Source: an uncultured Lachnospiraceae bacterium (GTDB taxonomy: Bacteria > Bacillota > Clostridia > Lachnospirales > Lachnospiraceae). Taken from it: DNA of 41,831 nucleotides. Each line of letters opens with the position of its first letter. The stretch's first letter is position 1. The stretch covers positions 1 through 41,831 of the forward strand of contig CANQBX010000031.1 in the NCBI GenBank assembly GCA_947589095.1. Reading direction: 5' to 3'. This document shows positions 1-41,831 of the stretch, piece by piece. The position numbers and the translations under genes are program-made. A model generated the notes under the pieces. The model did no database searches and had not been told where the DNA came from. It worked only from the letters and a program-made list of their open reading frames with translations.

Positions 1-907
1 GTCCGGCCGCGCCAGTGGCCCCAGCAGGCCCCTGAGGTCCTACGGGTCCTTCCGGTCCCTGGGGTCCTTCCGGTCCAACTGCGCCAGTGGCCCCTGCAGG
101 TCCCTGCGGCCCAGCGGGTCCTTCCGGTCCTTGAGCGCCCATCGGCCCCTGCGGCCCAGCGGGTCCTTGCGGTCCAGCGGGTCCTTCCGGTCCTTGAGCG
201 CCTACCGGCCCCTGCGGTCCTACGGGTCCCTGTGGCCCTTCCGGTCCCTGGGGACCGGGTGCACCTGCGGCGCCGTCCGCGCCCTGCGGGATCGTGAAAT
301 TGAGAATTGCGTTCTGGTCGGTTCCCACATTAGAGACACTGGCCAGGGAGCCCGGGGCGCCGGTCGTAATCGTACCGATGGAGATCGTAGCTGCGGCCCC
401 TGCCGGCCCTGCCGGTCCCTGGGGTCCGGTGAGACCCTGCGGCCCGGTGAGCCCCTGTGGCCCCTGCGGCCCGGGCGCCCCCGCGGCGCCGTCCGCGCCC
501 TGCGGGATCGTGAAATTGAGAATTGCGTTCTGGTCGGTTCCGACGTTGGAGACTGCGGCCTGGGTACCGGGAGCGCCGGTGGTGACGACGCCGATGGAGA
601 GCGTAGCTGCCGCGCCTGCCGGTCCGGCAGGCCCTTCCGGCCCGGCTGAGCCCTGTGGCCCCTGTGATCCCTGCGGTCCTGCCGGCCCCTGCGGTCCCTG
701 CGGCCCGGTCAGTCCCTGCGGTCCGATTGGCCCCTGCGGTCCGGCCGGTCCCTGACAGCGGGGCGGGCAGGATGGAGGACAAGACGGGCAGAGAGGCGGA
801 CAGGGCGGAGGGCATGCCGGCATACCGCAGCTTCCGCCGGCAGTATTTTCGCTGGATCCGCAGCAGTTATCGGGTGGACAATTATACCCATAATTTGGGA
901 AAAACAT
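1..907 (-). CDS. Collagen-like (Gly-X-Y) exosporium-type surface protein, 3' end cut by window edge
   Basis: Read on the minus strand, one open frame of 302 codons runs from ATG at 907 to the window edge without a stop. AAGGAG lies at 915-920, eight bases upstream. The first ~50 residues are rich in Cys and Pro ([16 protein letters not shown]). The rest is almost continuous Gly-X-Y, mostly GPQGP and GPAGP. It is interrupted by two copies, 216 bp apart, of a ~40-residue non-collagen segment containing [20 protein letters not shown]. Proteins of this layout, such as BclA-like glycoproteins, form hair-like filaments on the exosporium of Bacillus and Clostridium spores; that role is inferred here. 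The Cys-rich head could cross-link or anchor the protein. The C-terminal domain is outside the window. Open frames on the other strand here are shadows of the GC-rich repeat. Confidence 0.88.
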
Positions 908-971
908 ATGATCACTCCTTTATATTCTGCCGGGCAGTTCCGGGAAAAGCCCCGTCCCCGCCGGTCTGCTA

Positions 972-999
972 TATCATATGTCCAAAGTACAGGTTTGGT
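972..999 (-). promoter_or_regulatory. Possible sigma-K-type promoter of the collagen-like gene
   Basis: On the minus strand CATATGATA (980-972) matches the sigma-K -10 consensus CATANNNTA. ACC (999-997) lies 16 bases upstream as the -35. The start would be ~57 bases before the ATG at 907. Late mother-cell control fits an exosporium protein. The motif is short and degenerate, so a chance match is possible. Confidence 0.4.
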
Positions 1000-1064
1000 T
1001 CGTCCGTTTTTTGCGGCATACGCCGTTCGTTCTCTATGTTGTCTGATCGGCCGTTCCAGCCGGT

Positions 1065-1295
1065 CTACTCGTCGAATTCCGCTACGACATAATATCCGCG
1101 GTCGTTCTGCTTGATATCGCGGACGATGCCGTGAGTTGATTTCAGGCGGTCGCGGCCCTTGTAGCAGCCGGACATGGCCACCGCCGGTTCAATGATGTAG
1201 CTGGTGCCGCTGAGGGCCTCATGGGCCGTGATTTCAACCTCGTCGCCAATGCGCACCAGCCCCTGCCGTTCCATTTTAAATTCTATAACTCTCAT
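1065..1295 (-). CDS. Small hypothetical protein (76 aa)
   Basis: I do not recognise a family. The frame is open further upstream to 1376, but ATG at 1295 has AAGGAGG (1306-1312) at ten bases and its protein begins MRVIEFKMERQG, so I chose this start. The protein is short, mixed in charge and likely beta-rich (alternating V/I/Y, for example near GYYVVAEFDE at the C-terminus), with no signal peptide or membrane segment. It lies upstream of the collagen-like gene on the same strand, with 157 bp between stop and next start. That gap contains the putative sigma-K promoter, so the two genes may be expressed separately. A role in spore coat or exosporium would be only a guess from position. Confidence 0.6.
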   Translation of the reverse strand: MRVIEFKMERQGLVRIGDEVEITAHEALSGTSYIIEPAVAMSGCYKGRDRLKSTHGIVRDIKQNDRGYYVVAEFDE

Positions 1296-1319
1296 AGGCG
1301 ATATGCCTCCTTCCTGCTG

Positions 1320-1348
1320 ATTATCCCACAAAAATACAGTTTTCACAA
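1320..1348 (-). promoter_or_regulatory. Sigma-A-type promoter for the small hypothetical gene
   Basis: On the minus strand TTGTGA (1348-1343), a 17-base spacer and GATAAT (1325-1320) match the vegetative consensus at 4/6 and 5/6 positions. They sit 25 bases before the ATG at 1295. Confidence 0.5.
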
Positions 1349-1382
1349 CCGGAATTCCATAGAAACCGAGAGACATTTTGAA

Positions 1383-1411
1383 TTGACATGGATCGAGATT
1401 TCCTATATACT
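1383..1411 (+). promoter_or_regulatory. Sigma-A promoter, near-perfect, for the first Rpn-like gene
   Basis: TTGACA (1383-1388), a 17-base spacer and TATACT (1406-1411) form a strong vegetative promoter. Transcription would start near 1418 and leave a ~140-base leader before the ATG at 1558. It is back-to-back with the leftward promoter at 1320-1348. Confidence 0.8.
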
Positions 1412-1557
1412 GAATACATAATCATCGCGGGACAGTCTGTCCGGCGGGATTCTGCAAAATCTCTTGTATCTCTGGTGGTGTCACCGCGGATTCAGGTGTG
1501 GTCGCAGGGACTTTTTCAAGAATACGTATTGAAATGAAGGAGGGGAACCGATATAAT

Positions 1558-2541
1558 ATGGGTAAACGCGTAAATAAGAAGTATAAAGACAGACTATTCC
1601 GGTATATTTTTAAAGAAAAAAAGGAACTGCTAACTCTTTATAATGCGCTGAACGGAACGCATTATATGGATCCGGATGAGCTGGAGATCACGACACTGGA
1701 AGACGTCGTTTATATGAATATGAAGAACGATGTTTCTTTTCTGTTCGGAACGACGCTGAATCTTTTTGAGCATCAGTCAAGCGATAATCCGAATATGCCG
1801 CTCAGAGGACTGTTTTATTTTGCAAGACTGTTCAGGAAATATGAGAAAAAGCAGAAGCTGAATATTTACAGCAATTCGCTGCAGTGGCTTCCGTTTCCGC
1901 AGTATATCGTATTCTATAATGGCGAGGATTATGAACCGGATCAAAAGCTTTTGCGGCTGTCGGACGCATTTTTCGCGCCGGCGCCGGAAGAAGGCAGTAT
2001 GGCCGTTCGCCGCCAGCCCGGAGTGGAAGTGACGGCGGTCATGCTGAATATCAATCTGGGACGGAATCGGGAGCTGATGCGCCAGTGCCGGCGTCTGGAG
2101 GAATATGCTGTTTTTGTAGCCAGGGTTCGGGAATCCCTGCGGTGCGGCGGAAATTTGGAGGATGCCGTGCGGAAGGCGGTCGCTGACTGTGTCAGAGAAG
2201 GGATACTGGCTGATATCCTGTCCGGACATAGCGAGGAGGTAGTGGAGATGTTTCTGACGGATTATGATTTTGAAGAGCATATGAAGCTGGAGCGGAAGGA
2301 AAAGTTCGCCGAAGGAAGAGCGGAAGGGAAAGCCGAGGGGAAAGCAGAGGGGAAAGCAGAGGATATCTGTGACATGCTGAAGGATATCGGGGAGCTTCCA
2401 GATAAACTGCAGAAGCGGATCATGTCTGAACATAGCATTGACATACTGAATTCCTGGCACAGGATCGCGCGCCGGGCTGAAAGCGTGGACGAGTTTCTGG
2501 AGAAAGCGGGACTGCGGCAGCAGGCGGCAAATTGCGGATGA
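1558..2541 (+). CDS. Rpn-family PD-(D/E)XK nuclease-like protein, copy 1 (327 aa)
   Basis: It belongs to the Rpn/YhgA-like group annotated as recombination-promoting nuclease or putative transposase of the PD-(D/E)XK fold. The N-terminal ~140 residues hold the presumed core: D58 in KNDVSFLF and E71-x-Q73 in LFEHQSS. A second conserved block (MLNINLGRNRELMRQCRRLEE) is followed by a helical region. Near residues 250-265 there is an EGRAEGKAEGKAEGKAE run typical of these proteins, then a C-terminal helical tail. ATG 1558 follows AAGGAGGGG (1537-1545); the frame opens earlier (GTG 1498, ATG 1534) but without a good RBS. Two paralogs lie at 13279-14385 and 31355-32920. This copy has the shortest linker between core and second block. 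Nuclease activity is known for the family, not shown here. Confidence 0.85.
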   Translation: MGKRVNKKYKDRLFRYIFKEKKELLTLYNALNGTHYMDPDELEITTLEDVVYMNMKNDVSFLFGTTLNLFEHQSSDNPNMPLRGLFYFARLFRKYEKKQKLNIYSNSLQWLPFPQYIVFYNGEDYEPDQKLLRLSDAFFAPAPEEGSMAVRRQPGVEVTAVMLNINLGRNRELMRQCRRLEEYAVFVARVRESLRCGGNLEDAVRKAVADCVREGILADILSGHSEEVVEMFLTDYDFEEHMKLERKEKFAEGRAEGKAEGKAEGKAEDICDMLKDIGELPDKLQKRIMSEHSIDILNSWHRIARRAESVDEFLEKAGLRQQAANCG

Positions 2542-2555
2542 AGGAGGCGCACGGT

Positions 2556-4148
2556 ATGGAAGACCGGTTCCCCCGCCCGCGTTTGTACCGGCAGCTGGAT
2601 GAATATTGCCGCTCCGGCGTCTACCCCTTCCATATGCCGGGGCATAAGCGCCGGACGGATGTGGGATTTGCGGCGGAGTTCCCCAATCCGTACAGTATCG
2701 ATATTACGGAGATCAATGGCTTCGACAATCTCCATCATGCGGAGGGGATTCTGCGTGAATCCATGGACTGGGCCGCGGCCGTATACGGCTCCGGACGTAC
2801 GTATTATCTGGTAAATGGAAGTACCTGCGGCGTAATGGCCGCTATATGCGCGGCGGCGCCGCGGGGAGGCGCGATCCTGATGGCCCGCAACAGCCATAAG
2901 GCTGCGTATCACGCCGCGGCGCTGAATGCATTGAATATCCGGTATATTTATCCGCAGATAATAGAAGATTTCGGGCTGCAGGGTGGATTGCTGCCGCAGG
3001 ACATTGAGGAAATGTTAATAAGCGGGGATGAGCTGCCCGCCGCCGTCTTCATTACTTCTCCCACCTATGACGGAGTGGTATCGGATGTCCGCGGGATCGC
3101 CGGTATATGCCATCGGTATGGCGTGCCGCTGATCGTGGACGAGGCCCACGGGGCCCATTTTCCATTCGGGGAAATGTTCCCGGCTTCCTCGCTGGAGCTG
3201 GGCGCGGATATCGTGATCCAAAGTTTACATAAGACGCTCCCGGCGTTTACCCAGACGGCGCTTCTGCATGCGCAGGGCAGCCTTGTCGATACGGAGCGCC
3301 TGGAATACTTTCTGCAGGTGTTCCAGACCAGCAGCCCTTCCTATGTGCTGATGGCCGGAATCGAGAGATGTATCGAATATATGGCGGACGAGGGCCGTGA
3401 TGAAATGCGTCGCTTCGCCGCCCGGCTTTCGGACATGCGGGGACAGCTGCGGAAGCTTCGTCGCCTCCGGCTGCTGGACAGGGATGTGACCGGCAGCGCG
3501 GGGGTATATGATCTGGATCTCTCGAAGCTTGTGATATCCGCGAAATATATGGGAGAGCTGCCGCGGCAGGACGCCAGAGCCGCTGCGGAGTGTGCGGAAG
3601 CGGGAAGCGCATCGTGTTCGGACGGCGGGAACCGGCTGACCGGCCCGATGCTGGCGGAGATCCTTCGCCGGGATTATCATCTGGAGATGGAAATGTGCGG
3701 CGCGGATTATGTGACGGCTATTACGACGCTGATGGACAGCCGGGAGGGATTTGACAGGCTGGTGGCGGCGCTGTTCTCAATCGATGAGAGGCTGACGGAT
3801 AGGCCTGCGGCGCAGGGCGCTGCCGCGTTCGAATCCGGGGCCTGCGGCACAGCGGCGCGGCCGTCCGAACCTGGGGCCTGCGGCACAGCGGCGCTGCCGC
3901 GTCCGCGGACAGTTCTTCCCATTCACAAGGCGCAGGCGCGTCCGGCGCATATGCTTTCCCTTGAATCCGCCGCCGGTTCTGTTTCCGGAGAATATGTGTA
4001 TCTGTATCCGCCCGGAACGCCGGTCGTTGTGCCGGGAGAGATGCTGACGGAGGAAATCATCGGTACGATTCAAAGCTACAGGGCGCAGCGGCTTCCGATC
4101 CAGGGCATGTGCGACAGCACCGCGTCCGCGATCCGTGTGCTGGTGTGA
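2556..4148 (+). CDS. Orn/Lys/Arg decarboxylase-family PLP protein
   Basis: Fold-type I PLP enzyme of the group of bacterial ornithine/lysine/arginine decarboxylases. Visible marks are FHMPGHKRR near the N-terminus, VDEAHGAHFPF, and the PLP-lysine motif QSLHKTLPAFTQTALLH. The C-terminal domain carries the typical YPPGTPVVVPGEML. ATG 2556 has AAGGAGG at 2541-2547; the frame opens at TTG 2532, but the RBS fits 2556, giving 530 aa. The start is 14 bp after the Rpn-like stop, so the pair may be co-transcribed. In B. subtilis the related yaaO precedes tmk, as here. Odd point: just before the C-terminal domain (nt ~3800-3905) is a low-complexity Ala/Gly stretch with a repeated GACGTAA peptide that the family does not need. 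Substrate cannot be told from sequence. Confidence 0.88.
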   Translation: MEDRFPRPRLYRQLDEYCRSGVYPFHMPGHKRRTDVGFAAEFPNPYSIDITEINGFDNLHHAEGILRESMDWAAAVYGSGRTYYLVNGSTCGVMAAICAAAPRGGAILMARNSHKAAYHAAALNALNIRYIYPQIIEDFGLQGGLLPQDIEEMLISGDELPAAVFITSPTYDGVVSDVRGIAGICHRYGVPLIVDEAHGAHFPFGEMFPASSLELGADIVIQSLHKTLPAFTQTALLHAQGSLVDTERLEYFLQVFQTSSPSYVLMAGIERCIEYMADEGRDEMRRFAARLSDMRGQLRKLRRLRLLDRDVTGSAGVYDLDLSKLVISAKYMGELPRQDARAAAECAEAGSASCSDGGNRLTGPMLAEILRRDYHLEMEMCGADYVTAITTLMDSREGFDRLVAALFSIDERLTDRPAAQGAAAFESGACGTAARPSEPGACGTAALPRPRTVLPIHKAQARPAHMLSLESAAGSVSGEYVYLYPPGTPVVVPGEMLTEEIIGTIQSYRAQRLPIQGMCDSTASAIRVLV

Positions 4149-4209
4149 CCGGACGCGGCCGCAAGCATGACCGCGCGGCAGATCCGTTCAGAAAGCGAGG
4201 ATTTTTCAT

Positions 4210-4884
4210 ATGGGCAAAGTTATCGTCATAGAGGGCAGCGACGGCAGCGGTAAGGAGACTCAGACCAGGCTGCTCTTTGAGTATCTGCAGGCGCAGGGAC
4301 GGCCGGTGCGCAAGGTGTCCTACCCGAACTATGAGAGCGAGTCGTCGGCGCTGGTGCGGATGTATCTGGGCCGCGCGTTCGGCGAAGACGCGTTTGCAGT
4401 CAATCCTTACGTGACTTCCGCGTTCTATGCAGTGGACCGTTTTGCCTCCTACCTGAAGGAGTGGAAGGAATTCTATGAGTCCGGCGGAGATCATATCGTC
4501 ATCTGCGACCGTTACGTGACCAGCAATATGCTTCATCAGGCGGCCAAGCTGGATACACTGGAGGAGAAGACGGCGTTCCTGAACTGGGAATACGATTTTG
4601 AATACGTAAAAGGAGGCCTGCCGGTGCCGGAGCATGTCTTTTTTCTGGATGTGCCGCCGGAAGTATCCGCGCGCCTGATCCGGGAACGTGCCAATAAGAT
4701 CACCCATGAGGCGAAGAAGGACATTCACGAGGCGAATCCGGATTTCCTGCGCCGCTCCTATGAGAACAGTATTCTTCTGGCAGAGAAATACGGCTGGGAG
4801 CGCATCGCGTGCTGCGGCGGGGACGGGAGCTTAAGACCGATCGAAGAGATCCATGAGATGATCCGCAGCCGTCTGGACGGGTGA
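4210..4884 (+). CDS. tmk: Thymidylate (dTMP) kinase
   Basis: It phosphorylates dTMP to dTDP for DNA synthesis. The P-loop GSDGSGKE is at residues 9-16. The DR(Y) motif appears in VICDRYVTSNM, and the lid region carries RERANKITHEAKKDIHEANP, typical of the clostridial subfamily. The length of 224 aa is normal. The start follows a weak GCGAGGA box. It lies 61 bp after the decarboxylase gene and before holB, as in B. subtilis (yaaO-tmk-...-holB), although the intervening small genes yaaQ and yaaR are absent and replaced by a repeat-bearing gap of ~290 bp. Confidence 0.93.
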   Translation: MGKVIVIEGSDGSGKETQTRLLFEYLQAQGRPVRKVSYPNYESESSALVRMYLGRAFGEDAFAVNPYVTSAFYAVDRFASYLKEWKEFYESGGDHIVICDRYVTSNMLHQAAKLDTLEEKTAFLNWEYDFEYVKGGLPVPEHVFFLDVPPEVSARLIRERANKITHEAKKDIHEANPDFLRRSYENSILLAEKYGWERIACCGGDGSLRPIEEIHEMIRSRLDG

Positions 4885-4921
4885 GCCGCCGATGACAAGG
4901 AAAATACCAGCGAAATAAAAC

Positions 4922-4950
4922 TATACACGAAAATTAAATTATGGTATAAT
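4922..4950 (+). promoter_or_regulatory. Candidate promoter for the holB operon
   Basis: TATACA (4922-4927), a 17-base spacer and a perfect TATAAT (4945-4950) follow tmk. The -10 lies in the left arm of the inverted repeat at 4943-4968. The same TATACA-17-TATAAT combination recurs before the sortase at 32941-32969. A second TATAAT occurs at 5056-5061 in the second repeat copy. Confidence 0.5.
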
Positions 4951-5091
4951 CTCGACAGAGATTATACCGCGCCGGTTCGCGCCCGACCGAAGGGAGGGCA
5001 AACACCGAAGCGAACCGTGCGCATCCCCCGGAGGGAGCATGTCCGGAGGACATGATATAATTTCGACAGAGATTATACCCGCGCCGGTTCG
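4943..5091 (+). repeat. Two direct copies of a 37-bp palindromic element before holB
   Basis: Copy 1 (4943-4979) begins with a perfect 10-bp inverted repeat, GGTATAATCT / AGATTATACC around CGACAG, followed by GCGCCGGTTCG. Copy 2 (5054-5091) repeats this 111 bp downstream with two mismatches in the left arm. Between them are smaller inverted repeats, including CATGTCC-GGA-GGACATG (5038-5054). Each copy contains TATAAT. It may be a dispersed intergenic element or a promoter/operator duplication. No gene is supported in 4885-5175. Confidence 0.7.
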
Positions 5092-5175
5092 GTGTCCGAA
5101 CGAAGTAGGGACACTGTGGCTGGCCTGCACATGTACGGAGCCGTATCGTCTGCGGAGAGGGGGGGACGCCGCGTT

Positions 5176-6165
5176 ATGCCGGGCTTTAACGACATCCTGG
5201 GCCATGAGGCCGTAAAACAACATTTTCAGAAAGCCATTGATGCGCATAAGATTTCCCACGCCTATATCCTGGCGGGGGAGGCGGGCATGGGGCGCAAGTC
5301 CCTGGCGCATGCGTTCGCGCTGACGCTTCTGTGCGAGAAGGGCGGCAGCCAGCCGTGCATGGAATGCCACGCCTGTAAGCAGGTGCTGTCGGACAATCAT
5401 CCGGATCTGATCCATGTGACCCACGAGAAGCCGGCGTCCATCGGCGTCGACGACATTCGTGAGCAGGTGACCGACACCATCATGATCCGCCCCTACAGCA
5501 GCTATTATAAGATCTACATCATCGACGAGGCGGAGAAGCTGACGGTTCAGGCCCAGAACGCGCTGCTTAAGACCATCGAAGAGCCGCCGTCCTACGCCGT
5601 GATCCTGCTGCTGACGACTAACCCGGAGGCGTTTCTGCCTACGATCCTGTCCCGCTGCGTGCAGCTGAAGCTTAAGCCCCTGCAGGATTCGGTGATCGAG
5701 GAATATCTGGAGAATGTTTTAAAGATGCCGGAAAGCGACGCCCGCCTCTGCGCCGCGTTCGCCCGGGGGAATCTGGGCAAAGCCATAAAGCTTGCCGGTT
5801 CCGACGATTTTAAGCGCATGTATGAGGAGCTGCTCTATGTCCTTAAGCATGTGAAGGAAATGAATATTACCGATCTGCTGGCCCGCATCCGGGGCTGGGA
5901 GGACGAGCAGATGGATATCTATGAATGTCTGGATTTTATGCAGGTCTGGTACCGCGACGCGCTGATGTACAAGGTGACCAAGGATGTGGATCTGCTGATA
6001 TTTAAGGATGAATTCGCCGCCATCGGCGAGATGGCGCGCCAGACCGGCTACGACGGATTTGAAAGGATCCTGCAGGCCATCGATAAGGCGCGGGTGCGCC
6101 TGCAGGCCAATGTGAATAAGGAGCTTGCCATGGAGCTGATGCTTCTGGTGATGAAGGAGAATTAG
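5176..6165 (+). CDS. holB: DNA polymerase III subunit delta' (clamp loader)
   Basis: This AAA+ subunit of the clamp-loader complex puts the beta clamp on DNA with gamma/tau and delta. It starts MPGFNDILGHEAVKQHF. Four clustered Cys around CMECHACKQ give the zinc module usual in this family, followed by DEAEKLTVQAQNALLKTIEEP and the SRC sensor in ILSRCVQL. The frame opens at 5092, but family similarity starts at ATG 5176, giving 329 aa. The P-loop reads GEAGMGRKS, where the usual GK(S/T) Lys is Arg followed by Lys; delta' often does not hydrolyse ATP, so this is probably tolerated. The stop is 2 bp before the ricT start, so the genes are coupled. Confidence 0.93.
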   Translation: MPGFNDILGHEAVKQHFQKAIDAHKISHAYILAGEAGMGRKSLAHAFALTLLCEKGGSQPCMECHACKQVLSDNHPDLIHVTHEKPASIGVDDIREQVTDTIMIRPYSSYYKIYIIDEAEKLTVQAQNALLKTIEEPPSYAVILLLTTNPEAFLPTILSRCVQLKLKPLQDSVIEEYLENVLKMPESDARLCAAFARGNLGKAIKLAGSDDFKRMYEELLYVLKHVKEMNITDLLARIRGWEDEQMDIYECLDFMQVWYRDALMYKVTKDVDLLIFKDEFAAIGEMARQTGYDGFERILQAIDKARVRLQANVNKELAMELMLLVMKEN

Positions 6166-6167
6166 GC

Positions 6168-7088
6168 ATGACGACAGTAATCGGAGTAAGATTTCGCAAT
6201 GTGGGGAAGATCTACTATTTCTCCCCCGGACAGCTGCAGATCCGGACGGGGCAGCATGTGATCGTGGAGACGGCCCGCGGCATAGAATACGGTTATGTGG
6301 TTCTGGGCAACCGGGAGGTGGACGACAGCAAGGTGGTTCAGCCGTTAAAGACCGTGATACGCATGGCTAACGAGGACGACGACCGGATCGAGACGGAGAA
6401 CAAGGCGAAGGAGAAGGACGCTTTCAAGATCTGCCAGGAGAAGATCCGCAAGCACGGCCTGGAGATGAAGCTGATCGATGTGGAATACACATTTGATAAT
6501 AATAAGATCCTGTTCTACTTTACCGCCGACGGGCGGATCGATTTCAGGGAGCTGGTGAAGGATCTGGCATCCGTGTTCCGCACGAGGATCGAGCTGCGCC
6601 AGGTAGGCGTCCGCGACGAGACGAAGATCATCGGCGGCGTAGGCATCTGCGGGCGGCCCCTGTGCTGCCATACCTACCTGTCCGAGTTCATTCCGGTGTC
6701 CATCAAGATGGCCAAGGAGCAGAACCTCTCCCTGAATCCCACGAAGATATCCGGCGTCTGCGGCCGTCTGATGTGCTGTCTCAAGAACGAAGAAGAGACC
6801 TACGAGTACCTGAACAGCAAGATGCCGGGCGTGGGCGATGCGGTCACCACCGACGACGGCCAGAAAGGCGAGGTCCACAGCGTGAACGTGCTGCGCCAGA
6901 CCGTGAAGGTCCGTGTGGTCGTGGATAAGGATGAGATCGAGATCAAGGAGTATAAGGTGGATCAGCTCCGCTTCAAGCCCCGCCGGAAGAAGGAGAAGAA
7001 CCAGGGCGAGAAGAACAGCCAGGCGCAGGACGCGGAACTGAAGAAGCTGGAGGCCCTGGAGAAGTCCGAAGGGAAATCAAAGCTGTGA
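6168..7088 (+). CDS. ricT: RicT/YaaT PSP1-domain protein
   Basis: PSP1 C-terminal domain protein. In B. subtilis RicT (YaaT) works with YlbF and YmcA in an FeS-binding complex that affects RNase Y processing, biofilm formation and sporulation; the same role here is inferred. The conserved core includes GVGICGRPLCCHTYL and SGVCGRLMCCLKNE, which contain the Cys pairs of the family. The C-terminus is a charged Lys/Glu tail. The length is 306 aa. ATG 6168 uses the AAGGAG at the end of holB as its RBS. The stop overlaps the GTG of the next gene by four bases. Confidence 0.93.
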   Translation: MTTVIGVRFRNVGKIYYFSPGQLQIRTGQHVIVETARGIEYGYVVLGNREVDDSKVVQPLKTVIRMANEDDDRIETENKAKEKDAFKICQEKIRKHGLEMKLIDVEYTFDNNKILFYFTADGRIDFRELVKDLASVFRTRIELRQVGVRDETKIIGGVGICGRPLCCHTYLSEFIPVSIKMAKEQNLSLNPTKISGVCGRLMCCLKNEEETYEYLNSKMPGVGDAVTTDDGQKGEVHSVNVLRQTVKVRVVVDKDEIEIKEYKVDQLRFKPRRKKEKNQGEKNSQAQDAELKKLEALEKSEGKSKL

Positions 7089-7999
7089 CGGCGAACGGCG
7101 GGACGGCGGGATATAAAACTGCATCGGATGCCTGCGGCGTTGCGGAAAATATGCGGATTTCGAAGGAAAGCGCCGGCAGCGGGGACATGCGCGGAAGCGG
7201 TAAGCCGGATGGCGGCGTTTGGGGCGAGGATATTCAGGAGGAGAATGCCGGTATAACCGGAACAAAGACAGAACTGCAGGCCACCGAGCGGATCGACGAT
7301 CTGGAGCGCAACGGCTACCGCATCATCCAGGATACGACGAAATTCTGCTTCGGCATGGACGCGGTGCTGCTGAGCGGCTTCGCGCGGGTGCGCCGCGGAG
7401 AGCGGGTCATTGATCTGGGATGCGGCACCGGCATCATACCGATCCTGCTGGAAGCGAAGACGGAAGGAAAGCATTTCACCGGCCTGGAGATCCAGCCGGA
7501 GATGGCCGGGATGGCCGCCCGCAGCGTGGCGCTCAACCGCCTGCAGGATAAGATCGATATTGTACAGGGAGATATTAAGGAGGCCAGCCGCCTGTTTGGC
7601 CTGGCCTCCTTCGACGTAGTCACGTCCAATCCGCCCTATATGGACGGCGCCTCCGGCCTTAAGAACCCGAACGGGCCCAAAGCCGTCGCCCGCCACGAGA
7701 TCCTGTGTACCTTCGATGATGTGGCCCGCGAGACGGCGCGCCTGCTAAAGCCCGGCGGCCGTTTCTTCCTGGTCCACCGGCCCCGGCGCCTGCCGGAGCT
7801 GATCGTCACGATGCGCGCGTACGGCCTGGAGCCCAAGCGCATGAAAATGGTTCATCCATTCGCCGGCCGGGAAGCCAATCTGGTGCTGATCGAGGCCGTG
7901 CGGGGCGGCAGGCCGCTGATGAAGGTGGAAGCGCCTGTCATTGTATTCAAGGAGCCGGGCGTCTACAGCGACGAGATCCGGGACGTATACGGATACTGA
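7085..7999 (+). CDS. yabB: YabB-type tRNA1(Val) adenine-37 N6-methyltransferase
   Basis: Class I SAM-dependent methyltransferase. SAM motif I is IDLGCGTGIIPILLE, and the N6-adenine catalytic motif is TSNPPYM. The family methylates A37 in tRNA1(Val) in E. coli, and YabB is the B. subtilis counterpart. The fold begins near DLERNGYRIIQDTTKF (about residue 72). The frame starts at GTG 7085, overlapping the ricT stop (GTGA), with AAGGGA about ten bases upstream. This gives a ~65-residue N-terminal extension rich in Gly, Ser and Asp that is not part of the family. An alternative start is ATG 7151; neither has an ideal RBS, so the 5' end is uncertain. Position between ricT and rsmI agrees with B. 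subtilis. Confidence 0.88.
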   Translation: MTANGGTAGYKTASDACGVAENMRISKESAGSGDMRGSGKPDGGVWGEDIQEENAGITGTKTELQATERIDDLERNGYRIIQDTTKFCFGMDAVLLSGFARVRRGERVIDLGCGTGIIPILLEAKTEGKHFTGLEIQPEMAGMAARSVALNRLQDKIDIVQGDIKEASRLFGLASFDVVTSNPPYMDGASGLKNPNGPKAVARHEILCTFDDVARETARLLKPGGRFFLVHRPRRLPELIVTMRAYGLEPKRMKMVHPFAGREANLVLIEAVRGGRPLMKVEAPVIVFKEPGVYSDEIRDVYGY

Positions 8000-8075
8000 T
8001 CTGGAATCCGCCCGGCTGCGGCCGCGCGGCCTGTCCGGATCTGAGCCGCGTCTACAGAAAGGGGATTTTTCACAT

Positions 8076-9026
8076 ATGTCTGATAAACATAGAGAGGAAT
8101 CGAACGAATCTGCCGGCAGCGTTCCAAGCCGCAGCCGTTCCGGTTCGGGCGGAGCTGCCCGGGCTGCGCTGCCTGCCGGTACCCTGTATATCTGCGCCAC
8201 TCCCATCGGCAATCTGGAGGACATTACCCTCCGGGTTCTTAACACGCTGAAAACCGTGGATCTGATCGCGGCCGAAGACACGCGCAACAGCATCAAGCTT
8301 CTGAATCATTACGATATCCATACTCCCATGACCAGTTATCATGAGTATAATAAAGTGGAAAAGGCCCGAGCCCTGGTGGCGCGGCTTCAGGAGGGAGACA
8401 GCATCGCCCTGATCACGGACGCGGGAACGCCCGCGATCTCCGACCCGGGCGAGGAGCTGGTCCGCCAGTGCCTGGCCGCCGGCGTGCCTGTCACGTCGCT
8501 GCCGGGACCGTCCGCCTGCGTTACGGCGCTTACATTGTCCGGGCTGCCGTCCCGCCGCTTCTGCTTCGAGGCGTTTCTTCCCTCGGAGAAAAAGGAGCGC
8601 CGGTGGATCCTGGAGGAACTGAAGGATGAGACCCGCACGGTCATTCTGTACGAGGCTCCCCATCATCTGACGGCGACCCTGGGCGATCTGAAAGAGGCGC
8701 TGGGCGGCGCCCGCCGCATGACGCTCTGCCGGGAACTGACCAAGAAGCATGAGGAAGTCTGGCAGACCACCATTGACGGGGCGCTGGAACGGTTCGCCGG
8801 TGAAGAACCCCGCGGCGAGTGCGTCCTTGTTCTGGAAGGCCGTACCATCGAATCCCGGAGGGAAGAACAGGCCCGCGCCTGGGACGGGCTGACGGTCGAA
8901 GAGCATGTGGCCTCTTACGAGGCGCAGGGACTTCCGCGCAAGGAAGCCATGCGGCAGGCGGCCAGGGACCGGGGTCTGAGCCGCCGGGATATCTACCGAT
9001 ACCTGATGGAACATGAAGAAACGTAG
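8076..9026 (+). CDS. rsmI: 16S rRNA (cytidine-1402) 2'-O-methyltransferase RsmI
   Basis: Tetrapyrrole-methylase-fold enzyme that methylates the ribose of C1402 in the decoding centre of 16S rRNA. Motifs are YICATPIGNLEDITLR, AAEDTR, DAGTPAISDPGEE and LPGPSA. The frame is open from 7941, but ATG 8076 has AAAGGGG at 8058-8064 and fits the family better, giving 316 aa. About 35 residues before the first motif are an unusual Ser/Arg/Ala-rich leader. It is the last gene of the run that starts with the decarboxylase. In B. subtilis abrB follows on the opposite strand; here the opposite-strand neighbour is an S24-like repressor, marking the edge of the accessory region. Confidence 0.93.
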   Translation: MSDKHREESNESAGSVPSRSRSGSGGAARAALPAGTLYICATPIGNLEDITLRVLNTLKTVDLIAAEDTRNSIKLLNHYDIHTPMTSYHEYNKVEKARALVARLQEGDSIALITDAGTPAISDPGEELVRQCLAAGVPVTSLPGPSACVTALTLSGLPSRRFCFEAFLPSEKKERRWILEELKDETRTVILYEAPHHLTATLGDLKEALGGARRMTLCRELTKKHEEVWQTTIDGALERFAGEEPRGECVLVLEGRTIESRREEQARAWDGLTVEEHVASYEAQGLPRKEAMRQAARDRGLSRRDIYRYLMEHEET

Positions 9027-9059
9027 AGCGGCGCCTTGGACGGTCCAAAATCGAAAGCA

Positions 9060-9806
9060 TTAGATTTTTCCCGCAAAAAAAAGAGTTACGATATCCTGCT
9101 GCCTGCGGTCAAGCAAGACCCTGCCTATGATCTCCGTCATTATGACCGGATCGGCGGGGCCGGCGCTCTCCGCAGGCTCTTTTGCGGCCGGATTGATCGG
9201 GCGCAGGGAACGGCGGCCGGAAATCTCCCTGTACTGCCGGCAGAGGAGCCGCTGGCCGTGGTTGGCGACCACGATGTCGCCGTCTGCCGGGAAACGCTCG
9301 TTTTTCAGAAAAATATAATCATCCGGATAGAAAATAGGCTCCATACTGCTGTCGTCCATTACCAGCGCGTAATCGGCCGCCAAAGCGGTCTGCGCGTAAC
9401 CGAGACAGTGGATGCCCGCCGTCATGGGCCGGGAGGACACATACCCGAGCACCGGCACCTGCGACGTCATATTCTCAGCCGGGGCGGAAACCGCGTGCAG
9501 CGATATGCGGCCGCCGCTCCGCATCAAACTGATCTCCATGAAATGTTCTATCTTCTCCCTGTCCGCATCGGACAGAAGTTCAAACCGCGCGGCCATAGGC
9601 TGCAGATTATTCTCGGAGGTTCCTGTTACGAGCCAGGAAAGCGATACCTGGAGAAAATTTGCGACAGCGAGAACCTTGTCGACGGACGGCAGGTTTCTGT
9701 CCCACTTGTAGATTGTGCGCGCTCCAAAGCCCAGCGCCTGTTCCAGCTGGGCCAGCGTTATTCCCTGTCCGGCGGCAGCCGTCTTAATGCGCTCAACCAT
9801 TTCCAT
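9060..9806 (-). CDS. XRE HTH / S24 (LexA-CI-like) repressor, probably not self-cleaving
   Basis: Residues 1-60 form an XRE-type HTH (ITLAQLEQALGFGARTIYKW). Residues ~117-220 form an S24 peptidase-like fold, with VPVLGYV, the nucleophile-region DSSMEP (Ser154) and ADGDIVVANHGQRLL. In an ungapped alignment to E. coli LexA, the Ala-Gly cleavage site (VAAGE) becomes VSSRP and the catalytic Lys becomes Arg190. Classical RecA-stimulated cleavage therefore looks unlikely. ATG 9806 is preceded by AGGAGG. It is divergent from the HTH gene at 9990, and the shared 183-bp gap contains GCAAATTTGC palindromes that I take as its operators. It ends 33 bp from the rsmI stop. Prophage or ICE origin is possible, but no phage or integrase genes are present. 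Confidence 0.85.
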   Translation of the reverse strand: MEMVERIKTAAAGQGITLAQLEQALGFGARTIYKWDRNLPSVDKVLAVANFLQVSLSWLVTGTSENNLQPMAARFELLSDADREKIEHFMEISLMRSGGRISLHAVSAPAENMTSQVPVLGYVSSRPMTAGIHCLGYAQTALAADYALVMDDSSMEPIFYPDDYIFLKNERFPADGDIVVANHGQRLLCRQYREISGRRSLRPINPAAKEPAESAGPADPVIMTEIIGRVLLDRRQQDIVTLFFAGKI

Positions 9807-9861
9807 AGAAGCAAACCTCCTTTATGTAGAGCCGAATCTGCCGCCAGTGGGTGGGGGAGCG

Positions 9862-9871
9862 AGCAAATTTT
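9862..9871. promoter_or_regulatory. Imperfect operator copy
   Basis: The sequence CGAGCAAATTTTCG around 9860-9873 repeats the CGAGCAAATTTGCG element 31 bp downstream, about three helical turns away. It lies on the repressor-gene side of the divergent region and could serve autoregulation. Binding is inferred. Confidence 0.45.
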
Positions 9872-9883
9872 CGACTTATCATG

Positions 9884-9912
9884 TTGACATCGAGCAAATT
9901 TGCGAATATAAT
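9884..9912 (+). promoter_or_regulatory. Perfect consensus sigma-A promoter with embedded operator
   Basis: TTGACA (9884-9889), a 17-base spacer and TATAAT (9907-9912) match the consensus at every position. The spacer contains GCAAATTTGC at 9893-9902. A repressor bound there would block RNA polymerase. Transcription would start near 9919 and read the HTH, WQGEV and BTAD genes. Confidence 0.85.
9893..9902. promoter_or_regulatory. Palindromic operator candidate GCAAATTTGC
   Basis: A perfect 10-bp palindrome centred between the -35 and -10 boxes. It lies in an intergenic region with HTH genes on both sides, and an imperfect copy lies at 9862-9871. It is the expected kind of site for the S24-like repressor. 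Confidence 0.6.
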
Positions 9913-9989
9913 GAAACCGAATGAATTAGTCATTGGAATAAATTATATAGTACTTGAAAACATACTTCAAGCGAAAAAAGGAGATATTT

Positions 9990-10187
9990 ATGAGGCGTAC
10001 AAGGAAGCCGACCGCCTTGGGGATGGAGATCAAGAAGGCTCTTTTTGAACAGGATATGACCGTTAAGGAACTGGCAGTTCGGATCAATAAGTCCGAAGCC
10101 ACCGTGTGCGAAGTGATCTCCGGGAAGAATCAGAGCGAGAAGACCAGGGACCTGATCATGCGGGAGCTGAATCTGGCGGCCGAGTAG
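9990..10187 (+). CDS. Small XRE-type HTH protein (65 aa)
   Basis: A single helix-turn-helix: MTVKELAVRINKSEATVCEV is the HTH core, followed by ISGKNQSEKTRDLIMRELNL. ATG 9990 follows AAAAGGAG, so the frame opening at 9954 is probably leader. It is the first gene after the perfect promoter at 9884-9912 and lies opposite the S24-like repressor, so it resembles the Cro partner of a CI/Cro switch. Its stop is 70 bp before the first WQGEV gene. Function is inferred from fold and position only. Confidence 0.8.
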   Translation: MRRTRKPTALGMEIKKALFEQDMTVKELAVRINKSEATVCEVISGKNQSEKTRDLIMRELNLAAE

Positions 10188-10257
10188 GCAGGACGGGAGC
10201 CTGATCACGCAGGGACTGCGTCCGAAGACCGAATAAGTTGACAGGAGAGTCAGGCCT

Positions 10258-10740
10258 ATGAGACAGGACGATGCCGGGAGGATACCCAGATATCTTCTGA
10301 CGATCTATCCCGAGGCAGACAGGGGATTCGCAGGCTTTTACCAGCAGGTGTTCAGGGAGGAGCGGGTTCCGTTCGCGGGGATTGCCCAGCTGCTCCTCTC
10401 TATTGATGAAGAGATCCGCGCGTCCGGCGGAAGCCTGGCGGCGGAACGCGCAGAGGGAGAAGCGCTGTGGGAAAGGGAACGGCCCCGAACCGGAAGGAGA
10501 CGGCAGGATGTACAGCCGGTCCGCCTTCCGCGGGAGACGGGCGCGGTCAATCATTTCCTGATCACAGTGCGCTTCTGCCGCAACGCCACGTGGCAGGGGG
10601 AGGTTCACTGGCGGGAGAAGCATCTGCGCAGGGATTTCAGGAGCTGCCTGGAGCTGACCCGCATGATCGAAGACGCGGCCGGCGGCGGGAAGAGGCAGGG
10701 AGGAGCAGGCGGCCGAAAACAGGACAAAGCAGGGAGATGA
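10258..10740 (+). CDS. 'WQGEV' family protein of unknown function, copy 1 (160 aa)
   Basis: I do not recognise a named family. The C-terminal half carries a pattern shared with the proteins at 14663-15172 and 22857-23369: F-x-V-x-(V)-(K/R)-F/Y-(C/R)-x-N/S-A/T-TWQGE(V/I)-x-W, then FRS(A/C)LEL-x(2)-(L/M)ID. This copy reads NATWQGEVHW then RRDFRSCLELTRMIED. The N-terminal half is weakly similar and ends in a basic, low-complexity linker. There is no signal peptide or membrane segment, so it is probably cytoplasmic. GGAG lies ~10 bases before the ATG. The stop is 1 bp from the next start, so it is translationally coupled to the first BTAD regulator. Confidence 0.75.
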   Translation: MRQDDAGRIPRYLLTIYPEADRGFAGFYQQVFREERVPFAGIAQLLLSIDEEIRASGGSLAAERAEGEALWERERPRTGRRRQDVQPVRLPRETGAVNHFLITVRFCRNATWQGEVHWREKHLRRDFRSCLELTRMIEDAAGGGKRQGGAGGRKQDKAGR

Positions 10741-10741
10741 C

Positions 10742-11971
10742 ATGGGAACCATAGATGCACCGAAACTGGAAATACATATGTTCGGCGGCTTCACCGCAGT
10801 TTACGGCGGCCGGCCGATCACTTTCGGAAGAGGCGGCACAGGAAAGGCTGTGCAGCTTCTTCAGCTGCTTCTGATTCATGGTCAGGCGGGTATTTCCAAG
10901 GAGAAGCTGATGCAGGATCTGTACGACTGGGAGACCGTGACGGATCGGAACAACAGCTTAAACAGCGTTATCTATCGCCTTAAGAAACAGCTGATCGCCG
11001 CCGGTATGCCGGAGGAGGAATATATCTGCCTTAAGAACGGCGTCTGTTACTGGTGCGGCACCATGGAGACCTTCGTAGATACCGTAGCCATGGAATCCCT
11101 GGCGGTTCAGGCGGCCCACGCTTCCGAGGAGGAGCAGATTCGCCTTCTGAAGGAGGCGTGCAGCTTATATACCGGTGAATTTCTGCCCCATCTGTCCGGT
11201 GAGACCTGGGTGACTGTGGAGAATCTGCGTCTCAAGCACATTTATGAGGACGCCGTCCGTCATCTGTGCCAGCTTCTGGAGGCGCGGCAGGAATATCAGC
11301 AGATCTTCGATATCTACAGCAGGGCGGCGGCGCTGTATCCGTATGAGGAATGGCAGGCGTACCAGATCGACAGCCTGCTGGAGATGGAGCGCTATGAGGA
11401 AGCTTACAGCCTGTATCTGAAGGCTACGAAGATGTATTCCGACGAGCTGGGGCTTCCTCCGTCCGAGGAGATGATGAAGCGTCTGCAGCGCATGAGCGGC
11501 AAGCTGGTCAGCCGCGAGAGCAATCTGCTCAAGGTTCGGCGGATGATCACGGAGAACCGGTATGAGCGCGGCGCCTATTACTGTGCGTATCCCAGCTTCG
11601 TGGATATCTACCGTTTCGTGTGCCGCCAGCTGGAGCGCACCGGCCAGTCCGTATTCCTGATGCTGTGCAGCGTTCACAGCACCGACGCGGCCAACCGCTG
11701 GGATAAGGACGCGGGCGACGACCTGCTGAAGGCCATCGGAACCGCCCTGCGCCGCGGCGACGTCTATACGCGCTACAGCAGCAGCCAGTCGCTGATCCTG
11801 CTCTCCGGAACGCGCAATGAACACTGCGAGATCATATACAAGAGGATCTGCCGCGAATTCGAGCGGCTGGAGCATTCGGAGAGATGCCATATCGAATACG
11901 AAGCAGCAACGATCGTTGAGGTGTCCGGCGACCAGCCGGAGATGCACTTCAGAAAGAAGGCCGCATGGTAA
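10742..11971 (+). CDS. BTAD (SARP-like) regulator with degenerate GGDEF-like C-terminus, copy 1
   Basis: A 409-aa protein. Residues ~8-100 form an OmpR-type winged helix (LEIHMFGGFTAVYGGRPI ... NSLNSVIYRLKKQL). Residues ~110-250 form a bacterial transcriptional activation domain of TPR-like helices (SLYTGEFLPHL, EAYSLYLKATKMYSDELGL). Residues ~285-400 look like a GGDEF fold: a strand SVFLMLCSV, then LRRGDVYTRYSSSQSLILLSG, where GGDEF would be replaced by SSSQS. It should therefore lack cyclase activity and may sense a ligand or be structural (inference). It overlaps the next gene, a paralog, by seven bases, and lies downstream of the HTH and WQGEV genes in one probable operon. Confidence 0.85.
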   Translation: MGTIDAPKLEIHMFGGFTAVYGGRPITFGRGGTGKAVQLLQLLLIHGQAGISKEKLMQDLYDWETVTDRNNSLNSVIYRLKKQLIAAGMPEEEYICLKNGVCYWCGTMETFVDTVAMESLAVQAAHASEEEQIRLLKEACSLYTGEFLPHLSGETWVTVENLRLKHIYEDAVRHLCQLLEARQEYQQIFDIYSRAAALYPYEEWQAYQIDSLLEMERYEEAYSLYLKATKMYSDELGLPPSEEMMKRLQRMSGKLVSRESNLLKVRRMITENRYERGAYYCAYPSFVDIYRFVCRQLERTGQSVFLMLCSVHSTDAANRWDKDAGDDLLKAIGTALRRGDVYTRYSSSQSLILLSGTRNEHCEIIYKRICREFERLEHSERCHIEYEAATIVEVSGDQPEMHFRKKAAW

Positions 11972-13185
11972 GAGAAGGACTTCATGTACATATGTTTTCC
12001 GCTTATTCCATGGAATTCGACGGACAGCCGGTGAACATCATGCGCGGCGCCAGTACGAAGGTGCTGCAGCTGTTCGCCATGCTTCTGCTGGCCGGCGGCA
12101 AGGGAATCGCCAAGCGGGAGCTGATCGGCAATGTCTATGGCCAGGGCCAGGACAGGGGCGCCGATCCCAACCGGAATCTGAATAATCTCCTCTACCGCCT
12201 GAAGAAGCAGCTGACTGTCTGGGGTATGGACGGAGCAACCGTGAACCTGGAAGGCGGCTTCGCCCGTTTCGAGGCGGACTTTCCGGTGGAGGTGGATGCG
12301 CTCGCCTTCGAGCAGAAGGCGGAGGAGGCGCTTCTGCGGGAAACTCCCGATCAGACGGAGCTGCTGGCGGACGCCGCGCGGCTCTATACCGGCGAGTTCC
12401 TTGAGGAATACTGTACGGAGCTGTGGGTCATCCAGAAGGATCAGGAGCTGAAGAAGCTGTATTCCAGGGTAATTGAGGCCCTCGGAGCCGCGTACCGGAG
12501 CCAGGGCAATCTCATAAAGGCCCGGGAGGTCTATCATAACGCGTCCCTGGTCTTCCCCTTCGATTCCTGGCAGCTGTCCGAGATGGACTGCCTGATCGGA
12601 CTGAAGGATTATAACGGAGCCTACGCCGTCTATCAGGATACGGAGCGCCTTTACGACGAGGAGCTGGGCATCATGCCCAACGAGGAATACCGCTCGCGTC
12701 TGGAGATCATCGAGCAGAACGCCCTGCGTCCCGTACGCCGTCTCTCCGACATCGCCGAGACCCTGCGCGGGGAGCAGAAGGAGGGCGCTTACTACTGCTA
12801 TTATCCGGATTTTCTGGATTCCTGTCAGATCCTGTCCCGGATCGCCGAGCGCACCGGGCAGTCCCTTTTCCTCCTGCTGTGTACCTGGTCGGTGCGCGGG
12901 GGGGTGGCACGCACCAATTTGGAGAAAAAGCAGCTTGAGGACCGGCAGATGGCGATCCTTAAGGATACCATCGCCCATGTCTTCCGTAAGGGCGACATCT
13001 TCACCAAGTACAGCCGCTGTCAGTATCTGATCATCCTAAGCGGCACCGGCCGCGAGAACGGCGTCCGGGCCTTCGACCGACTCTACCGCGCCTGGAAGAA
13101 GCGGGATGGGATCGTTGGAGATTTAAGCTACAGTATGGATTCGCTGCTGGGATTCCGGGAAACGGAAGGAAGAGCGCAGCGATAG
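11965..13185 (+). CDS. BTAD (SARP-like) regulator with degenerate GGDEF-like C-terminus, copy 2
   Basis: A paralog of the preceding gene, 406 aa, with the same order: winged helix (LHVHMFSAYSMEFDGQPVNI ... NNLLYRLKKQL), BTAD helices (RLYTGEFLEEY, YAVYQDTERLYDEELGI) and a C-terminal GGDEF-like part. Both share the linker pattern GAYYC-x-YP-x-F-x-D and RTGQS-x-FL-x-LC. Here the active-site strand reads FRKGDIFTKYSRCQYLIILSG, so SRCQY stands in the GGDEF position. ATG 11965 overlaps the first BTAD gene by seven bases. Two regulators of one type in tandem may form a heteromer. Likely targets are the neighbouring WQGEV and adhesin genes, but no binding site is recognisable. Confidence 0.85.
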   Translation: MVREGLHVHMFSAYSMEFDGQPVNIMRGASTKVLQLFAMLLLAGGKGIAKRELIGNVYGQGQDRGADPNRNLNNLLYRLKKQLTVWGMDGATVNLEGGFARFEADFPVEVDALAFEQKAEEALLRETPDQTELLADAARLYTGEFLEEYCTELWVIQKDQELKKLYSRVIEALGAAYRSQGNLIKAREVYHNASLVFPFDSWQLSEMDCLIGLKDYNGAYAVYQDTERLYDEELGIMPNEEYRSRLEIIEQNALRPVRRLSDIAETLRGEQKEGAYYCYYPDFLDSCQILSRIAERTGQSLFLLLCTWSVRGGVARTNLEKKQLEDRQMAILKDTIAHVFRKGDIFTKYSRCQYLIILSGTGRENGVRAFDRLYRAWKKRDGIVGDLSYSMDSLLGFRETEGRAQR

Positions 13186-13246
13186 CGCGGAAGGCGCCTC
13201 CGGCGCGCCGAACGCAGACACGGCGAAAGAATCGAATGATAGGATC

Positions 13247-13272
13247 GGGCCCCGCGGGAATCCGCGGGGCCC
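13247..13272. terminator. Strong hairpin between convergent genes, no T-tract
   Basis: A perfect 11-bp stem GGGCCCCGCGG / CCGCGGGGCCC with a GAAT loop lies between the stop of the BTAD pair and the stop of the leftward Rpn-like gene. Neither side has a run of T, so it may be a weak bidirectional terminator or an RNA-stabilising structure. Confidence 0.5.
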
Positions 13273-13278
13273 TGCCGG

Positions 13279-14385
13279 TCAGTTCATGTGTTTTAAGCCG
13301 CTCTTCTCCAGAAACTCATCCAGATTCTTCGCGCGCCGGGCGATCTTGTGCCACGCTTTCAGAGTATCGATATCCTCCTTCGACAGGATCCGCTGCCGCC
13401 ATTCGTCCGGAAGGCGTCCGATGTCCTCCAGCATATCGCAGATGGCTTCAGCGATACCTTCAGCCTTCCCCTCAGCTATACCCTCAGCGATACCCTCAGC
13501 CTTCCCGCACGCGTAATTCTCTTCCCGCTCCAGCTTCATGTGCTCTTCAAAATCATAATCCGTCAGGAACATCTCCACTACCTCCTCCGTGTGCTCCGCC
13601 AGAATATCGTCCAGGATCCCTTTCCGCAGGCAATCCTCCACCGCTTCCCGAACCGCGGCTTCCAGCTCCAGTCCGGCGTCCAGCTGTCCCCGCACCATAT
13701 CCACGAATGTGGCGTACTCCTCCAGCCTCCGGCACTGCCTCATCAGCTCCCGGTTCCGTCCCAGATTGATATTCAGCATAGTCGCCGTCACTTCAATACA
13801 GGGATTCGCAAAGCCTCTGCGCGGTTCCGCGCCGCCCGCCGTGCCGCCGTGCGCGCCACTGCAGCCGCCCGCCACGCTGCCGTGTGCGTCACTGCAGCCG
13901 CCCGCCACGCCGCCGTGCGCGTCACCGCAGCCGCTTACCACAGCCCCATCCGCTCTCTCCCGCGCCGCCGCAAACGCATCCGACAGCCGCAGCGTCATCC
14001 GGTCCGGTTCATCCCCGCGCCCATTATAGAAGACAATATACTGCGGATACGGCAGGTTCTGCAGGCGGCTGCTGTACAGGTTCAGGCTATGCCGCTTCAC
14101 ATACTTTTTATACAGCCTTGCAAAATAAAACAGCCCCCGCACCGGCATGTTCGGATTCCTCGAACTCTGATGCTCCCACAGATTCAGCTCCGCCCCGAAG
14201 AGGAACGCGACGTCGTTCTTCATGTTCATGTAAATGACGTCCTCCAGCGTTACGACCTCCAGCGCGCCCGGATCCGCATAATCCGTTCCGTTCAGCGCAT
14301 TATAAAGCGACAGCATCTCCCGCCGGTCGCCGAAAATAAACCGGAACAGCCGGTCCTTGTACTTCTTATTAACCTTTTTCCCCAT
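13279..14385 (-). CDS. Rpn-family PD-(D/E)XK nuclease-like protein, copy 2 (368 aa)
   Basis: A close paralog of the gene at 1558: the N-terminus MGKKVNKKYKDRLFRFIF, the core Asp in KNDVAFLF, E-x-Q in LWEHQSS, and the second block MLNINLGRNRELMRQCRRLEE are almost the same. The linker between core and second block is longer, because three units of an 11-residue Gly/Ala/Cys/His-rich repeat (GGVAGGCSDAH type) are inserted. The EGIAEGIAEGKAEG run and the helical tail ending near FLEKSGLKHMN are kept. ATG 14385 has AGGAGG/AGGAGA upstream; the frame opens at 14412. It faces the BTAD operon and is divergent from the second WQGEV gene. No transposon ends are visible. Confidence 0.85.
   Translation of the reverse strand: MGKKVNKKYKDRLFRFIFGDRREMLSLYNALNGTDYADPGALEVVTLEDVIYMNMKNDVAFLFGAELNLWEHQSSRNPNMPVRGLFYFARLYKKYVKRHSLNLYSSRLQNLPYPQYIVFYNGRGDEPDRMTLRLSDAFAAARERADGAVVSGCGDAHGGVAGGCSDAHGSVAGGCSGAHGGTAGGAEPRRGFANPCIEVTATMLNINLGRNRELMRQCRRLEEYATFVDMVRGQLDAGLELEAAVREAVEDCLRKGILDDILAEHTEEVVEMFLTDYDFEEHMKLEREENYACGKAEGIAEGIAEGKAEGIAEAICDMLEDIGRLPDEWRQRILSKEDIDTLKAWHKIARRAKNLDEFLEKSGLKHMN
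13831..13933 (-). repeat. 3 x 33-bp in-frame repeat in Rpn-like copy 2
   Basis: A GC-rich unit beginning CACTGCAGCCGCCCGCCACG on the plus strand recurs about three times at 33-bp spacing. It encodes 11-residue Gly/Ala/Cys/His-rich units in the linker of the nuclease-like protein, at the same protein position where copy 3 has its 57-bp repeat. Confidence 0.8.
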
Positions 14386-14662
14386 TCTGCCGATTCTCCT
14401 CCTCGAATTCAATCGATTCCTCCATACATCGGAGCCAAAGTGGATTCAGAAGAGTCTCTTCGGAATCTGCCGGGACGCGCCCCGCAGAAATACATGAGAT
14501 AAAGACTGATGTTCCAATTCATTTTACTTCAAATCCCCCGCCCATGCAACAGAAATGCAAAAAAAGTAAAATTTTTTCCAATTTTCCTGTCCATGAGTCA
14601 AATCCTGAGACACTTCGCCTGCTAAACTAAGTTCAAAACCATCAGAAGGAGGAGGGAGGTCC
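14386..14662. other. Divergent intergenic region between Rpn-like copy 2 and WQGEV copy 2
   Basis: 277 bp without a supported gene. It contains an AT-rich patch at 14551-14585 (runs of A and T around GTAAAATTTTTTCC), which differs from the GC-rich flanks and may hold divergent promoters. I could not assign convincing -35/-10 pairs. Confidence 0.4.
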
Positions 14663-15172
14663 ATGGACAGACCGCTTGCGATACACGGCAGGAACCTGAT
14701 CTGCATCGGAATAGACCGGGTAACCGGCCGCGACTATTCCGGACGGATCTGGCACCAGTACCGGACCGACCCGATCCGGTTCTCCACCTCCATGGAGCTG
14801 ATCCGGGAGATGGACGACTTATACGACAGGTGGAACTTCCCCCAGCGATCGACACTGGTCCGCCGGTTCGGCGGGGAAGAGCATACGGTGTCGGAAGCAG
14901 AACGAGAGGAGGAGATGGCATATATGGATGAAGGACGAATCAAAGGACATACGGGCGATATCGGAACCTTCATCGTCCGCGTCAAATACAGGCAGAACGC
15001 CACCTGGCAGGGCGAAGTAGTCTGGGCCGACAGGCAGGAACGGCAGTATTTCCGCAGCGCCCTGGAGCTCCTGAAGCTTATCGACAGCGCTCTGGAGGAG
15101 ACGGAGGCAGCCGCGGAGGAATCCCCGCCGGAAGCGGAGGATGAGGACGACGGACCCGGCGGCAGCGACTGA
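14663..15172 (+). CDS. 'WQGEV' family protein of unknown function, copy 2 (169 aa)
   Basis: A paralog of the genes at 10258 and 22857. The N-terminal half (NLICIGIDRVTGRDYSGR ... FPQRSTLVRRFGG) matches copy 3 (LMCICIDE ... YPERSTQRRTFRD). The C-terminal half has FIVRVKYRQNATWQGEVVW, then YFRSALELLKLIDSALEE and an acidic tail. There is no signal peptide. GGAGGGAGG lies just upstream of ATG 14663. It is 157 bp upstream of the first giant wall protein and probably on the same transcript. Being soluble and acidic, it could be a regulator, a chaperone for the giant protein or an intracellular adaptor; none of these can be chosen from sequence. Confidence 0.78.
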   Translation: MDRPLAIHGRNLICIGIDRVTGRDYSGRIWHQYRTDPIRFSTSMELIREMDDLYDRWNFPQRSTLVRRFGGEEHTVSEAEREEEMAYMDEGRIKGHTGDIGTFIVRVKYRQNATWQGEVVWADRQERQYFRSALELLKLIDSALEETEAAAEESPPEAEDEDDGPGGSD

Positions 15173-15244
15173 CGCGCGGGGCAGGAGCTCCGGCCCGTAG
15201 CGCCGCAGCCTTATGGAAATGACAACCAGCAGCCACATGTAACC

Positions 15245-15260
15245 GCCGCCGGAAGGCGGC
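15245..15260 (+). other. Small GC hairpin in the leader of giant protein 1
   Basis: GCCGCC-GGAA-GGCGGC is a 6-bp perfect stem with a stable GGAA loop, 70 bp before the giant gene. It has no T-tract. It may affect read-through or mRNA stability between the WQGEV gene and the giant gene. Confidence 0.3.
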
Positions 15261-15329
15261 ACGCACACAGCTCTACAGCAGCTTTCAGATACAGATTTAC
15301 AGGGAAATCAAAGGAAAGGGAGAATCATT

Positions 15330-18300
15330 ATGAAGGAGAGGAAAGAAATGAGACTTGTGAACACAGGACTCGGCCGGTTGGGCGAAGCCGCTCAGAATTT
15401 CGGCCGCAGAAAGCTCACCCGCCGCATCATCTCCGGCGTCCTGGCATTCAGCATGATCGCCACGACGGCGCTGACGAATGTGGGGATTACGGCGTGGGCG
15501 TCAGAAGGGCCGAACTATACAAAGGCGGCAGATGATCCTACGAACAATGAGTACACAGATGGCAAGATGGATATAACGGACAATTCCAAAAACAGCGGCC
15601 GTATCTGGACAGATAAGACGGTTACAAGTAAAGGGAGCACAAATACGCAATTTACAGAAACGCTTTCTGCCCTTGGAAGCAGTTTGCAGTATAAGGGCGG
15701 CGTTCCGTCGGATACGGTAATTGTTTTTGACAACTCTGCATCGATGTATACGAACGATGCGAAGCCAACAAACGAAGATGACACTAGAATTAAGAAAACG
15801 ATCGAAGCGATCAATACAGCGATTAGAGATCTGGTAAAAGCTAATGCCAAGAACCGAGTAGCGGTTGTTGCTTTTGCGGAGGACAACAGTACTGCAAGGA
15901 CGATTTTGCCACTGCAGCATTATGACGTAAGAGATACGGAATATCTTCATGCGAATTTTAGTAAGAATAAATATGATGTAATAGAAAGTGGTTGGGTAAA
16001 TATTGTTGGTAGTCCAACGGCAGACGGGAAAACGGTTGACGGCCTTATAAGCGATGAGATTATTAAAAATGGTTACACCAATATCCAGGCCGGTATCGCA
16101 CGAGGACTTCAGGTGTTGTATAATGCAGCAGAAAAACAAGTCTCTCTGGGTGACGGCACCGTGGTAGACCGTCAGCCAGCGATGATTGTATTGACTGATG
16201 GACAGGCGACCAGTGCATTGACCAAAATTCCCGATATTACAAAGGATGAAACTTGGGAGTGTATAGGGTTTGTCAATGATTTTTCTAATGACAAAACATC
16301 CTTTGTTAATAAACAACAGAAGACGATTGATGGTAAAGAACCGAACACTTGGGATAAATTTATTCGACGCTACCTTGATAACGAAACTCCAGAGTTTGCA
16401 AAAGGCGGAGAATATAAGGATGCTCAAAACAATACGAAGAGTTATGATCAGCTTTTAAAAGCAACACGTAATTCAAAGGACGCAAGCGAACCCAATACGA
16501 GTAGTCGAAGTGCTGCAACATATGAATATGAATTATTATCTCCGAATGCAGATGGTGCCAGTCTAACAGAGTTGTATAATCAGTATATTACATCTCAGCA
16601 GTATATGGTGTTGAGTACATTGATTACTGCCGGATATGGAAGAGCATTGGTAAAAAAAGCATACAACAATAATGATTGTACCATATTTACAATTTCGGTT
16701 GATATCGAGGCCAAATATGATAGTGATACATATGTAGAAAATGGCGAAACGAAGGAAAGAAGTAATTATATAAATACAAATGGGTTCACGATGAATCCGC
16801 AAGATTATTTTAGTACTGATAAGAATAATTGGAAAAATAAATATAACGGATTTTATAGTGATAAAACGGTAGGAGATGCGTACTATCAAGCGTTGACAAA
16901 TGTAAAGGGAAAATATGATAGTTGGAAAGAGGGAACGCTGACTACCATGGATTTCCGCCCTATATCGCCAGCAGCAGATATAGCAGATGAAGCATTTGAA
17001 ACCGAAGTCCGTATTTCTAACTCTTCGGAGACGAGGAAAGTAGATTATTGGTTTGGCAATAGTACAACCAATACATTTGATCCGGTAGATGCAGAAAAAA
17101 TCAATAAGGCTGCAGCCAGTGATGATTATTATAAACTGTTTGTAAGTAATCTTATTAAAAATTATACCGGTAAAAGTGGCCAAAGTGGGCATGCGGATTT
17201 CTGGATTGTTGGAGAGAAGCAAACAGGGTCGCTTGTGTTGCCGAATCTACCGGAAGGGGTTACTCTTGCCAAAGATACATTATGTAACTACGTTTTGCCG
17301 GAGAATGCCCAGAGTGTTTCTTCTTCTGCATCAGGCGCTATAAGCAATGCATTTAAAACGATTACGGCAAAGGTCGTGGATAAGCAGACCTATAGTCCTA
17401 TGCAGGGACAGTATGAAGGAGTGTTAACATTCACCGATCCGATTGGTGAGTACATGGAGATTCAGGATGGTGGCAAGATGACTCTGAACCTCTTTGGTAC
17501 GAACTATACAGGAACGCTGGGAGAAGCAAAAGATGGACGGCAGTATTTTGAATTCGATAATTCGCCGAATCCGAATGAGCTGCACGATAATGTCAATCTT
17601 AATCTTGGCCTTCCAAGCGGAGCGGAAAAGGTACAGTATAGAGCAAGTGATGTTAAAATATACGTAGATACAGCCGGTACAGGGATAAACAAGAAGCAGA
17701 CGCTGACACTTGAGATTCCTGAGAAAGCGTTACCGGTATGGGTCGGACGATTTGATGACACGAAGCAAACAGATAAATATTCTGGGGAGGCTAATAAACC
17801 TAATCCGCTGACATTGACCTATACTGTAGGTATGATAGCGGATGTAATGGATGGTGATCGCATCGATCTCTCAAAAGTAGATCAATCATACATTGAGAAG
17901 AATACCGATGCAAATGGTAATGTTAAGTTCTATACGAACCGTTGGTCAAAGAATGGAACCGGAGAAAAGACAACATCTCAGTTCAGGGCAGCCGGCACTA
18001 ACTCCTATTATTGGGCAACGGGTGAGGGCGGTCAGGATGAGTATTATGATGATACTGGACGGCATCCGGAACGCCACAAGGATCTGAGTGCAAAGGATCC
18101 TCAACGAACAAAAACGTCAACGACTCCGGTGACAGACAGACCTTATTATTGCCCAAGCTGGAATAATGGAGACATTACTACAGAACTTGGTAATAATGCA
18201 TCCATAAGCGTTGGATATGGCGCGCTGAAGATATCCAAGATTGTGGAGCCTGCAGGTACTTCGGATGCAGAAACGCCCTTTGGATTTACGTTGACGTTGA

Positions 18301-21300
18301 AGGATCAGGAAGGTAAGACAATTAATTCTTCATTGCTTGTACATTATGATGGAACATACGATAAGGCAAGTAATAAGGATAATAAGGGAACGCCGGATGA
18401 TACTGACGATACAGCCATGCTATCACCGGATGGTAATAACGTGTATCATTTTAATCTCCACAAAGATGGAGCTATTACATTCCTGTATCTGCCGGAAGGG
18501 GCGACCTATGAAGTAAAGGAAACCGGTGATAATTACAATAACGGTGAAAGCTATCGTCTAACGGATGTGGTAAAAGGAGGGGGAGGCCCAAATGGCGAAA
18601 AGCTTTATTCCGATACGGAAAAAGAGAATGTCCTGGGTTATACAGGAAAGATACAAAAGAAGGCTGCAAATGATCCGGTTCAGTTTGTGACATTTACAAA
18701 CACACGGTTGGTTGAATTACCGCTTAAGAAAGATATTACGGTAGTTGACACATCTGTGAAGATTGATCCGGATAAGGTGTTCTGCTTCACAGTAAATGTT
18801 ACCGATCAGCCGGATGGTTCTGTAAAGGCAGTTAATGTATTTGATGAAAATGGTACGCCAATTTCAAAAGTTGAATTCAAGAATCACAAGGCGACTGTTT
18901 ACCTGAAATACAACAATATAGCAACACTCAAAGGGTTGCTTCCTGGAAAGTATTATACGATTACTGAAATGGGATTGGATGATCCGTATTCTTATGAAAA
19001 ACCTGCAAATGGGTTTGTCGATGGAAATCTGCCTGACAGCGCAAGTGCACCGCAGGTGAATGTAGCCGATACAACGATTACCAACCATTTCGAACCGACG
19101 GTAAGCGCTAAACTGAGCGGCCGTAAGCTGCTGGATGATTCCATCATTGGTGGAACCGGTGACAACACAGGCAAGCTGCTGGAAGATGAGCATGGTAATC
19201 TGATCAAATTTGATTTTGTACTGGAAGCCGATCTGAATAATCCTGAGGGAGATCCTCTGGCTGCTGGCAAAACGGTGCAGAATGATAAGAAGGGAGATAT
19301 CACATTCTTTACAGAGGAGGAAGCGGTTTATAAGAGACCGGGCGACTACCATTATACTATCACAGAGAAACGGCCGGCAGTTAATGAAGGCATGATCTAC
19401 AATGTCGGAGACGTTCAGTATGAGGTGACGGTATCTATAGTTCAGAAAACGAAAGAAAATGTTGCAAAGCAGGGTGGTCCGGCATATGGTGAAACTGCGG
19501 ATTATGGATTCATGGATCCGATCATTACGATCACAAAGGTTTCGGGCGAAGAATCCATTGAATTCAAGGGAGAGTTTGGTCCTGAGTTTAATAACAAGTA
19601 CAGCCCCGACGAGGTGAACGTCCAGATCTTCGGCCGGAAGCTCCTGGAGAACGCGGTGCTCCGCAAGGGTGATTTCCGGTTCAGGCTGGAGGCGATGGGC
19701 TACACGTTAGCGACGCCTTCGAATGGCGAAGCTCCTGAGCCGCATGAGCCCAATGTGACGCAGCCGTCCACGGAGAGCACATCCGCAGCAGAAGAGACCC
19801 AGCCGACATCCGCGCAGGAGACAGAGTCGTCCGGCGGATCGGAAGAAGAGACATCCGAAGCAGCGCCCGATTCACAAGCGGCGTCGGGAGAGTCTGAGGA
19901 AAGCACGGAAGCGACCGAGGAATCAACCGTAGAGCCGACTTCGGAAGCGGAAGGAAGCGGAGAGAAGGAGAGCCAGACGCAGAACAGCGGAATCAGCGTA
20001 GCAAGCCCGGCTGAACCGGACTGGTGGACGCCTGTACCCACTCTGGAGAACCCGGTGCTGCCGCTGCCCAATGAGGATCCGGACAGAGTAGAGAATGATG
20101 CGCAGGATCTGAGTTCGCAGCCCATGCCGTGGAACGGCATCTATGAAGTAGAGAATACCGGAAGCGGCCTGTATTCCTTCGCATCGATCTACTACACCGA
20201 GGAGGGTGTGTACAATTACCGCGTATCCGAGGTGAAGGGTGAGAACGGCAACATTACGTATGACAAGGCGCTGTATGATGTAGTAGTGACTGTGACCAGG
20301 AAGCATGCGGGCGGAGATGATTATTACCTGCAGGCGAAATGGGAAGCGTTCAAGGTCAATGTAGATGACGAAGGCAACGCGACGCGCGGCGAGAGCGTAG
20401 GCAGAGCGATCAATTTCACCAATACCTACAATCCGCCTGAACTGCACCCGGATAAAGAACAGGCGAAGACCGAAGCAAAGTATGGACCGACTACCACGGA
20501 ATCGAAGGATCCGATTGCTGTGGAAGAGGATGATGTGGTCACTTACTACCTGACAGTGCCGAATGAATCGGATGGCGATATCATGGATCTGGTAGTATAT
20601 GATACGATTCCTGACGGTTATACGTTGAAGGAGGGATCCATCAGCGGTAACGGTCATCTGAGAGCAGATGGCAGGACGATCGAGTGGACGCAGGAGAAGC
20701 TGCTGAAGGGCGCGACCTGGGAAGGTTCCTTCAGCGTTAAGGTTCCGGATGTTGAGCAGTATAAGACTTACGCGAATACAGCATATGCTTACTCCGGAAA
20801 GCCCGGAGACGACAATCCGCCGGACGAGACGACCACGGTCTATTCAGCAGAGGGAGCGCCGGAGGTTGTCATTGAGAAAGAGCAGAAGCTGAATGACGGC
20901 GAGAGAACGAAAGAACTGCTGACAGTAGATGGCCGCGATATCGTGACCTACTATCTGACAGTGACCAGTAAGGGTACAGAGACAGCCAGAAATGTAGTTG
21001 TGACGGATGTAGTGCCGCAGCACGCAGTGAGCGGCGGCGAGGATCTGCCTCTGGTCTATGTCAAGGGATCTGCCGGTATTGTAAACGAAGATCCCGCTGA
21101 GGAACCGGATAATATACATGTACATTACGATGAGGAGACCCACACCATCACCTGGGAACTGGGCGATATGGATGGCGCAGGCATCGTCGATCCGGAACTG
21201 GGGCTGCGGTTCAATAATAATGGCCCGACCACAAAGACCGTATACTTCAGCGTGATTGTACCGGATGTAAAGAAAGAGACCCATTGGCTGAATGCCGGTG

Positions 21301-22694
21301 CGACATACTATGAGAACAATCCGTCTAACCCGAGCGATGATCCGGAAGATCCGCATTACGATCCGCAGTATGATCCGGAGCATCCGTATGAGGATATTCC
21401 GTCCAATGAGGTAGAGATCAAAGAGGAGAAGCCGGAGCTGCACATCCAGAAGGAGCAGGAGAAGACCTCCGTCCAGAGGGGCGGCGTGGACATCCCGAGG
21501 ACCAAGGATGAGTTCCAGGTGGAGAACGGCGACATTGTGACCTATCATATCAGCGTCACGAACACCAGCCCGACCAATGCCAACCATGTGACGGTCAAAG
21601 ACCGGATCCCGCAGAAGACCGACGCAGGCGAGGATCTTCCGCTGACGCTGGTCGAAGGCTCGATCAAGGTCGACAAACCGGCCAACGACGAGCAGTATGA
21701 CGGACGCCTTACGGATAATGGCGTGGAGATCTGGGAGAATAAGGGCTATACCGATCCGGACGACAGCACGCTGATCATCTGGCAGATCGATGAGATCAAG
21801 GCGGGCGAGACCGCGGAGGTCAGCTTCCAGGTGAAGGTGCCGGAGGTGAACTATGAGACCCGCTGGACGAACATTGCGCACCTGTACTACACCGACCCGG
21901 ATGAGCCGGATGAGCCTTCCAATGAAGTGAAGATCGTAGAGAAGGCGCCGAACGTCTGGATCGAGAAGGAGCAGTCCAGCAACCGCTTCGAGCGGACGAA
22001 GGAAATGTTCCGGGTATACCAGGGAGACATCGTGACCTACTACCTGACGGTGCACAGCGACGGCGAGGAGCCGGCGAGGGGCGTTGTGGTGAAGGATACG
22101 ATCCCGCAGCAGACCACGCAGGGAGACGCGATCCCGCTGATCCTGGTGGAAGACTCCATCTCCGACGGAGGTACGCTGGAAGCGGACGGAATCACGATCG
22201 AATGGAATCTGGGAGATATGCAGGTAGGCGATGTGAAGACGGTGACCTTCCAGGTAAGGATCCCTGCAGTATCGGGGACGCAGAACTGGAAGAACATTTC
22301 GCAGGTGTCCTATGACAACCCGCCGGAAGATCCGGAGCATCCGGGAGAGCCGGGACCGGGAAGCCATGAGCATCCGACGCCGTCGAACGAAGTAGAGATC
22401 TACAAGTTCCCGTACACGCCGACGAATCCGGGCGGCAACCCGGGAGGCGGCCCAGGCCCGGATCCGACGCCTGAGACGGAGATACCGGATAACCCGACGC
22501 CGCTGGCGAACTTCCCGGATGAACCGGTACCGCTGGCGTACATCGAGGACGAGGATGTGCCGTTAGCGTTCCTTGCCCCGGCGACGGGAGACGAGAGACC
22601 TGTGGGAGCGGCAGCGCTGTTCGGCCTGCTGGCCCTGGGAATGATGGGAGCCTTCGGAATCAAGGCCTTCAAGAAGGACGAGGAAGAGGCGTAA
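15330..22694 (+). CDS. Giant cell-wall-anchored VWA / pilin-isopeptide / DUF11-type adhesin, copy 1 (2454 aa)
   Basis: A signal peptide occupies residues ~31-57 (RRIISGVLAFSMIATTALT ... WA). A VWA domain follows, with MIDAS DNSAS near residue 134 and LTDGQATS near 290, the metal-dependent adhesion site. Then come two Cna-B/DUF7601-like beta modules (~960-1255), two streptococcal pilin isopeptide-linkage (FctA-like) modules (~1256-1420 and 1427-1700), and four DUF11-type repeats each opening near KEQ and (I/V)VTY (~1705-2350). A Pro/Gly wall spacer, APATG at residue 2416, a hydrophobic helix and a KK-DEEEA tail complete it. The second pilin module is interrupted by a Ser/Thr/Glu-rich insert (~1470-1590). 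ATG 15330 has GGGAG upstream, but AAGGAG inside the first codons also serves ATG 15348. The middle is markedly AT-rich against GC-rich ends. Confidence 0.88.
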   Translation: MKERKEMRLVNTGLGRLGEAAQNFGRRKLTRRIISGVLAFSMIATTALTNVGITAWASEGPNYTKAADDPTNNEYTDGKMDITDNSKNSGRIWTDKTVTSKGSTNTQFTETLSALGSSLQYKGGVPSDTVIVFDNSASMYTNDAKPTNEDDTRIKKTIEAINTAIRDLVKANAKNRVAVVAFAEDNSTARTILPLQHYDVRDTEYLHANFSKNKYDVIESGWVNIVGSPTADGKTVDGLISDEIIKNGYTNIQAGIARGLQVLYNAAEKQVSLGDGTVVDRQPAMIVLTDGQATSALTKIPDITKDETWECIGFVNDFSNDKTSFVNKQQKTIDGKEPNTWDKFIRRYLDNETPEFAKGGEYKDAQNNTKSYDQLLKATRNSKDASEPNTSSRSAATYEYELLSPNADGASLTELYNQYITSQQYMVLSTLITAGYGRALVKKAYNNNDCTIFTISVDIEAKYDSDTYVENGETKERSNYINTNGFTMNPQDYFSTDKNNWKNKYNGFYSDKTVGDAYYQALTNVKGKYDSWKEGTLTTMDFRPISPAADIADEAFETEVRISNSSETRKVDYWFGNSTTNTFDPVDAEKINKAAASDDYYKLFVSNLIKNYTGKSGQSGHADFWIVGEKQTGSLVLPNLPEGVTLAKDTLCNYVLPENAQSVSSSASGAISNAFKTITAKVVDKQTYSPMQGQYEGVLTFTDPIGEYMEIQDGGKMTLNLFGTNYTGTLGEAKDGRQYFEFDNSPNPNELHDNVNLNLGLPSGAEKVQYRASDVKIYVDTAGTGINKKQTLTLEIPEKALPVWVGRFDDTKQTDKYSGEANKPNPLTLTYTVGMIADVMDGDRIDLSKVDQSYIEKNTDANGNVKFYTNRWSKNGTGEKTTSQFRAAGTNSYYWATGEGGQDEYYDDTGRHPERHKDLSAKDPQRTKTSTTPVTDRPYYCPSWNNGDITTELGNNASISVGYGALKISKIVEPAGTSDAETPFGFTLTLKDQEGKTINSSLLVHYDGTYDKASNKDNKGTPDDTDDTAMLSPDGNNVYHFNLHKDGAITFLYLPEGATYEVKETGDNYNNGESYRLTDVVKGGGGPNGEKLYSDTEKENVLGYTGKIQKKAANDPVQFVTFTNTRLVELPLKKDITVVDTSVKIDPDKVFCFTVNVTDQPDGSVKAVNVFDENGTPISKVEFKNHKATVYLKYNNIATLKGLLPGKYYTITEMGLDDPYSYEKPANGFVDGNLPDSASAPQVNVADTTITNHFEPTVSAKLSGRKLLDDSIIGGTGDNTGKLLEDEHGNLIKFDFVLEADLNNPEGDPLAAGKTVQNDKKGDITFFTEEEAVYKRPGDYHYTITEKRPAVNEGMIYNVGDVQYEVTVSIVQKTKENVAKQGGPAYGETADYGFMDPIITITKVSGEESIEFKGEFGPEFNNKYSPDEVNVQIFGRKLLENAVLRKGDFRFRLEAMGYTLATPSNGEAPEPHEPNVTQPSTESTSAAEETQPTSAQETESSGGSEEETSEAAPDSQAASGESEESTEATEESTVEPTSEAEGSGEKESQTQNSGISVASPAEPDWWTPVPTLENPVLPLPNEDPDRVENDAQDLSSQPMPWNGIYEVENTGSGLYSFASIYYTEEGVYNYRVSEVKGENGNITYDKALYDVVVTVTRKHAGGDDYYLQAKWEAFKVNVDDEGNATRGESVGRAINFTNTYNPPELHPDKEQAKTEAKYGPTTTESKDPIAVEEDDVVTYYLTVPNESDGDIMDLVVYDTIPDGYTLKEGSISGNGHLRADGRTIEWTQEKLLKGATWEGSFSVKVPDVEQYKTYANTAYAYSGKPGDDNPPDETTTVYSAEGAPEVVIEKEQKLNDGERTKELLTVDGRDIVTYYLTVTSKGTETARNVVVTDVVPQHAVSGGEDLPLVYVKGSAGIVNEDPAEEPDNIHVHYDEETHTITWELGDMDGAGIVDPELGLRFNNNGPTTKTVYFSVIVPDVKKETHWLNAGATYYENNPSNPSDDPEDPHYDPQYDPEHPYEDIPSNEVEIKEEKPELHIQKEQEKTSVQRGGVDIPRTKDEFQVENGDIVTYHISVTNTSPTNANHVTVKDRIPQKTDAGEDLPLTLVEGSIKVDKPANDEQYDGRLTDNGVEIWENKGYTDPDDSTLIIWQIDEIKAGETAEVSFQVKVPEVNYETRWTNIAHLYYTDPDEPDEPSNEVKIVEKAPNVWIEKEQSSNRFERTKEMFRVYQGDIVTYYLTVHSDGEEPARGVVVKDTIPQQTTQGDAIPLILVEDSISDGGTLEADGITIEWNLGDMQVGDVKTVTFQVRIPAVSGTQNWKNISQVSYDNPPEDPEHPGEPGPGSHEHPTPSNEVEIYKFPYTPTNPGGNPGGGPGPDPTPETEIPDNPTPLANFPDEPVPLAYIEDEDVPLAFLAPATGDERPVGAAALFGLLALGMMGAFGIKAFKKDEEEA

Positions 22695-22774
22695 AAAGTA
22701 TCGAAACGTTCCGCGGCTTGTCGGGAGGCAGGCCGCGGAACGAAAAAATTTAAAAAAAATCATAAAAATTTCCA

Positions 22775-22814
22775 AAAAAGGCTGTTGCGCAAGAGTTTGC
22801 GTGACAGCCTTTTT
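22775..22814 (+). terminator. Intrinsic terminator after giant protein 1
   Basis: A stem AAAAAGGCTGT / ACAGCCTTTTT encloses a second stem CGCAA-GAGT-TTGCG and ends in T5. It lies 80 bp after the stop codon, so the next WQGEV gene probably has its own promoter; TATGAT at 22817-22822 is a possible -10 with a poor -35. Confidence 0.85.
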
Positions 22815-22856
22815 GCTATGATGTGCCCAGAAAGTGGAAAAGGAGCTGCGTATGGC

Positions 22857-23369
22857 ATGAACAATTACCGGATCAACACCTCGGCCCCCGACCTGATGTG
22901 CATCTGCATCGACGAGACGGCCGACAGCGGAGACCGGGGGCGGTTGTATCACAAATACATTGCGGAACCGGTCGTATTCCTGAACCTGGGCGATCTCCTG
23001 ACGGAGATGGAGAAGGTCTTCGATCTGACAGGATATCCCGAGCGATCCACCCAGCGCAGAACCTTCCGCGACGAGGCGAAGCCCGATCCGGGCGGCGGTC
23101 CCCGCGGAACCAGAAGGCCCGGAGAGGCCAGAAAGGAGGCGGTCCAGGTGACAGACACCGACACGATTTTGAAGCAGTCCGGCGAATTAGCCACATTTGT
23201 AGTACACGTCAAGTTCCGGCAGTACTCCACCTGGCAGGGCGAAATCGTCTGGGCCGAGAAGAACCGCAAATGCAATTTCCGAAGCGCCCTGGAACTCCTG
23301 AAGCTGATCGACGGAGCCCTGGACGAGGAAGGCGGGCCCCCGGAGGGCGAGGAAAGCCTGTTAACATAA
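22857..23369 (+). CDS. 'WQGEV' family protein of unknown function, copy 3 (170 aa)
   Basis: The closest relative of copy 2: LMCICIDE, PERSTQRRTFRDE, then FVVHVKFRQYSTWQGEIVW and FRSALELLKLIDGALDEE. The frame is open from 22785, inside the terminator of the preceding gene, so I chose ATG 22857 after AAAGGAG (22839-22845). The protein is soluble, with a proline/glycine-rich linker between halves (PDPGGGPRG). It is 130 bp upstream of the second giant protein, repeating the layout seen before the first giant. That the pairing is kept in both duplicated units argues for a functional link. Confidence 0.78.
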   Translation: MNNYRINTSAPDLMCICIDETADSGDRGRLYHKYIAEPVVFLNLGDLLTEMEKVFDLTGYPERSTQRRTFRDEAKPDPGGGPRGTRRPGEARKEAVQVTDTDTILKQSGELATFVVHVKFRQYSTWQGEIVWAEKNRKCNFRSALELLKLIDGALDEEGGPPEGEESLLT

Positions 23370-23499
23370 TATCACAGCAGAACATGGAGCCGGGTCCGCC
23401 CGGCGTACGGAAAGCCAGCCGGAGCGTCATTCCGGCACACCGCTTCTCAAGAGCTTGATCATAGAAGGATAAAGGAAAACAAAGAAAGGGAGTATAATC

Positions 23500-26400
23500 A
23501 TGAAAGAGAGGAAAGAAATGAGACTTGTGAACACAGGACTCGGCCAGCTGGGCGAAGCCGCCCAGGCGTTCGGCCGCAGAAAGCTCACCCGCCGCATCGT
23601 CTCCGGCCTTCTTGCATTCAGCATGATCGCCACGACGGCGCTGACGAATGTGGGGATTACGGCGTGGGCTTACGGAGAAGTTCTCCCAGTTACAACATCA
23701 GGTGCAGACGGAGTTACGTCCGGCAGAGACTCGGCTAATTATGAAGAGCGCATGACCTTGGAGAGGAATTCACAGAACAGCGGCCGTGTATGGACGGATA
23801 AATCGGTTAAAGATAATGGAAATGGTAGTTTTACAGAAACTTTTTCCGCGTTGGGTTCCGGACTGCAGTATACGGGAAAGGCTGCGTCAAATGTGGTTAT
23901 TGTTTTTGATAATTCGGGATCCATGTACACAAGTACAAATGCCAAAAATGGTGATGCAAATCCACAGGATGCTATTTGGGCAAATACGAGAATCGTTAAG
24001 ACTATTAAGGCCATTAATACGGCGATTGATACCTTAAAGAAAAATCCCCAGAATAAAGTAGCTGTAGTGGCTTTCGCAGGTAATGATGATCATACAGCTA
24101 CTACAGTGCTCCCGATGACGGAGTGTGGCAAGCTCAAAGCTGGTCATAATGCCGAGTGGGGCGACTATTATTTGCGGGCAGTACCGAAGGAAACAGAGAC
24201 AAAAAAAATAAAAGACGCTAATAATAAAGTGCATTATGTTAAAACCATACCTGGAGGGACAGCCTATTCAGTAGGTTATACGGCTGAAAAAACAGGAGAA
24301 GAAATTCCAATCACGAATGGTTATACGAATATCCAGGCAGGTATTGCTCAGGGAATGAATGTATTAATTAATGCGTATGATGCAGACGATTCTGTTGTTC
24401 GGGTTCCGGTTTTGATTCTTTTGACAGATGGTCAGGCAACGGATGGTTTGCGGAATGTTCAGTTTGATTCTGTGACAGGCAAAGTGATAAATTTCACTAA
24501 TTTAGGATTCCTGAATGATTTTAATGAAGATTACACATCATTTACTGGAAAGAATGATGAAAATAAGACAACATGGAATCGTTTTATAGAGAAATATATA
24601 CCGAACGACCCGCTTAAGCTAGATGAAACAGAAGATTATACGACGATTACTACTAAATTTAAAAAAGATGGAACCCCCAAATCACAAGGTGCGCAGAAGG
24701 TAGTATATCCATATGCACTCGTATCGACCCAAAATAATGGTAAAAATGACAACGGAAAAGGGGTAAATGAAGCTCTGAAAACGTTGAAAACACAGTATAA
24801 AAAATCACAGGAATATATGCTGTTAAGTACTTTGATTACAGCAGGCTATATGAAGAAGAAGGTAAAGGAAAAGTATGGATCATGTAATATTTTTACATTA
24901 ACAATAGATTTAAATCCATTAGATCAGAATTTGATTACAAGTAGCGGTCCAACTGTTAGTCCAACGACATATTATAATACTGATAAATGGAAGAATAAAT
25001 ATAGTGGAAAATATGCAGACGATACAGTAGGTAATGGAATTTTCAATGCCATGACAGAGGCAAATGATATATTAGACAAATGGAAGACGAATGATTCCAG
25101 CCTTACGGATCCTACAAAGGACGATTACTTAACGTATAGACCCATTGAACAATCAAAGGATAAGCTTGAGGAAGCAACGGACGCTTATAAAATAAAATTT
25201 GATAATATAGAAAAATCAGAAGATACGGAAGCGGCTCAACAAACGGTGCTGAGGGAATATATAAAACGCTATAAAGCAGGTGACACAGACAATTACGGTC
25301 AGGATAAATCTAAGGGTGGCTTTTGGCTGGTAAGTCCAGACTTGGGCGTGTTATCATTACCGAATGTACCAGTGGGAGAAAGAGAGGATGTTGTAAATAA
25401 TTATATTAAATATGATGATCAAACGTGGAATACAACAACTGCGAGTGACGACATTTTGAGTACGCTTAATACCATAGTGGAAAAAAGCTACACAGTAGCT
25501 CCCTCCAGTCCGATTTCCGGCAGCTTTAATGGAATTATGACTTATAGCGATCCGATCGGACAGTTTATGGAGATACCGGCCGATGGTACGTTCACGTTGA
25601 ATCTGCCGTATGTGCCGGAGTCTGCGTACGATTATACAGTTACCGGAACGCTGAGCAGCGATAATAATAGCGATAATAATAAAGTTCAGTGGCCTCATAT
25701 CCCGATTACAAATCCGGGATATGGGAAGACCTTCTACCTGGATGAATGTGGCTTTAGTGTGGAAGTAGTTACGACAAATGCAGGAACAGCAAACCAGTCA
25801 CAGACCCTGAATGTTCAGGTTCCGGCGGTGCTCCTTCCGATCTGGGTAGCGAAGTATGACGATACGAAGGATGTGGGTTCGAAATACCTGCAGCCGGACG
25901 AAAGCGCCAATCCACTTCATCTCTCTTATGAGGTAAAAGTGATTGATGCTATAAAGACACCGGCTAACCCGGATGGCCAGATAGATGTTACGAAGGTTGA
26001 TGCAGCGGATCCGTCATATGTGCAGAAAAATACGAAGAACGATTATCTCATGTTCTATACGAACAAATGGGACGGCGTCCGAGCCAACGCCAGTTTTACT
26101 GCCAGTGACACGAATGAATATTACAAGGCAAACGGAACGCATTATGACGGTACTGGCGGTGGTAAGACCAATACAAAGAAGGACGGAAGCAAACCGAAGT
26201 CGCCGAATGATAATACGGGAACATATACTGGTAGGCATGAGGCATACACACCGAGCCAGTCAGGTAGTCAAGTAACAGAATATCTGGATAATAACGGCTA
26301 TTATGGCGTGCAGTACGGCTCGCTGACGCTTTCCAAGGCTGTTACGAACGCGACGGTTAGCGATACCTTTACATTTAAGGTGAAACTTACGCTGGGTAAT

Positions 26401-29400
26401 GACGCGGTAAAGAGTATTAAACCTGTATATACCGGTACTGCAAGCGTGTCATCTACTACAAGTGAGACCGGAGAGTATACTGTGACGTTGGGTCAGAACG
26501 CAAGCATCAAATTCCAAAATCTGTCGATAGGTACTCGATATGAAATAGAGGAGACAGGTTTGGATCCGTATACTTATCGCCTGGACGATGGAGAGACTAA
26601 TCCTAAGTCAGGGACGATCGAACTTACGAATAAGAATGTGACGGTCGGATTCAATAATGAACTGCTGACAGACTTGAAGATCTCGAAGACAGTTAAAGCA
26701 GAGATTGACGGGAATCACGGAGATGCCGAACAAGAGCTAGGTATTGATACTAATGTAGGAGAAGAGTTTAGTTTTACAGTAACTGTAGCTGGCGAGAGCG
26801 GAGAGAGAGACGCGGAGTTATATACAGACAATACGCTTGAACAGAAGCTGAAAGTTACATTTAATAATCAGGGTGTAGCCAGCGATATTAAGCTGAAGCA
26901 TAATCAGTACATCGTGATTAAGGGGCTTAGCGTAAAAGCGCATTACACGGTTGTTGAAGGCCCTGTGACCGATGCCGGACACAGAGCCGGTGAGATTAGT
27001 GGCAAAGAAGGCGAGCTGGTAAGGAAACCGAATGAAGATTCTTTTGGCGGAGAGGCGGCTGCTACGAACTATTTCACACCGACGCCGGTAAGAACTTCTC
27101 TTAATGGGCTGAAGGTATTGGACGATGCTATTATCGATGATATCGACGACAAGCCCCTTGGCAAGTGGATGTATCAGAATGGGGATCTGAAGGAGGGAGT
27201 ATTTACCTTCGCTATTACGCCGGTTGAGGATAATATGCCGTATGATCCGATTAAGAACGATGAGCGATATAAGTTTATTGACGATAAGAACAAGTATGGA
27301 ATTATCGCACATAACGATGAACAGGGTATTTTTGAAATCTTTAAAGAGGCAACAACGGTATTTAAGGCTCCCGGCGTGTATAAGTATCAGATTGATGAGA
27401 TTTCTCCGAACGGCAACCAGCAGGGAATGTACTATGACGACAGAATGTATACACTGACGTATACGATAGTCCAAAATGGCAGAGCCTTGGAGATAAAGGG
27501 TGGCGCCCCGACCATTACGGTAGCAACTGACACCGCCCCAGGTAATGAGGGTACTAATACTGACGCAGTTGTTTTTGAGAATCACTGGAATCCGCATGAG
27601 ATCGGCGTTAAGATCGCTGGGCAGAAGGTTCTGGAGGGAGCGGCTCTTCAGGATGAGATGTTCCGGTTCCAGCTGATTCCCGACGGATACAAGCTGGCGA
27701 CAGCTGCGAATGGCGAGCGTGCGGACGGCAAGATGAACAAACCGTCTGAGCCTTCGACGAAAGAGACGGAGGAGAATTCCGGAGTAGCCGAGATCAGCCT
27801 TGAGAATGAGACAGAGCCCGGCAGTACGGAAGCCAGTACGGAGAGCAGTACTGAGGCCAGTACGGAAGGTAGCACCGAGAGCAGTACGGAGGCCAGTACG
27901 GAAGGCAGCACTGAGAGCAGTACGGAGGCCAGTACGGAAGGCAGCACCGAGACCAGTACCGAGGCCAGTACGGAAGGCAGCACCGAGGCCGGCACAGAGG
28001 AGAGTTCAGAGGAGGAGACGATCGCGCCAGTACCTGTCGCGACGCCGTCCGAGGTTGAGTATTGGGTAGTTGAATCCGACAGGACAGACATTCCTGACGA
28101 AGAGAAACAGTCCCTTGAGTATCAGCCGATGCCTGAGAATGATATTGTAACGAATAGAGACGGACTGTTCCGCTTTGGTCTGATCCGGTACACAGAGGAA
28201 GGCACATATAACTACACTCTGAAAGAGCTGAGAACATGGTATGAAAAGAATCCGGAAGAGGAGGGATACGGCGGCGGCAATATTACCTACGACGAAACAG
28301 AATATAAGATCACGGTCGAGGTAACGAGAAACTGGTCAGACGGCACGCTGAACGCGGAAGTAAGTATGACCGGCGGGCCGAGCAGTGATTACGTGCGGTT
28401 CACGAATAAGTATAATCCGCCTCACCTGGAGCCCGAGAAGGAACAGCAGAAGGTATTCAGCAAGGAGCAGGGCAACTGGGATCCGTACATCCAAAAGGGA
28501 CTTACGAAAGAAACGATCGCGGTTGAGCATGACGACATGATCACGTACTACATCACGGTCACGAACAACACCACCAATAGGGAGACCGAGGAGCAAGGAA
28601 CGACCGGTGATCTCCTGGATGTAGTGATAACGGATAAGATTCCGGATGGCTGCCAGTATCTGAATGTGGCAGATTTCTCGGAAACCGACGTGCCGAATGT
28701 CGTGGGAGTATATGATCCGGAGACCCGTGTCATTACCTGGAAGCTTGACCGGCTGAAATTCGGCCAGACATGGCAGGTAAGCTTCACCGTCCGCGTGCCG
28801 GATGTGAACGATCTGGATCAGGTTAAAGAATATCTGAACACGGCCCATGTATCCACTGGTACCGGAGAGCCGGAGCCGACGAATACCGTAACCTCCAAAG
28901 AGGGTACGCCGCATGTCAGCATCGAGAAGGAGCAGACGCTGAATGACGGTGAGAGGACGAAAGAACTGCTGACCGTAGACGGCCGCGACATTGTGACCTA
29001 CTACCTGACCGTGACCAGCGACGGCACGGAGACCGCGAGAGACGTAGTGGTGACCGATGTGGTTCCGCAGCATCCGCTGTACGGAGAAGATAAGCCTCTG
29101 ACTTATCTCGAGGGTTCCGCGGGCGTTCTGGATGGCGGAGCGAAGTCGATCACATACGATCCCGAGACGAAGACCATCACCTGGGAGCTGGGTGATATGG
29201 ACGGCAAGGGATTGAGCGATCCTAAATTCAACTATACGCCGGAAGGAACCAAAAAGACGGTATACTTCAGCGTGATCGTTCCGGACGTCTATGAGAAGAC
29301 GAGATGGGAAAACGCCGGAGCGACGTATTACGGCAATGCTCCGGAAGACCCGGATCCCGACCGGCCGGATGAGCCCAAGGGCACGCCGGAAGACCCGATC

Positions 29401-30714
29401 CCGTCCAATAAGGTAGAGATCGAGGAAGAGAAGCCGGATCTGACGCCTCATAAGGAGCAGGAGAAGGCATCTGTAGCCCACAGCGACAGCCTGCTTGTCT
29501 CGAGGACTACGGAGGAGTTCCAGACGGAAGCGGGAGATGTTGTGAAATACTACATCACCGTCAAGAATAACAGCGCGACTACAGACGCGCACCACGTAAC
29601 GATATGGGATAAGATCCCGCAGTACACCGATGAGGGAGACCTGCTGCCGCTGCAGCTGGTGGATGGTTCCATCGCGGTCAACGCACCGGCCAGCCGGAAG
29701 GATGCTCCGGAGGATGAGATTGCGAAGCTGAAAGAGCTTGAGGCGAACGGAGTAGAGATCTGGTGGGAGAACGCCGGCGAGCTCGGCGAGGACGGCGTGA
29801 CGATCACATGGAAGATCGACGAGATCAAGGTCGGTGAAACGGCTGAGGTTACATTCTCGGTTCTTGTACCGGAATCGGATAAGCTTGTCCATTGGACGAA
29901 CCAGGCGTACCTGCATCATAATCCGGATGAACCGGATGAGCCGACCGATAAGGTGAAGGTCAACGAGCATACGCCGAACGTCTGGATCGAGAAGGAGCAG
30001 TCCAGCAACCGCTTCGAGAAGACGAAGGAAATGTTCCGGGTATACCAGGGAGACGTAGTGACCTACTACCTGACGGTGCACAGCGACGGCGAGGAGCCGG
30101 CGAGAGGCATCGTAGTGAAGGATACGATTCCGCAGCAGACCACGCAGGGTGACGCGATCCCGCTGATCCTGGTGGAAGACTCCATCTCCGACGGAGGTAC
30201 GCTGGAAGCGGATGGAATCACGATCCGTTGGAACCTGGGAGACATGCAGGTAGGCGATGTGAAGACAGTGACCTTCCAGGTAAGGATTCCGGCTGTATCG
30301 GGAACGCAGAACTGGAAGAACATTTCACAGGTGTCCTACGACAACCCGCCGAAGGATCCGGAGCATCCGGACGATCCGGCGCCCGGAAGCCATGAGAACC
30401 CGACGCCTTCGAACGAGGTAGAGATTTACAAGTTCCCGTACACGCCGACGAATCCGGGCGGCAACCCGGGTGGAAATCCGGGCGGCAATCCCGGAACCGA
30501 GATTCCGGATAACCCGACGCCGCTGGCGAACTTCCCGGATGAACCGGTGCCGCTGGCGTACATCGAGGACGAGGATGTGCCGTTAGCATTCCTTGCCCCG
30601 GCGACGGGAGACGAGAGACCTGTGGGAGCGGCAGCGCTGTTCGGCCTGCTGGCCCTGGGCCTGATGGGAGCCTTTGGAATCAAGGCCTTCAAGAAGGACG
30701 AGGAAGAAGGATAA
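23500..30714 (+). CDS. Giant cell-wall-anchored VWA / pilin-isopeptide / DUF11-type adhesin, copy 2 (2404 aa)
   Basis: A paralog of the protein at 15330 with the same order. The signal peptide region is nearly identical (~31-57). The VWA has a canonical MIDAS DNSGS near 137 and LTDGQATDG near 307. Two beta modules (~936-1192) and two pilin isopeptide-linkage modules (~1196-1364, 1367-1640) follow; the second is interrupted by a Ser-Thr-Glu repeat (1434-1507). Four DUF11-type repeats, an NPGG repeat spacer, APATG at residue 2366, a hydrophobic helix and a charged tail end the protein. The first ~170 bases and last ~720 bases are nearly identical in DNA to copy 1, while the middle has diverged and is AT-rich. 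GGGAG precedes ATG 23500; ATG 23518 is an alternative start. Confidence 0.88.
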   Translation: MKERKEMRLVNTGLGQLGEAAQAFGRRKLTRRIVSGLLAFSMIATTALTNVGITAWAYGEVLPVTTSGADGVTSGRDSANYEERMTLERNSQNSGRVWTDKSVKDNGNGSFTETFSALGSGLQYTGKAASNVVIVFDNSGSMYTSTNAKNGDANPQDAIWANTRIVKTIKAINTAIDTLKKNPQNKVAVVAFAGNDDHTATTVLPMTECGKLKAGHNAEWGDYYLRAVPKETETKKIKDANNKVHYVKTIPGGTAYSVGYTAEKTGEEIPITNGYTNIQAGIAQGMNVLINAYDADDSVVRVPVLILLTDGQATDGLRNVQFDSVTGKVINFTNLGFLNDFNEDYTSFTGKNDENKTTWNRFIEKYIPNDPLKLDETEDYTTITTKFKKDGTPKSQGAQKVVYPYALVSTQNNGKNDNGKGVNEALKTLKTQYKKSQEYMLLSTLITAGYMKKKVKEKYGSCNIFTLTIDLNPLDQNLITSSGPTVSPTTYYNTDKWKNKYSGKYADDTVGNGIFNAMTEANDILDKWKTNDSSLTDPTKDDYLTYRPIEQSKDKLEEATDAYKIKFDNIEKSEDTEAAQQTVLREYIKRYKAGDTDNYGQDKSKGGFWLVSPDLGVLSLPNVPVGEREDVVNNYIKYDDQTWNTTTASDDILSTLNTIVEKSYTVAPSSPISGSFNGIMTYSDPIGQFMEIPADGTFTLNLPYVPESAYDYTVTGTLSSDNNSDNNKVQWPHIPITNPGYGKTFYLDECGFSVEVVTTNAGTANQSQTLNVQVPAVLLPIWVAKYDDTKDVGSKYLQPDESANPLHLSYEVKVIDAIKTPANPDGQIDVTKVDAADPSYVQKNTKNDYLMFYTNKWDGVRANASFTASDTNEYYKANGTHYDGTGGGKTNTKKDGSKPKSPNDNTGTYTGRHEAYTPSQSGSQVTEYLDNNGYYGVQYGSLTLSKAVTNATVSDTFTFKVKLTLGNDAVKSIKPVYTGTASVSSTTSETGEYTVTLGQNASIKFQNLSIGTRYEIEETGLDPYTYRLDDGETNPKSGTIELTNKNVTVGFNNELLTDLKISKTVKAEIDGNHGDAEQELGIDTNVGEEFSFTVTVAGESGERDAELYTDNTLEQKLKVTFNNQGVASDIKLKHNQYIVIKGLSVKAHYTVVEGPVTDAGHRAGEISGKEGELVRKPNEDSFGGEAAATNYFTPTPVRTSLNGLKVLDDAIIDDIDDKPLGKWMYQNGDLKEGVFTFAITPVEDNMPYDPIKNDERYKFIDDKNKYGIIAHNDEQGIFEIFKEATTVFKAPGVYKYQIDEISPNGNQQGMYYDDRMYTLTYTIVQNGRALEIKGGAPTITVATDTAPGNEGTNTDAVVFENHWNPHEIGVKIAGQKVLEGAALQDEMFRFQLIPDGYKLATAANGERADGKMNKPSEPSTKETEENSGVAEISLENETEPGSTEASTESSTEASTEGSTESSTEASTEGSTESSTEASTEGSTETSTEASTEGSTEAGTEESSEEETIAPVPVATPSEVEYWVVESDRTDIPDEEKQSLEYQPMPENDIVTNRDGLFRFGLIRYTEEGTYNYTLKELRTWYEKNPEEEGYGGGNITYDETEYKITVEVTRNWSDGTLNAEVSMTGGPSSDYVRFTNKYNPPHLEPEKEQQKVFSKEQGNWDPYIQKGLTKETIAVEHDDMITYYITVTNNTTNRETEEQGTTGDLLDVVITDKIPDGCQYLNVADFSETDVPNVVGVYDPETRVITWKLDRLKFGQTWQVSFTVRVPDVNDLDQVKEYLNTAHVSTGTGEPEPTNTVTSKEGTPHVSIEKEQTLNDGERTKELLTVDGRDIVTYYLTVTSDGTETARDVVVTDVVPQHPLYGEDKPLTYLEGSAGVLDGGAKSITYDPETKTITWELGDMDGKGLSDPKFNYTPEGTKKTVYFSVIVPDVYEKTRWENAGATYYGNAPEDPDPDRPDEPKGTPEDPIPSNKVEIEEEKPDLTPHKEQEKASVAHSDSLLVSRTTEEFQTEAGDVVKYYITVKNNSATTDAHHVTIWDKIPQYTDEGDLLPLQLVDGSIAVNAPASRKDAPEDEIAKLKELEANGVEIWWENAGELGEDGVTITWKIDEIKVGETAEVTFSVLVPESDKLVHWTNQAYLHHNPDEPDEPTDKVKVNEHTPNVWIEKEQSSNRFEKTKEMFRVYQGDVVTYYLTVHSDGEEPARGIVVKDTIPQQTTQGDAIPLILVEDSISDGGTLEADGITIRWNLGDMQVGDVKTVTFQVRIPAVSGTQNWKNISQVSYDNPPKDPEHPDDPAPGSHENPTPSNEVEIYKFPYTPTNPGGNPGGNPGGNPGTEIPDNPTPLANFPDEPVPLAYIEDEDVPLAFLAPATGDERPVGAAALFGLLALGLMGAFGIKAFKKDEEEG
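27832..27999 (+). repeat. 36-bp in-frame Ser/Thr/Glu repeat in giant protein 2
   Basis: About four to five 36-bp units (each three 12-mers like GCCAGTACGGAAGGCAGCAC plus variants) encode ASTEGSTESSTE. They lie inside the second pilin-type module, at the place where copy 1 has a non-repetitive Ser/Thr/Glu-rich insert. Such runs are often glycosylated and change length by slippage. Confidence 0.88.
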
Positions 30715-30747
30715 AAGTAATGAAATGAAGCGGAGCGGCTTCACGGA

Positions 30748-30781
30748 GGGTCTCCGGCCATATGGCCGGGGACCCTTTTTT
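30748..30781 (+). terminator. Intrinsic terminator after giant protein 2
   Basis: A 12-bp stem GGGTCTCCGGCC / GGCCGGGGACCC (one G-T pair) with an ATAT loop is followed by T6, 33 bp after the stop codon. Confidence 0.9.
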
Positions 30782-30791
30782 CGGAGATGCG

Positions 30792-31144
30792 GTGCATACG
30801 GCGGTACGCGGACCCGGCCGCGGGCGGCGTGGATGCCGCGGTACGCGGACCCGGCCGCGGGCGGCGTGGATACGGATGTACGCGGATTCGGCCGCGGGCG
30901 GCGTGGATACGGATGTACGCGGATCCAGCCGCGGGCGGCGTGCATACGGCAGTACGCGGACTCGGCCGCGGGCGGCGCGCATATGGTGGTACGCGGACTC
31001 GGCCACAGCGGCGTGGATACGGAGGTACGCGGACTCAGCCGCGGGCGGCGTGCATACGGAGGTACGCGGACTCGGTTGCGGGCGGCGCGCATACGGAGGT
31101 ACGCGGTACTCGGCCGCAGGCGGCGTGGATGCCGCGGTAAACGG
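30792..31144 (+). repeat. 37-bp minisatellite, about 9.5 copies
   Basis: TACGCGG recurs at 30805, 30842, 30879, 30916, 30953, 30990, 31026, 31063 and 31100, so the period is 37 bp with one 36-bp unit. Each unit holds TACGCGGACTCGGCCGCGGG followed by CGGCGTGGATACGGAGG or a close variant. It is uninterrupted, so it is not a CRISPR array. Since 37 is not a multiple of three, no frame repeats cleanly. Several open frames cross it on both strands, but they lack RBS support and I do not call them genes. It fills most of the 640-bp gap between giant protein 2 and the next gene. Confidence 0.93.
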
Positions 31145-31180
31145 TACAAACAAGAAGGCTGGGATTGACGATATATTTTC

Positions 31181-31209
31181 TTGCCATTTCTTTTGACATC
31201 TGCTATAAT
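31181..31209 (+). promoter_or_regulatory. Sigma-A promoter of Rpn-like copy 3
   Basis: TTGCCA (31181-31186), a 17-base spacer and a perfect TATAAT (31204-31209). The ~140-base leader to ATG 31355 contains a compound hairpin (GATCTTCGGA with TCCGAAAGATC, inner CGGAG-AAT-CTCCG, ~31231-31266). Confidence 0.65.
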
Positions 31210-31354
31210 CATGTCTGGATACAGTCAGTTTGCTCATGATCTTCGGACGGAGAATCTCCGAAAGATCCGGATACTTTTCACATTTCATTTTTCTGCCTTG
31301 CCTTTTGGTATTTACAGGCAGGTTCTTTTTGATGTACAATAAGGGGGTAAATTT

Positions 31355-32920
31355 ATGTCACAGGATAATGTAACCGTCAACCGGGAGTATAAGTCCAGCC
31401 TTTTCGCCCGGATCTTCTCCGAGCCGGAGGCCGCTTTAAGCCTTTACAATTCCCTTAACGGCTCCAATTACGACGACCCGTCCGGGCTGGAGATCAATAC
31501 CATCGAGTCCGTACTCTACATCGGCTGGAAGAACGACGTTTCCTTCCTGATCGGAAGCGACATGAACCTGTACGAGCACCAGGCGACCTGGAACCCGAAC
31601 ATGCCTCTGCGGGGGCTGTTCTATTTCGCCGACCTGTACCGAGGGTACGTGTCGTCACGGAGTCTGGATATCTACGCCGGAGTGCCGCTTAAACTGCCCG
31701 CGCCCAGATATACGGTCTTCTATAACGGCACGCGGGAGGAGCCGGAGAGTCTGGAACTGCGGCTGTCGAGCCTGTTTATGAAGAAAGACGGGGTGCGAGC
31801 CGAGGAGGCTGCGTCGGAGCCGTCGGGCCTATTTCCGAAGAAGGATGGGGTGCGGGCCGGGGAGGCCGCGGCGGAGCTGTCGGGCCTGTTTTCGAAGGAG
31901 GACGGGACGCGGGCCGAGACGGCCGTGCCGGAGGTGTCGGGTCTGTTCCCGAAGAAGGATGGGGCGCGGGCCGAGGCGGCCGTGCCGAAACTGTCGGGCC
32001 TGTTTCCGGAGAAGGACGGGGCGCGTGCTGAGGCGGCCGTGCCGGAACTGTCGGGTCTGTTTCCGAAGAAGGACGGGGCGCGTGCTGAGGCGGCCGTGCC
32101 GGAGGTGTCGGGTCTGTTTCCGAAGAAGGATGAGGCGCGGGCCGGGGAGGCCGCGCCGGAGGTGTCGGGTCTGTTCCCGAAGAAAGATGGGGTACGGGCC
32201 GGGGAGGCCGCGCCGGAGGTGTCGGGTCTGTTCCCGAAGAAAGATGGGGTACGGGCTGAGGAGATTCCGCCGGCGCTGGAATGTACGGCGCAGGTGCTGA
32301 ACATCAATTTCGGCCACAACCGGGGGCTGATGGAGCGGTGCCGGAAACTGTACGAGTATTCGTACTTTATCGACGCGGTCCGTCGTCATCTGAGGGAAGG
32401 GCTGACCCTGGGAGCAGCCCTGGACCGGGCGGCGGACGAATGCATCGCTGGGGATATCCTGAGGGAATTTCTCTTGAAACACAGAGCGGAGGTGGCGAAT
32501 ATGGTAATGCCGGAATTCGATGCGGAACTGCATGACCGTACGACGCGGGAGATCGGGTATAACGAGGGGTATGACGAAGGCAGAGCCGCTGGGATTGCTG
32601 AGGGCATCGCTGAGGGCAGAACTGCCGGGATTGCCGAGGGCAGAACTGCCGGGATTGCTGAGGGCAGAACTGCTGGGATTGCTGAGGGCAGAACTGCCGG
32701 GATTGCCGAGGGCAGGGCCGCCGGGATTGCAGAGGGCATAGCTGAAGGTAAAGCCGGAACCGTCTGCGACATGCTCTCCGATGTCGGACTGCTTCCGGAG
32801 GTATGGCGAGAGCGGATCATGGCCGAGCGCGACATCGACACGCTCGATATATGGATTCGGACCGCCCGGCGTGCCGGGAGTCTGGAAGAATTCCTGGCGA
32901 AAGCCGGGCTGGAGACATGA
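31355..32920 (+). CDS. Rpn-family PD-(D/E)XK nuclease-like protein, copy 3, with large repeat insertion (521 aa)
   Basis: A third paralog. Core marks are KNDVSFLIG, LYEHQATWNPNMPLRGLFYF and the second block VLNINFGHNRGLMERCRKLYE. Between core and second block, residues ~138-308 are nine units of a 19-residue repeat (SGLFPKKDGVRAGEAAPEV). The C-terminal Glu-Gly-Ala run is also expanded, with alternating EGRTAGIA units. The helical tail (WIRTARRAGSLEEFLAKAGL) is as in the other copies. AAGGGGG at 31341-31347 precedes ATG 31355. Its length (521 aa against 327 and 368) comes from the repeats, not extra domains. It precedes the sortase on the same strand. Confidence 0.85.
   Translation: MSQDNVTVNREYKSSLFARIFSEPEAALSLYNSLNGSNYDDPSGLEINTIESVLYIGWKNDVSFLIGSDMNLYEHQATWNPNMPLRGLFYFADLYRGYVSSRSLDIYAGVPLKLPAPRYTVFYNGTREEPESLELRLSSLFMKKDGVRAEEAASEPSGLFPKKDGVRAGEAAAELSGLFSKEDGTRAETAVPEVSGLFPKKDGARAEAAVPKLSGLFPEKDGARAEAAVPELSGLFPKKDGARAEAAVPEVSGLFPKKDEARAGEAAPEVSGLFPKKDGVRAGEAAPEVSGLFPKKDGVRAEEIPPALECTAQVLNINFGHNRGLMERCRKLYEYSYFIDAVRRHLREGLTLGAALDRAADECIAGDILREFLLKHRAEVANMVMPEFDAELHDRTTREIGYNEGYDEGRAAGIAEGIAEGRTAGIAEGRTAGIAEGRTAGIAEGRTAGIAEGRAAGIAEGIAEGKAGTVCDMLSDVGLLPEVWRERIMAERDIDTLDIWIRTARRAGSLEEFLAKAGLET
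31766..32278 (+). repeat. 9 x 57-bp in-frame repeat in Rpn-like copy 3
   Basis: Nine consecutive 57-bp units, each encoding 19 residues of the type SGLFPKKDGVRAGEAAPEV. The first (SSLFMKK) and last (AEEIPPAL) are the most diverged, as expected for an array that grows inside. The unit probably arose from the native linker, since SSLF continues directly from LELRL of the nuclease core. The array keeps the frame. Confidence 0.95.
32581..32748 (+). repeat. 24-bp in-frame repeat (EGRTAGIA) in Rpn-like copy 3
   Basis: Units like GGGCAGAACTGCCGGGATTG, with a short GC-rich end, recur at 24-bp spacing and encode GRTAGIAE octapeptides. They match the shorter Glu-Gly-Lys-Ala runs near the C-terminus of the other two paralogs. 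Confidence 0.88.
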
Positions 32921-32940
32921 CCGCGGCCCGGAAGTTTTTC

Positions 32941-32969
32941 TATACATATTTTGGAAACTGTGCTATAAT
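32941..32969 (+). promoter_or_regulatory. Candidate promoter of the sortase gene
   Basis: TATACA (32941-32946), 17 bases, TATAAT (32964-32969). The -10 is perfect and the -35 is weak. It starts 21 bp after the Rpn-like stop, so the sortase may also be reached by read-through. Confidence 0.5.
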
Positions 32970-33022
32970 TCCAGGAAAGGCGCGTGATGGGGGCGAGCGC
33001 GCGCATATGGAGGTGTGTCTGG

Positions 33023-33910
33023 ATGAGTAAGAAGCAGAAGAAAAAGATATACAGGATCCTGTTCCTGCTCTCGCTGATCATTTTCCTGATCTGCGCAGGG
33101 ATGCTTCTGTGGTTCTGGTGGGATTACCGCAAGGCGGAGGTCGAGTACGACCAGGTAGCGGAGAATGTGGTGTCGGTCCGGCCGCAGGCGCAGGAACCGG
33201 AGGGGGGCGCGTCCGGCGAAGAGGCGCAGGGCGGCGCGCAGGCGCCTGCCGAGGATAAGGACCGTCCGGCGCTTATCATTGATTTCGGGGAACTGGCGCA
33301 GATCAACGACGACGTGGTGGCGTGGATCGATTTCCCGGGACAGGACATCAGCTATCCGGTGGTGCAGGGGGACGATAACAGCCGTTACCTGCGCTGGTCG
33401 GTGAACGGTACCCGAAGCTCGTCCGGCGCGATCTTCGCGGATTACCGCAATGAGGGCGTGATGAAGGACGGCAACACGATCATTTACGGGCATAATATGC
33501 GCAACGGCTCCATGTTCGGTACGCTGAGAAGGTACCGGGAGAAGGAGTATTGCGAACAGTTTCCGTATTTTGACGTGTATACGCCGGAGGGCGTGTACCG
33601 GTGCGTGATCATCGTGTCGAGTCAGGTGCGTCCCTATGAGGACAGTTACCGGGTCGTGTTCTCGGATGCGGACGATCGGGACGCGTATATTTCGCTCGTG
33701 AAGGAGCGGCAGTATTATGAGCTTCCGCAGGTGGAGAGCGACGGGAGCGTGCCGGCGGCGGATTTCATGAAGGTGCTCGGCAGAAGCGGCTCCGGGGAAG
33801 GCAGCGCGCCGCCTCTGGTGCTTCTGTCCACCTGTACGGGTTCGGGGCATGCGTATCGGAACGTGCTGCTGGCGCAGGTGCAGAAGTTCTATCCGGCAGA
33901 AGATGAGTGA
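33023..33910 (+). CDS. srtB: Class B sortase
   Basis: Membrane-anchored cysteine transpeptidase that cleaves a sorting signal between Thr and Gly and joins the protein to peptidoglycan. The N-terminal membrane helix spans residues ~10-33, followed by an acidic/Ala linker. The catalytic set is His157 in IIYGHNMRNGSMFG, Cys271 in LLSTCTGSG and Arg279 in HAYRN. The class B pattern is seen in VVAWIDFPGQDISYPVVQ. The frame opens at 32984, but ATG 33023 has GGAGG (33009-33013), giving 295 aa. It is the only sortase in the window, and the two giant proteins carry APATG signals, so they are its likely substrates (inference). Confidence 0.92.
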   Translation: MSKKQKKKIYRILFLLSLIIFLICAGMLLWFWWDYRKAEVEYDQVAENVVSVRPQAQEPEGGASGEEAQGGAQAPAEDKDRPALIIDFGELAQINDDVVAWIDFPGQDISYPVVQGDDNSRYLRWSVNGTRSSSGAIFADYRNEGVMKDGNTIIYGHNMRNGSMFGTLRRYREKEYCEQFPYFDVYTPEGVYRCVIIVSSQVRPYEDSYRVVFSDADDRDAYISLVKERQYYELPQVESDGSVPAADFMKVLGRSGSGEGSAPPLVLLSTCTGSGHAYRNVLLAQVQKFYPAEDE

Positions 33911-33959
33911 TGGGATGAATATGGGCAGAGCGTCGCGGCGCTCAGTCTGCTTGGAAATA

Positions 33960-33988
33960 CGGGCAGAGCGTCACGGCCGCTCTGCCCG
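33960..33988. terminator. Perfect 11-bp hairpin after the sortase
   Basis: CGGGCAGAGCG-TCACGGC-CGCTCTGCCCG. Its left arm, GGGCAGAGCGTC, is also present as a direct copy 36 bp upstream at 33925. There is no T-tract, so termination is less certain than for the next hairpin. Confidence 0.5.
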
Positions 33989-34002
33989 CATGGCGATAAG
34001 AG

Positions 34003-34032
34003 AGCCGGCGGCGTGGAGAGCCGCCGGCTTTT
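34003..34032 (+). terminator. Intrinsic terminator of the sortase transcript
   Basis: AGCCGGCGGC-GTGGAGA-GCCGCCGGCT followed by T. It lies 92 bp after the sortase stop and before the convergent aldo/keto reductase. Confidence 0.75.
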
Positions 34033-34113
34033 CGGCCTTAAACGCAGGGAAGGCTGCCGCTCGCTTCGGATATGCCGAAGTGAAGCGCGGGGCGGCCGCG
34101 GCGTGTCTCCGTG

Positions 34114-35154
34114 TCAGAAATTCGTGGGCGTCATGACCTTGCCGGCGAGAACCTCTTCGTAGTCTTTGAGATTCCTGGCCAGAAGCTCCGGCGTGTTCAG
34201 CCCGTAGGGGCATCGGGAGACGCACTGGTTGCAGTGGAGGCAGTCCTTGATCTTCATCATCTTCTCCCGGCCTGCGGGTGAGAGATGGCCTGCGGAGGGA
34301 GAACGGCGCAGGAGCAGGGACATGCGGGCGCAGTTGTTGATCTCGATCCCGGCCGGGCACGGCATGCAGTAGCCGCAGCCGCGGCAGAAGCCGCCTGAAA
34401 GCTGGGCGCGGTCGGCGTCGATGACGGCGCGGTACTCCGGCGACATGGCGGGAGGGTTGTCGATATAGCTTAAGAATTCGTCCAGCTCAGTCTCCCGCTG
34501 TACGCCCCAGATGGGCAGGACGCCGTCGTACTGAGCCAGATAGGCGTAGGCGGCCGCGGAATTGGTGATCAGGCCGCCGGAGAGGGCTTTCATGGCGACG
34601 AAGCCCATATCATGGGCCAGGCAGGCGTTCACGATGGCGGTGTCCTTGTCCGTGGCCAGGTAGCTGAACGGGAACTGCAGGGTGGCGTAGAGACCGCTCT
34701 CTATGCACTCGGAGGCGACGGAGAGGCGGTGGTTGGTCAGGCCGATGAAGCGGATTTTGCCCTGCTTTTGCGCCTCGAGGGCCGCGTCGTAGAGCCCGTC
34801 CTCGCCGCCGGGCTTCGGGCAGAAGGACGGATTGTGGAACTGGTAGACATCGATGTAGTCGGTCTTTAAGAGCCGCAGGCTGGTCTCCAGGTCCTTACGG
34901 AACTGCTCCGCGGTCGAGGCGGTGGTTTTGGTCGCCAGGAAAAGGTGGCTGCGGACGCCGCCTTCGAAGGCCAGTCCCAGCTTCTCCTCGCTGTCCGTGT
35001 AGGCGCGGGCCGTATCGAAATAGGTGATTCCGCGGCTGTAGGCTTTCCGCAGCAGGCGGACCGCGTCTTCCTTCGGGATCCGCTGGATGGGCAGAGCCCC
35101 GAAACCGTTCCGGTTCACGGTGATCCCGGTCTTTCCGAGAGTAACAGTGTTCAT
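34114..35154 (-). CDS. Aldo/keto reductase with C-terminal 4Fe-4S motifs
   Basis: An NAD(P)-dependent oxidoreductase of the AKR superfamily, 346 aa. The TIM-barrel part has FGALPIQRI, the catalytic-type DTARAYTDSEEKLG (Asp, Tyr), Lys in FLATKTT, and His in VYQFHNPS. The C-terminal ~80 residues carry ferredoxin-like cysteines, CRGCGYCMPCPAGIEI and CLHCNQCVSRCPYGL, as in many clostridial AKRs annotated with a 4Fe-4S domain. An electron-transfer role is inferred and the substrate is unknown. AAAGGAAG lies seven bases before the ATG at 35154. It is divergent from gdpP and marks the return to ordinary chromosome. Confidence 0.92.
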   Translation of the reverse strand: MNTVTLGKTGITVNRNGFGALPIQRIPKEDAVRLLRKAYSRGITYFDTARAYTDSEEKLGLAFEGGVRSHLFLATKTTASTAEQFRKDLETSLRLLKTDYIDVYQFHNPSFCPKPGGEDGLYDAALEAQKQGKIRFIGLTNHRLSVASECIESGLYATLQFPFSYLATDKDTAIVNACLAHDMGFVAMKALSGGLITNSAAAYAYLAQYDGVLPIWGVQRETELDEFLSYIDNPPAMSPEYRAVIDADRAQLSGGFCRGCGYCMPCPAGIEINNCARMSLLLRRSPSAGHLSPAGREKMMKIKDCLHCNQCVSRCPYGLNTPELLARNLKDYEEVLAGKVMTPTNF

Positions 35155-35193
35155 GGCTGTCTTCCTTTCTTTTCTTTTTTTGCTTTTAAGTAT

Positions 35194-35223
35194 ACTATAG
35201 GCGGGGCGCCGTGTCTATAACAA
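35194..35223 (-). promoter_or_regulatory. Promoter of the aldo/keto reductase
   Basis: On the minus strand TTGTTA (35223-35218), 18 bases, TATAGT (35199-35194). Its -35 box lies two bases from the -35 box of the divergent gdpP promoter. Confidence 0.5.
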
Positions 35224-35225
35224 GG

Positions 35226-35254
35226 TAGACGAAAGGCCGGAATTGTGTTATAAT
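35226..35254 (+). promoter_or_regulatory. Promoter of the gdpP-rplI-dnaB run
   Basis: TAGACG (35226-35231), 17 bases, TATAAT (35249-35254). It gives a very short leader of ~18 bases before ATG 35279. Confidence 0.5.
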
Positions 35255-35278
35255 CGGTATGCGGAAGGAGATTCTGAG

Positions 35279-37357
35279 ATGAGATCGAGAAAAACCATAA
35301 CAGGACAGCTCAGGCTTTATATGCAGTGGCCGGTTCTTCTGGCGGCGCTTGTGATCGTTATGAACGTGGTCGTCGGCTTTGTCGACATGGGCGCGGCGCT
35401 GGCCATGTGCGGGTTTACCATTGTATATGTGATCGTCTCTGCCCTGCTTTTTGTATTTTCCCGCAGAAGGCTCATCCAGGGCATGGTGGAGTTCTCGGCG
35501 GATTACGCGTGGATCCAGAAGAGGCTGCTGTCGGACCTGGACGTTCCCTATGTGGTCACGGACCAGAGCGGACGCTTTCTGTGGATGAACGAGATGTTTA
35601 CCGGTATGATGAAGGAGGCGCGCGGCAAGAGCGGTTCTCTTATGGCTATGTTTCCGGAGGTGACGAAGGAGATCCTTCAGGGAGCGGAGGAGAAGACGAG
35701 CCTTCATATCACGTTCGGCGACAGGAACTACCGGATGGATTTGAAGCCGGTCCCAATGGAGGATCTGGAGCCGGAGGCCGCGGCCGGAACGTCCGGGGCG
35801 CAGGCGGGGACGGCTGCCGCTGCTCCGTATGAGACGCCGGATCTGATCGCCGTCTATCTGTTCGAGGAGACGGAGCTTCTGCGCTGCCGGAAGGAGATCA
35901 CGGATCAGAAGATGGTCGCCGGGCTCATTTATCTGGATAATTACGACGAGGCGCTGGAGAGCGTGGAGGAGGTGCGCAGATCGCTCCTGATGGCGCTGAT
36001 CGAGCGGCGCATCAACAAGTACATCGCCACGATGAACGGCGTTGTGAAGAAGATGGAGAAGGATAAGTTCTTCTTCGTTATCAAGCAGCAGTACGTGGCG
36101 GAGCTGCGCGAGCAGCGGTTCTCCATTCTGGAAGAAGTGAAGTCGGTGAATATCGGCAATGAGATGGCCGTGACGTTAAGTATCGGCCTCGGTATGGACG
36201 GCGATTCCTACGGGCAGAATTACGAGTTTGCGCGTATGGCGATCGATATGGCGCTGGGCCGCGGCGGCGACCAGGCTGTGATCAAGAGCGCGGCGGAGAT
36301 CGAGTATTTCGGCGGCAAGTCGCAGCAGCAGGAGAAGACCACCCGCGTGAAGGCCCGCGTGAAGGCCCACGCCCTGCGGGAGCTGATCAGCACCAAGGAG
36401 AAGCTGCTGATCATGGGCCACCGTCTCGGCGATATCGATTCTTTCGGCGCGGCGGTGGGCATTTTCCGGATCGCTTCGGCGCTGGACCGGAAGGCGCATA
36501 TTGTGATCAATGATATCACTTCGTCGGTCAGGCCCATGTACGAGCGGTTTACGCCGGCGGCCGGCTATCCGGAGGATATGTTCCTCAAGGGCAGCGAGGC
36601 GCTGGAGATGGTGGATGCGAATACCCTTCTCGTGGTGGTGGACGTGAACCGGCCGAGCATTACTGAGGAACCGGGGCTTCTTAAGAAGGTGAGGACGATC
36701 GTGGTGCTGGATCACCACCGCCAGAGCAGCGAGATCATCGATAACGCGGTGCTCTCCTATGTGGAGCCGTACGCGTCGTCGGCCTGCGAGATGGTTGCCG
36801 AGGTGCTGCAGTACATCGCGGACGGCATCAAGATCCGGCCGCAGGAGGCGGACGCCATGTACGCGGGTATCGTCATCGATACGAATTATTTCAATAACCA
36901 GACGGGCGTAAGGACGCTGGAGGCGGCGGCCTATCTGCGGCGCTGCGGCGCGGATGTGACGCGCGTGCGCAAGGCGTTCCGCGAGGAGATGGTGAATTAT
37001 CAGGCCCGCGTCCGCGCCGTGGGTTCGGCGGAGGTCTTCGAGGATGCGTTCGCCATCAGCGAATGTTCGTCGGAGGGGATCGAGAACCCGACGATCGTGG
37101 CGGCCCAGGCGGCCAACGACCTGCTGGGGATCAAGGGCATCAAGGCGTCGATCGTGCTTTCGGAGTATAACGGGATCATTTTCTTAAGCGCCCGTTCCAT
37201 GGACGAGGTGAATGTGCAGGTGATGATGGAGAAGCTGGGCGGCGGCGGCCACCGTTCCATCGCGGGAGCGCAGCTTAGGGACACGACGATGGAAGAGGCG
37301 AAGGAGAGACTGAAGGCTGTGATCCGGGAGATGATCGAGGCCGGAGACGTGAAATAA
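35279..37357 (+). CDS. gdpP: Cyclic-di-AMP phosphodiesterase GdpP
   Basis: Membrane-bound DHH/DHHA1 enzyme that hydrolyses c-di-AMP and so affects potassium balance and wall stress. Two membrane helices (~residues 14-62) are followed by a PAS-like domain (VVTDQSGRFLWMN), a degenerate GGDEF domain (~225-340), and the DHH part with MGHRLGDIDSFGAAVG, VVVDVNRPS and VLDHHRQSS. DHHA1 follows, with GGGGHRSIAGAQL. The length is 692 aa. A short Ala/Gly/Thr-rich insert lies between the PAS-like and GGDEF parts (EAAAGTSGAQAGTAAAA). The frame opens at 35243, but AAGGAG (35265-35270) selects ATG 35279. Order gdpP-rplI-dnaB is conserved in Firmicutes. Confidence 0.95.
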   Translation: MRSRKTITGQLRLYMQWPVLLAALVIVMNVVVGFVDMGAALAMCGFTIVYVIVSALLFVFSRRRLIQGMVEFSADYAWIQKRLLSDLDVPYVVTDQSGRFLWMNEMFTGMMKEARGKSGSLMAMFPEVTKEILQGAEEKTSLHITFGDRNYRMDLKPVPMEDLEPEAAAGTSGAQAGTAAAAPYETPDLIAVYLFEETELLRCRKEITDQKMVAGLIYLDNYDEALESVEEVRRSLLMALIERRINKYIATMNGVVKKMEKDKFFFVIKQQYVAELREQRFSILEEVKSVNIGNEMAVTLSIGLGMDGDSYGQNYEFARMAIDMALGRGGDQAVIKSAAEIEYFGGKSQQQEKTTRVKARVKAHALRELISTKEKLLIMGHRLGDIDSFGAAVGIFRIASALDRKAHIVINDITSSVRPMYERFTPAAGYPEDMFLKGSEALEMVDANTLLVVVDVNRPSITEEPGLLKKVRTIVVLDHHRQSSEIIDNAVLSYVEPYASSACEMVAEVLQYIADGIKIRPQEADAMYAGIVIDTNYFNNQTGVRTLEAAAYLRRCGADVTRVRKAFREEMVNYQARVRAVGSAEVFEDAFAISECSSEGIENPTIVAAQAANDLLGIKGIKASIVLSEYNGIIFLSARSMDEVNVQVMMEKLGGGGHRSIAGAQLRDTTMEEAKERLKAVIREMIEAGDVK

Positions 37358-37436
37358 GGGGCCGGGAGGAATGGGTCCGTCGGGACGCCGGCCGGGATAA
37401 TGGAATCGAATCGGATATGACAGGAGGATTAAGACT

Positions 37437-37883
37437 ATGGATATCGTATTGCTGGAGGATGTGAAGGCGTTAGGGAGGAAAGGGCAGGTCGTGAAGGTGA
37501 GCGACGGATACGCCCGCAATTTCATCCTGCCGAAGAAGCTTGGCGTGGAGGCTACGCCGAAGGCGCTGAACGAGCTGAAGCTGCAGAAGGCGAACGAGGA
37601 GCGCCTGGCGGCCAGACAGCTGGCGGACGCGCAGGCGCTTGGCGGGAAGCTGAGCGCGGCGAAGGTCACGCTGGCGATCCGGGCCGGAGAGAACGGCAAG
37701 GCCTTCGGGTCCGTGTCGGGCAAGGAGATCGCGGCCGCGGCGGCGTCCCAGCTGGGGCTGGAGCTGGATAAGAAGAAGCTGGTGCTGCCGGAGCCGATCA
37801 AGGCGCTGGGAACCTACGATGTGCCGGTGAAGCTGCATAAGGACGTGACGGCGAAGCTGACGGTGGAAGTCGTGGCGGAGTAG
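37437..37883 (+). CDS. rplI: Ribosomal protein bL9
   Basis: 50S protein that binds 23S rRNA at the base of the L1 stalk. The N-terminal domain MDIVLLEDVKALGRKGQVV, with VSDGYARNFILPKK, is diagnostic. A long linker helix and the C-terminal domain (ending KLTVEVVAE) follow. The length of 148 aa is standard. AGGAGG is nine bases upstream. It lies 79 bp after gdpP and 92 bp before dnaB. Confidence 0.97.
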   Translation: MDIVLLEDVKALGRKGQVVKVSDGYARNFILPKKLGVEATPKALNELKLQKANEERLAARQLADAQALGGKLSAAKVTLAIRAGENGKAFGSVSGKEIAAAAASQLGLELDKKKLVLPEPIKALGTYDVPVKLHKDVTAKLTVEVVAE

Positions 37884-37975
37884 GCGCTGACCGGAGAGGC
37901 GGGATGCATCGGGCGGCGGGATCCGGAGGCGCGAACGGAGACCGGTACGAGTAAAAGGAACGGAGGCAGATCGAT

Positions 37976-39316
37976 ATGCCGATGGATGACGCATTGATCA
38001 AACGTGTGCTTCCCCACAGCATTGAGGCCGAGCAGTCGGTGATCGGCTCGATGCTGATGGACCGGGAGGCGATCATTACCGCCACGGAGACTGTGGCGGC
38101 GGAGGATTTCTACCAGCATCAGTACGGCGTCATGTTCGAGGCCATGGTGGAGCTGTTCAATGAAGGCAAGCCGGTGGATCTGGTGACGCTCCAGGACCGT
38201 TTGAAGGAGAAGGACGTGCCCCCGGAGGTGTCGAGCCTGGAGTTCGTCCGCGATATCATCACCACGGTCCCGACCTCGGCCAATGTCCGGTATTACGCGA
38301 ATATCGTCCGGGAGAAGGCGATCCTGCGGCGGCTGATCCATATTAACGAAGACATTTCCAATAACTGCTATCTGGGGCGGGAGCCCATGGACGATATTCT
38401 GGGAGACACGGAGAAGCGGATCTTCGATCTGCTGCAGAGCCGGACGAGCCGGGATCTGGTGCCGATCCGGCAGGTGACGCTGGATGTGCTCGATAGGATC
38501 GAGGAGGCGTCCCGATCGAAGGACGTCGTGACCGGCGTGCCGACCGGCTTCGTGGATCTGGACTATAAGACGTCCGGGTTCCAGCCGTCGGATCTGATCC
38601 TGCTGGCGGCCCGGCCTTCCATGGGGAAGACCGCGTTTGTGCTGAATATACTGGATTACGTGTCGGTGCGGCGGGAGAAGCCCTGCATGGTCTTCAGCCT
38701 TGAAATGTCCAAGGAGCAGCTGGTGCAGCGTATGATCGCCATGGAATCCAATGTGAACACCCAGAAGCTGCGCACCGGCAACCTGACGGACGCCGAGTGG
38801 GACGCGGTCGTGGAGGCGGTGGGGCTGATCGGCAGCTCGAATATGGTCATCGACGACACGCCCGGCATCACCGTGACGGAGCTTCGCTCCAAGTGCAGGA
38901 AGATGAAGCTGGAGCGGGGGCTGGATATGGTGATCATCGATTACCTGCAGCTGATGAGCGGCAGCGGCCGCGCAAGCGACAACCGGCAACAGGAGATCTC
39001 CGAGATATCCCGGTCGCTTAAAGCGCTGGCCCGCGAGATCAAGGCGCCGGTGGTGGCGCTGTCGCAGCTGAGCCGCGCCTGCGAGAGCCGTCAGGATCAC
39101 AGGCCCATGCTTTCGGATCTGCGCGAGTCGGGGGCCATCGAGCAGGACGCGGACGTGGTCATGTTCCTTTACCGCGATGATTACTATAATAAAGATTCTG
39201 ATGTTAAGGACACGGCGGAAGTGATCATCGCCAAGCAGCGCAACGGCCCCATCGGAACGGTCAATTTGCTGTGGCGGCCGGATATCACGAGATTTTTGAA
39301 CGTGGCGAGACAGTGA
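37976..39316 (+). CDS. dnaB: Replicative DNA helicase DnaB
   Basis: Hexameric helicase that unwinds DNA at the fork; called DnaC in B. subtilis. The N-terminal domain begins LPHSIEAEQSVIGSMLMDRE. The RecA-like ATPase has Walker A LAARPSMGKTAFVLN, Walker B MVIIDYLQLMSG, and the LSQLSRACESR and LRESGAIEQDADVVMFL motifs. The length of 446 aa is normal, and no intein is present. GGAGG lies nine bases before the ATG. It is the last gene of the gdpP-rplI-dnaB run and is followed by a clear terminator. Confidence 0.97.
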   Translation: MPMDDALIKRVLPHSIEAEQSVIGSMLMDREAIITATETVAAEDFYQHQYGVMFEAMVELFNEGKPVDLVTLQDRLKEKDVPPEVSSLEFVRDIITTVPTSANVRYYANIVREKAILRRLIHINEDISNNCYLGREPMDDILGDTEKRIFDLLQSRTSRDLVPIRQVTLDVLDRIEEASRSKDVVTGVPTGFVDLDYKTSGFQPSDLILLAARPSMGKTAFVLNILDYVSVRREKPCMVFSLEMSKEQLVQRMIAMESNVNTQKLRTGNLTDAEWDAVVEAVGLIGSSNMVIDDTPGITVTELRSKCRKMKLERGLDMVIIDYLQLMSGSGRASDNRQQEISEISRSLKALAREIKAPVVALSQLSRACESRQDHRPMLSDLRESGAIEQDADVVMFLYRDDYYNKDSDVKDTAEVIIAKQRNGPIGTVNLLWRPDITRFLNVARQ

Positions 39317-39372
39317 ACGGACGGGAACCGGACTGTAACGAGACGGTAACGGAACCGAAACAGAGAAGAGGC

Positions 39373-39404
39373 GGGCTGCCGGGATCATCCGGCGGCCCTT
39401 TTTT
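39373..39404 (+). terminator. Intrinsic terminator after dnaB
   Basis: GGGCTGCCGG-GATCAT-CCGGCGGCCC followed by T6, 57 bp after the stop codon. One G-T pair is in the stem. Confidence 0.92.
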
Positions 39405-39564
39405 GAATGCGCCGTTTTCTTCGCGCGCGGCCCGCGTCTTCCGGCGCGTTCGCGGATGCTTTGGTTTTCGTTGCGTTCTGCCGCATTCTGGCATAATATC
39501 CGTTCTCAACGCATATGTATAGTAACAAGGTACGGAAATCACGTCGCCTAAAGGAGAGGTTTGA

Positions 39565-40536
39565 ATGGCTGAGGCACGCTACTTGATATCGGACGCGGCC
39601 AGGCAGGTTGGAGTAGAAACGCATGTCCTGCGCTACTGGGAGGACGAGCTGGAGCTTGCCATTCCACGCAATGATATGGGACACCGGTACTACACGGACT
39701 ACCACATCCGCCTGTTCTGCCAGATCAGGGATCTGAAGGACAGGGGATACCAGCTGAAGGCGATCAGGAACGCCTTGAACAAAATGTCGGGCGCGATGGA
39801 AAATATTACCATCACCGAAGATCTTATGGAGGAAGAGATGAAAGCAGCCTGGAAGGAAAATCACGCGAGAGCGGAGCTGACCAAGGAGAAGGCCGCGGGC
39901 GGAGCGGAGCGGCAGAGTGAGGCGGAACGGCGGGAAGGCCGGGATGAAGTCGGACAGGCCGGACGGAACGAGGCTGCGGACGGTCAGATCCTGCGAAGCG
40001 GCGGGGCCGGGCAGGCGGCGCGGGGCGGACAGGCCGGAAGCCCGGACAGGCCGTGCGGTAAAGACGGGGAAGCGGTTCAGGAGCTTCGGGTGGAATATGA
40101 CGGGGAGGCGGAACCGCCGGAAGGGTCTCCGGCGGAGGAAAGCGCCGGCGGCGGAACGTCCGGAGTCAGTCTCGTTCCCGCCGGGGATCCGGAACCGGCG
40201 CAGCTTCTGAATGCCGAAGAGAAAATGGTCCGTTTCCAGGAGATCATGAATCATATCATCGGACAGGCCGTCGAGGCCAATATGGCCCGCATCAGCCGGG
40301 AGATCACCGAGGATGTAAGCGGCGCGGTCAGTGAAAATGTGACCGACCGGGTCATGAAGGAAGTGGAATATCTGCTGCGCGTCAGCGATGAGAAGGAAGA
40401 GGAACGCTTTAAGCAGCTGGATGAAACGATCCGCGCTTATCAGAATAAAGGAAAAGGCCGGGCGGAAGCCGCGGCCGCGAAAGCTCCGTTTTTCAGGAAG
40501 AAGAGGTTCGGCAGGAGCGGAAGGAAGCTGTTCTGA
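39565..40536 (+). CDS. MerR-type HTH protein with long low-complexity linker and C-terminal helices
   Basis: Residues ~1-70 form a MerR winged HTH (YLISDAARQVGVETHVLRYW, then RYYTDYHIRLFCQIRDLKDRG). Residues ~100-215 are low complexity, rich in Gly, Ala, Glu and Arg. Residues ~215-300 are predicted helical and partly coiled coil (LNAEEKMVRFQEIMNHIIGQ). The C-terminus is strongly basic (FFRKKRFGRSGRKLF). The effector domain of drug-sensing MerR proteins is absent; the layout is closer to RacA-like DNA-binding structural proteins of Firmicutes, though I cannot prove that role. AAGGAGAGG precedes the ATG by seven bases. It converges on the next gene with only six bases between stops. Confidence 0.82.
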   Translation: MAEARYLISDAARQVGVETHVLRYWEDELELAIPRNDMGHRYYTDYHIRLFCQIRDLKDRGYQLKAIRNALNKMSGAMENITITEDLMEEEMKAAWKENHARAELTKEKAAGGAERQSEAERREGRDEVGQAGRNEAADGQILRSGGAGQAARGGQAGSPDRPCGKDGEAVQELRVEYDGEAEPPEGSPAEESAGGGTSGVSLVPAGDPEPAQLLNAEEKMVRFQEIMNHIIGQAVEANMARISREITEDVSGAVSENVTDRVMKEVEYLLRVSDEKEEERFKQLDETIRAYQNKGKGRAEAAAAKAPFFRKKRFGRSGRKLF

Positions 40537-40549
40537 GGCGCGTCAGAAC
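40530..40549. terminator. Inverted repeat spanning both stop codons of convergent genes
   Basis: GTTCTGA-GGCGCG-TCAGAAC: each 7-bp arm contains the stop codon of one of the two convergent genes. There is no T-tract. It could slow both transcripts, or reflect compact packing. Confidence 0.4.
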
Positions 40550-41298
40550 GTCTCTGCCGACGCTTTTACAAGCGCTTTGAACAGGTTCATCGCCGCCGGA
40601 TCTTCCTCCCAGAGATATTCCGGGTGCCACTGCACGCCGATCAGATACGGATAATCCTTCATTGTCACGCCTTCGATGATGCCGTCGGGGGCGACGGCGC
40701 ACGCCGTAAGCCGCGGCGCCACGTCGCGGACCGCCTGATGATGGGTGCTGTTGACGCGGATGGCCGCCGCGCCGCAGTTCTCCTCTCCCAGGAAGCGTCC
40801 GCTGATCACGTCCGCCAGCAGGCTGCCCTCCGCGATCTTCACCGTGTGCGACGGCACCCGGTGCGGGAACGGCTGCTGATGGGCGATGGGGAGGACCCGC
40901 TCCACCTGCGAGGGGATATCCTGGTAAATGCTGCCGCCCAGGCCGATATTGATCAGCTGGATCCCGCGGCAGATGCCCATGACGGGCTTTCTCTGTTCCA
41001 TGGCCAGCTTGAGGAGCGCAAGCTCCATCCGGTCACGCTTTACGGAGACGCTGCCGCAACCGTCGCGGGTCTCCTCCCCGAAGAGGAAGGGATGGACGTC
41101 CGGGCCTCCGGTGAACAGGAAGCCGTCCAGAACGGATACCAGCTGCCGCAGGTCGTCTTCGGAGGCTTCGAGCGGCAGGATCACCGGGATGCCGCCGGCC
41201 GCCAGGACGGCGCGGGGGCAGTATGGGGTCTGGATGGTTTCGTCGGTCCGTATGTCGTGGGATGTAGTGAGGCCGATGAGGGGCTTTTTATTTGTCAT
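40543..41298 (-). CDS. PuuD-like gamma-glutamyl-gamma-aminobutyrate hydrolase family protein (peptidase C26)
   Basis: Class I glutamine-amidotransferase-like hydrolase, 251 aa. The nucleophile elbow is MGICRGIQLIN (Cys110), and the His-x-Glu of the triad is in GVQWHPEYLW. Also typical are FTGGPDVHPFLFGEE and NSTHHQAV. PuuD cleaves gamma-glutamyl-GABA in putrescine breakdown. No other putrescine genes are adjacent, so the substrate is uncertain. AAGGAG is well placed before the ATG at 41298. The gene faces the MerR-type gene. Sequence 41299-41435 upstream shows no supported gene. Confidence 0.9.
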   Translation of the reverse strand: MTNKKPLIGLTTSHDIRTDETIQTPYCPRAVLAAGGIPVILPLEASEDDLRQLVSVLDGFLFTGGPDVHPFLFGEETRDGCGSVSVKRDRMELALLKLAMEQRKPVMGICRGIQLINIGLGGSIYQDIPSQVERVLPIAHQQPFPHRVPSHTVKIAEGSLLADVISGRFLGEENCGAAAIRVNSTHHQAVRDVAPRLTACAVAPDGIIEGVTMKDYPYLIGVQWHPEYLWEEDPAAMNLFKALVKASAETF

Positions 41299-41435
41299 GG
41301 TTTATCTCCTTCTCCTTTTCGCCCGGAAGCTTTGAAACGTCCGCTTTGCGGCCGGCGCGTGCGTCCGCGGCCGCCGGCCTCCGGCCCAGTCCTGCCTGCA
41401 GCCGGCTGACGCCGTCCGGACGCTTTTTACAGCAA

Positions 41436-41469
41436 AACGCCCTTCCCATGGCGTTACGGGAAGGGCGTT
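41436..41469 (-). terminator. Intrinsic terminator of the ferredoxin gene
   Basis: A perfect 12-bp stem AACGCCCTTCCC / GGGAAGGGCGTT with a 10-base loop, followed on the minus strand by T4. It starts 14 bp after the ferredoxin stop codon. Confidence 0.88.
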
Positions 41470-41482
41470 ATGTAGGAATCGA

Positions 41483-41653
41483 TCAACCCTCGCTGATAGC
41501 TCCGGTCGGGCATGCCGCTTCGCAGGCCCCGCAGTCGATGCAGCTGTCAGCGTCTACTACGTACTGTCCGTCGCCCTGGGAGATAGCGCCGACCGGGCAC
41601 TCAGCCTCGCAGGTTCCGCAGGATACGCAAGCATCACTAATTACACGTGCCAT
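41483..41653 (-). CDS. 2[4Fe-4S] clostridial ferredoxin
   Basis: A small electron carrier of 56 aa with two cluster motifs, CVSCGTCEAECP and CIDCGACEAACP, the CxxCxxCxxxCP pattern of clostridial ferredoxins. The frame opens at 41671, but AAGGAGG seven bases before ATG 41653 fixes the start at MARVISDACV. It is a single-gene transcript with its own promoter (41692-41720) and terminator (41436-41469). Partners are likely pyruvate:ferredoxin oxidoreductase, hydrogenase or Rnf-type complexes elsewhere in the genome. Confidence 0.97.
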   Translation of the reverse strand: MARVISDACVSCGTCEAECPVGAISQGDGQYVVDADSCIDCGACEAACPTGAISEG

Positions 41654-41691
41654 AACAAATACCTCCTTCAATGTTCTTTACATGTGTAATC

Positions 41692-41720
41692 ATTCTATAA
41701 CAGATTCATAAAATATTCAA
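41692..41720 (-). promoter_or_regulatory. Sigma-A promoter of the ferredoxin gene
   Basis: On the minus strand TTGAAT (41720-41715), 17 bases, TAGAAT (41697-41692), about 40 bases before ATG 41653. Confidence 0.65.
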
Positions 41721-41831
41721 GAGGAAAATGTATATACAAATGTATTAAATTAGGAGGGTGAAGTGAAAAGTTAACTTCCACTTCTGAGGGGCCCAAGTAG
41801 AAATTAGTCTTTCTCCAACCTCCACTTGAAA
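41721..41831. other. AT-rich window edge, no gene supported
   Basis: AGGAGG at 41752-41757 is followed by GTG codons whose frames close almost at once. GAAGTG (41761-41766) and CACTTC (41780-41785) form a short inverted repeat around GTTAAC. This may be the start of an element or leader that continues outside the window. Confidence 0.3.

Follow-up and report, generated by a model that had tools for sequence, protein, structure and literature searches.

The window analysed here, a 41,831-nucleotide contig (CANQBX010000031.1) from an uncultured Lachnospiraceae bacterium, carries the genes and control elements set out in Table 1. A sequence-only reading had named a repressor, three copies of one soluble protein, a BTAD pair, two VWA giants and a sortase as the parts of an adhesin-control island, and all could be located. 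The three soluble proteins do form one family, WQG, with WQG2 and WQG3 being 31 and 34% identical to WQG1; of the giants, however, only the first clears the Pfam VWA_2 cut-off, and the sortase, although found, falls short of the curated cut-off for its class B model. That reading was silent on the two Rpn-like genes, homologues of which also lie between BTAD and WQG at a related locus (L011; L numbers denote the loci compared), and on the degenerate GGDEF domain that ends the BTAD proteins. For WQG3 the start is most likely the ATG at 22857 rather than the TTG at 22785, because the predicted promoter occupies the stretch between them.

Table 1. Genes and predicted control elements in the window (positions in nucleotides)
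Feature	Position	Strand	Details
XRE repressor with S24 (LexA/CI-like) C-domain	9060–9806	−	Pfam S24 E 9e-12, HTH_3
Divergent control region	9862–9912	+	AGCAAATTTTCGA at 9862; palindrome GCAAATTTGC at 9894
65-aa HTH-like protein (by eye)	9990–10184	+	First ORF of putative rightward operon
WQG1	10258–10740	+	Two-domain WQG protein directly before BTAD1
BTAD1	10742–11971	+	wHTH, BTAD (AfsR/EmbR-like), degenerate C-terminal GGDEF
BTAD2	11965–13185	+	Architecture as BTAD1 by alignment; I-site motif RKGD
Rpn-like protein	13279–14412	−	Homologue of 31355–32920; TIGR01784 E 0.044, weak
Predicted operator/promoter, WQG2–giant 1	14594–14628	+	TGAGTCA-N5-TGAGACA-N10-TAAACT
WQG2	14663–15172	+	
Giant adhesin 1	15330–22694	+	2454 aa: VWA, FctA, DUF7601, DUF11; PATGD sorting signal
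Predicted operator/promoter, WQG3–giant 2	22788–22822	+	CGCAAGA-N5-CGTGACA-N10-TATGAT
WQG3	22857–23369	+	Start corrected
Giant adhesin 2	23500–30714	+	2404 aa: DUF7601, DUF11, VWA below cut-off; PATGD sorting signal
Rpn-like protein 2	31355–32920	+	Internal peptide repeats; model support weak
Class B sortase	32984–33910	+	Pfam PF04203; TIGR03064 E 7e-41, 140.1 bits (cut-off 153.75)

At the left edge, the divergent repressor is probably not self-cleaving, since at the positions that correspond to the Ser–Lys dyad of self-cleaving LexA/CI repressors the catalytic Lys is replaced by Cys, both in the window and in its homologues at L017 and L024/L096 (one locus), and in the latter the Ser is also a Thr (alignment by eye). 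The palindrome GCAAATTTGC sits within the spacer of a TTGACA-17-TATAAT promoter (9884–9912); both copies of the control-region element recur at L017, 31 bp apart as in the window, and L024/L096 keeps the promoter plus one exact copy. The 65-aa HTH-like protein, for which a Pfam search gave no match, is 80–89% identical in L024, L096 and L017 and 65% identical in L048.

Both regulators show the order expected of SARP/BTAD proteins, an N-terminal wHTH followed by a BTAD domain: Pfam recovers Trans_reg_C and BTAD in BTAD1 and BTAD in BTAD2, and the fold of BTAD1 matches AfsR/EmbR across wHTH and BTAD over about 240 residues. The C-terminal domain (residues about 280–397 of BTAD1) has the GGDEF fold. 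None of 40 such domains carries the GG[DE]EF active-site motif of an active diguanylate cyclase, [SNG]xxQ[YFS] standing in its place, and all 40 keep the I-site RxxD (RRGD in BTAD1), in a stretch that aligns with the RxxD of a cyclase. As a catalytically dead GGDEF that has kept its I-site, the domain most likely senses c-di-GMP, judging from sequence. It is this C-terminal GGDEF-type domain that presumably sets the window regulators apart from other SARPs.

The same combination, a degenerate A-site with an intact RxxD, marks the I-site c-di-GMP receptors SgmT and PopA, and SgmT has a second Arg 28 residues on, as in the BTAD C-domain; unlike in SgmT and PopA, the dead GGDEF is here joined to a DNA-binding activator, and c-di-GMP binding is a prediction from sequence. 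An SgmT mutant without its receptor domain is reported to be unchanged in phenotype and expression in the assays used, an observation that weighs against a c-di-GMP reading of BTAD.

Turning to the promoters, those of WQG or giant genes bear SARP-type tandem heptamers with a spacer of 4 or 5 nt, followed by 9 or 10 nt to the −10; one account of SARP sites describes heptamers with 4–15 nt spacers overlapping the −35 (PMC10972967), and tandem heptamers near the −35 region, as expected of SARP targets, are likewise predicted here. The strict pattern has two matches in the source genome, both before a WQG gene, one of them being the WQG2–giant 1 site; the WQG3–giant 2 site scores 21, under the threshold of 22. 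A first, looser score had split WQG genes from controls clearly only at its top cut (18/89 against 1/161). In the training loci the refined pattern gave 43 matches beside WQG and 21 at other places, with 15 in the reversed sequences. Because the refined pattern was derived after viewing the looser-score sites, scoring was frozen and run on 57 further loci, with sites already in the training loci excluded: this gave 31 matches (L114 and L115 being the same site), 23 of them beside WQG, against one in reversed sequences. The zone upstream of WQG, chosen beforehand, holds 16 of the 31; a further zone, covering the 700 bp that follow WQG, was picked once sites before giants had appeared, and a site tallied ‘elsewhere’ (L126) in fact precedes a 54-aa WQG under that run's ORF cut-off. 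As the test genomes belong to the training loci's own family and class, these are new sites in organisms that are not unrelated. Of the training loci, only 42 of 87 have a site at or above threshold beside WQG, and of the new loci 20 of 57, flanks often being short; the WQG genes on contigs C9, C11 and C163 of the source genome (L074, L075 and L073) are absent among the best 45 upstream sites.

Heptamer type tracks the wHTH domain of the BTAD regulator (Mantel r 0.72, shared ancestry included) across a 29-locus set from which two window rows and two L027 rows were excluded. By type, BTAD2 pairs with the WQG2–giant 1 promoter and BTAD1 with the WQG3–giant 2 promoter, a single close relative (L011) being the basis of the latter pairing. 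The predicted regulator–operator step is well supported, and we infer that BTAD proteins bind the heptamers and activate from them. Control of BTAD by itself through heptamers is unsupported, since none of 53 regions upstream of BTAD has a site scoring at least 21.

Shared operators upstream of WQG or giant genes argue for regulated surface display rather than a random collection, as had been proposed. WQG genes standing mostly without giants or BTAD would have counted against that proposal, and comparison across genomes did not show this. Of 60 WQG loci collected independently of BTAD, 45 carry it, and 44 of 82 evaluable WQG clusters are followed on the same strand by a gene of 800 aa or more (clusters with a next gene truncated at the contig end excluded), against 8 of 159 control genes of the same size. 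These neighbourhood counts come from a simple longest-ORF caller, which takes some spurious ORFs for ‘opposite strand’ neighbours, and include L023/L089 and L024/L096, each the same locus entered twice; the 22 ‘giants’ of alignment A7 include one 217-aa Maf-like protein (L035). The eight clear WQG copies of the source genome, like the presence of WQG in 61 of 298 sampled genomes of the family, are more than chance. The notion of an island holds for a recurring core of WQG plus giant but not for a single fixed gene set: 27 of 67 WQG loci in 29 genomes lack a same-contig BTAD, some contigs being short (the 67 BTAD rows with the N-terminal part kept; C-domain-only rows and the last three fragmentary WQG rows excluded), and among the loci compared the repressor adjoins BTAD only at L017 and L024/L096. 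The core unit therefore consists of a WQG gene and its giant, on which BTAD acts either locally or in trans.

The WQG proteins form a cytosolic family, undescribed so far and built of two βββα domains, with single-domain relatives, in which conserved R/N/T/W/Q/E residues cluster round one β-hairpin of the domain. Against Pfam, NCBIfam and the PDB no consistent relative and no significant fold or family match was found. WQG stands directly upstream of BTAD in the window, L011, L020 and L039. An apparent BTAD–WQG fusion at L154 is one open frame, but its linker resembles untranslated spacer and it was not counted.

We favour a model, at a probability of roughly two in three, in which a c-di-GMP-responsive, AfsR/EmbR-like activator pair controls the giant adhesins and, in the window, is itself subject to a phage-type repressor. 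The XRE-S24 protein would act on the divergent promoter of a putative operon for the HTH-like protein, WQG1, BTAD1 and BTAD2; the BTAD winged helix would bind two tandem heptamers just upstream of the −10, with BTAD2 switching on WQG2–giant 1 and BTAD1 WQG3–giant 2, and the dead GGDEF domain would sense c-di-GMP, coupling adhesin display to the messenger. Sortase B would anchor the giants, its presumed substrates. WQG, cytosolic and presumably co-expressed, is most likely a partner or modulator inside the same pathway. We speculate further, as a rather unlikely refinement, that WQG is a βββα c-di-GMP-signalling module that pairs with GGDEF/EAL-type proteins, binding the dead GGDEF of BTAD and setting the c-di-GMP response per giant across Lachnospiraceae.

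Sequence and fold cannot reveal a ligand, and residues as invariant as the I-site (G28, F37, R46, R50, Q100 and E111 in alignment A6 numbering) may hold another, so that BTAD might activate the WQG–giant promoters with its C-domain serving only dimerisation or a different ligand; we consider this unlikely, if worth keeping in view, given an RxxD kept in every C-domain after loss of the active-site motif, the fusion of one WQG to an EAL domain (L080), and the adjacent GGDEF-type genes. Doubtful to a similar degree is the idea that WQG itself binds nucleic acid and regulates long surface operons, whether as a local co-activator, as an antiterminator or as a translation factor: it is small, shows no export signal by eye, displays its conserved residues at one hairpin and is the first gene before very long units, and Pur-alpha (PUR repeat fold) ranks second among its fold matches, but none of these is significant (E 0.68, TM 0.24 for Pur-alpha). 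A little less probable is a secretion chaperone or assembly partner of the following giant, neither regulatory nor signalling; WQG very often directly precedes a giant, and many giants of the source genome and its congener G097 have their own copy, yet WQG also stands before BTAD, before a capsule operon (L084) and in the EAL fusion, none of which involves a giant.

That the operators serve another factor, BTAD merely hitch-hiking on adhesin loci, would fit site-bearing WQG loci with no BTAD on the compared stretch (e.g. L018, L054 and L072), but the SARP architecture of the sites (PMC10972967) and their tracking of the BTAD wHTH make it very unlikely. Least probable of all is a mobile or phage-derived insertion with accidental gene order: the phage-type repressor, the Rpn-like genes, the duplicated giants and two unannotated phage records with stretches resembling WQG point that way, but the combination of BTAD, WQG and giant is met again in many genomes, and WQG1 had no match among plasmids.

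Set beside known systems, the favoured activator pair shares with SARP/AfsR and EmbR of actinobacteria the wHTH and BTAD fold and tandem heptamers overlapping the −35; the repeat period is mostly 12 bp here (11 bp in one clade) against the classical 11 bp, and the targets are surface adhesins in Clostridia. PimR, a SARP-LAL regulator of Streptomyces, resembles the window BTADs in joining a SARP domain to a cyclase-like region, but the PimR region is described as a homologue of guanylate cyclases and LAL regulators rather than of GGDEF, and the target of PimR is an antibiotic. The proposed logic, from messenger to wall-anchored adhesins, matches that reported for the Clostridioides difficile c-di-GMP riboswitch on adhesins and sortase substrates; unlike there, a protein activator and promoter sites would act here, and the window has no Rfam match at gathering score. 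A c-di-GMP-I riboswitch search of the source genome gave no match, with the control equally silent everywhere, and supports no inference.

Giant adhesins are likely a main contact route of gut Lachnospiraceae to host and food particles, and a literature search found no general control system for them. What we propose is a testable one that names the regulators, locates exact operator sites, predicts the messenger and includes a protein family, undescribed so far, present in about a fifth of sampled Lachnospiraceae genomes (61/298). In this widely recurring cassette an activator resembling antibiotic regulators, and probably a c-di-GMP sensor, would turn on WQG and the adjoining giant adhesin. 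If true, SARP-type control would no longer be confined to antibiotic clusters but would reach surface display in Firmicutes, and WQG–BTAD pairing, should it prove correct, would give Lachnospiraceae a c-di-GMP switch made of protein and specific to each adhesin.

The block lies on contig C31 of a 4.1-Mb genome (192 contigs, completeness 97.6%), and its three copies of the small WQG protein are mutually homologous, with 5 more clear copies elsewhere in the same genome. Public genome contigs, when scanned, yielded another 60 WQG loci, chiefly Lachnospiraceae with some other Clostridia; the family was present in 61/298 sampled whole genomes of the family Lachnospiraceae and in 12/243 of the class. 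AlphaFold2, given 69 sequences, models two beta-beta-beta-alpha domains (mean pLDDT 84), and the protein appears internally duplicated, since comparison of its N-half and C-half profiles gave a probability of 87% and a score of 29, against at most 13.4 in column-shuffled controls (n=100). Conserved positions form a TWQG core and F-R-S-x-L-E at the helix start. A second, 56-90-aa form consists of the C-domain alone; domain patterns were scored for 169 ORFs (duplicates counted in), and 109 of these were N-C and 53 had the C-domain alone. Searches of Pfam, of NCBIfam and of the PDB, by sequence as well as by fold, returned no explanatory relative. Two 'Bacteriophage sp.' records of human faecal origin, both unannotated, contain WQG-like stretches (see table).

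Features of the block, and side features in relative loci (L handles) and phage records
Feature	Coordinates	Strand	Remarks
XRE-S24 repressor		minus	leftmost in block
65-aa HTH-like ORF			right of repressor, before WQG1
WQG1			after 65-aa ORF
BTAD1			next after WQG1
BTAD2			next after BTAD1
Rpn-like gene, first		minus	between BTAD2 and WQG2
WQG2			followed consecutively by the next three
giant1	15330-22694
WQG3
giant2	23500-30714
Repetitive tract	30762-31196		giant2 to second Rpn-like gene; overlapping long ORFs with repeated RG-rich peptide
Rpn-like gene, second	31355-32920		after giant2; KKDGARAEAAVPE-type and GIAEGRTA-type peptide repeats
Class B sortase			right end of block, after second Rpn-like gene
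L084 capsule operon	8273-12981		Polysacc_synt_2, CpsB/CapC, Wzz/AAA; immediately 3' of WQG
L047 type IV pilus-like operon	1584-8389	opposite BTAD-WQG	T2SSE/T2SSF, prepilin-like genes, plus GGDEF gene
L154 BTAD and WQG	4281-6098		one shared open frame; signal peptidase I-like gene adjoins (by eye)
L071 BTAD	7564-8920		interrupted or shortened inside GGDEF-like domain; operator retained
L022 BTAD	8357-9776		as L071
L025 BTAD	8187-9335		as L071
MT836211.1	383-769		WQG-like, 34% identity
MT837964.1	31-150		WQG-like, 53% identity

The sequence-only reading had suggested here a possible island for regulated surface display, with a repressor switch, WQG copies, a BTAD pair, giants and a sortase, and such a system is borne out by the operators beside WQG (below) and by the neighbourhood of the family. 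Of the 82 evaluable WQG clusters, 44 have a co-directional gene of 800 aa or more within the next 1 kb, as against 8/159 for other 130-230-aa genes and 20/670 for all other 90-800-aa genes of the same loci. BTAD genes, encoding SARP/AfsR/EmbR-like regulators, occur in 45 of the 60 scanned loci, mostly immediately upstream of WQG; across 120 genomes, WQG was present in 29, 28 of which carry BTAD too, and 13 have BTAD without WQG. Among the 67 WQG loci of those 29 genomes, BTAD lay within 6 kb in 29, farther along the contig in 11, and was absent from the same contig in 27. The adjoining large proteins vary in domain content (DUF7601 in 11/22, VWA 7/22, SpaA 7/22, FctA 6/22, the 22 including one 217-aa Maf-like protein), and sortases lie near WQG in L069 and L083. 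Each window giant has at its C-terminus a PATGD sorting signal, then a hydrophobic segment and finally a charged tail. By blastn the two are mosaics, with the initial 170 bp 93.5% identical, the final ~1.9 kb 76% identical and the middle mostly unaligned.

Other neighbourhoods were also seen. L028 has a SipW-like signal peptidase and secreted repeat proteins nearby (TasA-like by eye); in L028, L049, L031 and L036, BTAD, WQG and a large protein precede a similar series of small genes, which in L028 are those for the secreted proteins and the SipW-like peptidase. Gene blocks in L053, L059 and L062 resemble, judged by size, the pilus-like block of L047, and homologues of the second Rpn-like protein are encoded in L011 too, between BTAD and WQG. 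The shared frame of L154 was not counted as a BTAD-WQG fusion; its linker looks like a read-through spacer.

The predicted operator consists of two heptamers separated by a gap of 4 or 5 nt, with a -10 element 9 or 10 nt further on; the usual SARP site, as given in a review (PMC10972967), has heptameric direct repeats with 4-15-nt spacers overlapping the -35 region. Scores of at least 22 were reached by 33/89 WQG upstream regions and 7/14 second WQG genes, against 3/70 other large genes, 0/53 BTAD genes, 8/715 other genes and 0/356 shuffles. All 144 loci (1.59 Mb) hold 98 sites, 59 of them immediately upstream of WQG. In the 87 training loci, 43/64 sites lie beside WQG, in zones making up 4% of strand-bases (reversed-sequence control, 15 sites); the frozen score then gave 31 sites in 57 new loci, 16 upstream of WQG, 7 within 700 bp after it and 8 elsewhere, with zones at 15% of strand-bases and a single site in the reversed control. 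A strict form of the WQG2 operator occurs twice in the window genome, each time preceding a WQG gene.

Operator types (TGAGAYA; TGTAATG; CGTGATN; CGAAAGA/TGAAATA; TGTAACC with an 11-bp period) sort with BTAD clades, and DNA-binding-domain distance correlates with operator distance (r 0.72 over 29 loci, window excluded; r 0.68 after thinning to 21; 0/5000 permutations in each case). The duplicated unit seems to comprise two regulator-promoter pairs, since the WQG2 heptamers are exactly those of BTAD2's closest relatives (L024, L030, L017), and those of WQG3 differ at 1 of 14 positions from L011, the locus closest to BTAD1.

At the left end, the gap between the repressor and the rightward operon contains a TTGACA-17-TATAAT promoter; GCAAATTTGC lies inside the promoter's spacer, and 31 bp upstream of it stands a near copy. 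L017 retains both copies at equal spacing (with -35 TTGGCA), and L024/L096, one locus present twice, the promoter and one exact copy; among the relative loci compared, no others showed this layer. The S24 domain lacks a Lys at the expected position in the catalytic dyad, which makes a switch by SOS-type cleavage unlikely.

BTAD1 residues ~280-397 match a GGDEF domain by both fold and sequence. In an alignment of this C-domain (n=40, omitting 3 of 43 proteins), R-x-x-D is present in 40/40 and GG[DE]EF in 0/40, with Gln at the Glu position of the latter in 40/40 and Arg in the column 28 residues past the R-x-x-D Asp in 39/40; a regular-expression check of all 43 found R-x-x-D in 41, L022 and L025 ending before the motif. 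R-x-x-D and this Arg resemble R763, D766 and R794 of SgmT, for which c-di-GMP binding by way of this site was demonstrated (PMC3509222). Together with a WQG protein fused to an EAL domain in L080 (a single-contig genome), GGDEF-type genes within 150 bp of WQG in 3 loci (motif intact in 2) and two intact GGDEF proteins in the window genome, the domain points to c-di-GMP as a putative ligand.

No published description of a BTAD/WQG/giant system was among the matches listed in open-licence literature (BTAD with Lachnospiraceae, Clostridia, sortase or GGDEF; SARP with c-di-GMP), from which the string WQGEV was likewise absent; the sole paper there combining a BTAD domain with GGDEF concerns Ser/Thr kinase architectures (PMC1262709). 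The types of part are already known, and it is their combination, and the WQG family, that were not found described in that literature. The surface-display reading can be made sharper: the BTAD proteins would form a SARP-type activator pair, probably sensing c-di-GMP, each linked via its predicted operator to one WQG-giant cassette.
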